DNA from: Tridacna crocea
Taxonomy: Eukaryota > Mollusca > Bivalvia > Cardiida > Cardiidae
Reading direction: 5' to 3'
Length of the DNA stretch: 64,000 nt
Assembly: GCA_943736015.1 (NCBI GenBank)
Contig: OX031064.1
Coordinates: forward strand, 34,275,361 to 34,339,360
Shown here one piece after another: positions 1 to 64,000 of the stretch. The number at the start of each line of letters is the position of its first letter. Within the stretch, counting starts at the first letter, position 1. The translations under genes and the position numbers were made by a program. The notes below the pieces were generated by a model. It had not been told where the DNA came from, did no database searches, and saw only the letters and a program-made list of their open reading frames with translations.

Positions 1-180
1 GAATTAATTATAAAATGGTGAATATTTTGGGTAAAGTAGGAAATGCAAGTTAATTGATTTTTTTTCTTTATTCCACATTTTGTTATCAAAACACTTTTTC
101 CCTACTGTTGGAACTAAATATGTTGGAACTAAATATGAAATGTTTCATGTATATTTGAAACTAAGGAGACATAAAAAAAA
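1..180 (+). repeat. Intronic segmental duplicate of 2483-2660
   Basis: AATGGTGAATATTTTG, TTTATTCCACATTTTGTTAT and ATGAAATGTTTCATGTATAT recur in order at 2490-2632. Each copy lies downstream of a first-half/second-half exon context, as expected if the exon pair and its introns were duplicated together. The remaining 181-603 shows no exon or recognised element. Confidence 0.75.
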
Positions 181-603
181 AAAGGTCTGTACATCTGACT
201 TTCATCATTTCCTTTTGTCACTTTGGTGCAAGGGAAGCCCAGCCTACAGAGACCATGTTATTTAACAATCAAAATCATATCCAAGAAATCTGAAAAGAGT
301 CTATGTAAGAACACACTTCGAGGATTAGCACAGAATTCCAGCCTATGACCTTGGAAAAGAAAATTATTTAACCTTTTAACATTTTTCAGTTACAGCAACC
401 AATGTCATAATTTGAAAAAAAAAAATGAAAGGATCTGAGGAGGACAATGGCAGGACAATAGCTGTGAAACTTAGCTAAAATCATTTTCTAAAAAGATGTT
501 TAAGGCCAAAATACCACACTAATACACAATCGACAGTCAAGGCCATAGCACACAAGTAAGCACTCTGATCTTTGGCTAATGGAGCTAAAAATGAAAACCT
601 TAC

Positions 604-691
604 CTGCAGTTAAAGGGTGTGTGTATGCCCTGTCCACAATGTCCCCACTTTGAATTGTAAATGTAGGAAATTGTACAAACTGGCTCGAAAT
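604..691 (-). CDS. Exon 34: six-Cys module 4 after second SEA, first half (last exon in view)
   Basis: 88 bp, phase 1 to 2. Peptide FEPVCTISYIYNSKWGHC, then GQGIHTPFNC. Only phase 1 continues cleanly from exon 33 and gives three cysteines; the other open frame has none. Acceptor TTTCAACCCAG, donor GTAAGG. The partner exon and the gene's 3' end lie left of position 1. Confidence 0.78.
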
Positions 692-806
692 CTGGGTTGA
701 AATAAAGAAAATCATTATGAACACTGACTTGATGTACTAACATGAAATTATCCAGATTCAAGATGTCTTCAAATGCTTCTTTATCTTCTCCTTAACTCTT
801 TACCTC

Positions 807-1022
807 TTAACTCTTTACCACACAATCCCAACTTTTAACGGCCCTGAGAAAGAAGCCTTTTTGAAGACATTGTGTGCTGGTAACCAGCATATTCTCCTTT
901 TCCAACAATGTTTTCAATGCCTCTCAAAACAAATGTCAGTAATTGAGTCACATTTATTTTGTCATCTGCAATTGCTTTGAATTTGAAATAGTCCAAAATA
1001 TTGTCGTTTGGTAAAGAGTTAA
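807..1022 (+). mobile_element. TTAA hairpin element, type A, damaged core
   Basis: TTAA at both ends (807, 1019). The left palindrome arm is mostly deleted (TTGTGTGCTGGTAACCAGCAT). Confidence 0.85.
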
Positions 1023-1133
1023 AGTATTGAATGATTCAGCATTTTCAGCTATTCTACACCAAATCAGTCACTTCCGTAATTTTGCAGGTTGGCATAAACT
1101 TTACCCACCATCCAAGACTCTTTCATAATACTT

Positions 1134-1405
1134 TTAACCCTTAACCACACTAAAAGGATACTGAAGAAGAAACTTTTGAAAAGGAGAAAATGCTGGTAAA
1201 CATCATCTTCTCTATTTTCCACAAAGATAACAGTACTTTCAAACACTGTCTTTTCAAACACTGTGTATGTAACCAGCATTTTCTCCTTTTCCCACTATGT
1301 TTTTTACCGTGCTGGAAACAAATTTCAATTTTTGTGCTACATTCGTCATCTGCAAGTGCTTTCAACTTGGACCTGTGTAAAATTTTGTTGTTTGAGAAAG
1401 AGTTA
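1134..1405 (+). mobile_element. TTAA hairpin element, type A, core expanded
   Basis: Head TTAACCCTTAACCAC, tail GAGAAAGAGTTA. About 70 bp, including a doubled CTTTCAAACACTGT / CTTTTCAAACACTGT, is inserted between the palindrome arms. Confidence 0.8.
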
Positions 1406-1457
1406 GGTTTAGTAGGCCAAGGATTGTTTCTTAAAGATTACAGAAGTTTCCACTTAC

Positions 1458-1618
1458 AATAGCAGTTGATATCATATGGAGAATTAGGAAGTCCTGTTTC
1501 GTTCATCATTTTCCTGAACTCATCATACACCATGTGTTTGACATGGTAATACTGGCAATCTTCCCGATGTTTTGCCCTGAGACGGCCCAACACACAGTCA
1601 TCCAGCATGAAGTATGCC
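1458..1618 (-). CDS. Exon 33: six-Cys module 3 after second SEA, second half
   Basis: 161 bp, phase 2 to 1. Peptide AYFMLDDCVLGRLRAKHRED, then C, then NETGLPNSPYDINCY. Spacing C-x12-C-x30-C. Acceptor CACTTGTAG, donor GTAAGTG. Confidence 0.87.
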
Positions 1619-1622
1619 CTAC

Positions 1623-2261
1623 AAGTGGGTTAAAAATATATTTGCTACAAATTCTGCTGTTCATTCTTTATAAGACGACGGATATTTAACATGGTCCATA
1701 ATGAAAGCATTGAGGGGCAACAAATTAAATGCGGCCTTAAAGGTGGGTACTTAGAATCTCACCAAATTAAAAATATATATATATATCACTGAAATTTATG
1801 TGAAAAAACAATACAAATCATCAATAATAAAGAATCATAAAATTACCAAAAAAAATTTTTTTTGATGGTATTCCCTTAAAACGCTACATAGCCTCTGTAT
1901 TTTTAGATTTCACGTCAAAAAAGCATTGTGGGAATGTAAATTGACTGGCACGTGACTAATGATGCTTAAATTCCATAACATAACAAACATGTAATCATTG
2001 TCCATAATTTTTTCTTCGGACGCTGTTTGAAGTGTCATTTGTGTACTTCCGATATGTAAATGAACAAGTTGCTCATCTAAAAATAGACCGTTGTTCCCGT
2101 CGGTGTCGACCTGGGCCGTAGAAAATCTCTAATTTCTCATGTTTTCAGATGGTTTTCGACTATTGGGGTTTTATGAATGAAAATTAAAAGGCCTTGGGAG
2201 TATGAGGATGAATTTTTTGTATTTTTGTAAAAATTTCGTCCCAAAATCTGAAGTGCCACCT
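1623..2261. other. Intron sequence without recognised features
   Basis: AT-rich intron with a short (AT)n run near 1773-1786. I see no exon, hairpin element or inverted termini in this stretch. Confidence 0.5.
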
Positions 2262-2481
2262 TTAACACACAGTCCTGACTTTTAACGACCCTAAAAAAGA
2301 AGGCCTTTTGAAAGCATTGTGGGAAAAGGAGAAAATGCTGGTAACCAGCATTTTCTCCTTTTCCCACAAAGTTTTCTACCCTTCACGGACGAATTTCAAC
2401 TTTTGAGCCATACTTACATTGCTGTCTGCAAATGCTTTGAGTTTGGTCTGGTCTACAATTTCGTCAATTGGTGAGAGTTAA
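2262..2481 (+). mobile_element. TTAA hairpin element, type A
   Basis: Complete copy with an intact palindrome; TTAA at 2262 and 2478. Confidence 0.88.
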
Positions 2482-2482
2482 T

Positions 2483-2660
2483 GATGAAATGGTGAATATT
2501 TTGTGTAAAGTATAAAATGCAGGTTAATTAATTTCTTTCTTTATTCCACATTTTGTTATCAAAACACTTTTCCACTACGATTGGAAAAAAATGGGCTGTT
2601 GTACTAGATATGAAATGTTTCATGTATATCAGAAACTAATGAGACATTAAAGAAAAGATC
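2483..2660 (+). repeat. Intronic segmental duplicate of 1-180
   Basis: Copy in the intron between exons 32 and 33; slightly diverged from the copy at the window edge (see that entry). It begins right after a hairpin element that ends at 2481. Confidence 0.75.
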
Positions 2661-2817
2661 TGCACAACTGACTTTATCAGTTGAATTGTTTTCAAAGAGA
2701 ATGTTTTATCACAAAAAAAATTCAAGAAAAATATTCAAGCTGTGTGAAAAACCTATGCCCATAAACATATATGAATAGCAGATACAGGTTTTTTGTCTGT
2801 TCTTTATCACAGCATAT

Positions 2818-3035
2818 TTAATCCTTTGCAGCACAATGCTGACTTTTAACGACCCTGGCAAAGAAGCCTTTTGAAAAAATTTGAGCCACACTGAAATTGC
2901 CCCCTTTTCCTATAATGTTTTCTACCCTCCAAAAATCAAAATTCAAGCCTTTTGAAAAAATGTGACTGAAATTGTCCTCTGCAAATGCTTTCAATTTGGA
3001 CAATAATAAAATTTTGTTATCTGTTGAAGGGTTAA
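2818..3035 (+). mobile_element. TTAA hairpin element, degraded core
   Basis: Both ends preserved (TTAATCCTTTGC, GAAGGGTTAA) but the palindrome is replaced by TTTGAGCCACACTGAAATTG and a repeated AGCCTTTTGAAAAAAT. Confidence 0.75.
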
Positions 3036-3121
3036 AAAGAAAACTTTGTAGCATTCTTTACAAGTTTTATAAAAATTATGTGAAAAACGAAAAGCCATGG
3101 CAACATGATCATGAAACTTAC

Positions 3122-3266
3122 ATGCATGAGTCACGTGTGAAACCGTAATTGTCATATTCATCTGCTGTAAAAGTAAAGGGAAGCCAATCCTCTCTGTTAA
3201 AACATTCGGCAAATTCTTCTTCAATCAGGTATGGATCCTCACATGGGAATAATGGTGGAAGATAAC
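3122..3266 (-). CDS. Exon 32: six-Cys module 3 after second SEA, first half
   Basis: 145 bp, phase 1 to 2. Peptide YLPPLFPCEDPYLIEEEFAE, CFNREDW, then NYGFTRDSC. Three cysteines. Acceptor TACTACAG, donor GTAAGT. Confidence 0.85.
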
Positions 3267-3291
3267 CTGTAGTAGGAAAACCAATTCTATC

Positions 3292-3521
3292 TTAACCCTT
3301 TACCTGATATGCCAATTTGAGGCTCTTCCATTTCAGCAGCAAATAAAGATATGATGTTAAAAATATGGACAAATGCGGAAACAAATATCTGATTGAGTGG
3401 AAAACATTGTGGGAAAAGGAGAAACTGCTCGTAATGAGCAATTTCTCCTTTTCCCACAATGTTTTCAAAAGCTGTCTGTTGTTGATATGTCAAAGTGAGT
3501 ATCTATGGAGTAAAGGGTTAA
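3292..3521 (+). mobile_element. TTAA hairpin element, B/C hybrid
   Basis: GCTCGTAATGAGC core with GTGGGAAAAGG stem, but the tail GAGTATCTATGGAGTAAAGG belongs to type C. TTAA at both ends. Confidence 0.8.
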
Positions 3522-4317
3522 TATTCTCTATGACATTTACTTTCTTCTTTCCAGGAAATTTCTCATCCACTCTGTGCACAGAAAAAGTTGTTCTTTTATT
3601 ATCTGTTGTTTGCATATCTAACAGAGTGTATGAAAATATACAAATACATGTAGCTAGTGTTCAGGCTTAAACCTGTCCTTTTTCTAGTACCGGTAATATC
3701 AAAACTTTAATGAAATGAGGTCTGCAACTGAAAATAAGATGAGCCATGGGAGTTTAATGCTTTAGCAAGTCTGCACCATGCATGCAGGTTGAACTGGGTC
3801 AAAACTTTCTGTTCTTGGTAAATTTTCTGTATGTCAAAGGATCATTCTACCTAATGGTTTGGTCAGACGTTGACAAAATGGATTTTATGGATCTATAATG
3901 ATATGGTAACTTGCTTGGTATAGTCCATCTTGCAGATGTTATAAACCCCCTTCTACTAGAGCCAGGCTTAAATTTATCAGAGGAAAGCTTTCTAGAAACA
4001 CAGCTTTCTAGAAACAAATCTCCTCGAGCCAAGGTTAGGATCACTACATGGATCTTACCTTGGCTGACTGATCCCAATTTCGATATTCCTCTGGTGCGCC
4101 CTCAATCGGATACTGGTTATTACCCCCCTTTATATCATATTTCTGAAAGCCAATGAAATATCGTTTTACAAACTGCTTACGAATACAATTATTCAACATG
4201 AAGCGATAAGCAGACATCCACCTGGGCTTCCATGTTTACCTTCTATTCGATAGGTCACAACCTTATTCTATTTTTATCAAAGATAAAATGCTACTGTGAA
4301 GTAAAGGGTAAACATAC

Positions 4318-4463
4318 TGTCACATTCAGGTCTTTGGAACCAGCTAATATAATAGCCATGTTCATCCATCCATCTTTTAATCAAATCCAGTGTTTCATAT
4401 TCATCACATTCTGAGTCAGACACTAGATGCTCAGCGACACATCTACCTAAATCCACTGCTGCC
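4318..4463 (-). CDS. Exon 31: six-Cys module 2 after second SEA, second half
   Basis: 146 bp, phase 2 to 1. Peptide AAVDLGRCVAEHLVSDSEC, DEYETLDLIKRWMDEHGYY, then QRPECD. Spacing C-x10-C-x27-C. Acceptor TAAATTACAG, donor GTATGT. Confidence 0.85.
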
Positions 4464-4639
4464 CTGTAATTTATAAGAAAATATTATGATAGTTGAGATT
4501 TATCCAACAAATAAAACAAAATCATTTTTATATAATCATAATTATACTGTTTATTTCAATGGGCCAAAACATGGTAACAAGCTAGTATTGACTCAAAAGT
4601 GAACACTGAAATACTTAATGGCAGAGACAAAGGTAACTG

Positions 4640-5170
4640 GAGCTGTCACTGAATGTGACTTAACTCTTTACTACACAATCCCAACTTTTAACGACCCTGA
4701 AAAAGAAAGCTTTTGAAAACATTGTAGAATCAAAAGAGAAAATGATGGTAACCAGCATTTTCTCCTTTTCCCATAATGTTTTCTACCCTTCCCAAATGGA
4801 ATTTCAATTCTTGATTCACATTTATCTAGTTGTCTGCAAATGCTTTCAATGTGGACCAGTCAAAATTTTGTTGTCTGGGAAAGAGCTATTACCCCCCGCT
4901 AGCCCTTTGACAGATAAATGTGTCAAGTTCAAGGGGAGATAATTCCTCAACCAGGAAGAGTTGACACTTGAAAATTGCGTCTTGCAAATCTTCAGTAAGA
5001 TCAATATATATGCAATGTTTCAATAAAAAGGAAAACTGTAGGAGGAGTTTGCTACACAAAATTACTAGTACTTTGAACACAGATGGACAGAGAGATGGAT
5101 GGACACAAGGACAGACAGGCTGATTCCAGTATACCTCTGAAAACATTTGTTCTGTGGGAGTATAAAAATG
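4640..5170 (+). mobile_element. Dispersed repeat GAGCTGTCACTGAATG..., carrying a nested hairpin element
   Basis: Starts GAGCTGTCACTGAATGTGAC and ends GATTCCAGTATACCTC after a GGACAGAGAGATGGATGGAC run. Copies occur at 8562, 12172 and 40505. A hairpin element splits it at 4660-4888. Confidence 0.75.
4660..4888 (+). mobile_element. TTAA hairpin element, type A, with empty-site evidence
   Basis: Inserted in the GTGAC-TTAA-TACCCCC site of the host repeat. The unfilled site is seen at 8570-8586. The right TTAA has decayed to CTAT. Confidence 0.88.
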
Positions 5171-5330
5171 CTGTGCCCTACATGCCCAGTGTAAAGAGGG
5201 TTTGATGCATTTTCACAAAGTATCAACCCAGGCCAGCCTGAGCAGTCCACTGTCTATCCTTTTTGATATTGGTAAATTTTCTGCATGTCAAATGACCATT
5301 ATATACATCATGATCCATACAGTTAGTTGT

Positions 5331-5555
5331 TTAATCCATGACCACAAAACAGCAACTTTTAGCGGCCCTGAGGAGGAAGCCTTTTGAAAACATTGTGGGA
5401 AAAGGAGAAAATGCTGGTAACCAGCATTTTCTCCTTTTCCCACAAAGTTTTCAACCCTATCAAAGCAAAGCTGCACCATTTGAGCAAGTCTGAATTTGTC
5501 ATCTGCAAATGCTTTCAATATGGATAGGTCTAAAATTTTGCCATGTTGTAAAATG
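5331..5555 (+). mobile_element. TTAA hairpin element, type A
   Basis: Intact 58 bp palindrome; worn ends (TTAATCCATGACCAC, GTTGTAAAATGA). Confidence 0.8.
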
Positions 5556-5828
5556 ATTTTTTGTCTCTAGAATCAAAATATGGAGATGCATAAAAAAATC
5601 CCCCTCTTTACCTGACCATGGTTCAAATGAATTTGCCACATACCGACATCATATTGCTTGGTGATTTGGATCATTGAAATAACGTTTATTTTTATATTTA
5701 GAAAAAGATTGGGATTGAGGAACACCTTGTTATGTTTGGAAAGTCCGAAGTTCAAGAAATTGAACAAAAACTCCCTCAACCTTTACAACACAAAACAATC
5801 GCCAGGTTTACAGGTAACAAAAAAATAT

Positions 5829-5912
5829 CGTAAAGGGGGAAAATACAAGTAACCAGCATTTTTTTTTCTTTTTCCACAATGTTTCCTTCTTTTTCCTTCT
5901 GTAAAAGGTTAA
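5829..5912 (+). mobile_element. TTAA hairpin element, core fragment
   Basis: Only part of the core remains (GTAACCAGCATTTTTTTTTC, CCACAATGTTTCC). Confidence 0.55.
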
Positions 5913-6026
5913 AATCCCTAACACCTGATTACTAACATTCAATTTCTAACAGGTATTCTACCAGGTATGTATTTTACAAACCATTTGTAAAAACTTTTAG
6001 TCTTGTTCTTAAGAAATTTGTAAATC

Positions 6027-6256
6027 TTAACCCATTAGCACTCAATCCCTGATTTTGACGCCCCTGAGAAAGAAGCCTTTAGAAAACATTGTGGGAAAAG
6101 GAGAAAATGCTGGTAACCAGCATTTTCTCCTTTTCCCACAATGATTTCAACCCTTCACAAAACAAATTTCAAATTTTTACTAACTTTTATTTTGTCATCT
6201 GCAAATGCTTTCAATTTGGACCAGTCTGAAATATTGTCGTTTGGTAAAGAGTTTAA
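6027..6256 (+). mobile_element. TTAA hairpin element, type A
   Basis: Full length. TTAA at both ends, palindrome intact except ATGATTTC at the right arm base. Confidence 0.9.
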
Positions 6257-6352
6257 GAAACAGATCTCCAGAAAAATTGTTGGTTTTTCAGACTAGGAAT
6301 GGAACTCAGAATTCTTGGTGAATATGGACTCAGGTGTAAAAAGTGTTCATAC

Positions 6353-6461
6353 CTGCAGCTATCAGTTGACATATAGTAAAACTGTGTGAACATGTCAAAC
6401 TCTTCTCTGCACGTTTTGTTTATCACATAGTCTATTTCATCTGAGTCATAACAGGCATTGT
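6353..6461 (-). CDS. Exon 30: six-Cys module 2 after second SEA, first half
   Basis: 109 bp, phase 1 to 2. Peptide NACYDSDEIDYVINKTC, REEFDMFTQFYYMSTDSC. Three cysteines; NKT is a possible glycosylation site. Acceptor CTTTTCAG, donor GTATGA. Confidence 0.85.
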
Positions 6462-6515
6462 CTGAAAAGTAGACATAACTACATGTACAAGAACACCCAT
6501 AGATAACCTCTTTTT

Positions 6516-6739
6516 TTAACCCTTTTCCAAACGAAAAAGTTGACTCTTCCAAACAGAAAGAGTTTGCAGACAACAATTTTAGTTTTTGAGAAAATGGCAG
6601 AAAGTTCTCAAAAAGGGTAGAAAACACTGTGGGAAAAGGAAAAATTGCTCATTACGAGCAATTTCTCCTTCTCCCACAGTGTTGTCAAAAGACTAACTGC
6701 AGACACGTAAAAACCAGGGAGTGTTTGGGAAAGGGTTAA
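6516..6739 (-). mobile_element. TTAA hairpin element, type B
   Basis: Full-length GCTCATTACGAGC core copy with CACTGTGGG/CCCACAGTG arm bases. It lies 55 bp past the acceptor of exon 30. Confidence 0.88.
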
Positions 6740-6792
6740 AGCTAAAAAATCTCCCGAAACACACATATGATTAATTGTGTAGTGTTAAACAC

Positions 6793-7082
6793 TGTTTTCA
6801 ACATTATTTCAGTTCTATCGCAGTGGTCAGAGCACCTATACATGCTTTTCTGGAGTTTCTTTTACCAGTACTCTGCACAATATTCTTTCCAAACCACTGG
6901 CTGCTTTCCCACATAACCATCTTCGAAACAATGTTCTGCAGTAAGAGAGGAATAAATCCTGTTGCAATGACTATCATCGATCCTTAGGAAGAAATTGGCT
7001 GAGCCAGGAATTGAACCCACAACCCCCTGTTCTTGAGTTTTGGCCACCTTGCCTCTGAAACACACTTGTGTAACCACCTTGT
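6793..7082 (-). mobile_element. tRNA-derived SINE
   Basis: On the minus strand GGTTGTGGGTTCAATTCC resembles a tRNA B box, preceded by GGCAAGGTGGCCAAAACTC. The non-tRNA body (CAGTACTCTGCACAATATTC, CCAAACCACTGGCTGCTT) recurs at 36347 and, diverged, at 28270. Confidence 0.65.
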
Positions 7083-7289
7083 AAAAAATGAATTATCCAG
7101 ATTAATAAGGGAAACATTGCTGCAGAATTCTTTGATGCAACATGACAGTGATTGTCAGCTATGAGGAGATCTGCCATATTTGCAACTGAAAGCTCTTAGC
7201 TCTTTTGCAATGAAAGAATGTTGTTTTCTGGCGCATCAAAAGCTCTAGTTTTTATCTACAGTTCTTCAACAAATTATACAATTTTAGAC

Positions 7290-7399
7290 ACAACCAAGTT
7301 GAAACAATTTGCAAATGACAAATTAATTGTATTTCAAAAAACAATTTCTGTCTTTGACTGGGTAAAATCATTATGGGAAATGGAGAAAATGCTGGAAGT
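7290..7399 (-). mobile_element. TTAA hairpin element, left half only
   Basis: AAGTTGAAACAATTTGCAAA to TGGGAAATGGAGAAAATGCT; cut at the centre of the palindrome by the next element. Confidence 0.65.
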
Positions 7400-7633
7400 T
7401 TAACCCATTACCACACCACACAATCCCTACTTTTGACAACCTTGAGAAAGAAGCTTTCTGAAAACATTGTAGGAAAAAGGAGAAAATGCTGGAAACCGGC
7501 ATTTTCTCCTTTTCCCGCAATGTTTTCTACCCTTCACAAAACAAGTTTCAAATTTTCGGTTACATTAATTTTGTCATCTGCAAATGCTTTTGATTTGGAC
7601 AAGCCAAAATTCTGTTGTTTGATAATGAGTTAA
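7400..7633 (+). mobile_element. TTAA hairpin element, type A
   Basis: Full copy with a duplicated CACAC in the head (ACCACACCACACAATCC). Confidence 0.88.
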
Positions 7634-7726
7634 ACACAAAGCAAAGCGCAAAGGAGAAATGATTTGTGGCCAATTTTATAGTGCATAACTCTGTTCAAAA
7701 AGTGAAGAGATTTCTAAAGAATTAGA

Positions 7727-8180
7727 TTAACCCTTCACCAGGTGACAAAAACTTTAGCTTTGTCCAAATTGAAAGCATTTGCAGACTGCAATTTCAATGT
7801 GGCTTTAAGGGTCCAATTTTTCTTTGATAGGGTAGAAAACATTGTGGGAAAAGGAGAAAATGTTAATAACCAGCATTTTCTCCTTTTCCCACAATGTTTT
7901 CAAAAGGTGTCTTTTACAGGGGTGTCAACTGTTTCCCAAACAAACCCTTGTTTTTACGTGTCTGCAGTACAAGTCTTTTGAAAACACTGAGGGAAAAGGA
8001 GAAATTGCTCATAACAAGCAATATCTCTTTTTCCCAAAGTGTTTTCTGCCCATTCGGGTAATTTTCTGCCATTGTTATGAAAGTTAAAATTGTCATCTGC
8101 AAACTCTTTTGATTTGGAAGAGTCTAAAATTTGTCATTTGGGAAATGGTTAAAAGTCGGGATTGTGTGGTAAAGGATTAA
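7727..8180 (-). mobile_element. TTAA hairpin element, type A, host of a nested type B copy
   Basis: Outer ends TTAACCCTTCACC and GTAAAGGATTAA. It is split at its internal GGTGT-TTAA-AAGTCGGG site by the element at 7925-8152. Confidence 0.88.
7925..8152 (+). mobile_element. TTAA hairpin element, type B, nested
   Basis: Sits inside a type A copy. Left repeat now reads TCAA, right TTAA. The unbroken host site is seen at 42540 (GGGTGTTTAAAGTTG). Confidence 0.88.
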
Positions 8181-8299
8181 GAATATAATTAGCTTTGGTT
8201 TATGAATAGGGGCACTAATCAAAACCAATATGGCTATAATAGCTAGCTTTGTAGCCAAGGCAGTACCTGACAACTAAAACAGACAAAACAAACTAATAC

Positions 8300-8487
8300 C
8301 TTCACAATATTGTAAATTGAAGTTATAAAATCGGTCCACAGCTCCATCATGTGATGAGTAATTATCCCTCTTCAACTGACCATAAAATGTGCTTAATGCA
8401 TCAGTTTGTATTATGTCCTGCAGAAGCATGGATTCGCAGTACTCTGGAAGACTTTGCTGGATACATGAAGTGAACATATCATAGCCC
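8300..8487 (-). CDS. Exon 29: six-Cys module 1 after second SEA, second half
   Basis: 188 bp, phase 2 to 1. Peptide GYDMFTSCIQQSLPEYCES, LLQDIIQTDAL, then FNLQYCE. One codon shorter than its counterpart exon 9. Spacing C-x8-C-x43-C. Acceptor TATTCTAG, donor GTATTAG. Confidence 0.92.
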
Positions 8488-8561
8488 CTAGAATATAATG
8501 AGAATAATTTTCTTTTTTCCTGCCATTTATTGCAACTTAATTGATAAAAATAAATAGAGCT

Positions 8562-8699
8562 ATCACTGAATGTGACTTAATACCCCCGCCAGTGCTTTGA
8601 CAGAAACAGGCAATTACTAGTATTTTTTACACAGACCGACACACAGACAGACAGGCTGAATCCAGTATACCTCCCAAAACATTAATTTTGCGGGGGTAT
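8562..8699 (+). mobile_element. Dispersed repeat GAGCTATCACTGAATG..., short unfilled copy
   Basis: GTGACTTAATACCCCCGCC then CCAGTATACCTCCC...GCGGGGGTAT. It serves as the empty site for the insertion at 4660. Confidence 0.75.
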
Positions 8700-8861
8700 G
8701 ATAACAACAAAAGGACAGTGCAGTGTATGTGAGGGGGAAAAAAAAGTTATTTACAGCTCCATTTTCCATATGTTTCATTTGACTCCAAAGGGTCATTTTT
8801 CTTTTCTTCCAATATTTCCCCTTTGTGCAATAATTATTTATATTATATTTCATGACTTGTG

Positions 8862-9157
8862 TCTATTTTTAGAAATGTTATAGGTAAAGAAGTGACGTAA
8901 TTTAAACTGTGGGGAATTATTTCCCCGTTACAGTGAATATTTTCCTCCTGCCAAAAATCTTGTTAATTGACTTGAGATCAGTAGTTTTAAAAGTGGCATT
9001 TGTTGACAAAATAATCAGAGGAAATATAATATTCCTCAAAAGGGAAAGGTCCGCGAAAATAACACATGCCTAAGGGCACCTGTTATTTTCCCATACCTTT
9101 CCCTTTTTTGGCAAATATTTCCCCATATTAACCACAAGCTGATGAAATAAACTATAT
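8862..9157 (+). mobile_element. Foldback element, inverted copy of 57719-58060
   Basis: Contains AAAGGGAAAGGTCCGCGAAA...TTTTCCCATACCTTTCCC as a large hairpin and ends CACAAGCTGATGAAATAAA. The whole block matches 57719-58060 on the other strand. Confidence 0.7.
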
Positions 9158-9234
9158 TGATTAATTCTGATTAGGACTGTAAATACCCTGATTGATGATA
9201 TTCAATCAAGCATCAACCATTGATTTGTATTGGT

Positions 9235-9361
9235 AAGAGTACAATGCATAGTGGAAAAATGTGAAAGTGGTGGTTACTAACATTTTCTCCCTTTCTAAAA
9301 ATATACTCCGAAGCTTCCTTGTTTAGGGTTGTCAAAATATGAGATTTTTTCGTAAGGGTTT
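9235..9361 (-). mobile_element. TTAA hairpin element, old remnant
   Basis: GTGGTTACTAACATTTTCTC and TTAGGGTTGTCAAAATATG...AGGGTTTAA are recognisable. Confidence 0.5.
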
Positions 9362-10254
9362 AATACAGATTCTATTTATATTTCCAATGACAAGAGTGTA
9401 CAAACATGAACAAGAGGACTATGATGGCCCTGTATCTCTCCACTGGCTTTTTAAGCCTTTACCAAACAAATTGAAGTGTTCATGACCCTGAAAAAGAGGG
9501 CCTCTGAAAACAATGAATACTGTCAGGCAATACAAGCAGGTTCATTCATTGGTGTGAAAGGTAAAGTTATTGGAAAAAAAACCCTGAATGATAGAAAGCT
9601 TCCTCTGAATTTAATATTTCACTAATGTGAGCATAACTATTAGCATCAAAATGAATCACTCTCCCTGAAATCAGAATATTTTCTATCAAAAAACTTAATA
9701 TCTAGAACCAATCATGTATCACAGGATTTGATAATCAAGTAAGGTAAATAGTACCAAACTTTATCCTTTATAAAAAAAAGAGTTATTTCCCTTGATTACT
9801 GTTTTTTAAATTGACGACTTGGTGACTACATTTTGAACCCATGTTAAACTTGTGATCCCTGGAATGGAGCTATTTTGGGCCCCAGGCCTATATTATGAAG
9901 AAACTTGTTAAAGGTCCATTAGATAAGCTACATGCCTAATTCAGTAGCCCCGGGCCTTGTGGTTTCAGAGAAGAAGATTTTCACAAGTATTCTTCTTGTT
10001 TTGGTTTTGTTGCCATGGCAACCACAGTTTTCGAAATTCTGAAGAAGACCATGGCAGGATCATTTCTGTAAAGTTTTATCAAATTTGGATGGGTAGTTTC
10101 AGAGAAGACGACGTTTGAAATAAAAGTTAAAGCACACATGCACAGATGTAGGGACATCCAGACGTAGGGACATCCAGAAGCAAGATGGACACCGGGCCAT
10201 GACATAAACCTGCTGACCTTGGCCAGTGGAGCTAAATGATAAAATGATACTTGC
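9362..10254. other. Intron sequence without recognised genes
   Basis: Holds GACTATGATGGCCCTG at 9419, a trace of the ACAAGAG-type element head, and a weak hairpin remnant near 9460-9510. No exon seen. Confidence 0.45.
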
Positions 10255-10357
10255 ATGCACTGATCTGCTGTATTCGTGCCATAAACAATTAATTCAAATT
10301 CATTATTACATAATTCTCCAATGCTGTTGAATATTTGGTAATAATCCACACATGTAT
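10255..10357 (-). CDS. Exon 28: six-Cys module 1 after second SEA, first half; GC donor
   Basis: 103 bp, phase 1 to 2. Peptide TCVDYYQIFNSIGELC, then NNEFELIVYGTNTADQC. Same C-x13-C-x16-C spacing as exon 8. The donor reads GCAAGT where exon 8 has GTTAGT, so this is an apparent GC-AG intron. With that choice the phase to exon 29 is correct. Acceptor ATTTCAG. Confidence 0.87.
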
Positions 10358-11125
10358 CTGAAATATAAATACATAAGCAATTTCAGTCCAAACAAAAACT
10401 TTGTAAGTAATGATATAAATGATGATGGGTTTCATGTTAGATCTTGTGTTGTTATTTTATCCATCATGTAATAAATACATATGCAACAATAAGTGGCAAG
10501 TTTTTTATGATCATTGTGTTGTCTATTTTCCCCAAAAATTATTGCTTTATTATCAACACAGTGAAAGTGCAAAAAACATGTTCTATTTCATCCTTCGCAG
10601 TAATTTTTTTTAAATAATGGTGAATTCCCAGATTTGGTAATTCATAGTTATGACCAGTAAAGTTAACCAATGTCATAGCAACCAGTATGAAATTGCACTG
10701 TAAAGCTTTCTTCAGTAAAACGGTTCCTAGGGGTACTGTTCCACAACCAATTCATAAGTTTTTACACAAGTATTTTCATAACATTGTGCATACCTTTAGA
10801 TTACGAAATTCATAAATCTGTTTTACAGACCTTTCAAAATGTTTGGCCGGAACTTTCAAAGTGTTCGTGAATTTTTATGAGTAAATATTTCCATAACTCT
10901 ACAATTGTTGGGCAGATAAAGTAATTCCTGCGCACTAGTTACCTGGATAACACTGCATGCTATTCAACCAGAGGGAAATATGACATAATTTAGGTGCACT
11001 AACACTAGATTTCTCATGTTTTATGTAATATCATGATGCATTTTTATGTTGAGGGCATGCCAATTACAAAAAAAGACTGTACTGTATTTTGATTAAAGGT
11101 CCCAACAAAAAGGAGGTTAGAAGCA
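10358..11125. other. Intron between exons 27 and 28, unique-looking part
   Basis: About 770 bp of AT-rich sequence. I find no exon with compatible phases and no element. Confidence 0.45.
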
Positions 11126-11352
11126 TTAACTCATTACCAAGCGACAATATTTTAGGCATGTCCAAATTGAAAGCATTTGCAGACTACAAAATAAAAAAGA
11201 CTGAAAATTTGAAATTTGTTTAGTGAAGAGTAGAAAACATTGTGGGAAAAAGAGAAAATGCTGGTTACCAGCATTTCCTCCTTTTCCCTCAATGTTTTCA
11301 AAAGGCTTTTTACTCAGGGTCGTTAAAAGTCGGGATTGTTTGGTAAAGAGTA
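11126..11352 (-). mobile_element. TTAA hairpin element, type A, fused at its end
   Basis: Complete up to GTTTGGTAAAGAGTAA, where it runs straight into a type C half element. Confidence 0.85.
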
Positions 11353-11480
11353 ATTTCACCTTTTGTCACAATGTTTTCTATGCTATCAAAGGTGTCATAT
11401 ACACATAAGAAGTGGCTCCTTGCTGTTATTTAGGTTTAATTAGAGATACCACAGAAATGCCTCATGGGGTAAAGGGTTAA
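11353..11480 (-). mobile_element. TTAA hairpin element, type C, half
   Basis: TTTCACCTTTTGTCACAATG, ATATACACATAAGAAG and TGGGGTAAAGGGTTAA match the right half of the type C copy at 48776. Confidence 0.75.
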
Positions 11481-11495
11481 CATGGCAGTCAGTTC

Positions 11496-11636
11496 AACCA
11501 GCATTTTCTTAATTTCCCACAAAGTTTCTTACCTTTCTCAAAACAAATTTCAATTTTCAAGTCACTTTTATTTTGTTGTCTGCAAATGCTTTCAATCTGG
11601 ACAAGTGTAACATTTGTTTGTTTGGTAAAGAGTTAA
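11496..11636 (+). mobile_element. TTAA hairpin element, type A, right half
   Basis: Begins at the palindrome centre (ACCAGCATTTTC) and ends GGTAAAGAGTTAA, 13 bp from the donor of exon 27. Confidence 0.75.
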
Positions 11637-11649
11637 AGGGAGTGGATAC

Positions 11650-11758
11650 CTGGAATTGTCTGTACAACTGTCCATTCTGGCAAATACCTGGCTGGATTCA
11701 TTGCTAGTAATCCACTGTTGAGATACTCCAATACATTGTTTTCCGTTAATTCTGCTGG
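11650..11758 (-). CDS. Exon 27: SEA domain, part 4 and linker
   Basis: 109 bp, phase 0 to 1. Peptide PAELTENNVLEYLNSGLLAM, then NPARYLPEWTVVQTIP. Counterpart of exon 7. A hairpin-element tail ends about 13 bp beyond the donor GTATCC. Acceptor CTATTTCAG. Confidence 0.83.
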
Positions 11759-11784
11759 CTGAAATAGTACAAACAGTCAGCTAG

Positions 11785-12013
11785 TTAACTCTTTACCACA
11801 CAATCCTGACTTTTAACGACCCTGAAGAATAAGGCTTTTGAAAACAATGTGGGAAAAGGAGAAAATGTTGGTAACCAGCATTTTCTCCTTTTCCCACACT
11901 GTTTTCTACCATTCCAAAAAGAAATTTCGTTTTTAAAGTTACATTCATAATGTCGTCTGCAAATGCTTTGAATTTTGACAGGTCTAAAATTTTGTTGTTT
12001 GGGAAAGAGTTAA
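11785..12013 (+). mobile_element. TTAA hairpin element, type A
   Basis: Full length, starting 27 bp upstream of the exon 27 acceptor. Confidence 0.9.
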
Positions 12014-12171
12014 GGGAGTAAAGAATTTTTGTTATGTTTATGTTTCCTCCTAGTTACTTTTTTCTTCCTGATCACATACTGTAAGTAGCTATATTGATTC
12101 ATATGTATTTTTCAGTCAGAAAGCAAGTACATGTGTGCTGCTGGTGATCATTTTATCTAAAAAAAAAAAAA

Positions 12172-12482
12172 CTAGGGCTATCACCAAATGTGATTACAAG
12201 GCCCCCCCCCACTCCTTGTCACAAAAACAGGTCCTTGTCACAGAATGCAGAATGATTCAGTACAAAAGAGTTGAAAAAAGTTCAAGGGGAGATAACTCCA
12301 CAACAAATCGCAGCAGGGTCATAAAAATTGCACAACTTCATATGTATATAGGAATCCTATATTACGTAGTAGATCTATTGCTCCAGACAAATTTTTAACC
12401 ATGGACAGATTGATGGTCAGACTGACAGACAGCCATTGTGATTCCAGTATACCCCCTTCCACTTCATTGTGGGGGATATAAC
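12172..12482 (+). mobile_element. Dispersed repeat GGGCTATCACCAAATG...
   Basis: Diverged copy of the 40505 family: GGCTATCACCAAATGTGATT, a C run, TTCAAGGGGAGATAACTCC and the terminal CCAGTATACCCCC. Confidence 0.6.
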
Positions 12483-12790
12483 TATACTGGTAGACAGCCA
12501 GGTTGCTGGAGCTATTCATGTTAATATGCTATTTTTGTTCATAGCCTGATGTCAAAGTTGTAGCTCTCAAAAGCATAGTGGTGCTATTTACCATCTTAAT
12601 CTTGATGTCACCATTGATGTCAATGTTAAAAAAGTATTTTTCAAAATTATTGGTAAGTTTCAAAACAGCTCTACAATATAGACCAAATGCGAATATTATA
12701 ATTATGGTATCAAGGTTAAAAATAAATATTTCAAGGTCAAATTCATTTTCGTTTATTTTCATTGAAGTTTCATAACAATAGCTTAAGTTT
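12483..12790. other. Intron sequence, nothing recognised
   Basis: AT-rich. The two overlapping opposite-strand open frames here have no splice context or domain signal. Confidence 0.4.
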
Positions 12791-13016
12791 TTAACCCATT
12801 ACCACACAATCTCTACTTTTGACAACCCTGAGAAAGAAACCCTAAGAAAACATTGTGCGAAAAGGACAAAATGCTGCTAACCATCATTTTCTGCTGGTAA
12901 GCAGCATTTTCTTCTTTCCCACAATATTTTCTACTATTTCTTAGTATAAATTTATCTGAAAATGTTTTCAATTAGCACAAGTCTCAAATTTTCAAGGCTG
13001 GTAAGGAGTTAACATG
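12791..13016 (+). mobile_element. TTAA hairpin element, type A, rearranged core
   Basis: Core reads TGCTGCTAACCATCATTTTC then TGCTGGTAAGCAGCATTTTC, that is, a doubled centre. Confidence 0.82.
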
Positions 13017-13092
13017 TTTTTTTTGTAGGTAATAAAAGGAAATGACAAAGTGCATTTAAGAGAGAGTTATTCTGAGAGTTCACAAAGCATAC

Positions 13093-13159
13093 CTCATCTT
13101 CAAGGTAATTTGACAACAACACCAGTTGTCCATCTACAAATGTGCCAGGTTCGCTGGAT
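13093..13159 (-). CDS. Exon 26: SEA domain, part 3, altered cleavage site
   Basis: 67 bp, phase 2 to 0. Peptide SSEPGTFVDGQLVLLSNYLE then DE. FVDGQLxLLSNYL aligns with exon 6. The Gly-Ser of the usual cleavage site is Gly-Thr here, shifted within SEPGT, so autoproteolysis is probably weak or absent. Acceptor TTTTTACAG, donor GTATGC. Confidence 0.85.
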
Positions 13160-13233
13160 CTGTAAAAATATTTATCTAATCAGTATACAAAACATTACTG
13201 AATTTTAAAACAACCCTCACGGAAGAGGTTTCT

Positions 13234-13424
13234 TTAACTCGTTACCACACAATCCTGACTTTTGACGACTCTGAGAAAGAAAGTAACCAGCATTTTCTCC
13301 TTTTCCCACAATGTTTTCTACCCCTTCAAATCAATATTCAAATTTTGATTCAAATTTATTTTGTCGTCTGCAAATGTTTTCAATTTAGACAAGTCCAAAA
13401 TGTTGTTGTCTGGTGAAGAGTTAA
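13234..13424 (+). mobile_element. TTAA hairpin element, left arm deleted
   Basis: GAGAAAGAAAGTAACCAGCA joins the head directly to the palindrome centre; both TTAA ends present. Confidence 0.85.
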
Positions 13425-13435
13425 ACCAAAATGTG

Positions 13436-13663
13436 ATAACCCTTTACCATATGATCCTGACTTTTAACAACTCACGATAGAGAAGGCTTTAGAAAACATT
13501 GTGGAAATAGGATAAAATGCTGGCAACCAGCATGTCCATCTTTTCCTGCAACATTTGCTACCCTTTCAAAAATAAAGTCAATAATTCTAGTGATACTGGT
13601 TTGTCTTTTGCTAATGCTTTTGATGTGGACTTATTTAAAATTTTGTGGTCTGAAAATAAAAAA
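13436..13663 (+). mobile_element. TTAA hairpin element, diverged
   Basis: ACCCTTTACCATATGATCCT head, GCTGGCAACCAGCATGTCC core; the tail is worn. Confidence 0.7.
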
Positions 13664-13686
13664 GAAATTAACCTTTCATGTAAACA

Positions 13687-13909
13687 GTTAGCCCATTACC
13701 ACATAATCCCTGCTTATGACGCCCCTGAGAAAGAAGCCTTTAGAAAACATTGTGGAAAAAGGAGAAAATGCTGGTAACCAGCATTTTCTCCTTTTCCCAC
13801 AATGTTTCCTACCCTTCACAACACAAATTTCAAATTTTCCATCACCTTTTGTCTGCAAATGCTTTCAATTTGGACCAGTCTAAAATATTGTCGTTTGGTT
13901 ATCAGTTAA
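13687..13909 (+). mobile_element. TTAA hairpin element, type A
   Basis: Full copy with 5' GTTAGCCCATTACC and 3' TTATCAGTTAA. Confidence 0.85.
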
Positions 13910-15116
13910 GGCTTAATCAATAGGTTGAAGACTTTCAACAAAGTCATCAACTGAAAAATGGCTATGTAAGATATAAACGAGCCATGCTCTGTAAGAAAAG
14001 GGATTCATGCATCTGCGAAAAGTATTGACCAAGTTCAGCTTACAAAACCCATGCAGGCTGAGCAGGGCCTAAATTTTTCGCCTGGGTCGATTTTCTGTAT
14101 GACAAAGAAGAATCTACCTCATGATTCAGTCTGTTGCTGAAAAAAGTGGCTTTTTTGGATCCATAATTATGTGACGATTTTCATGGTATGTTTGATTTCA
14201 GGAGATTATTAAGTCCCCTTTTGCCAGACCATGGCTTATATTCTTATTTTTACTAAGCAACGACCAGTGCCAATGCTCCCCACCAGCCTGGGAGCCCAAC
14301 AAGGGGACATGTCCTGGGGAAACCTAACACAGGACATGCCAGGGATACATTGGCATTATACTCAAGTGAAATGGCTAAACTGGACAAATGCCTTCCCTCC
14401 AAACGCCATACCAAGCTTATATAACATCATCAAGGACATTGCAAATGTCAGTCAAATGCCGAAACTTTCACTTGATTGACCCTTGAACTACTGCCTTCAA
14501 AGCCAAATGAATTCAAACAATGGGTAAACAGTTGATTTGATGTATGAAAATAGGTCATGTGCAATGTGCAAAAAAATTGCCCTACTCTTGGCATGACCAG
14601 TCGATTGATCAGGTCGGGTCAATCTGACCTCCTCTTTAACTGAACTCCAGGCCAAATTGATCTGCTTCAACCAGGACCCCTTCATCAAGTAACACAGGTC
14701 GCAGCTCATGGCAAACGAGCAGGCACATGGGTGGGGTTTTACTATCCTGTAGTGCAACAGCTAGGCTATTTCTATATCCCCGCCCAGCTGGGAGTAATAC
14801 TCTCTTAGAATTATCATTTATAAATCTAAGACCACTATATTCTCATTAAAACAGAAGCTAATAATAACCTCCCTTTTCACCAAACTAACAGGTATCAACA
14901 AATAATTTCAAGGTAGACATTCAAGATAGACATCTAAGGAATTTCTGGTCTTTTAGAAATGTGAAAAAATATTCTATCAGTATATTTATCAACTAATAAG
15001 AAATCTTTTTCCATGTTGCACTAGAAGATTTAGGGTGTTAATACCTTAAAAGAAAAAGTTGGACCATTTTAATTGTCGAAATAGTAAAAGAATAAGAACT
15101 TGGTGCACTTTTTGTA
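13910..15116. other. Intron with dispersed-repeat traces
   Basis: 13950-14220 resembles 3750-3950 (TGCATGCAGG/CCATGCAGGCTGA, TTTTCTGTATG, AATCTACCT), an old dispersed repeat. 14231-14480 is an open but unassignable plus-strand stretch; no splice-compatible minus-strand exon seen. Confidence 0.45.
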
Positions 15117-16690
15117 AAACAAACTGTAGTGATTATTCTAGACCAGGCAAAAGGGCAGGGAGGCAGGAAAAAAGGGCAGGGAGGCAGGAAAAAGGGGCAG
15201 GGAGGAACAGTGCCTTGTTGAATGACTTCTCATATCAGACAAATGCAAAACAGTGTCCTTTACTCTTCTCGAAATAAGTTCTAACTATAACTTTGGATAT
15301 GAATTGCATATCAAAGAAAAGAATAAGAAAGACTCTTATCAACTCATAGACTCAAAGCAACACAATCTGACTATACAGGTTTTGATTGTCATGTAATTTC
15401 TGATCCCATGATGCACAGTCATACTTATCTTTAAGGTAGTAGCCCAGTAACACTTCTATTGCAGCATGGAATTAAAGTTCTAGATAGTTGATAATGAGAT
15501 TTATACAGATATAATACTTCTGCACATTTTTAACCCACCAGAAATTCCTTTGATGTCCACCTTAAAAACAATTGTTGATCCTTTTGTTACCGGTAGTTTT
15601 CAGAAAAGGGAGGTGATTATTAATCTGCTTTGCAATGAGAATACAGTGGTTTTAGATATATAAATGATAATTCTAGGGAGCAAAAAAAGGAAAAAAGTGG
15701 CTCAGTTAAAGTAATACAATAATACTCATTTTAATAGTGGCAAATTTTGTAGGATAATAATATTGTTGAAATAGCTGTTTTCTATTACAGGTCCACTACC
15801 TAATTTCTCATCAGATAACAAAAAATATCCAGAGTAATTATTAAAGAAAAACTTCTTCTCAGCTGTTTTAATAAATAACAATAATTTTGATTAAAAAACA
15901 TCAAAAGGATTTAGTTATTACATAGAAAGAATAACAAAATGTTTAGGCCTTCTGATGGAGTAGTGTACTACTGCATGGCCATTCTATAAATAGACTGCTA
16001 AAAATAGAATACTGCAATGCAGATTTTGCTTTCAAAAAATTGCCGATGCTTGAATAGCAAACATCGAGTATTTTCAATATAGATGGCAACTTTGGTTTAC
16101 CATCCATTCTTGTAATTTATGCACAAAATATACGAAATGATAATTTCCAGCTGTAAGAAGAGTTAATTCTGCTTTATTTTAAACTATTTATGTATTGAGA
16201 AATATCACTGATTGAGTGACGTCATTTAAAGAAATCAGCAGAAGCTAAAGTACCTGTTGGGGGAAAAAAAATCAGGGTTTCGAGGGATAAAGGGATGGTT
16301 TAGCAAGTAAGCGACAGATAAGGATCATAACACCCTGCTGCCCTGTCTTAATTGACAAAGTTGATAAAGGATAATTAGTGTCACCCTTAGTCTTAGATTG
16401 GCTGTATTTCATGAATATAGTCAGGTCGGAAGAAATTTATGGCGAAATTTTGTGACTGTGCGAGCTTGACGAGACGGAGCCGAGACACTGAAGGCGAGTG
16501 TTTCGCCCATGTAGCCTAGTTTCTCGTTCTCTGAAACCAGAAGAATACACAGACAAGTTTTGTATGTATATGATATAAAGGGCAACAGGGCGGGTGTTCA
16601 CAGATTCGAGGGCACAAGGGCGGAGTGAAAAAGGGGCAGGGCGGGGCGCCCTGCTATTCCGCTCTAGAATAAACACTACAAACTGGTTAT
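15117..16690. mobile_element. Segment bounded by inverted repeats with GGGCAGG minisatellites
   Basis: Left AAACTGTAGTGATTATTCTA and right TAGAATAAACACTACAAACT are inverted counterparts. Next to each lies a GGGCAGGGAGGCAGG- or GGGCAGGGCGGGG-type run. The interior is AT-rich and non-coding. Could be a 1.6 kb foldback element. Confidence 0.5.
15148..15206 (+). repeat. GGGCAGGGAGGCAGGAAAAA minisatellite
   Basis: Three near-identical units of about 20 bp. Confidence 0.85.
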
Positions 16691-16767
16691 GTTTCCCTTC
16701 CTCAAAGTTTCCAAGATGCCTTTCAACTACATGTATATCATAATCATTGATTTACATAACCCATAAT

Positions 16768-17861
16768 ATTATATTCTGTTACTGACAATAGTAACATTTT
16801 CCACTGAAAATGATGTAATATCAGTGTCACGCGAGGGCAGATATGGCGGGGCAACGGGCTGATATCTGATATCCTGCCCGTTGATAAGATATTTGTTCTA
16901 TATCAATAGCAATAGAACACTTGCTCGTAAACTCTCAAAACATCTATTTTTAAGAAAAATGGCGGAATTGGTCCGTCAATCGCTAGTGAACAAATCTTCA
17001 GAACCACAGTCAACGCTGAATTGTTAAACCAACAAAGATGTGTTAACCCTTTACCCCATAAGGCATTTCTATGGTATCTCCAATTGACCCTAAATAACAG
17101 CAAGGATGAAGCTGTTTCTTATGTGTATATGACACCTTTTATTAGTGTAGAAAACATTGTGGCAAAAGGTGAAATTGCTCGTCACGAGCAATTTCACCTT
17201 TTACCACAATGTTTTCCAAAGGCTCCTACAAGCAACGCGTAGAAATGAGTATCTATGGAGTAAACGGTTAAATAGAGAGGATAGATTGTTGTTGTCTTAG
17301 ATTGGGAAACTTATCAGGCAATGTGTTGTGTCTATAGGCAGCAGTAGTTCTATGATTTTTATCCAATGAGCAGGGTGAACAGAGCCTGATTAAGTTTAAT
17401 AATTCTAAGCACCAACCATTTATTCTATTTATCCTGTTTCTCAGTTTTGATCCGTATCACACTAAATTGAATATTTAGATTGAGAAACAATTATGGCTAC
17501 ATCTTTTTAACAATGAACAAACATGAAGGACTGTATATTTAAAACGTCCTATACTGCACAAATGCAGCTCTACGATAGTGATGATGAATGACGTCATGAA
17601 CGGCACGTTTACCAGCGTAAAAAAAAGCTATATCAAAAGAAAACAAGATTTTTTTTTTGTATTTAAACATGCTAGAAAACCAAAAAAATCGAGCTACTGA
17701 TCCATGAATGTAATAAAGAGATCATTACATGGCTGATGAGGGCCAGATTGTGATATCGGCCCTCCACCTCCAAATCTGCCCTCGGGCTAAAGCCTCTGGC
17801 AGATATCAAGGTAGCAGGCCGATATCACTCTCCGGCCCTCATCAGCCATGTAATAACCTCT
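16768..17861 (+). repeat. Tandem duplicate unit 1 with terminal palindrome, split by a hairpin element
   Basis: Runs from ATTCTGTTACTGACAATAGT to CCCTCATCAGCCATGTAATA. About 865 bp without the inserted type C element at 17043-17271. The palindrome at 17731-17850 has GATGAGGGCC / GGCCCTCATC arms. Confidence 0.8.
17043..17271 (-). mobile_element. TTAA hairpin element, type C, with empty-site evidence
   Basis: Sits in unit 1 between ...AACAAAGATGTG and ATAGAG. Unit 2 reads AACAAAGACGTGATAAATAG there, with no insertion. Confidence 0.92.
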
Positions 17862-17871
17862 ATTTATTACA

Positions 17872-18724
17872 TTCTGTTACTAATAATAGTAACATTTTCC
17901 ACCGAAAATGGTGTAATATCAGTGTCACGCGAGGGCAGATATGACGAGGCAACGGGCTGATATCTGATATCCTGCCCGTTGATAAGATATTTGTTCTATA
18001 TCTATAGCAACAGAACACTCGCTCGCAAACGAACGTTCTCAAAACATCCATTTTGAAAAAAATGGCGGAATCGGTCCGTCAATCGCTAGCGGACAAATCT
18101 TCAAAACTACAGGCAACGTTGAATCGTTTAACCAACAAAGACGTGATAAATAGAGAATAGATTGTTGTTGTCTTCGATTGGGAAACTTATCAGACAATGT
18201 GTAGTGTCTATAGGCTAGTAGTTCTACGATTTTTATCTATTGAGCCGGATGAACAAAGCTTGATTAAGTTTCATAATTCGAAGCACCAACCATCTTTTCT
18301 ATTTATCCTGTTTCTCAATTTTTATCCCTATCACACTAAATTGAATATTTAGATTGAGAAACAATAATGGCAACATCTTTTTAACAATAAACAAACATGA
18401 AGAACTGTTTATTTAAACGTCCTATACTGCAAATACGCAGCTCTACGATAGTGATGATGAATGACGTCATGAACCTGACGTTTACCTGCGGAAAAAAAGT
18501 TGTGTCGAATGGAGACAAGATATTTTTGTTTTTAGTATTTAAACATGCTAGAAAACCAAAATAATCGAGCAATTGATCCATGAATGTAATAACGAGGTTA
18601 TTACACGGCTGATGAGGGCCGGAGAGTGATATCGGCCCTCCACCTCGAAATCTGCCCTTGGGGCAGATATCAAGGTGGCGGGCCGATATCACTCTCCGGC
18701 CCTCATCAGCCGTGTAATAACCTC
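17872..18724 (+). repeat. Tandem duplicate unit 2, unfilled
   Basis: About 853 bp, closely matching unit 1 throughout (CACGCGAGGGCAGATATG, GGCGGAATCGGTCCGTCAAT, AATGACGTCATGAAC) and ending in the 18594-18723 palindrome. Confidence 0.82.
18594..18723. repeat. Near-perfect palindrome of about 130 bp
   Basis: Arms of about 63 bp: GAGGTTATTACACGGCTGAT... and ...ATCAGCCGTGTAATAACCTC, centre CTGCCCTTGGGGCAG. Only a few mismatches. Confidence 0.88.
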
Positions 18725-18869
18725 TAAGTATGATATCAAGCTTTTGATTGATGCCTATTTTTTATGGGAGCCAATATTGCTGCCTGCACAACAGAGACAA
18801 GGAAACCAAGTCCCTTTGCATTCAATACTATCATATACAAAAAAAAAATGTCAGTTGTCATGTACATAC

Positions 18870-18937
18870 CTGAAAGTAAAGACATCAGCTTCCAGCAAGA
18901 CTCCTTTCAACATGGTATATCCTAGACCAGTTGTTAT
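18870..18937 (-). CDS. Exon 25: SEA domain, part 2
   Basis: 68 bp, phase 0 to 2. Peptide ITTGLGYTMLKGVLLEADV then FTF. Counterpart of exon 5 with identical length and phases. It is followed by a 5.7 kb intron holding the 16768-18724 palindrome repeat. Acceptor CTCAACAG, donor GTATGT. Confidence 0.82.
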
Positions 18938-18957
18938 CTGTTGAGATAAGAGACTTG

Positions 18958-19390
18958 TAATTAAGTCTGTACCAGATATCCCAAGTTTTTACAACCCTAA
19001 GAAAGAAGCCTTTTGAAATCATTGTAGGAAAAGGAGAAAGTTCTGAGAACCAGCATTTTCTCCACATCCCTCAATGATATCTAAGCTATCTATGACAAAT
19101 TCCATCCTTTGAACCATTTAACTCTTAACCATACGACAATATATTGGACTAGTCCAAATTGAAAGCATTTGCAGATGACAAAGTAGATCTGATTCAAAAA
19201 TTTAATTTTGATTTTAGAAGGGTAGCAAACATTGTGGTAAAAGGAGAAAATCATGGTTACCAGCATTTCTTCCTTTTCCCTTAATCTTTTCTAAAAACTT
19301 CTTTCCCAGGGTCGTCAAAAGTAGGGATTGTGTGGTAATGGGTTAAACCGTTGGAACAAGTCTAGAATTTTGGTATGTGGTAGGAGGTAA
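18958..19390 (+). mobile_element. TTAA hairpin element, host of a nested copy
   Basis: Head at 18958, tail AACAAGTCTAGAATTTTGGT...GGTAA after the nested element at 19118-19346. Confidence 0.75.
19118..19346 (-). mobile_element. TTAA hairpin element, type A, nested
   Basis: TTAACTCTTAACCATACGAC to GTGGTAATGGGTTAA, inserted in the outer copy's CCATT-TTAA region. Confidence 0.82.
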
Positions 19391-19908
19391 TTTTTAACAA
19401 ACAATGCCAAGTTTTAATGAGCATAGAGGGCTTCCAAGGCTTTAGAAAACATGTTAGAAAATGTTTTCCACATTTTCAGACACAATCTCCATCAATACAA
19501 ATGTTTAATTTAGAGGTCTAAAATTTTAGCAGTCATTACGGTCACACTTCCACTTCAAGAGGCTTAAGTACATGTAATATCAACTGCTTACAACTTTTTG
19601 CATTGCAGAACTCTTTGTAAAATTTATTTCCTTACACACTGTGAGGTATAAAAATTGCTAAAAAATGTTGGTAATTTTATTCTTCTAAGTGCTGTGTTCT
19701 CTCTCAAACAAAGAAATTATTGCACTGAATTTTATTTTGTGTCTGCAAACTCTTTCAATCTGATGCTATGTAACATTTTGTTAACATACCAACAAACATT
19801 TCTGAGTGAAAGCTTGTTTTTGCCTATGGTACTAAAATGGTTAGGCACTTTGTAAATTACTCTTTTTAGTAAACTATATCCTTCAAACAGAATGAAAGAT
19901 CAGTCTTT
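19391..19908. other. Intron with weak hairpin-element remnants
   Basis: Traces such as TGTCTGCAAACTCTTTCAAT at 19738 indicate old type B debris; no exon. Confidence 0.4.
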
Positions 19909-20096
19909 ATTCACCAACCATTCTTGGGAATATTCTTAGTCTTATTCTCTAAGATATTCAAAGTTAGAAAGTAATACAACTTCTGATCAGCTAAAACATT
20001 TCTTTAGCCAATCAGAAGCTGTGTTACTTTCAAATATAGAAAATTCTGGAGAATAGGACAAAGAACGTTCTTAGTAATGGTTGGTAAATATGGGCC
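19909..20096. mobile_element. Foldback MITE (TTCTGATTGGCT family), copy 1
   Basis: Outer CACCAACCATTCTTGGG / GTAATGGTTGGTAAAT and inner AGTAATACAACTTCTGATCA / CAATCAGAAGCTGTGTTACT are two nested inverted repeats. Confidence 0.75.
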
Positions 20097-20136
20097 CAGA
20101 ATTCTTAACCAAAATTCTTGTTATAAGCATAAGTTA

Positions 20137-20368
20137 TTAACTCTTTAAAAAACAACAAAATTTGAAAATTTGTCCAAATTAAAATCTCTGTAGATAATTA
20201 ATCTGATGTCAATTAAATAATATGCTTTGCCTTCGTATAGGTGAAAAAATTGGGGGGAAAAGTAGGAAAAACCCTTACTAGCATTCTCTCCTTTACCAAC
20301 AATGTTTTCAAAACCTTTCTTCTAAAGGATTTTTAAAACTTGGAATTGTGGGTAAAAGGGGTAACCCA
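20137..20368 (-). mobile_element. TTAA hairpin element, diverged
   Basis: TTAACTCTTTAAAAAACAAC, CTTACTAGCATTCTCTCC, then GGGTAAAAGGGG; abuts the next copy. Confidence 0.65.
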
Positions 20369-20564
20369 TAACCACACAATCCCAAGGTAAATGATACCAA
20401 CACAGAAGCCCTCTGAAAACATTGTGGGAAAAGGGAATATGCTTGTAACCTGCATTTTCTCCTTTTCTAACAACTTCGATCATCTGAGTCACATTTATGC
20501 TGTTGTTCACAAATCCTTTCTGTATGGACAGGTCTAACAACGTTTTTGTGTGGAAAAGGACTAA
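20364..20564 (+). mobile_element. TTAA hairpin element, diverged
   Basis: GTAACCCATAACCACACAAT head; ends 14 bp from the donor of exon 24. Confidence 0.7.
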
Positions 20565-20578
20565 GTTTATAAACTTAC

Positions 20579-20685
20579 TTCTTTCACCATTTGGTCTTTT
20601 AGTGCTCTATAGGCAGAACTTGATCTGTCTTGCAGATCCGGATCAAACTCATCAGTTATAGCAACAGTAAATCTATATCTTTTGG
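20579..20685 (-). CDS. Exon 24: SEA domain, part 1
   Basis: 107 bp, phase 1 to 0. Peptide KRYRFTVAITDEFDPDL, then QDRSSSAYRALKDQMVKE. The FTVAITDEF and L-x-DRSS-x-AY run is a typical SEA start. Counterpart of exon 4. Acceptor TTTTTCAG, donor GTAAGT. Confidence 0.9.
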
Positions 20686-20839
20686 CTGAAAAACAATTGA
20701 TGTCAACATTTCAGTAAACAAGAACACATTATGCACAGTATATTCTAAGTATTAAATGTATTCTTAGTTCTCTTTTGACATGATCAAAGCTTTATCTCCA
20801 ATGGAAAGAATTTAATTTTCCATTAAAAAAACAGTTCTT

Positions 20840-21044
20840 TTAACCCTTTACCACACAATCCTGAGAAAAAAAGCTTTTGAAAACATTGTGGGAAAAGGAG
20901 AAAACACTGGTAACCAGCATTTTCTCCTTTTCCATCAATGTTTTCTAGCCTGTTGTAAGTAATTGCAACCTTTTTGAGTCACAATGTTCTCTGCAGTATG
21001 CAAATGCTTTCAATGTGGACACATATAAGATGGTAAATGGTTAA
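20840..21044 (+). mobile_element. TTAA hairpin element, type A, shortened head
   Basis: ACACAATCCTGAGAAA shows a deletion of the usual ACTTTTGACGACC. Both TTAA ends present. Confidence 0.85.
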
Positions 21045-21093
21045 ATATACATGAATACCCAATGATATGTCAACAGCAGTAAAATGTACTCAC

Positions 21094-21255
21094 CTCCATA
21101 TTCAGGGGTTGGAGTTACACAGATTTTTTCCATACATCCGCTGTCACAGCACTTCATAATGTTGTCACCACAATCGTAGTCTTCCTTGCAATATGTTTTA
21201 TTTTCCGGACACATGTAGCTAAAGGGGCACTGACCTGGCTTCTTTTTCACAGGTT
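21094..21255 (-). CDS. Exon 23: WAP domain
   Basis: 162 bp, phase 1-1. Peptide PVKKKPGQCPFSYMCPENKT, YCKEDYDCGDN, then MKCCDSGCMEKICVTPTPE. Direct homologue of exon 3. Followed in phase by SEA exon 24. Acceptor TTTTCAG, donor GTGAGT. Confidence 0.93.
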
Positions 21256-21650
21256 CTGAAAAGCAAATTGTTTTTCCAAGTCACTTAGAACTACCCAAGC
21301 AAAGCAAATATCATCACCCAATGCCCTTTGATCTTCTCACTTGACCAGGAAAAGCATGTTTTCACTTTCTACTAAAAACACAAAATTTTGGGCTGATCTA
21401 CATTCACAGAATTTGACATGGCAACAATAATGTTGCTAAAATTAGAGGTTTGTCTTCCAAAGTGAAGAAAAAACTGGAAAAAGAGTTGAAAACATTGTGG
21501 GAGGTGGAGAGTGAAGATTTAAGTTTATACTGCTAATTCTGTGCCATCTGATCCTCATCTACACTTTCCACGAAATGAATCTAGTGTAGGAAAAGAGTAA
21601 GAAAATGTTAATTACAAGATAATAGGCAATAAACTCAGGAAAAATGTTAC

Positions 21651-21797
21651 CTGGTTCAACGCACTGGTAGCCACAACCATTAAAGCAACACTTCTTATCC
21701 CAGAGACATTCGACGTCCTGATTGCATTCTTGAATACATATTCCTGCTTGACCATCTGGTACCACTGGACATCTACCTTCTTTTTCATAGGTAAAAC
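21651..21797 (-). CDS. Exon 22: WAP domain (extra copy)
   Basis: 147 bp, phase 1-1. Peptide FTYEKEGRCPVVPDGQAGIC, IQECNQDVECLWDKKCC, then FNGCGYQCVEP. All eight WAP cysteines are in register, including the CC pair. The acceptor TTCTTAAAG was preferred over internal AGs because it keeps phase and adds the usual KxGxCP lead-in. No equivalent exists in the right-hand super-unit. Donor GTAACA. Confidence 0.88.
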
Positions 21798-21834
21798 CTT
21801 TAAGAAGAGAAATGGCCTTGGATCTAATCCTTTA

Positions 21835-24424
21835 ACTCTTTACCAAATAACAAAATTTTAGACTGGTCCAAATTGAAAGCATTTGCAGACGACAAATTAA
21901 ATGTAACTCAACAAGAGAGCTATGATGGCCCTGAAATCGCTCACCTGAGTCTATTGACCAAACATGAACCATCTAGTTTTCCAGTGACCTAGTTTTTTAT
22001 CAGACATTACCCATCATCAAACACTTTTGAGATATCAATAAGACAAACATTCTGACCAAGTTTCATGAGTATTGGACTGAAAATGTGGCCTCTACAGCGT
22101 ACAAAAGGTTTTTCTAAGATTTCACCAAGTGACCTAGTTTTGGACCCGACATTTACCCATTATCAAACTCTTTTGAGACATCACCAAAACAAACATTCTG
22201 ACCAAGTCTGAAGAGTATCAGACAGAAAATGTAGCCTCTAGAGTGTACACGAGGTTTTTCTAATATTTGACCCATTGACCTAGTTTTTGACTCCACATGA
22301 CCCATTTTCAAACTCATTCAAGGTATCACCAGGACAAATATTAAGAACAAATCTTTGGAGTATCAGACTGAAAATGTGTCCTCCAGAGCATACAAAAGGT
22401 GTTTATAACATTTGACCTATTGACCCAGTTTTTGACCTAACATGACCAATTTTCAAATTCATCCAAGATATTATAAAGGCAAACATTCTGACTAATTTTC
22501 AAGAGTGTTGGACTGAAAATGTGGCATCCAGAGCATATTCAAGGTTTTTCTAAGATTTGACCTGGTGACCTAGTTTTTAACCCCCAATGACCCACTTTAA
22601 TACCTGTCTAATATATCATCAAGGCAAACATTCTGACCAACTTACAAGAGTTTTGGACTAAATATGTGGCCTCTAGAGCATAAAAAAGGTTTTTCTAACA
22701 TTTGACCTGGTGACCTAGTTTTTGACTCCACATGACCCATTTTCAAACTTGTCCAAGATATCATAAAGGCAAATATTCTGACCAACTTTCAAGATTTGAC
22801 CTAGTGACCTAGTTTTTGACCCCACTGACCCATTTTTAAAATTTTCCAAGATATCATCCAGGCAAACATACTGACAAACTTTCACGAGTATCCGACTGAA
22901 AATGTGGCCTCTAGAGCGTGCACAAGGTTTTTCTAAATCTGACCTAGTGACCTAGTTTTTGACCCCACATGACCCATTTTCTATCTTGTCCGAGATATCA
23001 TCCAGGCAAGCATTCTGATTGATTTTCATGAGTATCCAACTGAAAATGTGGCCTCTAGAGCGTACACAAGGTTTTTCTATTATTTGACCTAGTGACCTAG
23101 TTTTTGACCTGGCATGACCAATTTTCAAACTCGTCCTAGATTTCATCAAAATGTAGCCCCTAGAGTGTACACAAGGTTTTTCTAAGATTTGACCTACTGA
23201 CCTAGTTTTTCATCTGACATGAACCATTTTCAGACATGTAAGATATATCATCAAGACAAACATTCTGACCAACTTTCAAGAGTTTTGGACTGAAAATGTG
23301 GCCTCTAGAGTGTACACAAGGTTTTTCTAAATCTGACCTAGTGACCTAGTTTTTGACCCGACATGACCCATTTTCAAACTTGTCCGAGATATCATCCTGG
23401 CAAACATCCTGTCCAATTTTCATGAGTATCCAACTGAAAATGTGGCCTCTAGAGCGTACACAAGGTTTTTCCAAGATTTGACCTAGAGACCTAGTTTTTG
23501 ACCCGACATGACCCATTTTCAAACTCATTCAAGATATCATCCAGGCAAACATCCTGACCAACTTTCATGAGTATCGGACTCAAAATGTGGCCTCTAGAGC
23601 GTACACAAGGTTTTTCTAAAATTCGACCTAGTGACCTAGTTTTTGACCCAACATGACCCATTTTCAAACTTATCTGAGATATCATCAAAACAAACATTCT
23701 GAAGAACTTCCAAGCGTTTTGGACTGAAAATGTGGCCTCTAGAGCATACACAAGGTTTTTCTAAGATTTGACCTAGTGTCCTAGTTTTTGACCCGACATG
23801 ACCCATTTTCAAACTCGTCCTAGATACATGTATCATTCAAGCAAACATCCTAACAAACTTTCATGAGTATCGGACTGAAAATGTGGCCTCTAGAGCGTAC
23901 ACAAGGTTTTTCTAAAATTTGACCTAGTGACCTAGTTTTTGACCCCACATGACCCATTTTCAACCTCCTTTGAAATATCATCCAGACAAACATCCTGACC
24001 AACTTTCATGAGTATCCAACTGAAAATGTGGCCTCTAGAGCGTACACAAGGTCTTTCTAAGATTTGACCTAGTGACCTAGTTTTTGACCCAACATGACCC
24101 ATTTTCAAACTCGTCCGAGATTTTATCGAGGCAAACATCCTGATTAACTTTCATGAGTATCGGACCGAAAATGTGGCCTCTAAAGCGTACACAAGGTAAA
24201 AAGTTGACAAGGGACCACGGACACAGCACGATCACAATAGTTCACCATGAGTACTTCGTGCTCAGGTGAGCTAAAAATTGAAATTTGTTTCCAGCAGGGT
24301 AGAAAACATTGTAGGAATAGGACAAGATGCTGGTTACCAACATTTTTTCCTTTTCCAATTATGTTTTTAAGAGTCTTCTAGTTCAAGGTAGTGAAAACCA
24401 GGAATTGTTTGGAAAAGTATTAAC
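21835..24424 (-). mobile_element. TTAA hairpin element, type A, host of the 2.4 kb array element
   Basis: Left part to GACAAATTAAATGTAACTC, right part from AATTGAAATTTGTTTCCAGC. Compare the unbroken junction AACTCGAAAATTGAAATT at 50940. The left end lies about 36 bp from the exon 22 acceptor. Confidence 0.88.
21912..24275 (+). mobile_element. ACAAGAG...GTGAGCTAAAA element with about 16 tandem units of ~145 bp
   Basis: Head ACAAGAGAGCTATGATGGCC, then units marked by TGACCTAGTTTTTGACC, GACCCATTTTCAAACT and AATGTGGCCTCTAGAG, at 22085, 22224, 22375, 22520, 22665, 22903, 23047 and onward to 24172. Tail TTCGTGCTCAGGTGAGC. Subterminal GCTCACCTGAG / CTCAGGTGAGC are inverted. Non-coding; the minus-strand open frames in it are repeat translations. 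Confidence 0.88.
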
Positions 24425-24722
24425 AAACGTAACATGTTGTAATAACCCAGAGAAAGAAAGCTTTTGTACACTTTGTCTCCAAAAGAATAGAAAACGTGAG
24501 AAGAGGAGAAACTGCTGGAAACCTGCAAATGAACAAATTCCATCATTTAGGTGGTATGGCTTTGCAATTTCGAGGCAAACTTTAGGTGGTATGGCTTGGC
24601 AATGTGGCAGGTAGTATCTCTACAAGTGTTGGATCGAACGGAAGATTTTTGTGTCATCAATTTCTCTGGTGAATGATCAAGTTTTAACAGAGATTACTTT
24701 ACTCATATTGACATTGCAAACT
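24425..24722. other. Intron with short tandem word AGGTGGTATGGCTT
   Basis: TTTAGGTGGTATGGCTTTGC occurs twice (24546, 24580). Nothing else recognised. Confidence 0.45.
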
Positions 24723-24850
24723 TTAACCCTTTACCTGAAAACAAAATTTTACCCTTGTTCAAATTGAAAACATTTGCAGACAACAATTTCTGGTTACAAG
24801 CATTTTCTCCTTTTTCCATAAAAAATCGACATTATGTGGTAAAGGGTTAA
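24723..24850 (-). mobile_element. TTAA hairpin element, internally deleted
   Basis: 128 bp. Ends intact, left arm of the palindrome missing. Confidence 0.8.
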
Positions 24851-25047
24851 CAGCAGTGTGGGTCCCTGTTACCAGGCCTTCTCTGTTGTTATAACTCTGC
24901 TCTGAAGTTATGGCCTGTTCACACAAAGATCATACAAAATGAGTCGACTGGTACAATTTGCTCTTTATAAAAGCATTGCACAGCTATTTTAATTTCCTTA
25001 TTTTATTTTCCTCATCTGGTTAGAAGTAAGTCCTGCATCACAAAAAG

Positions 25048-25200
25048 ATCCCTGTGATCTTCAGAAAAAAGAAGGCTTACGAAAACATTATGACAAAAAC
25101 ATAAAATTCTAATGAATAGCACTGTGTTTTTCCACATTCCTATCTTTCCATTGATAACTTCCGATACTGAGCTACACTTAATTTGTCACCTTTCAGCTTT
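25048..25200 (+). mobile_element. TTAA hairpin element, old remnant
   Basis: GAAAACATTATGACAAAAAC and the TTTAATTTGTC-like tail only. Confidence 0.45.
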
Positions 25201-25202
25201 TT

Positions 25203-25415
25203 GTAAAAACCATTTGATTCTTCCAAATTGAAAATAAATGTAGAAAAACAAACTGGTGCATATGGGATGTAATTCTCTGATAGGTTAGAAAGCATTGTGG
25301 GGAAAAAGGGAGATGCTGGTTACAAACATTTTTTCTTTTTATCACGATTTTTTCAGAAGCTTTCATTCTCTGTCATTAAAACAGTTAACTCTGCATTTTT
25401 TAAGGAAAGGGTTAA
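25203..25415 (-). mobile_element. TTAA hairpin element, diverged
   Basis: GAAAGCATTGTGGGGAAAAA, GCTGGTTACAAACATTTTTT and GGAAAGGGTTAA. Confidence 0.68.
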
Positions 25416-25435
25416 CCAGTCTTCGAAAAAACACT

Positions 25436-25656
25436 TTAACAAACTACAAAATTTTACAATGGCCAAAACTGAAAGTACTGGTAGACAACAAAATAAATTT
25501 GTGTGAAAGATTAAAATTTGTTTTGGGAAGGGTAGAATGTATTGTGAGAAAAGGAGAAAATCGTGGTTACTTGCATTTTCTTCTTTTCCCACAATTTTTT
25601 TCAAGTCTTCTTTCACAGGCTCTTTAAAACTCTGGATTTTGTGGTAAGTAGTTAAA
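25436..25656 (-). mobile_element. TTAA hairpin element, type A, diverged
   Basis: CTACAAAATTTTACAATGGC head, GTGGTTACTTGCATTTTC core, GTAGTTAA end. Confidence 0.75.
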
Positions 25657-25970
25657 CTAGTGATTATTTGGAGAAGGGTCAAATCTTGTAAAATTATTTT
25701 GGATGTAGAGACATGGTTATAGTATCTCTGCAACAGTTTTATGTTTAAAAAAAATACATCTAGTATTCATCACTGAAATGGGAAACATAATTTCAAATCA
25801 AAACAAGCAATTTCGTTGAAATGATATCCCCCGCCGAAAAAGACCTTTTTTGATACAAACGTATAGGAGGTATTCTGTTTTGCATGTACATGTGGCCTTT
25901 TTGTTATTGGTCCATGAAGAAATCATACATGAAGCTCCCTTGTTCCATGGCACCGGATTTCATTAGATAA

Positions 25971-27405
25971 AACAAGAGCCGTCAGAGACGGGTTATGCTC
26001 CCCGAACAAGTGCTTGTCATAAAATATATGAAATTGATAAAAATTCACTTCGTTTATCCTAAAAGAACCTGTTCATGCCCCCCAAAATTTGAAGTGAAAA
26101 GGCAATTACTATCTTAGAGATAGCCAACACAAACTTGTAGAGGACAATAAGCCCCCTTTAAGCCCCTTTTTCCCATAAGACAATATTGGATCATTGAAAT
26201 AAAAACAACGGGTGTGTGATTTGTGGCATTTTTAAATAATAATTCAAAATTCGAAATTTGATAAAATTTTGAGCAGTCATGTAGTAAATATTACATAAAA
26301 CAATTTTTTACATGAAGCCCCCTTTTCCCGAGACGCAGCCTGAAATTGAGAAACAGGAAGAGAGGTACCTGGGCAACGTTCCAACAAGTTCAGATTTGAA
26401 ATTTAACAAAGTTTTGAGCACCGATAAAGGAGATATTAGTGAAAAACAATTTTTTCCATGAAGTCGCCTTTTTCCGTGATGCAGCCTCAATTTGAGAAAG
26501 CAGGAAAGACATATTTGCGCATTAATAATTAATAGATTGAAAAAAACAAAGGGCACATGTTGAAACTTGTAGAAAAAGATGGAACCATGAAATTTCATGA
26601 AATTTTGACAAAAACTGAACAAGATAAAGTAAAAATTGCAATTTTGCATTAGGGCCCCTTTTTCCTTGTCATTATACAAGAAACCCCCTTTTTCCATGAA
26701 AGAGGGTCAAATTGAAAAACACATAGATAAAGAAACAAGAGCACATGGTGAAACTTTGAAAAAACAATATAACCATAAAGTTTAATGAAATTTTGACCGA
26801 AACTGAATGAAATATTAGTAAAAATTGGAATTTTGCAAGAAACCCCCTTTTTCCATGACAGAACGTCAACTTAAAAAACGCCCAGATTAAAAATAGCAAG
26901 GGGACATGCTAAAACTTTCCATAAACAATATAACCTTGAAGTTTCATGATATTCTGACAAAAACTGAATGAGATATTGGTAAAAATTGCAATTTTGCATT
27001 AAGCCCCTTTTTTCCATAACACGGGGTCAAATTGAAAATCCGGGAAAGATACGTCGGCGCCTTACCCCAAGGAGTTCATATATGAAGTTTTATCCAATTT
27101 GGTGCAGGGGTTGTGGAGAAATCAAGTTTTGAAGAGAAGACTCCAAACATTAAAAGTGTACTTAAGTGTAACTTAAGTGAAACTTAAAATCGCTCTCAGT
27201 CGGCCATTTTGCATCGAATCAAAAAAACAAAAAAAGTGTCTCGGGAGATTGGGTCATTGTATATGTATATAAAGTTTCACGAAATTCCGTCCACTGGTAT
27301 TGGAGATATTTGCCGGGACGGACACACAGACGGACGGAAGGACAGACGGACGGACAGAAGGACGGACAACGCTAAAACTATATCCCTCCGCCTACGGCGG
27401 GGGAT
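25971..27405 (+). mobile_element. AACAAGAGCC...GGCGGGGGATAA element with tandem core
   Basis: About six units of 130-190 bp, each marked by CCCCCTTTTTCC next to TCAAATTGAGAAAC-like text (26311, 26456, 26651, 26684, 26838, 26997). Then a GACGGACGGA run and the end CCTCCGCCTACGGCGGGGG, a small inverted repeat. Minus-strand open frames here are repeat translations. Confidence 0.78.
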
Positions 27406-27499
27406 AATAAATATATTCTTTACATCATGCACAATTTTTTTTATCAGCTGTTATCTCGATTTTTTACAAGCCTGAGGAAGATGGTTTTTGAAAAGATAG

Positions 27500-27680
27500 A
27501 GAGGAAAACCAAAACACCGGTCCAAACTTAAGGACAGGCTAACAACAAAATCATAATGGCTCAAAAGATGAGATTTGTCTCAATAAAACATACAATATTG
27601 TGAGAAAAGAAGAACAGATTGTTTCAAGGATTTCCCTCTTTTCCTGCAACATTTCAAATATCCCTTCTCTTTTTCCTCAT
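27500..27680 (+). mobile_element. TTAA hairpin element, old remnant
   Basis: GAAAAGATAGAGAGGAAAAC and TTTCCCTCTTTTCCTGCAAC only. Confidence 0.4.
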
Positions 27681-27735
27681 GGTCATAAATATGGTAATAT
27701 GGTTTGAATTTGGAAAACTCTTGGGGTGTCTTGTT

Positions 27736-27967
27736 TTAATCCTTTATCAAACAATCTCAACTTTTCATGAGCCTGCCAAAAAAAGCCTTCTGAAAAAATT
27801 GTGGGAAATGGAGAAAATGCTGGTTACCACCAGCATTTTCTCTTTTTCCCACATTTTTTTCTACCCTTCCCCAAACAAATTTCAATTTTTAAAACGCATC
27901 AATTTTGTGGCGTGCACAACCTTTCGATTTGGAATAGTATGAAATTTTGTTGTTTGGTTAAGATTTA
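27736..27967 (+). mobile_element. TTAA hairpin element, type A
   Basis: TTAATCCTTTATCAAAC to GGTTAAGATTTAA. The centre has an extra triplet (TTACCACCAGC). It ends nine bases from the donor of exon 21. Confidence 0.85.
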
Positions 27968-27976
27968 AGAGCTTAC

Positions 27977-28107
27977 CAGTACAGTTTTCTGGTCGCATGA
28001 CAGAATAACTAAATAGTTTTCTAGTAGAGTTCTCTACCATGTAATCTGGCATCACAGAGGAAGGGCAGACATATCTTTCAGGAACCTTATCACTACACTG
28101 CCAGAAC
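27977..28107 (-). CDS. Exon 21: six-Cys module 7, second half
   Basis: 131 bp, phase 2 to 1. Peptide FWQCSDKVPERYVCPSSVM, then YSVMRPENCT. Spacing C-x9-C-x27-C. The single leftover G completes a Gly codon with exon 22 across a 6.2 kb intron. Acceptor CTTTTCAG, donor GTAAGC. A hairpin element ends nine bases from this donor. Confidence 0.83.
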
Positions 28108-28269
28108 CTGAAAAGTTATCATTTGCAATTATCTAATAACTAATATGAAAAAGGCAAAGACTCAATACGAGCGACGCGTTTGATTTGTGGACTAAATATC
28201 TATTAGATCTATTTTGAATGACAAGCTAGATTCTAGATCTTATAATGTCTTACTGGAGTTTGGTAATCT

Positions 28270-28545
28270 GATGCCTAGCAGCGTTCCAAACTTGATTCCA
28301 ATGTTATCTCTGCAGCCAGTGCACCTATTCAAGGTTTTTTCACCAGTATCTTCCATATTATACATTTCAACTCACTGGCTGCTACTTCAACATAAAAAAC
28401 CTTCAAAACAACAATCAAGCTGTGAGGTAGGATTCAATCTTATCATCACTTGATACAAGAACTTGGTTGAGTTGGGAATCAAACTAACAACCCCTTGATT
28501 TTAAGCCAAATATATTACCCACTGAGTTACCAGACTGGGCAACCT
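28270..28545 (-). mobile_element. tRNA-derived SINE, diverged copy
   Basis: Minus strand: GGTAACTCAGTGGGTAATAT (A-box-like) and GTTAGTTTGATTCCC (B-box-like). Body shares GCCAGTGCACCTATTCA and CACTGGCTGCT with the 36347 copy. Confidence 0.68.
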
Positions 28546-28669
28546 AACTTGAAAGCTAAATTATGAAGCCAAGCAATTTGGCATATGCCCCCCCATGGCA
28601 ACTAAGCTATAGGCTATGTTATTACAGTTTGGATGAATGATCCGAGGATAGATAAGAGTTTCTCTTCAT

Positions 28670-28903
28670 TTAACCCTTTACCAAACAATCCCTGGTTTTT
28701 ACAGCTCTGAGGCAGAAGCCTTTTGAAAACATTGTGGGAAAAGGAGAAAATACTGGTAACCAGCATTTTTTTTTTTTCCTTTTCCAAGAATGTTTTTTAC
28801 CCTGCTGGAAACAAATTTCAATTTTTGAATAACATTTATTGTGTCGTATGCAAGTGCTTTCAATTTGGACCAGTCTAGATTTTGTTGTTTGGGAAAGGGT
28901 TGA
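28670..28903 (+). mobile_element. TTAA hairpin element, type A
   Basis: Full, with a T run replacing part of the right arm; ends GGGTTGAA. Confidence 0.85.
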
Positions 28904-28949
28904 ATTGATGAACATGTGTTGCAATGATATACAATATAGCCATACTTAC

Positions 28950-29031
28950 AGACAAGGTTCATACAGATACTGATAACAAGACAAAGCTGCTACTCCACTC
29001 AAGTCCTCACAGTCATCGTCGTAGGTTACAT
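28950..29031 (-). CDS. Exon 20: six-Cys module 7, first half
   Basis: 82 bp, phase 1 to 2, the smallest first-half exon. Peptide VTYDDDCEDLSGVAALSC, then YQYLYEPC. It still holds exactly three cysteines. Acceptor ATAATGCAG, donor GTAAGT. Confidence 0.82.
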
Positions 29032-29111
29032 CTGCATTATATGAAGCATTTCAATAACTTTGTGTATGAATAGACTGTGTATGAATAATCACCTCCTCCA
29101 GTTTGATTTAC

Positions 29112-29286
29112 ATTTTACTCCTTGCCAAATGACACAATTTTAGACTTGTCCACATTGAAAAAAAAAAAAACATTGTGGGAAAAGGAGAAAATACTGGTTA
29201 CCAGCATTTGCTCCTTTTCCTACAATGTTTTCAAAAGCTATCTTTCTCAGGTTCATAAAAGTTGGAATTGTGTGGTAAAGAGTTAA
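29112..29286 (-). mobile_element. TTAA hairpin element, type A, internal deletion
   Basis: A poly-A run replaces the 50 bp between the left end and the palindrome. Confidence 0.8.
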
Positions 29287-29327
29287 TTAAACAAGCATTC
29301 TGATAATATTGCATAGCAATACCTAGT

Positions 29328-30069
29328 CCCCTACCAGCCTATATATCACTGGCAAGTATAGTTTGTGAAACTCTGTGGAGGACATAGGACGTATATGACC
29401 CACTTCCAGAATTATAAGCATTGTGTCTGTCTTTGCATACAATGCTTTAATGAAAGCCAGATATATAAACGTTTCCTTTGCTAATGCAAGTTCATTAAAG
29501 AAGTTTTACTACGACAAGATGTGTTTCTGAAACACAAATGCCCCCGTAAAATAAAATTATTCCAAAATACATGTATGACCTTTACCTTGTGAGATGACCT
29601 TGACCAAATCATCAACAGGTGTGTACAAATAAGAGGTACCAGCTTACCAAGTATATCAAGATATAATTTAAGTACTTTGAATATATAGAGAAATGACTAT
29701 GAAATGTTTTGTGGTTTCATGAAAAGGGTTAAAATTTTTGCCCTTGATTGTGGATATATTACCCACAGAAGACCGCAGTATCGATGACAGGTATGTACAC
29801 TGGAAATATATATAAGCATTGTTAGTAAAAAATTTGGAAAATCTGTTTGTTTTTTTCAGAAAAATCTCCCAAGTCAAAGGCCAATAATTTTAACTGATCT
29901 CAAACTTGATCTGTAACACTTGGTGGTTGACTTGCACACCAAAAATCAGCTACATGTAAATATCTGCCAACATTTAGAAAAAGAGCCTGGAAAACTGATT
30001 TGCATATGGACTGACGGATGGACAGAGTGCAAACCTCTTGTCCCCTTTGGCTTTGCTGGATGGGGACTA
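29328..30069. mobile_element. TAGTCCCC terminal-inverted-repeat element
   Basis: TAGTCCCCTACCAGCC at the left and GCTGGATGGGGACTA at the right. 742 bp, non-coding, with a GACTGACGGATGGACAG run near the right end. Fills most of the intron between exons 19 and 20. Confidence 0.6.
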
Positions 30070-30327
30070 AAAACGTGTGTGTAAAAAAGGTAAAAAGAAC
30101 ATAAATGATCCATTGAACTCTTTAGCTGCTGCTTAAATAAAGTTCTACCCTAAATTTTGACAAGATAAAAATGGTCTCAATCAATAAAAGGTCACACATT
30201 TCATATTCATCATTAAAATCTAGAACCCTTACATGACTGAATCACAGAAAAGCAAAAAAGATATTTTTGCTAATGAAGAACAGACCCAAGGACAATACAA
30301 AGTATGCTCAGTAAAAAGAATACATAC

Positions 30328-30467
30328 TTTTGCATTCATTAATCGTTGTTGAGACATTTAAATATCTCAGGGATATATTTCCTATGTCAACTATCATCTC
30401 CTCTGTGCACCTTGGGATCTTTTCTCTATAGCAGTCTATAGACGTTCTGTTTATGGCATCAAGAGCA
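30328..30467 (-). CDS. Exon 19: six-Cys module 6, second half
   Basis: 140 bp, phase 2 to 1. Peptide ALDAINRTSIDCYREKIPRC, TEEMIVDIGNISL, then TINECK. Spacing C-x7-C. NRT, NIS and NVS are possible glycosylation sites. Acceptor CTTTTCAG, donor GTATGT. Confidence 0.85.
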
Positions 30468-30514
30468 CTGAAAAGAACAGGACAGATTTGAACAATGCTC
30501 TGACAAAAGCAGGC

Positions 30515-30743
30515 TTAACTCATTACCAAATGACAAAATTTTAGGCTTGTCCAAATAAAAAGCATTTCCAGACGACAAAATCAAAGTGACTGAAAATGTG
30601 AAATTTGTTTTGTGAAGGGAAGAAAACATTGTGGGAAAAGGAGAAAATGCTGGTTACCAGCATTTTCTCCTTTTCCCACAATGTTTTCTAAAAGCTTCTT
30701 TCTCAGGGGCGTCAAAAGTAGGGACTGTGTGGTAATGGGTTTA
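30515..30743 (-). mobile_element. TTAA hairpin element, type A, tandem partner 1
   Basis: Full copy whose right end TTTA is also the left end of the next copy. Confidence 0.88.
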
Positions 30744-30957
30744 CTCATTACCAAATGACAAAATTTTAGGATTGTCCAAATCGAAAGCATTTGCAGATGG
30801 CAAAATAAAATTTGAAATTCGTTTTGTGAAGGGTAGAAAATGTTGTGGGAAAAGGACAAAATGCTGGTTACCAGCATTTCCTCTTTTTCCCACAACGTTT
30901 TCTAAAGTTTTTTTTCTACGGGTTGTCAAAAGTAGGGATTGTGTGGTAATGGGTTAA
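30740..30957 (-). mobile_element. TTAA hairpin element, type A, tandem partner 2
   Basis: Same orientation as its neighbour, sharing four bases at the junction. Confidence 0.88.
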
Positions 30958-31539
30958 TGCATCCCCGTGATGCATCATTTTAAGCAAGCTATCATATACT
31001 TACGGATGCTTAAAATCCAACAGACAAAATCATGAGGTAAACAGGTCCTCTGACATGCAAAAAATAACCAATGGAAGAAAGTTTTAATTCTTTCCTGCAC
31101 ATTTCATGTAGGCTGACCTGGGTTTATACTTTTTGCAGATCCACTAAATCTCTCTTATCACACAGCATCGCTCATTTAGAATAATGATGCACATCTAACT
31201 CCTTGCTTTTTTTCTAAGTTGCCCCAGTTTTTCAAGTAGGATGACTTGTGCTAACAAATTTCTCATTAACTCTCATGAAAACTCCAACTGCTTCATATAA
31301 AAATTCAGAAAAAGTAATCATAGTATCTTAGAACTGCTTTTTTCCATGTATGTCTGATTCAGCCCAGAATTGCAAAATTTGAGAAAATTTAAAAAAAATT
31401 AGATGACATGCTTAAGTAATGTTGATGCAATCAAAAACACCGAGAAATCAATATGGAATGCCCTGTTTTAACATTTTTACATAACCCTCTGGCTAACAAA
31501 TAATATTTTAATGACAATAGTAAATTAGAAAATTTCTTG
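30958..31539. other. Intron with an old dispersed-repeat trace
   Basis: 31020-31180 resembles 55390-55510 (CATGAGGTA, AGGTCCTCTGACATG / AGGTTCTTTGACATG, ACCAATGG). No exon. Confidence 0.4.
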
Positions 31540-31735
31540 GAGAAAAAGGACTTTAGAGAATATCTTGGGGGAAAAAGGACTTTAGAAAATAGTTTGGGGA
31601 AAAAGAACTGGTAACCAGCATTTCTCCTTTTACGGCAGTGTTACTATCATTTCAAAGACAAATCTTTTCCTTTGAGCTATATTTGCTGTATGCAAATGCT
31701 TTCAACAAGGTTATGTATAAAGTTTTGTTTCTCTA
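31540..31735 (+). mobile_element. TTAA hairpin element, degraded
   Basis: ACTGGTAACCAGCATTTCTC and TATGCAAATGCTTTCAAC; preceded by a duplicated GGGGAAAAAGGACTTTAGA word. Confidence 0.6.
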
Positions 31736-31781
31736 GGAAAGAAATATCTACTGCGTTAAGCCAGTCAGAAATTAGGTTACT

Positions 31782-31992
31782 TTAACCCTTTACCAAACGA
31801 CAATATTTTAGACTGGTCCAAAATGAAAGCACTTGCAGACAATAAAATAAATGTAACTTGTAAATTGAAATTTGTTTCCAGCATGGTTGAAAACATTGTG
31901 GGAAAAGGAGAAAATGCTGGTTACCACAATGTTTTCGAAAGGCTTTTTTTCCTCAGGGTCGTCAAAAGTAGGGATTGAGTGGTAATGGGTTA
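31782..31992 (-). mobile_element. TTAA hairpin element, right arm deleted
   Basis: GCTGGTTACCACAATG joins the palindrome centre to the right flank. Confidence 0.82.
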
Positions 31993-32078
31993 GTATTAAG
32001 AAGGATCTCCACAATTAGACTAAAATCATCAAGATTGGTCAGTGAATACTGGACCAGACTGCAATGAGTTTGTCTTAC

Positions 32079-32187
32079 ATGCAACGTGTCGGCAGTGGAA
32101 GGTTGCCACCATAGATCAAGGCAAGATACAATTGTGAGCCGCAAGTGTCTCCATATTCTGTCAATCCCTCATAGCACTCCTTGATGT
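32079..32187 (-). CDS. Exon 18: six-Cys module 6, first half
   Basis: 109 bp, phase 1 to 2. Peptide IKECYEGLTEYGDTCGSQL, then GGNLPLPTRC. Three cysteines. Acceptor GTTTTCCAG, donor GTAAGAC. Same length as exon 30. Confidence 0.83.
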
Positions 32188-32314
32188 CTGGAAAACAGAT
32201 ACAGAGGAATTCTAGAATCTGTATACAGTAAATCCTGTCATATTGGCAACCTCTACTATGGAAGCAACTTATGTTGAACAAAAATTAAATGTATACCAAA
32301 TAGTGGGCGAATAG

Positions 32315-32541
32315 TTAACTCGCTACCACACAATCTCTGTTTTTAACGATCCTGAGAAAGAAAGCCTTTGAAAACACTGTGGGAAAAGGAGAAAATGCTA
32401 ATAACCAGCATTTTCTCCTTTTCCCACAATGTTTTCTACCCTTTCCAAATCAAATTTCAATTTTTGATATACATTTATTTTGTAGTCTGCAAATGCTTCC
32501 AATTTAGACAAGTCTAAAATTTTGTCATTTGGTAGAGTTAA
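32315..32541 (+). mobile_element. TTAA hairpin element, type A
   Basis: Full copy; core GCTAATAACCAGC is slightly imperfect. Confidence 0.88.
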
Positions 32542-32661
32542 AACATACTGCATCTAGCAAGGGCTACTTCTGAATATAAACAGCTTGGGTGTCAAAAAGT
32601 TGCTGACATATTCAAATCATAATATTCAAACATATGGATATTATTCAGTATAATATTTATG

Positions 32662-32887
32662 TTAACCCTTTACCACACAATCAGGACTTATGACCCCAAG
32701 GAAGAAGCCTTTTAAAAACATTGAGAGAAAAGGAGAAAATGCTTGTAACCACCATTTTCTCCTTTTCCCACAAAGTTTTCTACCCTATCTAAAAAAGATT
32801 ATGTCATTAAAGCCACTATAAAATTTTTGTATGCTATTGTTTTCAGTATGGATAGGTCTAAAATTTTGCAATGGGGTAAAGGGTTAA
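32662..32887 (+). mobile_element. TTAA hairpin element, type A
   Basis: Both TTAA ends; CTTGTAACCACC centre has lost symmetry. Confidence 0.83.
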
Positions 32888-33072
32888 AGTGGAATGTGTC
32901 AAAGTTCCAAATGTTGGCAGAAATATTAAAACCATACTTTGGCAAATGGAGGCTTCATACATTTCCGTAATAAATCATACCAAGTAAGCCATCAAATTCT
33001 TATGGATATATAAATGTACAATGGCCACTATTTTAGCAACCAATTTAATCATGAGTTAGACTGGTCCTTTAG

Positions 33073-33301
33073 TTAACTCATTACCAAATGCCAAAATTTT
33101 AGGCTTGCCCAAATCAAATGCATTTGCAGACGACAAAATAAAAGTGACTGAAAATTTGAAATTTGTTTTGTGAAGTGTAGAAAACATGGTGGGAAAAGGA
33201 GAAAATGCTGTTTACCAGCATTTTCTCCTTTTCCCAACGTGTTTTCTAAAGGCTTCTTTCTAAGGGTCATCAAAAGTAGGGATTGTGTGGTAATGGGTTA
33301 A
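33073..33301 (-). mobile_element. TTAA hairpin element, type A
   Basis: Full copy; core GCTGTTTACCAGC. Confidence 0.88.
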
Positions 33302-33415
33302 AGAGAGTGGCCATAATCAAGGCCTTTTCAGGACTTTTCTTTTTCATATTCGAGCATTTTTAAGAAAGGGTCTCAAAACTAAGCACTTAAGACTGTGAAA
33401 AATCTGCAAAGGTTC

Positions 33416-33612
33416 CAAGTCTTATTGTCTGCACTTGCAGACGACAAAATAAATGTAACTAAAAAAGTGAACTTTGTGTCAGCTGGGTAGAAAACATTGT
33501 TGGAAAAGGAGAAAATGCTGGTTACCAGCATTTTCTCCTTTTCCCACAATGTTTTCAATACGCTTCTTTCTCAGGGTCGTAAAAACCAGGGATTGTTTGG
33601 TAAAGGGCTAAT
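33416..33612 (-). mobile_element. TTAA hairpin element, type A, left end lost
   Basis: Starts near TTGTCTGCACTTGCAGACGA and ends GTAAAGGGCTAA. Confidence 0.8.
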
Positions 33613-33746
33613 GAATGGAATCAACCTTTTGAAACGATGATATCAATTTGTACTGGTAAATGTTTCAAGGAAACAAACATCAAGTGAGATAAATCAAACT
33701 TGTTAGACCTTGTAAACTTAGGTAGATATGAACCCTAATCACCTAC

Positions 33747-33898
33747 CGGAACACATAGCAATGTTCAATCCAGTCATGCCAATAACATAATCAGGGTATT
33801 CCATAGAAGCAGCTATCACTTTATCCATTACAACCTCTTCTGGGAAACAGCCTGGCTCTGCTGATTGTAGAGTTGGAACAAAGCATGCCTCGTAAATA
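33747..33898 (-). CDS. Exon 17: six-Cys module 5, second half
   Basis: 152 bp, phase 2 to 1. Peptide IYEACFVPTLQSAEPGCFPE, EVVMDKVIAASME, then GLNIAMCS. Spacing C-x11-C; same length as exons 2 and 13. Acceptor TTTTTCTTAG, donor GTAGGT. Confidence 0.85.
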
Positions 33899-34030
33899 CT
33901 AAGAAAAAGTATAAAAGGTATTTATGATAAAAATGATGTTTACATTATTATGATTGTTTACATATGGTGTGCGAATTTGAAGTCATTGCACCAAACATAA
34001 AAACAACTTTGACAAAAAAATCCTGTATCT

Positions 34031-34361
34031 TTAACTCTTTACCAAACAACAAAATTTCAAGCTGGTCCAAAACTGAAAGCATTTGCAGAAAACAAAATAA
34101 AGGTGACTGAGAATTTTAAATTTCTTTTGGGAAGGAAGAAAAATTTGTGGGAAAAGGAAAAAATCACTTGTCAAGACTGAAAACCTTTGCACACAAGTAA
34201 TCAAAAGCGGCTTAATAGGTGTAATTTGTATGTAATTGAGTGGAAAACATTGCGGCTTAATAGGTGTAATTCGTATGTAATTAGGTGGAAAACATTGTGG
34301 GAAAAGGGTAAAATGTTGGTTACCTTTTCCTAAAATGTTTTCAAAAGCCCGCTTTGTTAAC
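34031..34361 (-). mobile_element. TTAA hairpin element with internal ~46 bp duplication
   Basis: CGGCTTAATAGGTGTAATT and GGAAAACATTG blocks occur twice in a row (34210-34305); right end TTAA shared with the next copy. Confidence 0.78.
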
Positions 34362-34648
34362 CCTTTACCAAACAATCCCTGGTTTTTCCGACCCTGAGAT
34401 AGAAGCCTTTTGAATACATTGTGGGAAAAGGAGACACAATCCCAACTTTGGACGATTTGAGAAAGAAGCCTTTAGAAAACATTATGGGAAAAGGAGATAA
34501 TGCTGGTAACCAGCTTTTTCTCCTTTTCCCACAATTTTTTGTACCCTGCTGGAAACAAATTTCAATTTTTGAGTTACGTTTAATTTGTCTTCCACAACTG
34601 CTTTGAATTTGGACCAGTCTCAGTTTCTGATTTTTGGTAAAGACTTAA
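34358..34648 (+). mobile_element. TTAA hairpin element, two heads joined
   Basis: Head one runs to GGGAAAAGGAGA, then a second head resumes at CACAATCCCAAC, giving two head regions and one tail. Confidence 0.78.
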
Positions 34649-34878
34649 TTAACCCATTACCACACAATCCCTACTTTTGATGCCCCAGAGAAAGAAGCCT
34701 TTAGAAAACATTATAGGAAAAGGAGAAAATGCTGGTAACCAGCATTTTCTCCTTTTCCCACAATTTTTTTCTACCCTGCTGGAAACAAATTTCAATTTTT
34801 GAGTCACGTTTAATTTGTCTTCTGCAACTGCTTTGAATTTTGACCTGTCTTAGTTTCTCTTTTTTGGTAAAGACTTAA
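34649..34878 (+). mobile_element. TTAA hairpin element, type A
   Basis: Directly follows the previous copy (TTAATTAA junction), with a near-identical tail (TGGAAACAAATTTCAA, GTAAAGACTTAA). Confidence 0.88.
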
Positions 34879-34965
34879 CAGCAGCAGTCACTTAGCAAAG
34901 TTTTACAATACTTTTATCTTCCAACAGCGATGTTTTTTCAAATGCAAAATAAATATTTTATTTAC

Positions 34966-35107
34966 GCGCAACGCTCATATCCTGTCAATTGATATCCAAG
35001 TTCTTCTTCATAGCTCGTCACACCACTTGAGCAGATAGGTAGCAAATACTCCAGGATTCCAGCATTATCAAGACAGTCATATGGTATCAAAGGCCTGGTT
35101 GTGTATG
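34966..35107 (-). CDS. Exon 16: six-Cys module 5, first half
   Basis: 142 bp, phase 1 to 2. Peptide YTTRPLIPYDCLDNAGILEY, LLPICSSG, then QLTGYERC. Resembles exon 1: both have Cys, GIL/GII-EY, PIC. Acceptor TTTTTTTCAG; donor GTAAAT is slightly weak. Confidence 0.83.
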
Positions 35108-35130
35108 CTGAAAAAAAGATGTCATGTTAC

Positions 35131-35352
35131 TTAACCATATCATCTGACTTTTAATAACCCTGGAGAGGAAGCATTTTGAAAACATTGTTTGAAATGGAGA
35201 AAATGCTGGTAACCAGAATTTTCTTCTTTTCCCACAATTTTACATATCTTTTACAGAGAAATTTAATAATTTGAACCGAATTCTATTTACAACCTACAAA
35301 TGTTTCAAAGGTGGAAAAGTCTAAAAATTTTGCTATTTGGTAAAAAGTATAA
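35131..35352 (+). mobile_element. TTAA hairpin element, diverged
   Basis: TTAACCATATCATCTGACTT head; begins 24 bp from the exon 16 acceptor. Confidence 0.72.
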
Positions 35353-35365
35353 CATCAAAGCCCTA

Positions 35366-35586
35366 TTAACCCTTTACCAAACCCTGATTTTTATAACCTT
35401 GAGATAGAAGCCTTTTGAAAACATTGTGGGAAGAGGAGAAAATGCTAGTAGCATTTTCCCTTCTGTCCACAATGTCTTCTAGCCTGCTCGACACAAATTT
35501 CAATTTCTGAGTTACCTTTATTTTGTTGCCTGCAAGTGCTTTCAATTTGGACAGGTATAAAGTTTTGTTTTCTGGTTAGGAGTTAA
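35366..35586 (+). mobile_element. TTAA hairpin element, shortened palindrome
   Basis: Core reduced to AAAATGCTAGTAGCATTTTC, a new short palindrome. Confidence 0.83.
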
Positions 35587-35643
35587 GTGTCTTGTTATCC
35601 ATATATCACAATGATTTTTTAAAGAAAATAATCACTTGAAAAT

Positions 35644-35873
35644 TTAACTCTTTACCACACAACAAAATTTTGGACTAGTTCAAATTGAAAGCATTTGCAG
35701 ACGACAAAACAAAGCTGACTGAAAAATTGAAAATTGTTCTGGGAAGGGGAGAAAACACTGTGGGAAAAGGAGAAAATGCTGGTTACCAGCATTTTCTCCT
35801 TTTCCTACAGCGTTTTCAAAAGGCTTCTTTCTCAGGGGGCGTCAAAAGTAGGGATTGTGTGGTAATGGGTTAA
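35644..35873 (-). mobile_element. TTAA hairpin element, type A
   Basis: Full copy with a CACTGTGGG left arm and CCTACAGCG right arm. Confidence 0.88.
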
Positions 35874-35889
35874 ATCAGGAAATAATGAG

Positions 35890-36067
35890 TTAACCTGTTA
35901 CTAAATAATCTGACTGAAAGAAAGAAAGTTTTTGAAAACACCGCTGGAAAAGAGGATAATGCTAGTGACAAGCATTTTCTCTTTTTTCCAATGCTTTCTT
36001 CCTGGTCCATGACAAATTACTTTAAGTCATATCGGATTTTGTTGCCTGTAATTATTTTCAATTAGTT
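35890..36067 (+). mobile_element. TTAA hairpin element, tail lost
   Basis: GTTAACCTGTTACTAAATAA head; runs into the next copy at AGTTAA. Confidence 0.68.
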
Positions 36068-36295
36068 AAGCCTTTACCAAACAACAAAACTTTAGACTGG
36101 TACAAATTTGAGGCATTTGCAGATGACAAAATTAATGTGATTCAAAATCTGAAACTTGTTTGGAAAGGGTAGAAAATACTGTGGGAAAAGGAGAAAATGC
36201 TGGTTACCAGTATTTTTTCTTTTCCCACAATGTTTTCAGAAGGCTTTTTCTCACAGGGTCGTGAAAACCCAGGACTGTTTGATAAAAGGGTTAAG
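36064..36295 (-). mobile_element. TTAA hairpin element, type A
   Basis: TTAAGCCTTTACCAAACAAC to GATAAAAGGGTTAA. Confidence 0.85.
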
Positions 36296-36346
36296 TAAAA
36301 AAATTTGTAGTTTAGTAGAGGGTTAAGGGATTGGTTGACTGACTGA

Positions 36347-36628
36347 TTTTCAACATTATTTCAGTTATATCGCGGTGGCCAGTGCACCTATCCATGCTTT
36401 AGTGGGGTTTCTGTTACCAGTACTCTGCACAATATTCTTTCCAAACCACTGGCTGCTTTCCCACATAACCATCATCCAAACAATGATCAGCTGTGAGAGA
36501 GGAATAAATCCTGTCGCAATGACTATCATCAATCTCCAAAAAGAAATTGGCTGAGCCAGGGATTGAACTCATGATGTTCAGGGATTGGATTTGCAATCCA
36601 GGTCCTAACTCACAAGCCATTATTAAGG
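36347..36628 (-). mobile_element. tRNA-derived SINE
   Basis: Close relative of the 6793 copy (CTTTCCAAACCACTGGCTGC, GAGAGAGGAATAAATCCTGT). B-box-like GAGTTCAATCCCTGGCTC on the minus strand. Confidence 0.68.
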
Positions 36629-36785
36629 TTAATTTTAGTCTTATTCTAGCTTTAGAAAGTAACACAACTTCTGATTGGCTGAACTAAATAGTTTAGCCAA
36701 TCAGCAGTTGTGCTACTTTCGAGTTTTCTTGAAATTCTTGAAAATATGACTAAGAACAATCTTAAGAATGATTGGTGAATATGGA
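36629..36785. mobile_element. Foldback MITE (TTCTGATTGGCT family), copy 2
   Basis: AAAGTAACACAACTTCTGAT / AGCCAATCAGCAGTTGTGCT inner arms; ATGATTGGTGAATATGG right end. Confidence 0.75.
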
Positions 36786-36956
36786 TCTCAGAGTTTTGGG
36801 CTTGAATCCAGCTGGCAGGACACTGTACACATAGGGACTGTCCTTGTGCACAGCACTCGAGGGCTCTCTCCGTGTACGAATTGAACCAACGAAAAGATAT
36901 CAACAGGAGGGAAGAAAGGGGCATAGAAATTTCTGGTACAGTGATCACACTTTGCA

Positions 36957-37155
36957 TAACAATGCCCTGCTTTTGAAACCCTGATAAACAAAAGGCTTTT
37001 AAAAACATTGTGGCAAAAATTGAAAATGTTGGTTACCACTATTTTCTCCTTTTTCCCCACATTTTTTTGAGCCTTTCCTACAGAAACCTATTTGTAGTAT
37101 GTAATTGCTTTCATTTTTAAAAAAAGCCCTAAATTTTGTAATCCGATAGAAAGTT
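36957..37155 (+). mobile_element. TTAA hairpin element, diverged
   Basis: ATTGTGGCAAAAATTGAAAA with GTTGGTTACCACTATTTTC core. Confidence 0.65.
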
Positions 37156-37162
37156 ACATGAC

Positions 37163-37965
37163 AGAAAACATTCTGAGACAAGAGGGCCAAGATGGCCTGG
37201 ATTGCTCATCTGAATTCTTGGGAGGACCATAGCCAATTTTTTTTTTGATGGATCAAAATTTCTAGAACAATTTGCAAAAAGGGTCATCCAAAATTTTCTG
37301 TTAAATTATTTCAAAATCTGTCCAGCTGTTTAAGAGAAGAAGAATTTTTAAGAATTTCTTCATGTCCATATAGTGCAAGTGCTCCCCTGCCCCCATCAGA
37401 GCCATGTTTTTTTTGACGAATCACCATTTTGCAAACAATTTTTGAAAAGGATTACCCAAGGAACAGTTCTGTGTAATTATTATTTCAAAATCTGACCAGC
37501 CGTTTCAGGAAAGAAGAATTTTTAAGAATTTCTTCATTTCTGTACAGTGCAAGTAGTCCCCATTCAATGGAGTCATGTTTCTTGACCTATCAAAATTTCG
37601 TGAACACTTTTTGAAAAGGGTCACCCAAGGAACATCTCTGTGAAATTATTTTAAAATCTGACAGGCCGTTTCAGAGTAGAAGAATTTTTGAGAATTTTTT
37701 AGAAAATTCCATTTGGTTGCCATGGCAACCACAGTTTTTTGATGGAATCAAATTCTGTGAGCAATTTTAAAGAGGACCTCCCAATGAACATTCCAGCCAA
37801 GTTTAGGAGGAGTTGGTGTTTAAAGAATTGTTGGCGACGCACAATGGACACAGAGTTATCCTTAAATCTCCCCTTGAGCATGATGTGCTCAGGTGAGCTA
37901 AAAAGGAGAAAGTGCTCTTAACCAGCATTTTGTCCCATTTCCACAATGTTTTCTTTTTTGGGGGT
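37163..37965 (+). mobile_element. Hairpin-element core split by the 37178-37904 element
   Basis: GAAAACATTCTG on the left continues as AAGGAGAAAGTGCTCTTAAC...CCACAATGTTTTC on the right. Confidence 0.65.
37178..37904 (+). mobile_element. ACAAGAG...GTGAGCTAAAA element with three to four ~165 bp units
   Basis: Head ACAAGAGGGCCAAGATGGCC, units marked by AAGAATTTTTAAGAATTTCT, tail TGTGCTCAGGTGAGCTAAAA. Same termini as the 21912 element but a different repeat core. Confidence 0.78.
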
Positions 37966-38017
37966 TGTTAGAACATGTGGTACTCTGTTGAGGGGAAAAT
38001 ATAGTTTTGCCACTCAC

Positions 38018-38226
38018 CAACACACTCATCATATGTGGGTAGATTTATCATATTCAACATATCACTGTCCAACGTATCCTGTGCTGATGATAGGACAACT
38101 TGTACATAAATGTTCATTCCATCTCTCACAGCTTCCAACACACTGCTTTCCTTCTCAAACTCATCAACTTCAAACATACATGGGGAACCTTTGGCCATAA
38201 AGCATGAAACTCCTCTTTCAAACAGG
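38018..38226 (-). CDS. Exon 15: six-Cys module 4, second half
   Basis: 209 bp, the longest exon in view, phase 2 to 1. Peptide LFERGVSCFMAKGSPCMF, a long helix-like stretch (EFEKESSVLEAVRDGMNIYV), then LPTYDECV. Spacing C-x7-C-x51-C. Acceptor CCTTACAG, donor GTGAGTG. Confidence 0.88.
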
Positions 38227-38641
38227 CTGTAAGGATAATAACAACATCAAGTATAAAGGCATCATTTTCCAAGTTTCAATAATAACAGTATAGTTTCGGT
38301 TGTACAAATCTTTGACATAAGACAAGCTTTGAAAGGCAGTGTTTAATCTAAACCATAGGATTTCAGACTTACTTCAGAATCAACATTGTCATACCTTATC
38401 CCCGAAATAAAAATCCAATCTAAAACTTCAACCAAAAAAAACTTAAATCTGTTTATGTCATTATTTCACAAATGTATTATTACTGAAGCATAATGCTGGT
38501 ATCTCATGAGTATTTGAACATCTGGCTCAATGAAAAGTAATCTACGTTGACTGGTTCTAAAATAATAAGTTTTACTAGTCCCAATTTTCATGACAAATGT
38601 TTTATCAACAACCTTTATCACTCAAACATAACAAAGAAGAC
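38227..38641. other. Intron sequence, nothing recognised
   Basis: AT-rich sequence between exon 15 and the next hairpin element; no inverted repeats noticed. Confidence 0.4.
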
Positions 38642-38871
38642 ATAACTCATAACCAAAGCACAATATTTTAGGCTTGTCCAAATCCAAAGCATTTGCAGAC
38701 GACAAAATAAAAGTGACTGAAAATTTGAAATTTGTTTTGTGAAGAGTAGAAAACATTGTGGGGAAAGGAGAAAATGCTGGTTACCTGCATTTTCTCCATT
38801 TCCCACAATGTCTTCAAAAGGTTTCTTTCTCAGGGTCATCAAAAGTAGGGAATGTGTGGTAATGGGTGAAG
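38642..38871 (-). mobile_element. TTAA hairpin element, type A
   Basis: Ends worn (CATAACTCATAACC, GGGTGAAG); core GCTGGTTACCTGC. Confidence 0.85.
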
Positions 38872-38918
38872 TTACAGCATTTTCTGAACCTACTAGCTTC
38901 AAAATCAAGGTTCTACAC

Positions 38919-39136
38919 TTAACCCTTTACCCCACAAGCCTGAGTTTTAAAGACCCTGAAGAAGAATGCTTTTGAAAACATTGTGAGAAAAGAAGAAAAT
39001 GCTGGTAACTTCTCCTTTTCCCACAATGTTTTCTACCCTCACAAAGAAATCATGATTTGAGCTAGATTTATTTTGTTGTCAGCAAATATTTTGAAATTAG
39101 TCTAGTCCAAAATTTTTTCATGTGGTAAAGAGTTGA
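38919..39136 (+). mobile_element. TTAA hairpin element, part of right arm missing
   Basis: GCTGGTAACTTCTCC skips CAGCATTT; tail GTAAAGAGTTGAA. Confidence 0.82.
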
Positions 39137-39139
39137 ATA

Positions 39140-39296
39140 AGACCTAGGCCTTAGTATTCCAAGATTTTCGAAATTTGAAAGTAACACCACTTCTGACTGG
39201 CTGCACCAAATGGTTTAGCCAATCAGAAGTTGTGTTATTTCAAATTGAGAAAATTCTTGAGAATAAGACCAAAAAGGTTGTTATAAATGGTTGGTG
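39140..39296. mobile_element. Foldback MITE (TTCTGATTGGCT family), copy 3
   Basis: AAAGTAACACCACTTCTGAC / GCCAATCAGAAGTTGTGTTA; right end AATGGTTGGTGAAAC. Confidence 0.75.
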
Positions 39297-39320
39297 AAAC
39301 ACACTGAAATCCAATGTGTA

Positions 39321-40455
39321 ACAAGATGTCTGTTTGTAAAACAGTCATGCCCCACTACTGCCACATTGATACAGGAAGTGGCACAGTTCATGAACTGATA
39401 TCAAAATGAGCGTAGGACTGCTGCTTTTTCCAAGTTGACTTCCATGCTTACTTAATAGGCGCATAAAATGTTGGAGTCACAAGTTGAGCTACATATGATG
39501 ATTTTTAAGATAATTCAATTTTTTTCAGCAAATGGTTCAAGTGGCAAACAGTAGAGTGGGCCCTGATTCATATGGTGGTCACTGTGACCTTGAACTTTCG
39601 TGGATTAAGCTTTAAATCGATAGAGATCATTCACACACCAAGAAGTATATTTATGTAGAGAATTTGAAGGACCTTGGTCGATCCTGTGTGTAGTTATCAT
39701 CTGGACAAGGTTTGGCCTATCCATCATTGAGTTGAAGGCCACTGTGACCTTGACCATCCAAGGATTACTCTCATAATTGATAAGGGTAATCTACACTCAA
39801 AGACAAATGTCTATGCCAAATTTGAAGAATCTAGGTCAATTCTGTGTCAACTTATCATCCAGACAAGGTTTGGTCTATATCAACATGTTGGTGGTCACTG
39901 TGACCTTGGCCTTCAACTTAATGACCTCAAAATCAATAGGGATTATCTACACCCTGAGACAAAGGTCTGTGTCAGATTTGAAGAACCTATAGGTCAATTC
40001 TGTGTCTAGTTATCATCCAGACAAGGTTGGTATATATACATGTATCAACATGTTGACGGTCACTGTGACCTTGACCTTTGACTGATTGACCTCAAAATCA
40101 ATAGGGATCATTTGCCATCCAAGATAAATATCTGCCAAATTTGAAGAACCTAAGTCAATTCTGTCTCTAGTTATCATGCAAATAAGGTTTGGTGTATATA
40201 TCAACATGTTGACAGTCTCTGTGACCTTGACCTTTGATAGATTGACCTCAAAATCAATAGGGACCATCTACACTCCGAGATAAAGGTCTATGCTGAATAA
40301 GAAGAACCTAGGTCAATTCTGTGTCTAGTTATCATCCAGACAAGGTAAGGTCTACCGACGGACGGACCGACAGACAGACAGACCGACAGACTGACCACCA
40401 ACCGACAGACATTAGCAAAGCAATATTCCCCCACTTCATTGAAGGAGGGCATAGC
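39321..40455 (+). mobile_element. ACAAGATGTCTG...GAGGGCATAG element with five ~155 bp units
   Basis: Units carry CACTGTGACCTTGACC, GACCTCAAAATCAATAGGGA and TATCATCCAGACAAGGTT from 39590 to 40350, followed by a GACGGACGGACCGACAGACA run and TTCATTGAAGGAGGGCATAG. Confidence 0.8.
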
Positions 40456-40504
40456 AAACATTTATTCTATGAGAAGGAATGAGAAATGGGGAAGAGTTTT
40501 GCAA

Positions 40505-40805
40505 GACAAACTAGAGCTGTCACTGAATGTAAATTAATACCCCCAGCAGCGCTTTGACAGAAAAAGTGTAAAGTTCAAGGGGAGAGTTGAAAGAGTTAGC
40601 ACTTCAAAACTCCGTCTTGCAAATCTTCAATATATGATCAGTATATGTGCAAAGTTTCAATACAATTGAAGTAAAACTGTAGGAGGAGCTCACAACACAA
40701 AATTAACAGTACTTTGTACACAGACGGAGGCACAGACACACACATGCAGGCACGGACACATGGATGGACAGGCTGATTCCAGTACTAGTATACCTCCAAA
40801 ACATC
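40505..40805 (+). mobile_element. Dispersed repeat GAGCTGTCACTGAATG..., full copy
   Basis: Uninterrupted at AAATTAATACCCCC. Includes TTCAAGGGGAGA, CAAATCTTCAATATATGATC and a terminal CCAGTACTAGTATACCTCC. Confidence 0.72.
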
Positions 40806-40867
40806 ATTCATCATTGCTATAAATATTTATGGTACTATGCATTTCAAAACTTGTCAATTATATGGAT

Positions 40868-41120
40868 TGCAACACGCGAAAAGGGTCATTCGGACATTTG
40901 CGTAAAGTGTCGTCTCGGATCAGCGTGTGTACTCCGCACAGGCTAATCCGAAACGACACTTTCCGATTTTATGTGATTTTCTGCTTTACTCAAGTCTACT
41001 GTAGCACAAATTCTAATGTAGTCGTAAAGTGCCGTCTCGGATTAGCCTGCACGGACTGCGCAGGCTAATCCGGGACGACACTTTACGCAAATGTCCGAAT
41101 GCACCTTTTCGCGTGTTGCA
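40868..41120. mobile_element. Terminal-inverted-repeat MITE (GCAACACGCGAAAAGG), copy 1
   Basis: Termini GCAACACGCGAAAAGG and CCTTTTCGCGTGTTGC extend inward through ATTCGGACATTTGCGTAAAG. Two inner hairpins carry GTCGTCTCGGAT / AGGCTAATCCG. About 253 bp. Confidence 0.88.
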
Positions 41121-41126
41121 CTCCAT

Positions 41127-41482
41127 ATATGACTGGCATTTTGGCATTTTGCATCTTTGTAATGCAGTATCCAAAACGAGTTGTTGCTTACTATTTTTGT
41201 GTAAAGATGGCTCAATCATTAGCTAGATGAGGTAGAACAATCTTTTGACATATAGAAAAGTTACCACTATAAACAATTTTCAATCCTGGCCAGCATGTGA
41301 TGACTGTGCTGGCTGACATAGAAAGAGACGTTTTACAGATTCCTTTCACTCTCTTTTCATGGTGCATGGCTATATATAATAAATTACAATTCTAATTGTT
41401 TGAGCCAAACTGATTTTGTTTTCTGCAAATTTTCAACAGTGAAAACCTGAAAATTGTCCTTGTGTACAGTTATATAACATAC
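41127..41482. other. Intron sequence, nothing recognised
   Basis: Includes a GCCAGCATGTGATGACTGTG stretch similar to old dispersed repeats near 31100; no gene. Confidence 0.35.
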
Positions 41483-41654
41483 CTGCACTTTAATGGCACA
41501 CCAGGGCGATCAGCACTTTCTAGAATGTTGACATCTTTATTGTTGGATATTGCCAGTGATGCCAAATTATAAAGAGGAGTGAAACATCGGGATGCGGCAT
41601 CATTCAAGCGGAAGACCATCAGCGTATCAACGTAACAATCACTGAAACCATATT
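41483..41654 (-). CDS. Exon 14: six-Cys module 4, first half
   Basis: 172 bp, phase 1 to 2, the longest first-half exon. Peptide YGFSDCYVDTLMVFRL, AASRCFTPLYNLASLA, then DRPGVPLKC. Acceptor TGTTTCAG, donor GTATGT. Confidence 0.85.
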
Positions 41655-41883
41655 CTGAAACAGACAGTGAGTAAATGCAGCTATGAATCTATCAAAAAGA
41701 AATTCTGCCACTCTGCTTCTCAATCAATCCTGTTTTACTTTACCTTCAAACTGTTCTACCCTTTCCAAGACATCTTTCTTTAGTTGAGCCTTATCTTATA
41801 TGATATCTGCAATAGCTAATTATATGAAAAAAGACTGAAACTTTGTCATGTAAAAAGACTAGGACTTACACCTACTTCATGTT

Positions 41884-42109
41884 ATGTCTTTACTAAACAA
41901 CAAAATTTTAGAATTCTCCACATTGGAAGCACATGCAGACAACAAAATAAATGTGATTCCAAAATTGAAACTTGACTTTAGAAGGGTCGAAAACATTAAG
42001 GGAAAAGGAGAAAATGCTGGTTCCCAGCATTTTCTCCATTTCTCACAATGTCTTTAGAAGGCTTCTTCCTCTGGGTTGTAAAAACCAGGGATTGTTTGGT
42101 ATTAAAGGG
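41884..42109 (-). mobile_element. TTAA hairpin element, type A
   Basis: Ends worn; arm change TTAAGGG only on the left; core GGTTCCCAGC. Confidence 0.8.
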
Positions 42110-42177
42110 AATTATCAACATCCTGTAGGATACTGAACAAACATCATCTCTTGAAGTTAATTTCAGGTAGTGGTAAC

Positions 42178-42352
42178 AATTTACAAAACGTTCACCTATT
42201 CACCATCCCAAGAAAGATGGCTTTTGAAAATATTCTGGGAAAAGGAGAAAATAATTGTTAATCAGTGTTATCTTCTTTTCCTCCAATGTTTTCAACTCTC
42301 ACACAGATATATCCCATCGTTTCAGCTTTTATGTGATCTGCCAATGCTTTAG
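42178..42352 (+). mobile_element. TTAA hairpin element, degraded
   Basis: AATATTCTGGGAAAAGGAGA and TGATCTGCCAATGCTTTAG; runs into the next copy. Confidence 0.65.
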
Positions 42353-42575
42353 CCTTTACCACATGACAAAATTTTAGACCTGTCCCAATTGAAAGCATTT
42401 GCTGATGACAGTTTCAATGTGGCTCAAATGATTGATTTTTCTCTGAAAGGGAAGAAAACATTGTGAGAAAATGAGAAAATGCTGGTAACCAGCATTTTCT
42501 CCTTTTCCAACAATGTTTTCAAAAGCCTTCACTTTCAGGGGTGTTTAAAGTTGTTATTGTGTGGTAAATGGTTAA
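42350..42575 (-). mobile_element. TTAA hairpin element, type A
   Basis: Internal GGGTGTTTAAAGTTG retains the unfilled TTAA that is the insertion point in the copy at 7727-8180. Confidence 0.85.
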
Positions 42576-42594
42576 AATTTCCACAAATCCAAAC

Positions 42595-42741
42595 TAAACT
42601 CTTTACCAAATAAAAAAACCTTGGATTGGCCTAAAAGAAAAGATTTTTTTTTTTTTAATAGGTTTGAAGACAAAGGAGAAAATGCTAGTTACCAGGATTT
42701 TCTCCTTTCATTAAAAGTCGGGATTGTGTCCTAAACAGTGA
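42595..42741 (-). mobile_element. TTAA hairpin element, short
   Basis: 147 bp with a T run; ends about 16 bp from the donor of exon 13. Confidence 0.72.
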
Positions 42742-42757
42742 AATAATCTAACTTTAC

Positions 42758-42909
42758 CTTCTTCACAAGATACATTTCTTTCTGGTAGAAGTCCATCCCT
42801 GACATAGGGTCTCATCATCATCTCTTTGACTTGATCTGGAGCACACAATTCGTAAGGAAGGCTTCCCTGCAATCCTCTCTGTACACATCCCCTTAGACTT
42901 ATCTCTGTG
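42758..42909 (-). CDS. Exon 13: six-Cys module 3, second half
   Basis: 152 bp, phase 2 to 1. Peptide TEISLRGCVQRGLQGSLPYE, LCAPDQVKEMMM, then LPERNVSCEE. Spacing C-x13-C is the widest of the second-half exons. Donor GTAAAG; a short hairpin element lies about 16 bp past it. Confidence 0.85.
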
Positions 42910-42960
42910 CTATAATTGTAGAGCAAAACAGTTGTCTTACTTGATCTCTTTTTAGCAGTA

Positions 42961-43066
42961 TTAACTCTTCACCAAACAGCAAAATTTTACACTCTTCCAA
43001 ATTGAAAGCTGCTGCAGATGACAATTTCAGGGATGCTGAATCTCTGGATTGTGTGGTAAAGGGTTA
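42961..43066 (-). mobile_element. TTAA hairpin element without palindrome
   Basis: 106 bp: TTAACTCTTCACCAAACAGC directly to GGATTGTGTGGTAAAGGGTT. Confidence 0.75.
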
Positions 43067-43072
43067 AAGTTC

Positions 43073-43199
43073 TATCAAACTAACCTGTCTTCATTGTACC
43101 TGAGAAAAAATACTTTTGTAAACATTGCTGGTAAAGGAGAAGATATCAGTAACTGACAATTCTGACAAGTTTGAAATTTTGTCATTTGGTTAAGGGTTA
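43073..43199 (+). mobile_element. TTAA hairpin element, short and diverged
   Basis: AAACATTGCTGGTAAAGGAG and GTCATTTGGTTAAGGGTTAA. Confidence 0.6.
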
Positions 43200-43499
43200 A
43201 CTTTTGTCTATAACCATGAGAACAGATATGAAATCATTGTACTTGAATATGATCCAACATACTGGACATGTGTTGTTGATCATGTGACATTCAAACAAAG
43301 ACTTTCCAAGTTTTGATATAAAATCTTAAAATGTTTTTATAGGGTAGGTATCCCTTTATGGAAATATCATTAGTATTTTTTCTTATGACTGTATTCTTAT
43401 AAGCCATTGCCTTTACTTTCAGATTCAGTGACTAAAAAGAATTCTGAAGTTTTAGTATATTTTGAAAATAAATAACCACTCATTTGCCAGAACATAACA
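43200..43499. other. Intron sequence, nothing recognised
   Basis: AT-rich, no inverted repeats or exons seen. Confidence 0.35.
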
Positions 43500-43670
43500 C
43501 AACCCTTCAGGTGTATAAAAAGGAAACAATTCTAGTTACCAGTATTTTCAACATTTTCCCACAACATTTTTAATATTTCAGAGATAGCTTCCATGAAATT
43601 ACCACATTAATCATTTCACCTGCAAAGGCTTTCAATTTGGACCTACAAATATTTTGTAGAGGGGTAAAAA
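43500..43670 (+). mobile_element. TTAA hairpin element, old remnant
   Basis: TCTAGTTACCAGTATTTTCA and ACCTGCAAAGGCTTTCAATT. Confidence 0.6.
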
Positions 43671-43792
43671 CTTATTTAGAAAATTGGGTAGACCTGTATA
43701 TAAACTCACAATCCTGTGAACTACCACTGAGAAACAGTCATGAAATACATGTAAAACTACTGTATCTGCAAAAATCAATATGCATTCCATAC

Positions 43793-43940
43793 CTGCATTT
43801 TTCTTTTGGAGTAAGTGTATCCATTTTGAAATCAATGCATCCAGTCTCCAAGATTGCTCTGGTAACATTTTCATTGACACAAAGTTCGGGCAAAGTATTT
43901 GGTAGCGCATCAATAAAATCATCAATTCTGTCACCAGTTC
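43793..43940 (-). CDS. Exon 12: six-Cys module 3, first half
   Basis: 148 bp, phase 1 to 2. Peptide TGDRIDDFIDALPNTLPELC, then NENVTRAILETGC and PKEKC. Three cysteines, with an extended acidic N-terminal segment before the first. Acceptor TTTAAAAG, donor GTATGG. Confidence 0.85.
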
Positions 43941-43975
43941 CTTTTAAAAAAACATGAACATTCAAAGCTTGACCA

Positions 43976-44200
43976 TTAACTCATTACCAAATGGTACTAT
44001 TTGAGGTTTGTCCAAATTGAAAGCATTTGCAGGCGACAAAATAAAAGCGACTGAAAATTCAGTATATTTTGTGAAGGGTAGAAAATGTGGGAAAAGGGAG
44101 AAAATGCTGGTTACCAGCATTTTCTCCTTTTTTCCACAACGTTTTTTAAAGGCTTTTTCCTCAGGTCATCAAAATTAGGGATTTTGTAGTAATGGATTAA
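43976..44200 (-). mobile_element. TTAA hairpin element, type A
   Basis: Full copy beginning 36 bp from the exon 12 acceptor; one base short in the left arm. Confidence 0.85.
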
Positions 44201-44349
44201 TCAAACAACCTTATATTTCTATGATACAGGGGAAGATGAGAACTTGAAAACATTGTGTGAATAGCAAGACTACTGGTTTACTAAAATTTTCTGTTTTTCA
44301 CTCTTATCATAAGAAATATACCATTGCCATTAGGTAAAATTTTAAGAAG

Positions 44350-45134
44350 AATTTTGAAGATTTGGTTAAGTGACCTAATTTTTTACCTTACATGGCCCAT
44401 TTTCAAACTTGTCCAAGATATTATCAAGACAAACAGTCTGACCAAAGTTCGAGAATTTTGGATTGAAAATGTGGCCTCTAAGGGAAACACAAGACTTTTC
44501 TAAGATATGACCAAGTGACCTAGTTTTCAACCTAACATGATCCATTTCAAACTTGTCCAAGATATCATCAAGGCGAATATCCCGACTAACTTTCAAGAAT
44601 TTCAGATAGAAAATGTGGCCTCTAATGAAATGGGCTCTTATTGAGAGCATTGCTATAAAGCATACACAAGGTTTCTCTAAAGTTTGATCTAGTAACTAGC
44701 CTATGTCTTTTAGATCCGACACAACCGATTAACCCATTACCACACAATCCCTACTTTAACGCCTCTGAGAAAGAAGCCTTTTGAAAACACTGTGGAAAAA
44801 GGAGAAAATGCTGGTAACCAGCATTTTCTCCTATTCTCACAGTGTTTTCTACCTTTCCCAGAACAAATTTCAGTTTTTCAGTCACCTTTATTTTGTCGTC
44901 TGCAAATGCTTTCAATTTGGACCAGTCTAAAATTTTCTCATGTGGTAAAGAGTTAACAAACTCTTCCCAAATATCATTGAGAAAAAACATTCTGAACAAT
45001 TTTCAAGATATTTGGACTAAAAATGTAGCTTCTAGTGCATATACAAAGTAAAAGTTGATGACACACACGCAGCACTGATACACCACAATCACAGTAGCTC
45101 ATCTTGAGCACTTCATGTTCAGGCGAGCTAAAAA
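44350..45134 (+). mobile_element. Array element with ~145 bp units, split by a hairpin element
   Basis: About three units of the 21912-type core (CATGGCCCATTTTCAAACTT, AATGTGGCCTCTAAGG), tail ATGTTCAGGCGAGCTAAAA. Interrupted at 44729-44956. Confidence 0.75.
44729..44956 (+). mobile_element. TTAA hairpin element, type A, nested in an array element
   Basis: CACTGTGG / CACAGTG arms match each other; flanks ACAACCGA and CAAACTC rejoin into the array unit. Confidence 0.87.
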
Positions 45135-45187
45135 CAATAGTTATGCAAGAACATAGCAATAAAACATTTGTATAACATGAAGCTTAC

Positions 45188-45330
45188 CTGTCACAGGACA
45201 TAGACTTCCACTCATACCATATTCTTTCATGAGATAGTTAAGAACATTTGGTACTAAATTACGGACATCACATGTCTGGTTAACATACAATGCATTCACA
45301 TAGATACAGCCTATGTAGTTTTCTAGTTTC
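45188..45330 (-). CDS. Exon 11: six-Cys module 2, second half
   Basis: 143 bp, phase 2 to 1. Peptide KLENYIGCIYVNALYVNQTC, then NVLNYLMKEY and SLCPVT. Spacing C-x11-C-x23-C, the shortest last interval of any module. NQT is a possible glycosylation site. Acceptor TTTTTTGCAG, donor GTAAGC. Confidence 0.85.
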
Positions 45331-45381
45331 CTGCAAAAAAGAACAATAGTTGCAAGCAATTTTCTGTACCCCTTTACAAAA

Positions 45382-45640
45382 AAAAAAATCACATGTTTTG
45401 TGACCCTGAAAAAGATGGCTTATACATAATGTGTTTCTCTGATGACATATTCTTTTACATGATGGATTAGAACATTTGGCACTGAAACACCAACATCACA
45501 TAATTCATCATTACATACTGCATCTATCTTTTACCAAACAATCCCATGCTTTAATAATCTTGAGGAAAAATGCTTTTAAAACATTGAGGGAAAAATACCC
45601 CAAACCAGCATCTCGTCACTGAAGCAGAACAATCAGAGAA
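45382..45640 (+). mobile_element. Hairpin-element fragments
   Basis: TTTTGTGACCCTGAAAAAGA near 45393, and a head at 45530-45618 (TTTTACCAAACAATCCCATG, CAAACCAGCATCTC). Confidence 0.5.
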
Positions 45641-46110
45641 CACGGAAATGATTTTCAAAACTAAGTTTACCTGCGAGCTTGACCTTTGATCCAGGTGACT
45701 CCAAAACTATAGGGCACCTCCTTGGATCATGGGCAACACTTACAAAGTTTCAGGGTTCGAGGTCAAATGGCTTTTGAGTTAGAGCACTTATGAGGTTTCA
45801 GGGTCCTAGGTCAAACAGCTATCTAGTTAGAGCATGGAGATGATTTTCAAACAAATTTCATCTGTGACCTTGACCTTTGACCCATGTGACCAAAAACACA
45901 ATAGGCACCTCCTTGGATCGTGGGCAACACTTGCACAAAGCAGCACAATCAGACCATGGAAATGTTTTTCCAAAACAAATTTCACCTGTGACCTTGACGT
46001 TTGACCCAAGTGACCCCAAAGCTATAGGCATCTCCTTGGATCATCGGCAACACTTATAAAGTTTCAGGGTTTGAGGTCAAAGGGCTTCTGAATTGGAGCA
46101 CTGAAATGAC
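45640..46110 (+). repeat. Tandem array, three units of ~150 bp
   Basis: Units marked by GTGACCTTGACCTTTGACCC, GGCACCTCCTTGGATC and GGCAACACTTACAAAGTTTC. A further distinct array family. Confidence 0.75.
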
Positions 46111-46123
46111 TGTCAAACAAAGT

Positions 46124-46335
46124 TAACCCATTACAACATAATCCCTACTTTTGACGACCCTGAGAAAAAAGCCTTTAGAAAACATTGCGGGAAAAGGAGA
46201 AAATGCTGGTTGCCAGCATTTTCTCCTTTTCCCGCAATGTTTTCTACCCTTTACAAAACAAATTTCAAAGTTTCAGTCACTTTTATTTTGTTGTCTGCAA
46301 ATGCTTTCAGTTTTGACCAGTCTAAAATATTGTAA
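46124..46335 (+). mobile_element. TTAA hairpin element, type A, tail cut at an exon
   Basis: Symmetric GCGGG/CCCGC arms and core GCTGGTTGCCAGC. The tail stops at TAAAATATTGT, seven bases from the donor of exon 10. Confidence 0.85.
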
Positions 46336-46341
46336 ACTCAC

Positions 46342-46438
46342 CAGCAATCTTCTCCTTCTGACTGTTTGTAGCTGTCCAAATAAACCCAGCAGTCATCCTG
46401 TGAGATTCTAGGAATGCCAAGTGATGAGCAAACCAGAT
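46342..46438 (-). CDS. Exon 10: six-Cys module 2, first half
   Basis: 97 bp, phase 1 to 2. Peptide LVCSSLGIPRISQDDCWVYL, then DSYKQSEGEDC. Shortest first-half exon except exons 20 and 34. A truncated hairpin element ends within a few bases of its donor GTGAGT. Acceptor CCGTGATAG after a strong pyrimidine tract. Confidence 0.82.
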
Positions 46439-46527
46439 CTATCACGGAAGAAAAAAAGCTGTGTTTTAAGTACATTGATGCCATATGTTTCATAAATTGT
46501 CAAAATTAGAGGCATTGGTATGTACAC

Positions 46528-46729
46528 AATGACAACATTTGACAACCTTGGTAATGGAAACATTGTGGGAAAAGGAGAAAATGCTGAAAACCAGCATTTT
46601 CTCCTTTTTACACAATGTTTACTACCCTTTCAAAGAAAAATCATTTGAAATGAGCCACAGTGAAACTGTTATCTGCAAATGCTTTCAATTCCGTCTGGTC
46701 TAAAATGTTGCTGTGTTGTAAAGGGTTAG
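46528..46729 (+). mobile_element. TTAA hairpin element, type A, diverged
   Basis: GACAACCTTGGTAATGGAAA shows a head deletion; tail GTTGTAAAGGGTTA. Confidence 0.75.
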
Positions 46730-46817
46730 ATAAAACTCTGTTTACATGAATCATGAATTATTTCCTGAATTCAACATAACATAACATGTAAGCATTTTAT
46801 ATCTGTACAAAATGATA

Positions 46818-46903
46818 CCTCATTTTAATACCAGAAGGAAGGCTTTTTGAAAACATTGTGGGAAATGAAGAAAATGCTGGTAACCATCATTTTCTCCTTT
46901 TCT
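46818..46903 (+). mobile_element. TTAA hairpin element, left half
   Basis: AAGGCTTTTTGAAAACATTG to CATCATTTTCTCCTTTTC, then a foreign tandem duplication. Confidence 0.65.
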
Positions 46904-47035
46904 GAAAAGCAATAAGCTTTTGAACTTTCCAAAAACACTACATTTCATTCAATAAAATCAGCTGGTTTCTGAAAAGCAATAAGCTTTTTTAAATTTCCAA
47001 AAACACTACATTTCATTCAATAAAATCAGCTAGTC
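46902..47035 (+). repeat. Tandem duplication, period 67 bp
   Basis: CTGAAAAGCAATAAGCTTTT, AACACTACATTTCATTCAAT and AAAATCAGCTRGT occur twice in order. Confidence 0.88.
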
Positions 47036-47125
47036 TTGGAAATTAGAAGTTAAACTGGAAACTGAATGGATTGTATCATGACTGTAATGTATTGCAACAT
47101 ACAAAACAGAAAAAACCAAAAATAC

Positions 47126-47316
47126 CTTCACACTTCTGTATGCTGAAATCATAAAATCTGTTTGGAGCTTCTCCAGGTAGTGAATTGTTACTCATCTGGA
47201 TTAACTGATCATAAAATTTGTATAACGCCTCTGTTTGCAGCATATCTTGAACAAAGTCTGGTTCACAGTACTCTGGAAGGTTTTGTTGAACACAGGAAGT
47301 GAAGTTGTCATAGCCC
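47126..47316 (-). CDS. Exon 9: six-Cys module 1 after SEA, second half
   Basis: 191 bp, phase 2 to 1. Peptide GYDNFTSCVQQNLPEYCEPD, then VQDMLQTEAL...RFYDFSIQKCE. Closest relative is exon 29 (GYDMFTSCIQQSLPEYCES). Spacing C-x8-C-x44-C. NFT and NNS are possible N-glycosylation sites. Acceptor ATTTTAG, donor GTATTTT. Confidence 0.92.
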
Positions 47317-47389
47317 CTAAAATACATTTGCATGTATAAATTAATCACCAAGGAATTATTTTTCAAACAGAATTATACTTTTGAGTCTC

Positions 47390-47457
47390 TTAACCCTTTA
47401 ACACACAATCCCAACTTGTGACGACCCTGAGAAAAAGCTTTTTGGAAACAATGTAGC
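47390..47457 (+). mobile_element. TTAA hairpin element, head fragment
   Basis: TTAACCCTTTAACACACAAT to GGAAACAATGTAG, cut by the following element. Confidence 0.7.
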
Positions 47458-48640
47458 AACAAGAGCGGCAAATCGTAACAAGTTATGCCTATCCCACTCC
47501 AGTTGTCGAGGGGGGATAATAATTGTAAAGGGCGTAGTAGTGCAGCAGAAATCATGTAAGTGATTGAAATAGGCATGAATGTCTCCCCTTATGTTAAGGA
47601 AACATGCATATAAAGATTCGGGCCATTCCAACATATAAACAACAGGTTATACTGTAGAGAAGTATGAAAAGCTGTAGAAAAAAATGAATAGGGAATAATT
47701 CAAAAAGGGCATTAGGTAAGGTTACAGCTCCAGTGATTGCACTTTTCGTAACTGCAACAAACATGTTTACCAAGTCTCAAGTCAATTTGACTTGAGGTGA
47801 CAAAGTTCTGTTAATGACAAGCGAGAAATACTGTTAAAATGAAGCTCAAATTGCAATTAATGAAAGTTCATGCCAAGTAGAGTTATTGTTTTTGCCCACT
47901 GTACTTTGTAATATTGCAATAAACATGCACACCAAGTTTGAAGTCATTCTGACTTGAGATGACAAAGTGATATTCTGGATAAGCACTAAATGCTGTAAAA
48001 ATGAAGATCGAAGGGAAATAACTCAGTGACAGCACAAGGTTGAGTTGCAATTCTTGCACACTGCACTTCCAAATATTGGAACATATAGGCATACTATATG
48101 TCAAGTCATTCCTACTTAAGATGACAAAGTTATGCTCTGGACAAGCAAGAAATGGAATAAAAGATCTAAGGGGGAATAAATTAAAATTCCTGCTAGGAAG
48201 AGTTATGGTTCTGGTGCAGTGCACAACAATCTGTCAACAATCAAGCATATCAAATTTGAAGATGTTCAGACTTCAGATGACAAAGTTATATTCTGGACAA
48301 GCAGAAAATACTGTAAAAATGACTATCATACGGAAATAACTTAAAAACATCAAGAGGTAGAGTTACAATTGCCTGCTGCACTTCCAAAGTATTGCAACAA
48401 ACACAAATGCAAAGTTTCAAGTCAATCTGACTGGAGATAAGAAAGTTATGCTCCCGACAAGCAGAAAATGCTGTAAAAATATTATGATCTAAGGGAAATA
48501 ACTCAGACAGCAAAAGGCAGATTATGGTTCTTTCAGACTGCACTCTGTATTACTGCAATAAACTAAACTAAACACAAATGCGAAGTTTCAAGTCAATCGG
48601 ATTGGAGATGACAAAGTTATGCTCCCGACAAAGAAATGGA
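47458..48640 (+). mobile_element. ACAAGAGCGGC element with six ~150-160 bp units
   Basis: Units marked by GATGACAAAGTTATGCTC, GGACAAGCAGAAAATGCTGT and GGGAAATAACTCAG, at about 47805, 47955, 48118, 48275, 48432 and 48605. Confidence 0.78.
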
Positions 48641-48775
48641 CCCCCTCACCCCCCACGTCCTGACTTTGACGGGCATATAAAAAGGAGAAAATCTTGGGAA
48701 TAAGCATTTTCTTTTTTTTTTTCTACATCAATTTCTATTCTTTCAAAGAGAAATTCCATCATTTGAGCCAAATTC

Positions 48776-49003
48776 AACCCTTTACTCCATAGATATTCAT
48801 TTCTACGCAATGCTTGTAGGAACCTTTGAAAATCATTGTGGCAAAAGGTGAAATTGCTCGTGACGAGCAATTTCACTTTTGGTCACAATGTTTTCTATGC
48901 TATCACAAGGTTTTATATACACATAGGAAACAGCTTCATCCATGCTGTTATTTAGGGTCAATTAGAGATACCATAGAAATGCCTTATGGGGTAAAGGGTT
49001 AAA
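48776..49003 (+). mobile_element. TTAA hairpin element, type C, nested
   Basis: Reverse orientation of the 17043 copy. GTGGCAAAAGGTGAAATTGC stem; left end now TCAA, right end TTAA. Confidence 0.87.
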
Positions 49004-49024
49004 ATTGTTGTCCCCAAAACGATG

Positions 49025-49091
49025 GGTGAGTGCAACACCATTCTAAGTGCCTGTAAAATGTACAGGCACTTAGAATACTGTTGCATTCACC
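49025..49091. mobile_element. Small foldback element, 67 bp
   Basis: GGTGAGTGCAACACCATTCT and TACAGGCACTTAGAATACTG are the arms around a six-base loop (about 31 bp per arm, three mismatches). Confidence 0.75.
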
Positions 49092-49151
49092 TATCGAAAT
49101 GCTTCCCATACAGACCAGTCCAAAATATCATTGTATGGCAAAGGATTATTG

Positions 49152-49222
49152 TAGCCCTTTACCAAAACAATCATTTTTTTAAATAAGGACAAGTCCTAAA
49201 TTTTGTTGTGTGGTAAAAAGCC
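49152..49222 (-). mobile_element. TTAA hairpin element, ends only
   Basis: AGCCCTTTACCAAAACAATC next to GTCCTAAATTTTGTTGTGTG; the whole middle is missing. Confidence 0.6.
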
Positions 49223-49567
49223 TATCCCATGCACAAACATACCACTTTGTACCCATGAGGGTAAGAGCTATTGATAAAACTACTGATGAAGAAAAGGCTT
49301 TTCAAAAACAATGGCTTATTTCTCACCATGCTTTTTCCCCACAATGATTTCACCAGGGTTAACATTCTTTACAACAATTTTTGATTTGCATGAATTGGTT
49401 TTTAACAAAACATAAACAAACAATACAATCATTGAGCCAAATGGAGAAATATTTCAGGAACAATCTGCTGCTACCAAAAAAATTTCCAGAAGAATGAAAT
49501 TAATAATCAAAGTTTACACAGGTATATTGTACTGTAATCCAACAACATAATGAAAAGAGATACTAAC
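49223..49567. other. Intron with a weak hairpin-element remnant
   Basis: AAAAGGCTTTTCAAAAACAA and CCCCACAATGATTTCACC near 49290-49355; otherwise unremarkable. Confidence 0.4.
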
Positions 49568-49670
49568 ATGCATTGTTCTTGACTTGTATTTCCATACACA
49601 ATCATTTCAAATGCATAATCACAGGTCCTTCCAATACTCTTGAACATTGCTTCATAATCTACACAAACAG
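49568..49670 (-). CDS. Exon 8: six-Cys module 1 after SEA, first half
   Basis: 103 bp, phase 1 to 2. Peptide VCVDYEAMFKSIGRTCDYAF, then EMIVYGNTSQEQC. Spacing is C-x13-C-x16-C, identical to exon 28, and CVDY, IG, FE, IVYG are shared, so these two exons descend from one ancestor. Acceptor TTTTCCAG, donor GTTAGT. Confidence 0.9.
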
Positions 49671-49923
49671 CTGGAAAAAAAAACAAGATCAAATTCAACA
49701 ACTGACTCTTCTCATATTAATCCTCTGTCCATACAACCATGATGAAGAAGGTTTTTGAAAATATCATTGAAAACGAAGTAAATGCTACTAAAGAATTCTG
49801 CGTTCAATTTAACTGTTCTGTGATAAATATACCTTTGGGAAAGGCTGAGCATATTCCATCTCAAACAGGTTTAAAACAATCTCTTTCACTCAAATGTGTT
49901 ATTTTCTTTAATACCTCTAGTGT

Positions 49924-49979
49924 TTAACCCATTACCACACAATCCCTACTTTTTACGCCCCTGAGAAAGAAGCCTTTGG
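49924..49979 (+). mobile_element. TTAA hairpin element, head fragment
   Basis: TTAACCCATTACCACACAAT through GAAAGAAGCCTTTGG, then unrelated sequence. Confidence 0.75.
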
Positions 49980-50250
49980 CATGTATAAAGTAATAAAGTA
50001 TGCTTCATCTGTGATGAGATATTTTGTTTGTAAGTCTTATCATTTTCACATTATAAGGGTTGTCTCATTAATTTTCCAACAGCCCTCATATAGCATCATC
50101 ACACAGGACCTTAGTTTCATTCAAAAGATTATTAGTGATTTTAGATGGCCTGAATTCAACTCGCACACTTCATATACCCTGAAGTGACCAAAGACTTGAC
50201 ATTTACAAGCCCTATGCCCTAAAACTCAAGCTATGCCTCCACTACCGTCT

Positions 50251-50482
50251 TTTAACTCATTACCAAATGACAATATTTTTGGCTTGTCGTCAAAATCGAA
50301 AGCATTTGCAGACGACAAAATAAAAGTGACTGAAAATTTGAAATTTGTTTTGTGAAGGGTAGAAAACATTGTGGGAAAAGGAGAAAATGCTGGTTACCAG
50401 CATTTTCTCCTTTTCCCAAAATTTTTTCTAAAGGCCTCTTTCTCAGGGGCATCAAAAGTAGGGATTGTATGGTAATGGGTTA
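50251..50482 (-). mobile_element. TTAA hairpin element, type A
   Basis: Full copy; right arm CCCAAAATTTTTTC differs from the left. Confidence 0.88.
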
Positions 50483-50665
50483 AGCATTTGTTGATCTATT
50501 CATCAATTGACGTCACACCAAGTTTTCATGAATATTTTGGTGATATTAATAAAACAGTCCCATGATTCATGTGTGTCCCTTGCTTTATCTATAATAGACT
50601 ACAACTCTGAAGTGTCTTGCCCAAGGGCAGTCCAACAAAGTCTCCAATGGAAGGTAAATTGATAC

Positions 50666-50774
50666 CTGCAACTGGCACTACCGCTGTCTCATCTGGAAGA
50701 TGTCTATTAGGCAATACTACCATGAACACTTCTTTCATAGTCTGGAGCACAATTCCTTCATTCAGCTCCACAGT
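50666..50774 (-). CDS. Exon 7: SEA domain, part 4 and linker
   Basis: 109 bp, phase 0 to 1. Peptide TVELNEGIVLQTMKEVF, then VVLPNRHLPDETAVVPVA. Same size and phase as exon 27; shared positions include VEL/AEL, VL, P-x-R-x-LP and TVV. The C-terminal helix of SEA probably ends here. Donor GTATCAAT is weak but matches exon 27's GTATCC. Confidence 0.85.
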
Positions 50775-50866
50775 CTGAAATAAAACACAAATCAATACAA
50801 AATGAATGTTTTATTTGGAGACCAAATTTAAGACTCATTTATTTCAAAAGTGTTTATAGATGTGGC

Positions 50867-51093
50867 TTAACTCTTTACCAAACGACAAAATTTTAGACTG
50901 GTCCAAATTGAAAGCACTTGCGACAACAAAATAAATGTAACTCGAAAATTGAAATTTGTTTCCAGCAGGGTAGAAAACATTGTGGAAAAGGAGAAAATGC
51001 TGGTTACCAGCATTTTCTCCTTTTCCCACAATGTTTTCAAAAGGCTTGTATCTCAGGGTCGTAAAAACAAGGGATTGTTTGGTAAAGGGTTAA
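50867..51093 (-). mobile_element. TTAA hairpin element, type A
   Basis: Full copy. Its AACTCGAAAATTGAAATT is the reference for the array insertion at 21912. Confidence 0.9.
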
Positions 51094-51114
51094 ATGATTT
51101 AACTTTTGTTTGTG

Positions 51115-51220
51115 TGAAGGATTCCATGAAAAGGAGAAACACTTGTACCCAGTTTTTTCTCCTTTTCTGATGGTGTGTTTGAAAGGACTTGTTTTGCAGG
51201 ATTGTCAAAACTTCTGATCA
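51115..51220 (-). mobile_element. TTAA hairpin element, remnant
   Basis: GAAAAGGAGAAACACTTGTA...TTTTCTCCTTTTCTGATGG. Confidence 0.5.
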
Positions 51221-52071
51221 TCTGCAGCAAACCTGTTAGGGAGGAATTGAAGTTAAAGATGGGTGTCTACAGCGGGTGAGCAAAAACACTGTTAAATTTC
51301 AAACAATTTAGAATGGTACAGAAATCAGTCCTTTGTGTAAACATAGATGAATTACTGACATATGTGAAGTAATTGAAAAAAAGTAACACAGAAATTTGTA
51401 TTAGAAAATCGATCAGAAGAAAACTGGCTGATGATTGAAGCTGTAAACAGCTGCAGAGCATCACAGGAATTTATTGTTGGTTTCCGCCTAGAGTCAGATG
51501 CAGTTAATCTCCATCTGAAAATCGAACCATCAACAGAGAAGCCTCTGTTTTCCTTTATTTACCTCATATTAAACGCAGCGCGAAGCAACCAGCATTTTCT
51601 ATTTTCCCAAAGTGTTTTCTATCTTTGTGGTGGTATTTTATTATAGTAAGACAAGTTCTGCTACAAAAATGAAGACAATTTGATTCCCCTCCCCTTTAAG
51701 AGGTAATATTTAACCGAAAACGGACAAATAAAGCTAGTCATGAGTGCACTTGGGTTCACAAGTAATTTTTCTAGCCTAAAGTCAGAATACAATGACAGCA
51801 AAATAAAAAAAAAAAAGCAGTAGGTTTCTGCAATACAAAATCAACCCATCTGCCAGCAAACAGACAAAAAGATTGATGAAAAGATCTGAAGAGTGGCAGA
51901 CAGGCTGATTTATATTAACCCCTAACAACTTTTTTATTTTTCCAAAGTACTGTACATGTAGAGTTATGCCTAGCAATCATGCAATGAATTCAGAAAAGCT
52001 GTATATCATGCTGCGAAACCACAATTATGAGCAACAGGTTTCTGCTGCATATGAAGATTTAACAGCCTCAC
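51221..52071. other. Intron between exons 6 and 7, mostly unique
   Basis: A small CAACCAGCATTTTCTATTTT fragment lies at 51588; otherwise no recognised feature. The short plus-strand frame at 51431-51646 has no gene context. Confidence 0.4.
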
Positions 52072-52138
52072 CTCATTTTCAAAATACAAGTAATTAGACA
52101 AAAGCTCCAGCCATCCATCAACATATATGCTACCAGAT
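52072..52138 (-). CDS. Exon 6: SEA domain, part 3, with GS cleavage-site motif
   Basis: 67 bp, phase 2 to 0. Peptide SGSIYVDGWLELLSNYLYF then ENE. GSIYV sits where self-cleaving SEA domains carry GS(V/I)VV, with cleavage between Gly and Ser. VDGxLxLLSNYL is conserved with exon 26. Autoproteolysis is possible but not shown. Acceptor TTTCAG, donor GTGAGG. Confidence 0.88.
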
Positions 52139-52203
52139 CTGAAAAAAAGTAATTCAAAACACACTTTTATACTAACAATAAAGAAGTCACCAAACAAGTC
52201 TAT

Positions 52204-52632
52204 TTTTAACAACTAGAAGGAGAAAGGCTTTTGAAAATATGGTAGGAAAGGAAAAAAATGCTGTTAAGCACCATTTTCTTCTTTTCCTATGATGTTTTAT
52301 ACCCTTTCACATAAAAATCTTGCTATTTGAGCCATAATTAACCCTTTCCGAAACAAGCCCTGGTTTTTACGTGTCTGCAATAAAAGTCTTTTGAAAACAC
52401 TGTGGGAAAAGGAGAAATTGCTCGTTACGAGCAATTTCTCCTTTTCCCACAGTGTTTTCTACCCTTTTTGAGAACTTTCTGGCATTTTTTCCAAATCTAA
52501 AATTGTCGTCTGCAAACTCTTTTGGTTTAGAAGAGTCCAAAATTTGTCGTTTGGGAAGGGGTTAATTTGTTACTCTGCAAATGCCTTCATTATGGATAAG
52601 TGCAAAATTTTTGCATCTGGCAAAGGGTTAAC
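52204..52632 (+). mobile_element. TTAA hairpin element, host of a nested type B copy
   Basis: Left part to TTTGAGCCATAA, right part from TTTGTTACTCTGCAAATGCC to GGCAAAGGGTTAA. Confidence 0.8.
52338..52565 (+). mobile_element. TTAA hairpin element, type B, nested
   Basis: Perfect TTAA on both sides. Core GCTCGTTACGAGC with CACTGTGGG / CCCACAGTG arms. Confidence 0.9.
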
Positions 52633-52633
52633 A

Positions 52634-52767
52634 TTTTATCTTCTGCAGCATTTTTTAATTTTCCCATGTCATTTTAAAAGATGATTCCTATCATTTGGAA
52701 CATAATCAATTTGTTGTCTTTCAAATTGCACAAGGCTAAAGAAGGGATTGTTTTAGAAAAGAGTTAA
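52634..52767 (+). mobile_element. TTAA hairpin element, right half
   Basis: GCAGCATTTTTTAATTTTCC to AGAAAAGAGTTAA; shares TTAA with the next copy. Confidence 0.65.
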
Positions 52768-52992
52768 CCCATTACCACACAATCCCTACTTTTGACGCCC
52801 CTGAGACAGAAGCCTTTTGAAAACACTGTGGGAAAAGGAGAAAATGCTGGTAACCAGCATTTTCTCCTTTTCCCACAGTGTTTTCTACCCTTCCCAGAAC
52901 AAATTTCAATTTTTCAGTCACCTTTATTTTGTCATCTGCAAATGCTTTCAATTTGAACCAGTCTAAAATTTTGTCATGTGGTAAAGAGTTAA
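52764..52992 (+). mobile_element. TTAA hairpin element, type A
   Basis: Full copy with matching CACTGTGGG / CCCACAGTG arms. Confidence 0.9.
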
Positions 52993-53028
52993 TTCATTCA
53001 ATGCTCAGAATGCTCAAATAGCCAATGA

Positions 53029-53270
53029 TTAACTCTACAACACGATAAAATTTTAGATCTGTCTAAACTGAAGGCATTTGCAGATGGCAATTTCAATGTG
53101 GCTAAACGATGAGATTTCTTTTTTGTTTTTTGTTTTCTTGATAGGGTAGAAAACATTGTGGGAAAAAGAGGAAATACTGGTTACGAGCATTTCCTCCTTT
53201 TCCCAAAATTTTTTCAAAAGGCTTCTTCTTCATGGTCATCAAAAGTCGGCATAGTGTAGTAAAGGGTTAA
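53029..53270 (-). mobile_element. TTAA hairpin element, type A
   Basis: Full copy with a TTTTTTGTTTTTTG insertion before the left arm. Confidence 0.83.
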
Positions 53271-53386
53271 GAAAGGAATCATTGTCCATTAAGAAAAGTG
53301 ATAAGAAAAACTATCACTTTTTATCTATGAAAACATAATTTCAAAGCACTAAAAGACCCTAATCGAAATGCCGGAGAGAACAAGAT

Positions 53387-53780
53387 CAACTCTTTATAAA
53401 AGGATGAAATTTTAGATGAATTGAAAGAACATGCAGAAAACAACAAAATTCAGGCTAAAATTACGTGATTTGTTTTTGAAAGTATGAAAAACATTCTAGG
53501 AAAAGGACAATTTTTCAATACCATCTTTGAAAAGCTTTAATTCTTCCAAAGATTGGGATTATGTGGTTAATTTTTTTACTAGGCAGCAAAATTTCAGTCT
53601 TTATTTATTATCAGATTTTTATTTGCGTAAGACAAATTGTGGCTAAAATAATATGATTTGTTTCTGAAAGGCTTGCAAATGTCAAGAAAAACAGAGAAAA
53701 AGCTGAGAGTCATCAATTCCTAAGAAATGTTTGCAAGAACCTTCTCTTCATGGTTGTAATGATATAGGAAGGTTTGGATT
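53387..53780 (-). mobile_element. Two old TTAA hairpin-element remnants in tandem
   Basis: 53387-53575 and 53575-53770 each keep the GACAAATTTTAG-like head and GATTGGGATTATGTGG-like end, with destroyed cores. Confidence 0.5.
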
Positions 53781-53825
53781 CATCATATTATCTTAGTTTA
53801 AACATATTTATTTTACATCGATTGA

Positions 53826-54003
53826 GAAACAGGTTCTTACAACTTATACTAATCTCTCTCGATTCTGCTTCCTGGGAACTACACCAGTACTTGCGCTGAA
53901 TGCGGAGGCCAGTGAAAAATCCCAAAGTTGACACCCGCTCCAGGTTATCGAACTCAGGACCTTTAGGTTATGAGGCCGACGCTCTACCTCACGACCACAG
54001 ACA
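53826..54003 (-). mobile_element. tRNA-derived SINE (Met-like head)
   Basis: Minus strand reads GTGAGGTAGAGCGTCGGCCT, CATAACCTAAAGGTC, GAGTTCGATAACC: A box, CAT-containing anticodon loop and B box of a tRNA-like head. The acceptor stem is not intact. Hence SINE, not a tRNA gene. Confidence 0.75.
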
Positions 54004-54099
54004 CCACAACATATTATCTTGAATACATCAATAAAGAGCAGTATTCATCACACCCAAAAAACATTTGGTCCCTTTACTGTAATTTGGCTCCTTCCACAT

Positions 54100-54240
54100 C
54101 ATTTCCCATTTTAATGACACTGACCAAAGAGGCTACCGAAAACATTGTGATAAAATGAGAAAAAAATGCTTGTTATCAGCATTTCCTGATTTTACCTCAT
54201 CAGTTTATCCACATTTAATCTATTGTCCATAAATGCTTTA
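54100..54240 (+). mobile_element. TTAA hairpin element, degraded
   Basis: GAAAACATTGTGATAAAATG and CTTGTTATCAGCATTTCC; joins the next copy at TTTAATCC. Confidence 0.65.
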
Positions 54241-54466
54241 ATCCTATACCAAACGACAACATTACAGACTGGTCCAAAATGAAAGCATTTGCAGATGACA
54301 AAATAAACGTAATTCAAAAAATTGAATACTGTTTCCAGGAGGGTAGAAAACATTTTGGGAAAAGGAGAAAATGCTGGTTACCAGCATTTTCTCCTTTTCC
54401 CACAATGTTTTCAAAAGGCTTATTTCTCAGGGACGTAAAAACCAGGGATTGTTTGGTAAATTTGGA
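54237..54466 (-). mobile_element. TTAA hairpin element, type A
   Basis: Full copy; right end GTTTGGTAAATTTGG has lost TTAA. Confidence 0.85.
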
Positions 54467-54549
54467 CAAATGTTTCATTTTGTTTCTGTGGAAAAGGATT
54501 TTTATGCTACATTACATCGCTTATACAAACAAAAAGTTTTTTTACATAC

Positions 54550-54617
54550 CTAAAGTTGTAGATTGTTACATTCTTTACAATGGATCTCATCTTGGTACCC
54601 CATAGACCATGTAATAT
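54550..54617 (-). CDS. Exon 5: SEA domain, part 2
   Basis: 68 bp, phase 0 to 2. Peptide ILHGLWGTKM and RSIVKNVTIYNF, the beta strand leading to the SEA cleavage-site region. Exact size match to exon 25, which reads ITTGLGYTMLKG. NVT is a potential N-glycosylation site. Acceptor TACAACAG, donor GTATGT. Confidence 0.85.
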
Positions 54618-54669
54618 CTGTTGTAATAAGGAAGAAATGAGCAGCATTCTGGATGTTTAATGCATCTTC

Positions 54670-54888
54670 ATAACCCTTTACCAAACAATCCCTAGTTTTC
54701 ATTATCCAGGAAAAGAAGGCTTTTGAAAACATTGTAGGAAAATGAGAAAATGCTCATAACCAGCATTTTCTCCTTTTCCCACAATGTTTTCCATATTATC
54801 AGAAAGCTAAAGTTTACTTGTATCAATTTTGAGAGTGTACTCTGCAGATGTTTTAAATTTGGAAGACATGGCATATTGTTGTTTAACC
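54670..54888 (+). mobile_element. TTAA hairpin element, type A
   Basis: ATAACCCTTTACCAAACAAT head, tail GGCATATTGTTGTTTAA shared with the next copy. Confidence 0.8.
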
Positions 54889-55117
54889 CTAACCCTTTCT
54901 CAAACAAGCCCTGGTGTTTTATGTGTCTGCAGAACAAGTCTTTTGAAAACACTGTGGGAAAAGGAGAAATTGCTCGTAACGAGCAATTTCCCCTTTTCCC
55001 ACAGTGTTTTCTACCCTTTCGGAGAACTTTCTACCATTTTCATCAAATTCAAAATTATTGTATGTAAACTTTTTCACTTTGGAAGAGTCTACAATTTGTC
55101 GTTTGGGAAAGGGTTAA
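54885..55117 (+). mobile_element. TTAA hairpin element, type B
   Basis: Full copy; matching CACTGTGGG / CCCACAGTG arms; abuts copies on both sides. Confidence 0.88.
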
Positions 55118-55342
55118 CTCATTACCAAGCGACTATATTTTAGGCTTGCCAAAATCAAAAACATTTGCAGAAGACAAAATAAAAGTGACAGAAAATTTGA
55201 AATTTGTTTTGTAAGAGGTAGAAAACGTTGTGAGAAAAGGAGAAAATGCTGATTACCAGCATTTTCTCCTTTTCCCACAATGTTTTCTAAAGGCTTCTTT
55301 CTAAGGGTCGTCAAACGTAGGGATTGTGTGGTAATGGGTTAA
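55114..55342 (-). mobile_element. TTAA hairpin element, type A
   Basis: Shares its left TTAA with the type B copy before it. Confidence 0.9.
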
Positions 55343-55542
55343 AGCATAATTCTAGGCAAGTTGTTGCATAGTTTGGATCTTTGATGTCTATAAACCAAAT
55401 GAATCATGAGGTAGAAAGGTTCTTTGACATGCAGAAAATATACCAATAGCAAAACGGTTTGGCCTATGTCAGCCTGCCATTGGTTGATACTTCTTGTAGA
55501 TAAATAAAACCCCCTTTTCACAGAACTTGTCTCAAATGATTA

Positions 55543-55769
55543 TTAACTCTTTACCAAATGACAAAATTTTGACTAGTCAAAATTAAAAGCATTTGCAGAC
55601 GAAAAAAATGGGAATTAAGAAACAAAAAAACTTGATTTGGAAAGGGTAGAAAACATTGTGGGAAAAGGCGAAAATGCTGGTTACCAGCATTTCTCCTTTT
55701 CCCACAATGTTTTTGAAAGGCTTCTGTCTCAGGGTCGTAAAAACCAGGGATTGTTTGGTAAAGGCTTTA
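55543..55769 (-). mobile_element. TTAA hairpin element, type A
   Basis: Right end reads GTAAAGGCTTTA; otherwise complete. Confidence 0.85.
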
Positions 55770-55966
55770 TCCTTACAGTGCAAAAATGGCCCAATAGTAT
55801 TGTTGATCTCAATTATAACAAAATATTTATGACTTGAGATTGCTTGGCAAGAATGCATCAGCTAAACTGACAGTGTAGGTAAAAGATCAATCAGCAGATT
55901 TCATGCAGTTTGATCATGATCTACACAGCAGGAAGGGCAACAAAATTGTGAAAGATACTTGAAAAG

Positions 55967-56195
55967 TTAACCCTTTCCCAAACAATCCCTTGTTTTTACA
56001 TGTCTACAGTACAAGTCTTTTGAAAACATTGTGGGAAAAGGAGAAATTGCTCGTAACGAGCAATTTCTCCTTTTCCCATAGTGTTTTCTACCCATTTTGA
56101 GAACTTTCTTCCATTAACTTTATCAAATTTAAAATTGTCGTCTGGAAACTCTGAGTTTGGAAGAGTCTAAAATTTGTCATTTGGGAAAGGGTTAA
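55967..56195 (+). mobile_element. TTAA hairpin element, type B
   Basis: Full copy; core GCTCGTAACGAGC perfect. Confidence 0.9.
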
Positions 56196-57050
56196 TTCAT
56201 ATTATTAAACATGTTTAACACCATCCTAATACCTACTGACTTTTTCTCAAAGGTCTGAGAAGCAGACATCCATTACAACTAAAGATAATTCTGGTCATTG
56301 TTACCTTGTTAGGGGATGGTTGGTGTAAATCTAATCTCATCACAACAGTGATAAAGGTAGTAAAATAAGACTAATGCTACTCATCAGGAAATCCAGAACT
56401 TATGATGAGAGAGACTGGCATTCTTCCCTCATACAATTGTCTCTCATATTAACTTTATACTTTCTAAAGCAAATTTGCTATAGATTTTAAAAACATCCAT
56501 GTTCAATGGGTATATAACATACAATAAGATGAAGTATCATTAACCTTCCTTCATTTGTGCCATGAAGCAATTCAGCAAGACTTAGTGTGTACATGTAAAT
56601 CTACAAGTATCCTTTATGATTCCTAAGGGAACATAATAATGATAAATGACAGACTTTACTTTGGCCTGCAAGTGAACAGTGCATGATGTCATTAATCAGT
56701 AGCACTGCTATGGAAGGATGATATCCCTAGAAATAAAAAACGATCAAGGTAGGTTTTACAGGTAAACAGTTGAATTAATAAGAAGCAATGAGAAATATAA
56801 CAACAACATGGAAGCAAGGTACATGCAGTCAGTTTTTTCACACATGTTGTTTCAATTATCATTGATATCGCTGTAGACTGACAGTTGGTACTCATTCATG
56901 GGCTTGAATCATGGAAGGCGCAGGATGCATTATTAATGTAAAGTGAAATTATTTTGGCAAAAAGGAGAAACTGTGAATAATGTGATATCCCTCTCTTTGT
57001 TCCTAGGTTTTCTATTGCAGTCAACACCACAATACAAAAAGAGTACTTAC
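56196..57050. other. Intron between exons 4 and 5, mostly unique
   Basis: About 850 bp without exons. A faint GGCAAAAAGGAGAAACTG lies at 56957. Confidence 0.4.
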
Positions 57051-57157
57051 TTGTTCCTCTAGCTGACTTTTCAGTGTTACAAACTCATAACTTGAGTGGT
57101 CTCGCAACTGAGTGTCAAATTCTTCTTGTAGGGCAAAGGTAAACCTGTATCTTTTAG
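57051..57157 (-). CDS. Exon 4: SEA domain, part 1
   Basis: 107 bp, phase 1 to 0. Peptide KRYRFTFALQEEFDTQLRDHSS, then YEFVTLKSQLEEQ. The LRDHSSYEF core matches the SEA pattern of a beta strand followed by L-x-D-x-SS and an amphipathic helix. Same length and phase as exon 24, with KRYRFT shared. Acceptor TTTCCAG, donor GTAAGT. Confidence 0.88.
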
Positions 57158-57192
57158 CTGGAAATTGATTAATCATTTACTTCTAAATGGCC

Positions 57193-57444
57193 TGCAACAC
57201 GGGAAAAGGGGCATTCGGACATTTGCATAAAGCGTCGTCTCGGATCAGCCTGCGCAGTCCGCACAGGCTGATCCGAGATGGCACTTTCCGTTTTTACGTA
57301 ATTTTCTGTTACACACAAGTCTACTGTAGCACAAAATCTAATGTAGTCGTAAAGTGCCGTCTCGGATTAGCCTGCGCGGACTGCGCAGGCTGATCCGAGA
57401 CGACGCTTTACGCAAATGTCCGAATGCCCCTTTTCCCATGTTGC
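57193..57444. mobile_element. Terminal-inverted-repeat MITE (GCAACACGCGAAAAGG), copy 2
   Basis: GCAACACGGGAAAAGGGGCA / CCCCTTTTCCCATGTTGC ends; inner CAGCCTGCGCAGTCCGCACA hairpins are better preserved than at 40868. It lies 36 bp from the exon 4 acceptor. Confidence 0.88.
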
Positions 57445-57718
57445 ATGCCAAATAATTTCATCTCTAGACATAGGGCATAATATTCCATACAAATGAGCTA
57501 TTCACATCTAATTAGTTTTCTCTGTAGACCAATAGCACATATATAGTCATAATATTTTTACTTCTAAATCATTTACTTTTGAGACACTTAGTACAAAATT
57601 AGATGCATTAGAAATTGACATCAAAATAATTTTCTCTCTACAAACATTACAAAGACTTAGATGTAATATCCACTTCCATCTAAATTGTTTACACTATACA
57701 CACATAAAACATATACAG

Positions 57719-58060
57719 TTTATTTCATCAGCTTGTGGTTAATATGGGGAAATATTTTCCGACAAAAGGAAAGGTATGTGAAAATAACTTGTGCCTTACG
57801 GCAGTCGTTATTTTCGTGGACCTTTCCCTATTGAGGCAAATATTTCCCCATAATAACCAGAAGCTGATGAAATAAATTATATATTTCCTCTGATTATTTT
57901 GTCAAAGAATGCCACTTTTAAAACTAGTGATCTAGACTATTTAGCAAAGTAGAACAAAAAAGTAGTTCCAGATTTTTGGCAGCACTGTGACTGGGAAATA
58001 ATTCCCCCCAGCTTAAATCATGACATTGCTTTACCCATAACATTTCTAAAAATAGATACA
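57719..58060 (-). mobile_element. Foldback element, inverted copy of 8862-9157
   Basis: ATTTCATCAGCTTGTGGTTA and AGAAGCTGATGAAATAAA bound a palindrome of about 165 bp; the block continues to CATTTCTAAAAATAGATACA. Confidence 0.75.
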
Positions 58061-58409
58061 TAAAATACAATATATTTAGATAAAACAGCCATTTACATCT
58101 TAATGATTTACTCTCTAGACACGTAACAGCTATGTAAACTATGTTCTCTTTAAACACATAGCAATAGTAATTTTCTAGATTTCATATCTAGACACATTTA
58201 TTATACATGACATATAACCCATTCACAATCAAGTAAATTCCTGTCCAGACACACAGGAAACATTTTAGATGTAAAAGCCTTTTACATCTAAATAATTAAC
58301 TCTCTTGTCTCATAGCCCATCTTTCAGATACTTGAGGTGTTCATCCTTTCTACGAAATATTCATTTAATTTCCATAGCACAAATACTTCATCAAAAAGTC
58401 CTGTCTTTG
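58061..58409. other. Intron sequence with repeated word TTTACATCTAA
   Basis: Loose recurrence of ATTTACATCTTAATGATTTA / TTTTACATCTAAATAATTAA and similar from 57480 to 58300 suggests an old degenerate minisatellite. Confidence 0.4.
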
Positions 58410-58715
58410 TCTGAAAAGAATATTTGAAAACATTAGGGAAAAAGAAAAAATTGCGGGTATCAAGCATTTCACCTTTCAAACAGTACCAGCTACTCTTCCG
58501 AAAGTAATTCTCATCATTTAACCTCTTACCATACAACAAAATTTCTAGCCTTTTTCTAAGTTGGAGCATTTGCAGACCACAACTTAAATGGGGGTCAAAT
58601 GATTGACCTTATCTATGATAAAGTAGAATACATTGTGGGAAAAGGAGAAAATGCTGGTCACCAGCATTTTCTTCTTTTCCCAAAATGTTTTCAAAAGCCT
58701 TCTCTTTCAGGTATC
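58410..58715 (-). mobile_element. TTAA hairpin element fragment plus a diverged copy
   Basis: A core scrap at 58415-58480, then a copy from TTAACCTCTTACC (58518) with core GCTGGTCACCAGC; right end lost. Confidence 0.68.
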
Positions 58716-58757
58716 GAATTGTGATAGATTTTATACACCTGTCCAAAAAGAATGCAC

Positions 58758-58990
58758 TTAACTCATTAACAAACAACAAAATTTTAGTTTTGTCCAAATT
58801 GAAAGCAATTGCAGACGATAAAATAAAAGTGACTGAAAATTTGAAATTTGTTTTGTGAACGGTAGAAAACATTGTGGGAAAAGGAGAAAATGCTGGTTAC
58901 CAGCATTTTCTTCTTTTCCCGCAATGTTTTCTAAAGGCTTCTTTCTCAGGATCATCAAAAGTATATAGGGATTGTGTGGTAATGGCTTAA
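58758..58990 (-). mobile_element. TTAA hairpin element, type A
   Basis: Full copy, with GTATATAGGGATT showing a four-base insertion near the right end. Confidence 0.88.
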
Positions 58991-59148
58991 AGACAGTAGT
59001 TCAAATGAAGCTCAAATGATTTGATATGTTGTTGAAAGAGTAGGAAATACCAGTCGTACCTTGGTAATAGGAGAAAATGCTTGATACAGTGCTCTAAAAA
59101 GATTTCTTTGTAAGGGGCTCAAAAAACAATGCGCTAGAGTTTACTAAC

Positions 59149-59307
59149 CACCGGGTTCAGGATCTGGAGTTACACAGATTGGTTCCATACATCCACTGTC
59201 ACAACACTTCATGTTGCCATAACAATCGTCATGTTCCTTGCAGTATGTTTTGTTTTCTGGACACATGTAGTTATCTGGGCACACACCTGGCTTCTCTGGC
59301 CTAAGAT
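59149..59307 (-). CDS. Exon 3: WAP four-disulfide-core domain
   Basis: 159 bp, symmetric phase 1-1. Peptide begins LRPEKPGVCP and continues NYMCPENKTYC, HDDC, MKCCDSGCMEPIC. This is the WAP signature: KPGxCP, the adjacent CC pair and the C-x3-C end. WAP domains are small disulfide-knotted extracellular modules, often protease inhibitors. It is near-identical in plan to exon 23 (PENKTYCKE and KCCDSGCME in both). Here only one WAP precedes SEA, against two in the other super-unit. Donor GTTAGT. Confidence 0.92.
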
Positions 59308-59691
59308 CTAAACAACAACGAGTTTGAAGTACAGTATAACAGTTATTTTGTCATAATTGAACAAATCTTCAAACAAGTACAGTATGTAGGTGACAAAAAC
59401 TGGCTGCAGTTGCTTTTTCAGTGAAATTTCTAGGTCCAATAAGGGCTATACAGGCAAAGACGATGACGGAAACTATACCATGAGATTAGCACTGCTTGCC
59501 TAACATTATAGCTGAAGATCTAACACTGTTAATTATCCATATTTTACAAAGGAGTTTTTGAAGTTGTCTGCTGCAAATTTGTCTGCTGATGAAAAAAGAC
59601 AAACTTTACAAGTCTTGCCATAATAGTTAGGATTATCAAATGCTGTTAAAAGAACACAAAAGGCACCAGTATAATGAAACAATTGTCTTAC
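59308..59691. other. Intron between exons 2 and 3, no second WAP exon
   Basis: I searched this stretch for a counterpart of exon 22 and found none; no element recognised. Confidence 0.5.
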
Positions 59692-59843
59692 CAACACAAC
59701 TGGTATAGTCTAATCGTGTTATTTCCCTGAAAAACTCCACATAGTCTAGTATGACATTTGTCATAAAGCCTTGTATCTCCTCTTTTTCAAAGCAATGGGG
59801 ATATCTTTCCGTCAGAGCATGGGCAAAGCATTCTCTATACCAT
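59692..59843 (-). CDS. Exon 2: second half of a six-Cys module (Cys 4-6)
   Basis: 152 bp, phase 2 to phase 1, peptide WYRECFAHALTERYPHC...TSCV. The pattern is C-x11-C, then a long probably helical stretch (EEIQGFMTNVILDYVEFFRE), then the last Cys just before the donor GTAAGAC. It pairs with exon 1 to make one module and is followed in phase by the WAP exon 3. Confidence 0.85.
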
Positions 59844-59898
59844 CTGGCCATGAAAAATAAGACAATTCATACAAGTGGTGCTCTATCAAAAGAAGATT

Positions 59899-60129
59899 TT
59901 AACCCTTTCCCAAACAATCCCTAGTTTTTATTACTCAGAGATAGAAGCCTTTTGAAAACATTGTGGGCAAAGGAGAAAATGCTGGTAACCAGCATTTTTC
60001 CCTTTTCCCACAATGTTTTCTACCCTGCTGGAAACAAATTTCAATTTTTTTGAGTGAGATTTATTTTGTCGTCTGCAAGTGCTTTCAATTTGGACCAGTC
60101 TACAATTTTGTCGTTCGGTGATGGGTCAA
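59899..60129 (+). mobile_element. TTAA hairpin element, type A
   Basis: Right end TCAA is also the left end of the type B copy that follows. Confidence 0.88.
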
Positions 60130-60354
60130 CCCTTTCCCAAACAAGCCCTGGTTTTTACGTGTCTACAGTAAAAGTCTTTTGAAAACACTTTAAGAAAAAG
60201 GAGAAATTGCTAATGATGAGCAATTTCTCCTTTTCCCACAGTGTTTTCTACCCTTTTTGAGAACTTTCTGGCATTTTACCCAAATCCAAAATTGTCGTCT
60301 GCAAACTCTTTTGGTTTGGAAGAGTCCAAAATTTGTTGTTTGGTAATGGGTTAA
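60126..60354 (+). mobile_element. TTAA hairpin element, type B
   Basis: Left arm changed to CACTTTAAGAAAAAGG while the right arm is standard. Confidence 0.87.
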
Positions 60355-60478
60355 TGCATCAGTGAGGCATTATACAAACCAAGTCCTCATATGATTATAG
60401 ATGCAGAAAATCTACTTCTGACAAGGAAGGAACTAACATGTATGTGGTTGAATGCTACTACGACATGCTGAAAAGGGA

Positions 60479-60653
60479 TTAACTCTTTACCACACAATCC
60501 CGACTTTAAACCACCCTGAGAAGGAAAGCTTTTGAAAACAGTATGGGAAAAGGAGAAAATGCTGGTAACCAGCATTTTCTCCTTTACCCACGATGTTTTC
60601 TACCATTTTTTTGTCATCTGCAAATCCTTTCAATTTGAACCAGTCTACAATCA
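60479..60653 (+). mobile_element. TTAA hairpin element, type A, tail cut
   Basis: Ends at GAACCAGTCTACAATCAT, where the next copy begins. Confidence 0.8.
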
Positions 60654-60859
60654 TAGGTTTTCATGTCCCTGAGGAAGAAACTTTCTGACAACATTGTGGG
60701 AAGAGGAGAAAATGCTGGTAACCGGCATTTTCTTCTTTTCCAATAATGTTTTCTTCCCTTTCGAACAAAAATTTCACTTTTTGTGTCATCTTACTTTTGT
60801 CATCTTCAAGTGCTTTCAATTTGGACAAGTCTATAATTTTGTCATTTGGTAAAGAGTTG
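60654..60859 (+). mobile_element. TTAA hairpin element, type A, head cut
   Basis: Begins at GGTTTTCATGTCCCTGAGGA; tail GTAAAGAGTTGA. Confidence 0.8.
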
Positions 60860-60956
60860 AGCAAAAATTTTGACATGTCGGCTTGAATCTATTGCGCAGG
60901 CTGACATTAGTCAAAACTTTTTGCAGATGCATTAAACTCTCTTTTCATACAGAATA

Positions 60957-61101
60957 GGTAAAAATGTCAGAGGTAAAAATGCCATAGGAAAAAAATGTCA
61001 CAGGTAAAAATATCATAGGTAAAATGTCATAGGTAAACATTTCAGAGTCAAAGTGGTAAATATGCCATAGGTAATAATGTCATAGGTAAAAATGTCAGAT
61101 G
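60957..61101 (+). repeat. Minisatellite, ~15 bp unit AGGTAAAAATGTCAT
   Basis: Nine or so imperfect units. Confidence 0.85.
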
Positions 61102-61120
61102 TATTTATCATGGTATAAAT

Positions 61121-61205
61121 ATGTAGGGTTAGCTCAGTTGGTCAAGACTAAGCAAGTTCGAAATCTTGTCAGGGTTCACTTATTTCTGGTCTCTGAAACA
61201 TCTGA
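61121..61205 (+). mobile_element. tRNA-like SINE fragment
   Basis: GGGTTAGCTCAGTTGGTCAA is a strong A-box-like head and AAGTTCGAAATCTTG a B-box-like stretch. It is too short and irregular for a tRNA gene. Confidence 0.6.
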
Positions 61206-61214
61206 GATAGCAGG

Positions 61215-61366
61215 GCAGAAACAGTCCAAGAAAAGGAGACAATGCTGGTTACCAGGGTTTTCTCATTTTCCCACAATGTTTTTTTTTAGGATCCTATCTC
61301 AGGGTCGTTAAAACCAGGGGTTGTTTGGTAAACAGTCTAAAATTTTCTCGTTTGGTAAAGAGTTAA
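61215..61366 (-). mobile_element. TTAA hairpin element with a second tail
   Basis: Core plus GGGGTTGTTTGGTAAA, then CAGTCTAAAATTTTCTCGTT...GAGTTAA, the opposite end of the element; finishes five bases from exon 1. Confidence 0.75.
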
Positions 61367-61371
61367 CTTAC

Positions 61372-61513
61372 CCACAAGTGTCAGCTGTGTTCAGAACAGT
61401 GCCAGATTGCAGTTCATATGTTTTTATACTGTTCAGGCAAATAGGAGCTGCATATTCTATTATACCAGCTTTTTTTGGACAATTGTTATTCAAGTCTGGC
61501 CATATTATGGCAC
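61372..61513 (-). CDS. Exon 1: first half of a six-Cys module (Cys 1-3)
   Basis: Most N-terminal exon in view, 142 bp, phase 1 to phase 2. Peptide contains NNNCPKKAG, APICLNS and ADTC, giving the three cysteines expected of a first-half exon. Acceptor TTACAG, donor GTAAGTTAA. The TTAA of an adjacent hairpin element forms the end of that donor, so the insertion stops five bases from the exon. The upstream partner exons lie beyond position 64000. Confidence 0.8.
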
Positions 61514-61607
61514 CTGTAAGTAAATATATCATGTAAAAAGACCTCATTACATCTAATGTAAAATTAAAAAGAAATCCAAATACAATTATTTTCATAAGTT
61601 TATCACA

Positions 61608-62100
61608 TTAACCATTTACCACATAATCCAATAAATCTTAGAAAGAAAGATATTTGAAAGCATTGTGGAAAAAGGAGCAAATGCCACGGCGGGGAATCAC
61701 GTGACAACAACAACAACAATGACCCATATTTGAAAAAATTCCCCGACTTCAGGTAAGAAAATCTTCAATAATTCCGTTAATACATGACTGATTGGAATTT
61801 GGTTTGAAGCAGAGAAGGCGGAAGGACTCCAGGGATTTGCTTGATGTGTTAGATTTTTGAAACAACACCTGATAAAAAAGTTATTGACGAGCAAACAAAT
61901 TTTTTACCCTGGATAATTTGTTGTTGTGTCATGTGATTCCCCGCCGTGAAATGCTGTAAAGCAGCATTTTCTCCTTTTTTGAACAACATTTTCCATCATT
62001 TCAAGGACAAAAGCCATTGTGTGAGTAAAATATAATTTGTACATCTGCTAGTGCTTACAATTTGGACCAGTCTAAAATTTTGCCATTCAATAAAGACTTG
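61608..62100 (+). mobile_element. TTAA hairpin element, host of the CACGGCGGGG element
   Basis: Head TTAACCATTTACCACATAAT. The palindrome is interrupted at AAATGC; the tail ends near CAATAAAGACTTGA. Confidence 0.82.
61685..61948. mobile_element. Terminal-inverted-repeat element CACGGCGGGGAATCAC, 264 bp
   Basis: About 30 bp inverted ends (CACGGCGGGGAATCACGTGA / TCATGTGATTCCCCGCCGTG), AAATGC repeated on both sides as a probable 6-bp target duplication, non-coding interior. Confidence 0.88.
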
Positions 62101-62345
62101 ATAAACAAGAGCAATGCATGTACAAGAGCTTCGCATAGATCAACATTTTAAGAATCCTATGCACAACTACACATCATGCACATTCTTTGTGGTAAGTTTC
62201 AAGTTATTTTGATGGAAAATGTCGGAGTTGTGCACACAAGAAATCGTACAGACAAATCAGGATGGATCAGGTCCGTAACATAATACGACCCCTACGGTGT
62301 ATAAAAACTATCAACCTAGATGAGTCTGTGTGTGGGTTGACCTGG
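62101..62345. other. Intron with a dispersed-repeat fragment
   Basis: AACAAGAGCAATGCATGTACAAG and ACATAATACGACCCCTACGG look like ends of an unplaced repeat; no gene. Confidence 0.35.
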
Positions 62346-62614
62346 GTAAACCCATTACCACACAATCCCTACTTTTGACACCCCTGAGAAAGAAGCCTTC
62401 ACAAAACATTGTGGGAAAAGGAGAAAATGCTAGTAACCAGCATTTTCTCCTTTTCTCACAATGTTTTCTTCCCTTCCTAAAACAAATTTCAAATTTTTAG
62501 TCACTTTTATTTTGTCCTCTGCAAATGTTTTTGAGTTGGACAAGTCTAAAATTTTGTCATTTGGTAAAGAGTTAAATTTGGACCAGTCTAAAATATTGTT
62601 GTTTGGTAATGGGT
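62346..62614 (+). mobile_element. TTAA hairpin element, type A, double tail
   Basis: Complete to GTAAAGAGTTAA at 62572, then a second tail TTTGGACCAGTCTAAAATAT...GGGTTAA. Confidence 0.87.
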
Positions 62615-62732
62615 TAAAACTTTTTTGCCAATGGTTAATTTTCTACATGTCAAAGGACCTTTCCATCTAATCATTCAGTTGATTGTTAGACAAATGGTCC
62701 ATAACTACATGTATATGAAAACTTCCTTGGTA

Positions 62733-62962
62733 TTAACTCTTTACCACACAATCCCGATTTTTAACGACCCCTGCAGAAGAGGCCTTTTGAAAACATTAAG
62801 GGAAAAGGAGAAAATGCTGGTAACCAGCATTTTCTCCTTTTCCCTTAATGTTTTCTTACCTATCAAAGACAAGTACTGTTACCGGAGACACATTTGAATT
62901 GTTATCTGCAAATGCTTTCAATTTGGACAAGTTTTCATTTTCATCGTGTGGTAAAGAGTTAA
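62733..62962 (+). mobile_element. TTAA hairpin element, type A, both arms changed
   Basis: CATTAAGGGAAAAGG and CCTTTTCCCTTAATG: the same variant on both arms. Confidence 0.9.
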
Positions 62963-62989
62963 TACATGATAAACACAATTTAAACCCCC

Positions 62990-63184
62990 TTAACCCTTTA
63001 TCAAACAATCCCTGGTTTTTATGACGTGAGACAGAAGCCATTTTAAAACATTGTCTCCTTTTCCTAAAATGTTTTTTACTCTGCTGGAAACAAATTTCAA
63101 TATTTGAGTTACGTTTTTTTTTGTCATCTGCAAATGCTTTCGATTTGGACCAGTCTAAAATTTTGTTGTTTGGTAAAGGGTTCA
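62990..63184 (+). mobile_element. TTAA hairpin element, palindrome centre deleted
   Basis: TTTAAAACATTGTCTCCTTTT joins the left arm base to the right arm. Confidence 0.82.
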
Positions 63185-63296
63185 GCCTCCTCTCAACTCA
63201 ATATCATAATTTTGATAGAGAACAGTGAGGACGATGTTACATACATGGTGCTCCTAACTGGGATGTTTTGCGAAAGATTATTTTTATGAAATCTAC

Positions 63297-63525
63297 TTAA
63301 CTCATTACCAAATGACAATATTTCAGGCTTGTCCAAATCGAAAGCATTTGCAGGCGACAAAATAAAAGTGAATGAAAATTTGGAATTTGTTTTGTGAAGG
63401 GCTGAAAACATTGTGGGAAAAGGAAAAAATGCTGGTTACTAGCATTTTCTCCTTTTCCCACAATGTTTTCTAAAGGGTCCCTTCCCAAGGTAGTCAAAAG
63501 TTGGGATTGTGTGGTAATGGGTTAA
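63297..63525 (-). mobile_element. TTAA hairpin element, type A
   Basis: Full copy, directly followed by another. Confidence 0.9.
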
Positions 63526-63734
63526 ACCCTACTACACAATCTAGTATTTTAAAAACCCTGTGGAGGACAACCTCTGAAAGAATTGTGAAAAGGAGAAAAT
63601 GCTGGAAGCCAGCACTTTTTTCTTTTGCTACAATGTTTTGTACCTTTCAACAGACATCCTCATATTTTGTGCAACATTTAGTGTGTTGCTGTCAGTTTGA
63701 ACCAGTCAAAAATATAGTCATCTGGTAAAGAGCA
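63522..63734 (+). mobile_element. TTAA hairpin element, type A, diverged
   Basis: Tail-to-head partner of the previous copy, sharing TTAA; ends GGTAAAGAGCAAA. Confidence 0.78.
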
Positions 63735-64000
63735 AATAACACTTTGTCAAACATGTGTTCACCCCCATCTCCAAGGACAGGTTTATTTTTTACCCCAGGG
63801 GAAAAGTTGGATTAATTTTCATGAAGGCCCACAAAATGATGCTGCATGCACAAAATAAACTGAGGCGATTTACTATGTTTTGTCATTGTATGTGAAGTAG
63901 ATGATGTACATGTACAAGTCAAAATCTGTATAAACCTTCTGGGAAAATGTAATTTGTTTTTCCCCAAGTATAAAAACTATTTGTAATTTTGAACTCCACA
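63735..64000. other. Window edge, intron sequence
   Basis: No exon with a phase fitting the start of exon 1 is visible, so the next upstream exon lies outside. Confidence 0.4.

Follow-up and report, generated by a model that had tools for sequence, protein, structure and literature searches.

A candidate giant gene of WAP, SEA and six-cysteine modules in the bivalve Tridacna crocea

The window analysed here is a stretch of 64,000 nucleotides from contig OX031064.1 of the Tridacna crocea assembly GCA_943736015.1 (positions 34,275,361 to 34,339,360), and it carries on its minus strand a series of small exons running from position 61513 down to 604. A first-pass annotation had proposed 34 exons, about 130 bp long on average, joining in frame to about 1458 codons. 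Our curated splice and frame model also has 34 exons, with a measured mean of 128.5 bp and an exonic total of 4369 bases; the codon count proved close, the joined product having 1455 residues, and there are no in-frame stops across it. The domain order is exactly as proposed, 6C-WAP-SEA-6C x7-WAP-WAP-SEA-6C x3.5, where 6C is a module with six cysteines, and at exon level it reads B A WAP SEAx4 (B A)x7 WAP WAP SEAx4 (B A)x3 B.

Read along the minus strand, the 6C module M31 (exon B, 61372-61513, phase 2/2; exon A, 59692-59843, phase 1/1; three cysteines in each) is followed by an eight-cysteine WAP exon (59149-59307; Pfam 2.1e-7), which was also matched in the genome search, and by the four exons of SEA domain 1 (57051-57157, 54550-54617, 52072-52138 and 50666-50774), the third of which contains the cleavage-like motif GSIYV. 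There follow seven 6C modules, given with exon B before exon A: M32 (49568-49670, 47126-47316), M33 (46342-46438, 45188-45330), M34 (43793-43940, 42758-42909), M35 (41483-41654, 38018-38226), M36 (34966-35107, 33747-33898), M37 (32079-32187, 30328-30467) and M38 (28950-29031, 27977-28107), the modules M33 to M36 occupying positions 1 to 4 of a four-module cassette. Two further eight-cysteine WAP exons (21651-21797, Pfam 1.9e-12; 21094-21255, Pfam 9.5e-8) precede SEA domain 2 (20579-20685, 18870-18937, 13093-13153 and 11650-11758), which has GTFVD at the cleavage-loop position in its third exon. The last modules are M39 (10255-10357, 8300-8487), M40 (6353-6461, 4318-4463), M41 (3122-3266, 1458-1618) and the B exon of M42 (604-691), whose A exon, at -1315 to -1146, falls beyond the window edge. 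The exon at 10255-10357 uses a GC donor (a GC-AG intron), and the donors of the exons at 34966, 8300 and 4318 are weak.

The assignment of WAP and SEA families was borne out by Pfam on the joined 1455 residues (WAP 1.6e-17 in three stretches, SEA 3.7e-12 in two), and the same search returned nothing else at E<=0.1. The exon chain and the Pfam matches together support the proposal of a giant modular gene in which WAP and SEA are combined with a six-cysteine module of no recognised family, and the literature searched yielded no protein with such an architecture.

The series of exons had been called open at both ends, which is right and understated: the chain extends past the upstream edge of the window by at least 149 kb and, on the other side, meets its first stop, a TAA, 105.5 kb beyond the downstream edge. 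With the flanks included it comprises 170 internal exons and a terminal exon on the minus strand, covering 319 kb and 7,825 codons; these figures are lower bounds, as the 5' end of the chain was not reached and the N-terminus lies outside the resolved part. All 169 junctions are in phase, the acceptors are AG in 170 of 170 cases, and the donors are 168 GT and two GC. The window looks like the middle section of this chain, which would be one enormous animal gene of more than 300,000 bases. Its length is about five times that of the chain first annotated, and an array of EB (EGF-like) modules at its start, a hydrophobic end and higher-order repeats are additional features.

Exons were found by scanning for splice sites, phase and composition, followed by automatic exon chaining. 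Chaining put in some spurious exons derived from repeats; 19 of 141 were dropped by hand and 14 added, and later edits added 33 exons (32 upstream and one at 83024), replaced one boundary and added one SEA exon. A similarity search with single exons as seeds (three half-modules and two WAP exons) found few relatives. The residue weights of the chain score favour cysteine and were set after the first exons had been seen, identical weights being used in the controls. Freedom from stops was a requirement for exon candidates and phase agreement a condition of chaining; because chaining itself demands phase agreement, the evidence lies in the difference in score and not in that agreement. For the window, the automatic chain of the minus strand (34 exons) reached a score of 219.8, compared with 5.4 for the plus strand and 20.1 for the reversed sequence; over 334 kb the score was 1244.4 against 31.1, 31.9 and 26.5 in the controls. 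In the window, 16 candidate exons (score >=10, three cysteines, phases 1,1 or 2,2) lay on the minus strand and one on the plus strand, and with identical criteria over 334 kb there were 101 on the minus strand, one on the plus strand and none in the reversed sequence.

One 6C module consists of a B exon and an A exon with three cysteines each and fixed phases; two modules are fused into single exons, one of them at -4216 to -3908. Exactly six cysteines with ordered spacings are present in 62 of the 69 modules of the chain, and the B and A halves have no detectable homology to each other (hhalign probability 0.2). The module had been described as unrecognised, and this held among the modules and profiles searched, with no significant match in Pfam, NCBIfam or PDB. 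Pfam returned no family for six modules plus one fused module, 24 A halves, 16 modules and the whole window protein; the single-module scans covered a minority of the 69 modules, and the lowest E in the 6C scans was about 0.02, all matches being under the cut-offs of their families. Four modules gave no match in NCBIfam, and PDB profile searches gave none for A, none for B and one for the whole module at an E of 1.6, which is not significant. Predicted structures of one window half each are helical at modest confidence (pLDDT 63.6 for A, 76.5 for B). A search for paralogs gave at least 56 matches, all of them at this locus among the matches listed, and nothing convincing as a 6C half turned up around other WAP matches (eight loci of 3 kb, two of which overlap; best E 0.28).

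The WAP cut-off (PF00095, 20.8 bits) was passed by all three WAP exons of the window and by all three in the flanks, at 159326, -35502 and -89649. The SEA cut-off (PF01390, 26.4 bits) was passed by two of four SEA units: the N-terminal SEA (1.3e-9, 38.6 bits) and, with its exons joined, window SEA 1 (5.5e-8, 33.3 bits). Window SEA 2 alone, also joined, falls slightly under it (2.7e-5, 24.7 bits), and a SEA-like unit at 153973-158649 had no Pfam match. A motif of GS[VI] type stands in the loop between strands 2 and 3 in two of the four units, as GSIVA in the N-terminal SEA and GSIYV in window SEA 1, and the other two have GTFVD (window SEA 2) and DGAVY (153973-158649) at this position, neither of GS[VI] type. 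Among SEA motifs, GSIVA has been described as autoproteolytic (PMC6954182); window SEA 2, with GTFVD, may not cut itself. A search of the whole genome for the SEA family gave no match anywhere, this locus included, because SEA is split over exons, and it is uninformative on absence. For EB (PF01683, cut-off 24.3 bits), nine joined modules matched at 3.3e-40 (136.4 bits, eight stretches) and five single modules scanned alone were all below the cut-off; nine further EB-like matches lie upstream of the chain, several of them weak, with E up to 0.75.

The resolved chain runs from an EB array through a short Thr/Pro linker and the SEA with GSIVA into the 69 6C modules, an array interrupted by WAP and SEA modules, and then to one further EB module and a hydrophobic segment near the stop. 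In total it has six WAP and 13 EB modules, and three SEA domains are seen by Pfam, one of these just under the cut-off. Its mass is about 885 kDa without the N-terminus, its pI 4.32, and it has 545 cysteines and 113 N-glycosylation sequons, with a composition of 6.2% Ser, 5.8% Thr and 3.9% Pro. Such a protein is probably secreted or surface-exposed. The best reading, in which we place reasonable though far from complete confidence, is that the locus genuinely encodes a giant extracellular protein, acidic, rich in disulfides and cleavable at its SEA domains, with an undescribed helical 6C module.

At the C-terminal end, the model has only a four-cysteine module and the terminal exon after the last EB module. 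The terminal exon, for which there is no paralog to compare, is the least certain part of the model, and this leaves some room for a single giant protein that is fully secreted into matrix, mucus, shell or adhesive and has no membrane anchor; WAP proteins do occur in mollusc shell matrix (PMC3374290) and in limpet adhesive mucus (PMC7333891). We think it somewhat doubtful, as the terminal exon is in phase and has a hydrophobic stretch of 19 residues near the stop (KD19 1.72), and the 14 kb beyond it contain no exon candidate above a score of 7.7. The hydropathy of this stretch barely reaches the level usual for membrane spans, and an 18-residue tail follows it. The membrane anchor, like the tissue and function of the protein, is something we can only infer.

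The 6C array has a higher-order structure. Six copies of a four-module cassette are present in the chain, with a mean identity of 38-52% between modules at the same position against 16.9% between positions, and the block M40-M53 resembles M54-M68. This pattern points to an array that expanded through copying of the four-module cassette and, at a later stage, of a unit about 14 modules long. Long blocks repeated in tandem would also be seen if chaining had strung together several neighbouring paralogous genes (for example WAP-to-WAP blocks of about 1000-2500 residues each), and introns do reach 8.2 kb. We regard such a cluster as unlikely: all 170 exons have phase-compatible splice sites and the alternation of B and A continues across the block borders, the chain needed no internal start or stop exon, and the single terminal exon found sits after the last WAP and EB module.

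Pooled dN/dS was 0.355 for 14 recent module pairs, of which 13 were below 0.5, and 0.29 for 11 older pairs, which were chosen by hand with some modules used twice; the pair M53/M68 gave 3.24, on a very small dS. These ratios indicate that the paralogous modules are under purifying selection. A decayed or untranscribed array of exons, or a chance pattern, for which the low exon density in repeat-rich DNA might speak, is very improbable and, given the controls and dN/dS, largely refuted: control chain scores are some forty times lower over 334 kb, selection is seen in both old and young pairs, and 7,825 codons pass without a stop, although stop-free exons were required of candidates.

Among known systems, vertebrate UMODL1/olfactorin is far shorter than the present chain. 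It resembles the chain in its modular build for the cell surface or matrix, in its WAP, SEA and EGF-type modules and in a membrane segment at the C-terminus, which in the chain is a candidate one; unlike the chain it has FN3, EMI and ZP domains, and the part of its description cited here gives no 6C array (PMC8874799). FN3, EMI and ZP had no Pfam match in the joined window protein or the flank pieces scanned, the 5' end lying outside these, and in the tail pieces scanned no ZP domain was matched before the hydrophobic segment. The membrane mucins MUC1 and MUC16 share a SEA with a GS-type autoproteolysis motif and, possibly, a membrane anchor; unlike them, the resolved part has only the short Thr/Pro linker in place of a long Ser/Thr/Pro mucin region, and its SEA domains lie far from the C-terminal hydrophobic segment. 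Proteins with EB modules are comparable in the N-terminal EB array but not in the 6C/WAP/SEA body that follows it here. The ShKT/SXC module likewise has six cysteines, whereas the 6C module is about twice the length of ShK, has its own cysteine spacing and, in the modules scanned, gave no Pfam match to ShK. ShKT/SXC occurs in secreted mucins of a nematode (PMC7333891). Perlwapin and the shell WAP proteins of Lottia are mollusc extracellular proteins that also have several WAP modules; in the portion of PMC3374290 cited, two of three Lottia WAP proteins combine WAP with antistasin-type modules (about 85 and 103 kDa), none is described with SEA, and the SEA-bearing Lotgi1|232880 is a chitin-binding protein.

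Returning to a single giant protein with a membrane anchor, its chain would pass through the ER, where each 6C module would fold into a helical bead stapled by disulfides; those SEA domains that retain the GS motif would cut themselves, their halves staying joined non-covalently, and the C-terminal segment would fix the protein in the membrane of an epithelium. The outcome would be a long fibre or gel on the epithelial surface, releasable by force and resistant to proteases through WAP protection. Inhibition of proteases or activity against microbes is a property of WAP proteins, though not of all of them. More tentatively, and at a little less than even odds, the 6C module may be an undescribed, disulfide-stapled, all-helical family of extracellular domains, and the gene the founding example of a giant surface or matrix protein of about 8,000-8,500 residues, built by satellite-like higher-order duplication of position-specific cassettes and divided through self-cleavage at its SEA domains into segments that stay together non-covalently but could be pulled apart by force.

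If transcribed as modelled, the protein would be built mainly from a domain for which Pfam gave no match, would offer structural biology a new domain rich in disulfides, and would to our knowledge rank with the longest known modular proteins of the extracellular space. Purifying selection would preserve the differences between module positions even as entire cassettes are copied, and through such higher-order repeats the growth of giant exon-built genes would become directly datable within a single locus.

Scanning the minus strand for open AG-exon-GT stretches, followed by chaining and hand curation, revealed a row of exons that all lie on that strand, so that the gene is read towards lower coordinates (window coordinates throughout; negative values and those above 64000 fall in the flanks). 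The model within the window comprises 34 exons, from 61372-61513 to 604-691, which join into 1455 residues ordered as one six-cysteine (6C) module, WAP, SEA, seven 6C modules, two adjacent WAP modules, SEA, and three and a half 6C modules. Both the number of in-frame exons and this order agree with the first-pass annotation, which had named in-frame stops as grounds for rejecting the gene; the spliced product contains none. Its assignment of WAP and SEA is borne out by Pfam, with WAP matched over three stretches (1.6e-17), SEA over two (3.7e-12), and nothing further in the joined translation at E<=0.1.

With 120 kb downstream and 150 kb upstream added, the gene proved far larger than the window. 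The chain has 170 internal exons (213333 to -97876, minus strand) and closes with a terminal exon that begins at -105253 and reaches a TAA at -105534 to -105536; the whole amounts to 7,825 codons over 318,870 bases. From the 5' side it reads: 12 EGF-like (EB) modules, a Thr/Pro linker and a SEA domain; six 6C modules, WAP and a SEA-like unit; 25 6C modules, WAP and the first SEA of the window; seven 6C modules, two WAP modules and the second SEA of the window; 15 6C modules, WAP, a further 15 and WAP; and one EB module, a last four-cysteine module (counted among the 69 6C modules) and the terminal exon. Introns measure 384-8157 bases (median 1444.5). All 170 internal exons have AG acceptors, with 168 GT and two GC donors; the two GC-AG introns (10255 in the window, 83024 in the flank) are both required for the alternation of B and A exons described below. 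A tandem array with repeat units some 145 bp long (TGACCTAGTGACCTAGTTTTTGACCC...) lies at 21983-24197, in the intron that leads into the adjacent pair of WAP exons; it belongs to a transposon-derived type that is frequent in bivalve genomes.

The 5' end of the gene lies beyond the modelled chain. Searching the genome (1.05 Gb, 31 contigs) with the EB array gave 22 matches: 12 are the EB modules already in the chain, nine are same-strand matches further upstream (E 1.6e-4 to 0.75), and one is weak and on another contig (E 0.57). Because those nine extend up to 34508935 (233575 in window coordinates), the gene likely spans at least 339 kb.

All 169 internal junctions are in phase, which is not itself evidence, because chaining demands it; one chief rival to a single gene is that the chain comprises more than one transcript unit. 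Controls with identical settings across strands address chance: three-cysteine exons of phase 1/1 or 2/2 scoring at least 10 number 16 on the minus strand of the window versus one on the plus, and over 334 kb 101 versus one, with none in reversed sequence. Automatic chaining, with residue weights that favoured cysteine, were chosen once the first exons were known and were applied alike to controls, scored 219.8 on the minus strand of the window (plus 5.4, reversed sequence 20.1) and 1244.4 over 334 kb (controls 31.1, 31.9 and 26.5). Paralogous modules, moreover, diverge like coding sequence under constraint: pooled dN/dS is 0.355 for 14 recent pairs (1283 codons; below 0.5 in 13) and 0.29 for 11 older, hand-chosen pairs (1068 codons, some modules being in two pairs). 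The remaining recent pair, M53/M68 (-31878..-33211 and -87353..-88713), has a dN/dS of 3.24 from small numbers (dS 0.024, dN 0.078), possibly reflecting relaxed or positive selection.

Exactly six cysteines are present in 62 of the 69 6C modules, at median spacings of 13, 17, 8, 11 and 27 residues. Each module is encoded by a B exon (C1-C3) and an A exon (C4-C6), alternating in fixed phases, and no relationship between the two halves was detectable. Two modules are fused into single minus-strand exons (-4216..-3908 and -54130..-53822); they share 98% protein identity, and their dS of 0.087, the lowest among the 14 recent pairs except M53/M68, hints at recent conversion. AlphaFold models, of modest quality and covering half-modules only, gave one long helix for one B half from the window (mean pLDDT 76.5) and two helices and nothing else for one A half (63.6). 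Nothing significant was found in Pfam (where E went no lower than about 0.02 and no match reached its family's cut-off), in NCBIfam (four modules) or by profiles in the PDB (one match, E 1.6), and 6C is apparently an undescribed domain.

A four-module cassette occurs in six copies (M15-18, M21-24, M28-31, M33-36, M48-51, M63-66), with mean identities of 38-52% at the same position versus 16.9% at different positions; these distinct positions suggest that modules do different jobs along the chain. Block M40-M53 recurs as M54-M68 (M62 being extra) at 62-98% identity. From the cassette copies and the repeated block we infer growth in two rounds, the cassettes old and the long block recent.

Family membership was confirmed for WAP, for EB (3.3e-40 in Pfam for an array of nine modules) and for two of the four SEA units. 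The SEA domain following the EB array reads SPGSIVAQLLIQF (Pfam 1.3e-9); GSVVV or GSIVA is described as the motif leading to autoproteolytic SEA cleavage (PMC6954182). The first SEA of the window has GSIYV; the second has GTFVD and the fourth, Pfam-negative SEA-like unit DGAVY, and because of these motifs the latter two may not self-cleave. Elsewhere, a WAP cluster at 8.77-8.87 Mb of C15 includes four equal-scoring matches about 10.3 kb apart (C15:8823722-8854717), a pattern as of recent tandem duplication; another has five plus-strand matches in 30 kb (C3:49105321-49135338), with no convincing 6C halves in 3-kb loci around three of them. C31, carrying COX1 with three in-frame TGA codons (C31:26516-27850), is probably the mitochondrial contig.

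The terminal exon encodes LAKYAAMVVLCLISFHFPL (Kyte-Doolittle 1.72 over 19), with 18 residues between this hydrophobic stretch and the stop; together these likely, if not surely, form a membrane span and its short tail, and the other chief rival is that the protein is secreted instead of membrane-anchored. The modelled protein has a pI of 4.32, 545 cysteines and 113 N-glycosylation sequons, which fit an extracellular, hydrated, disulfide-rich material. Beyond the frame, modules, motif and selection, which are read from the sequence itself, our preferred, anchored model is that the protein would be secreted, each module a bead folded by disulfides; SEA domains would self-cleave, the pieces being held together non-covalently; and the whole, anchored in the membrane, could form a protective or adhesive surface coat to which WAP modules would give protease resistance.

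A literature search found no described protein of this architecture; unnamed predicted animal relatives may exist. UMODL1, as described in PMC8874799, shares WAP, SEA, EGF and a membrane span (here predicted), but also has FN3, EMI and ZP, three domains that did not turn up in the scanned pieces of the chain. Mollusc WAP proteins occur in shell (PMC3374290) and adhesive mucus (PMC7333891); those described there are much smaller than the giant chain and have other partner domains. The gene product would be a giant modular extracellular protein, a known kind, in which the 6C domain is apparently undescribed.
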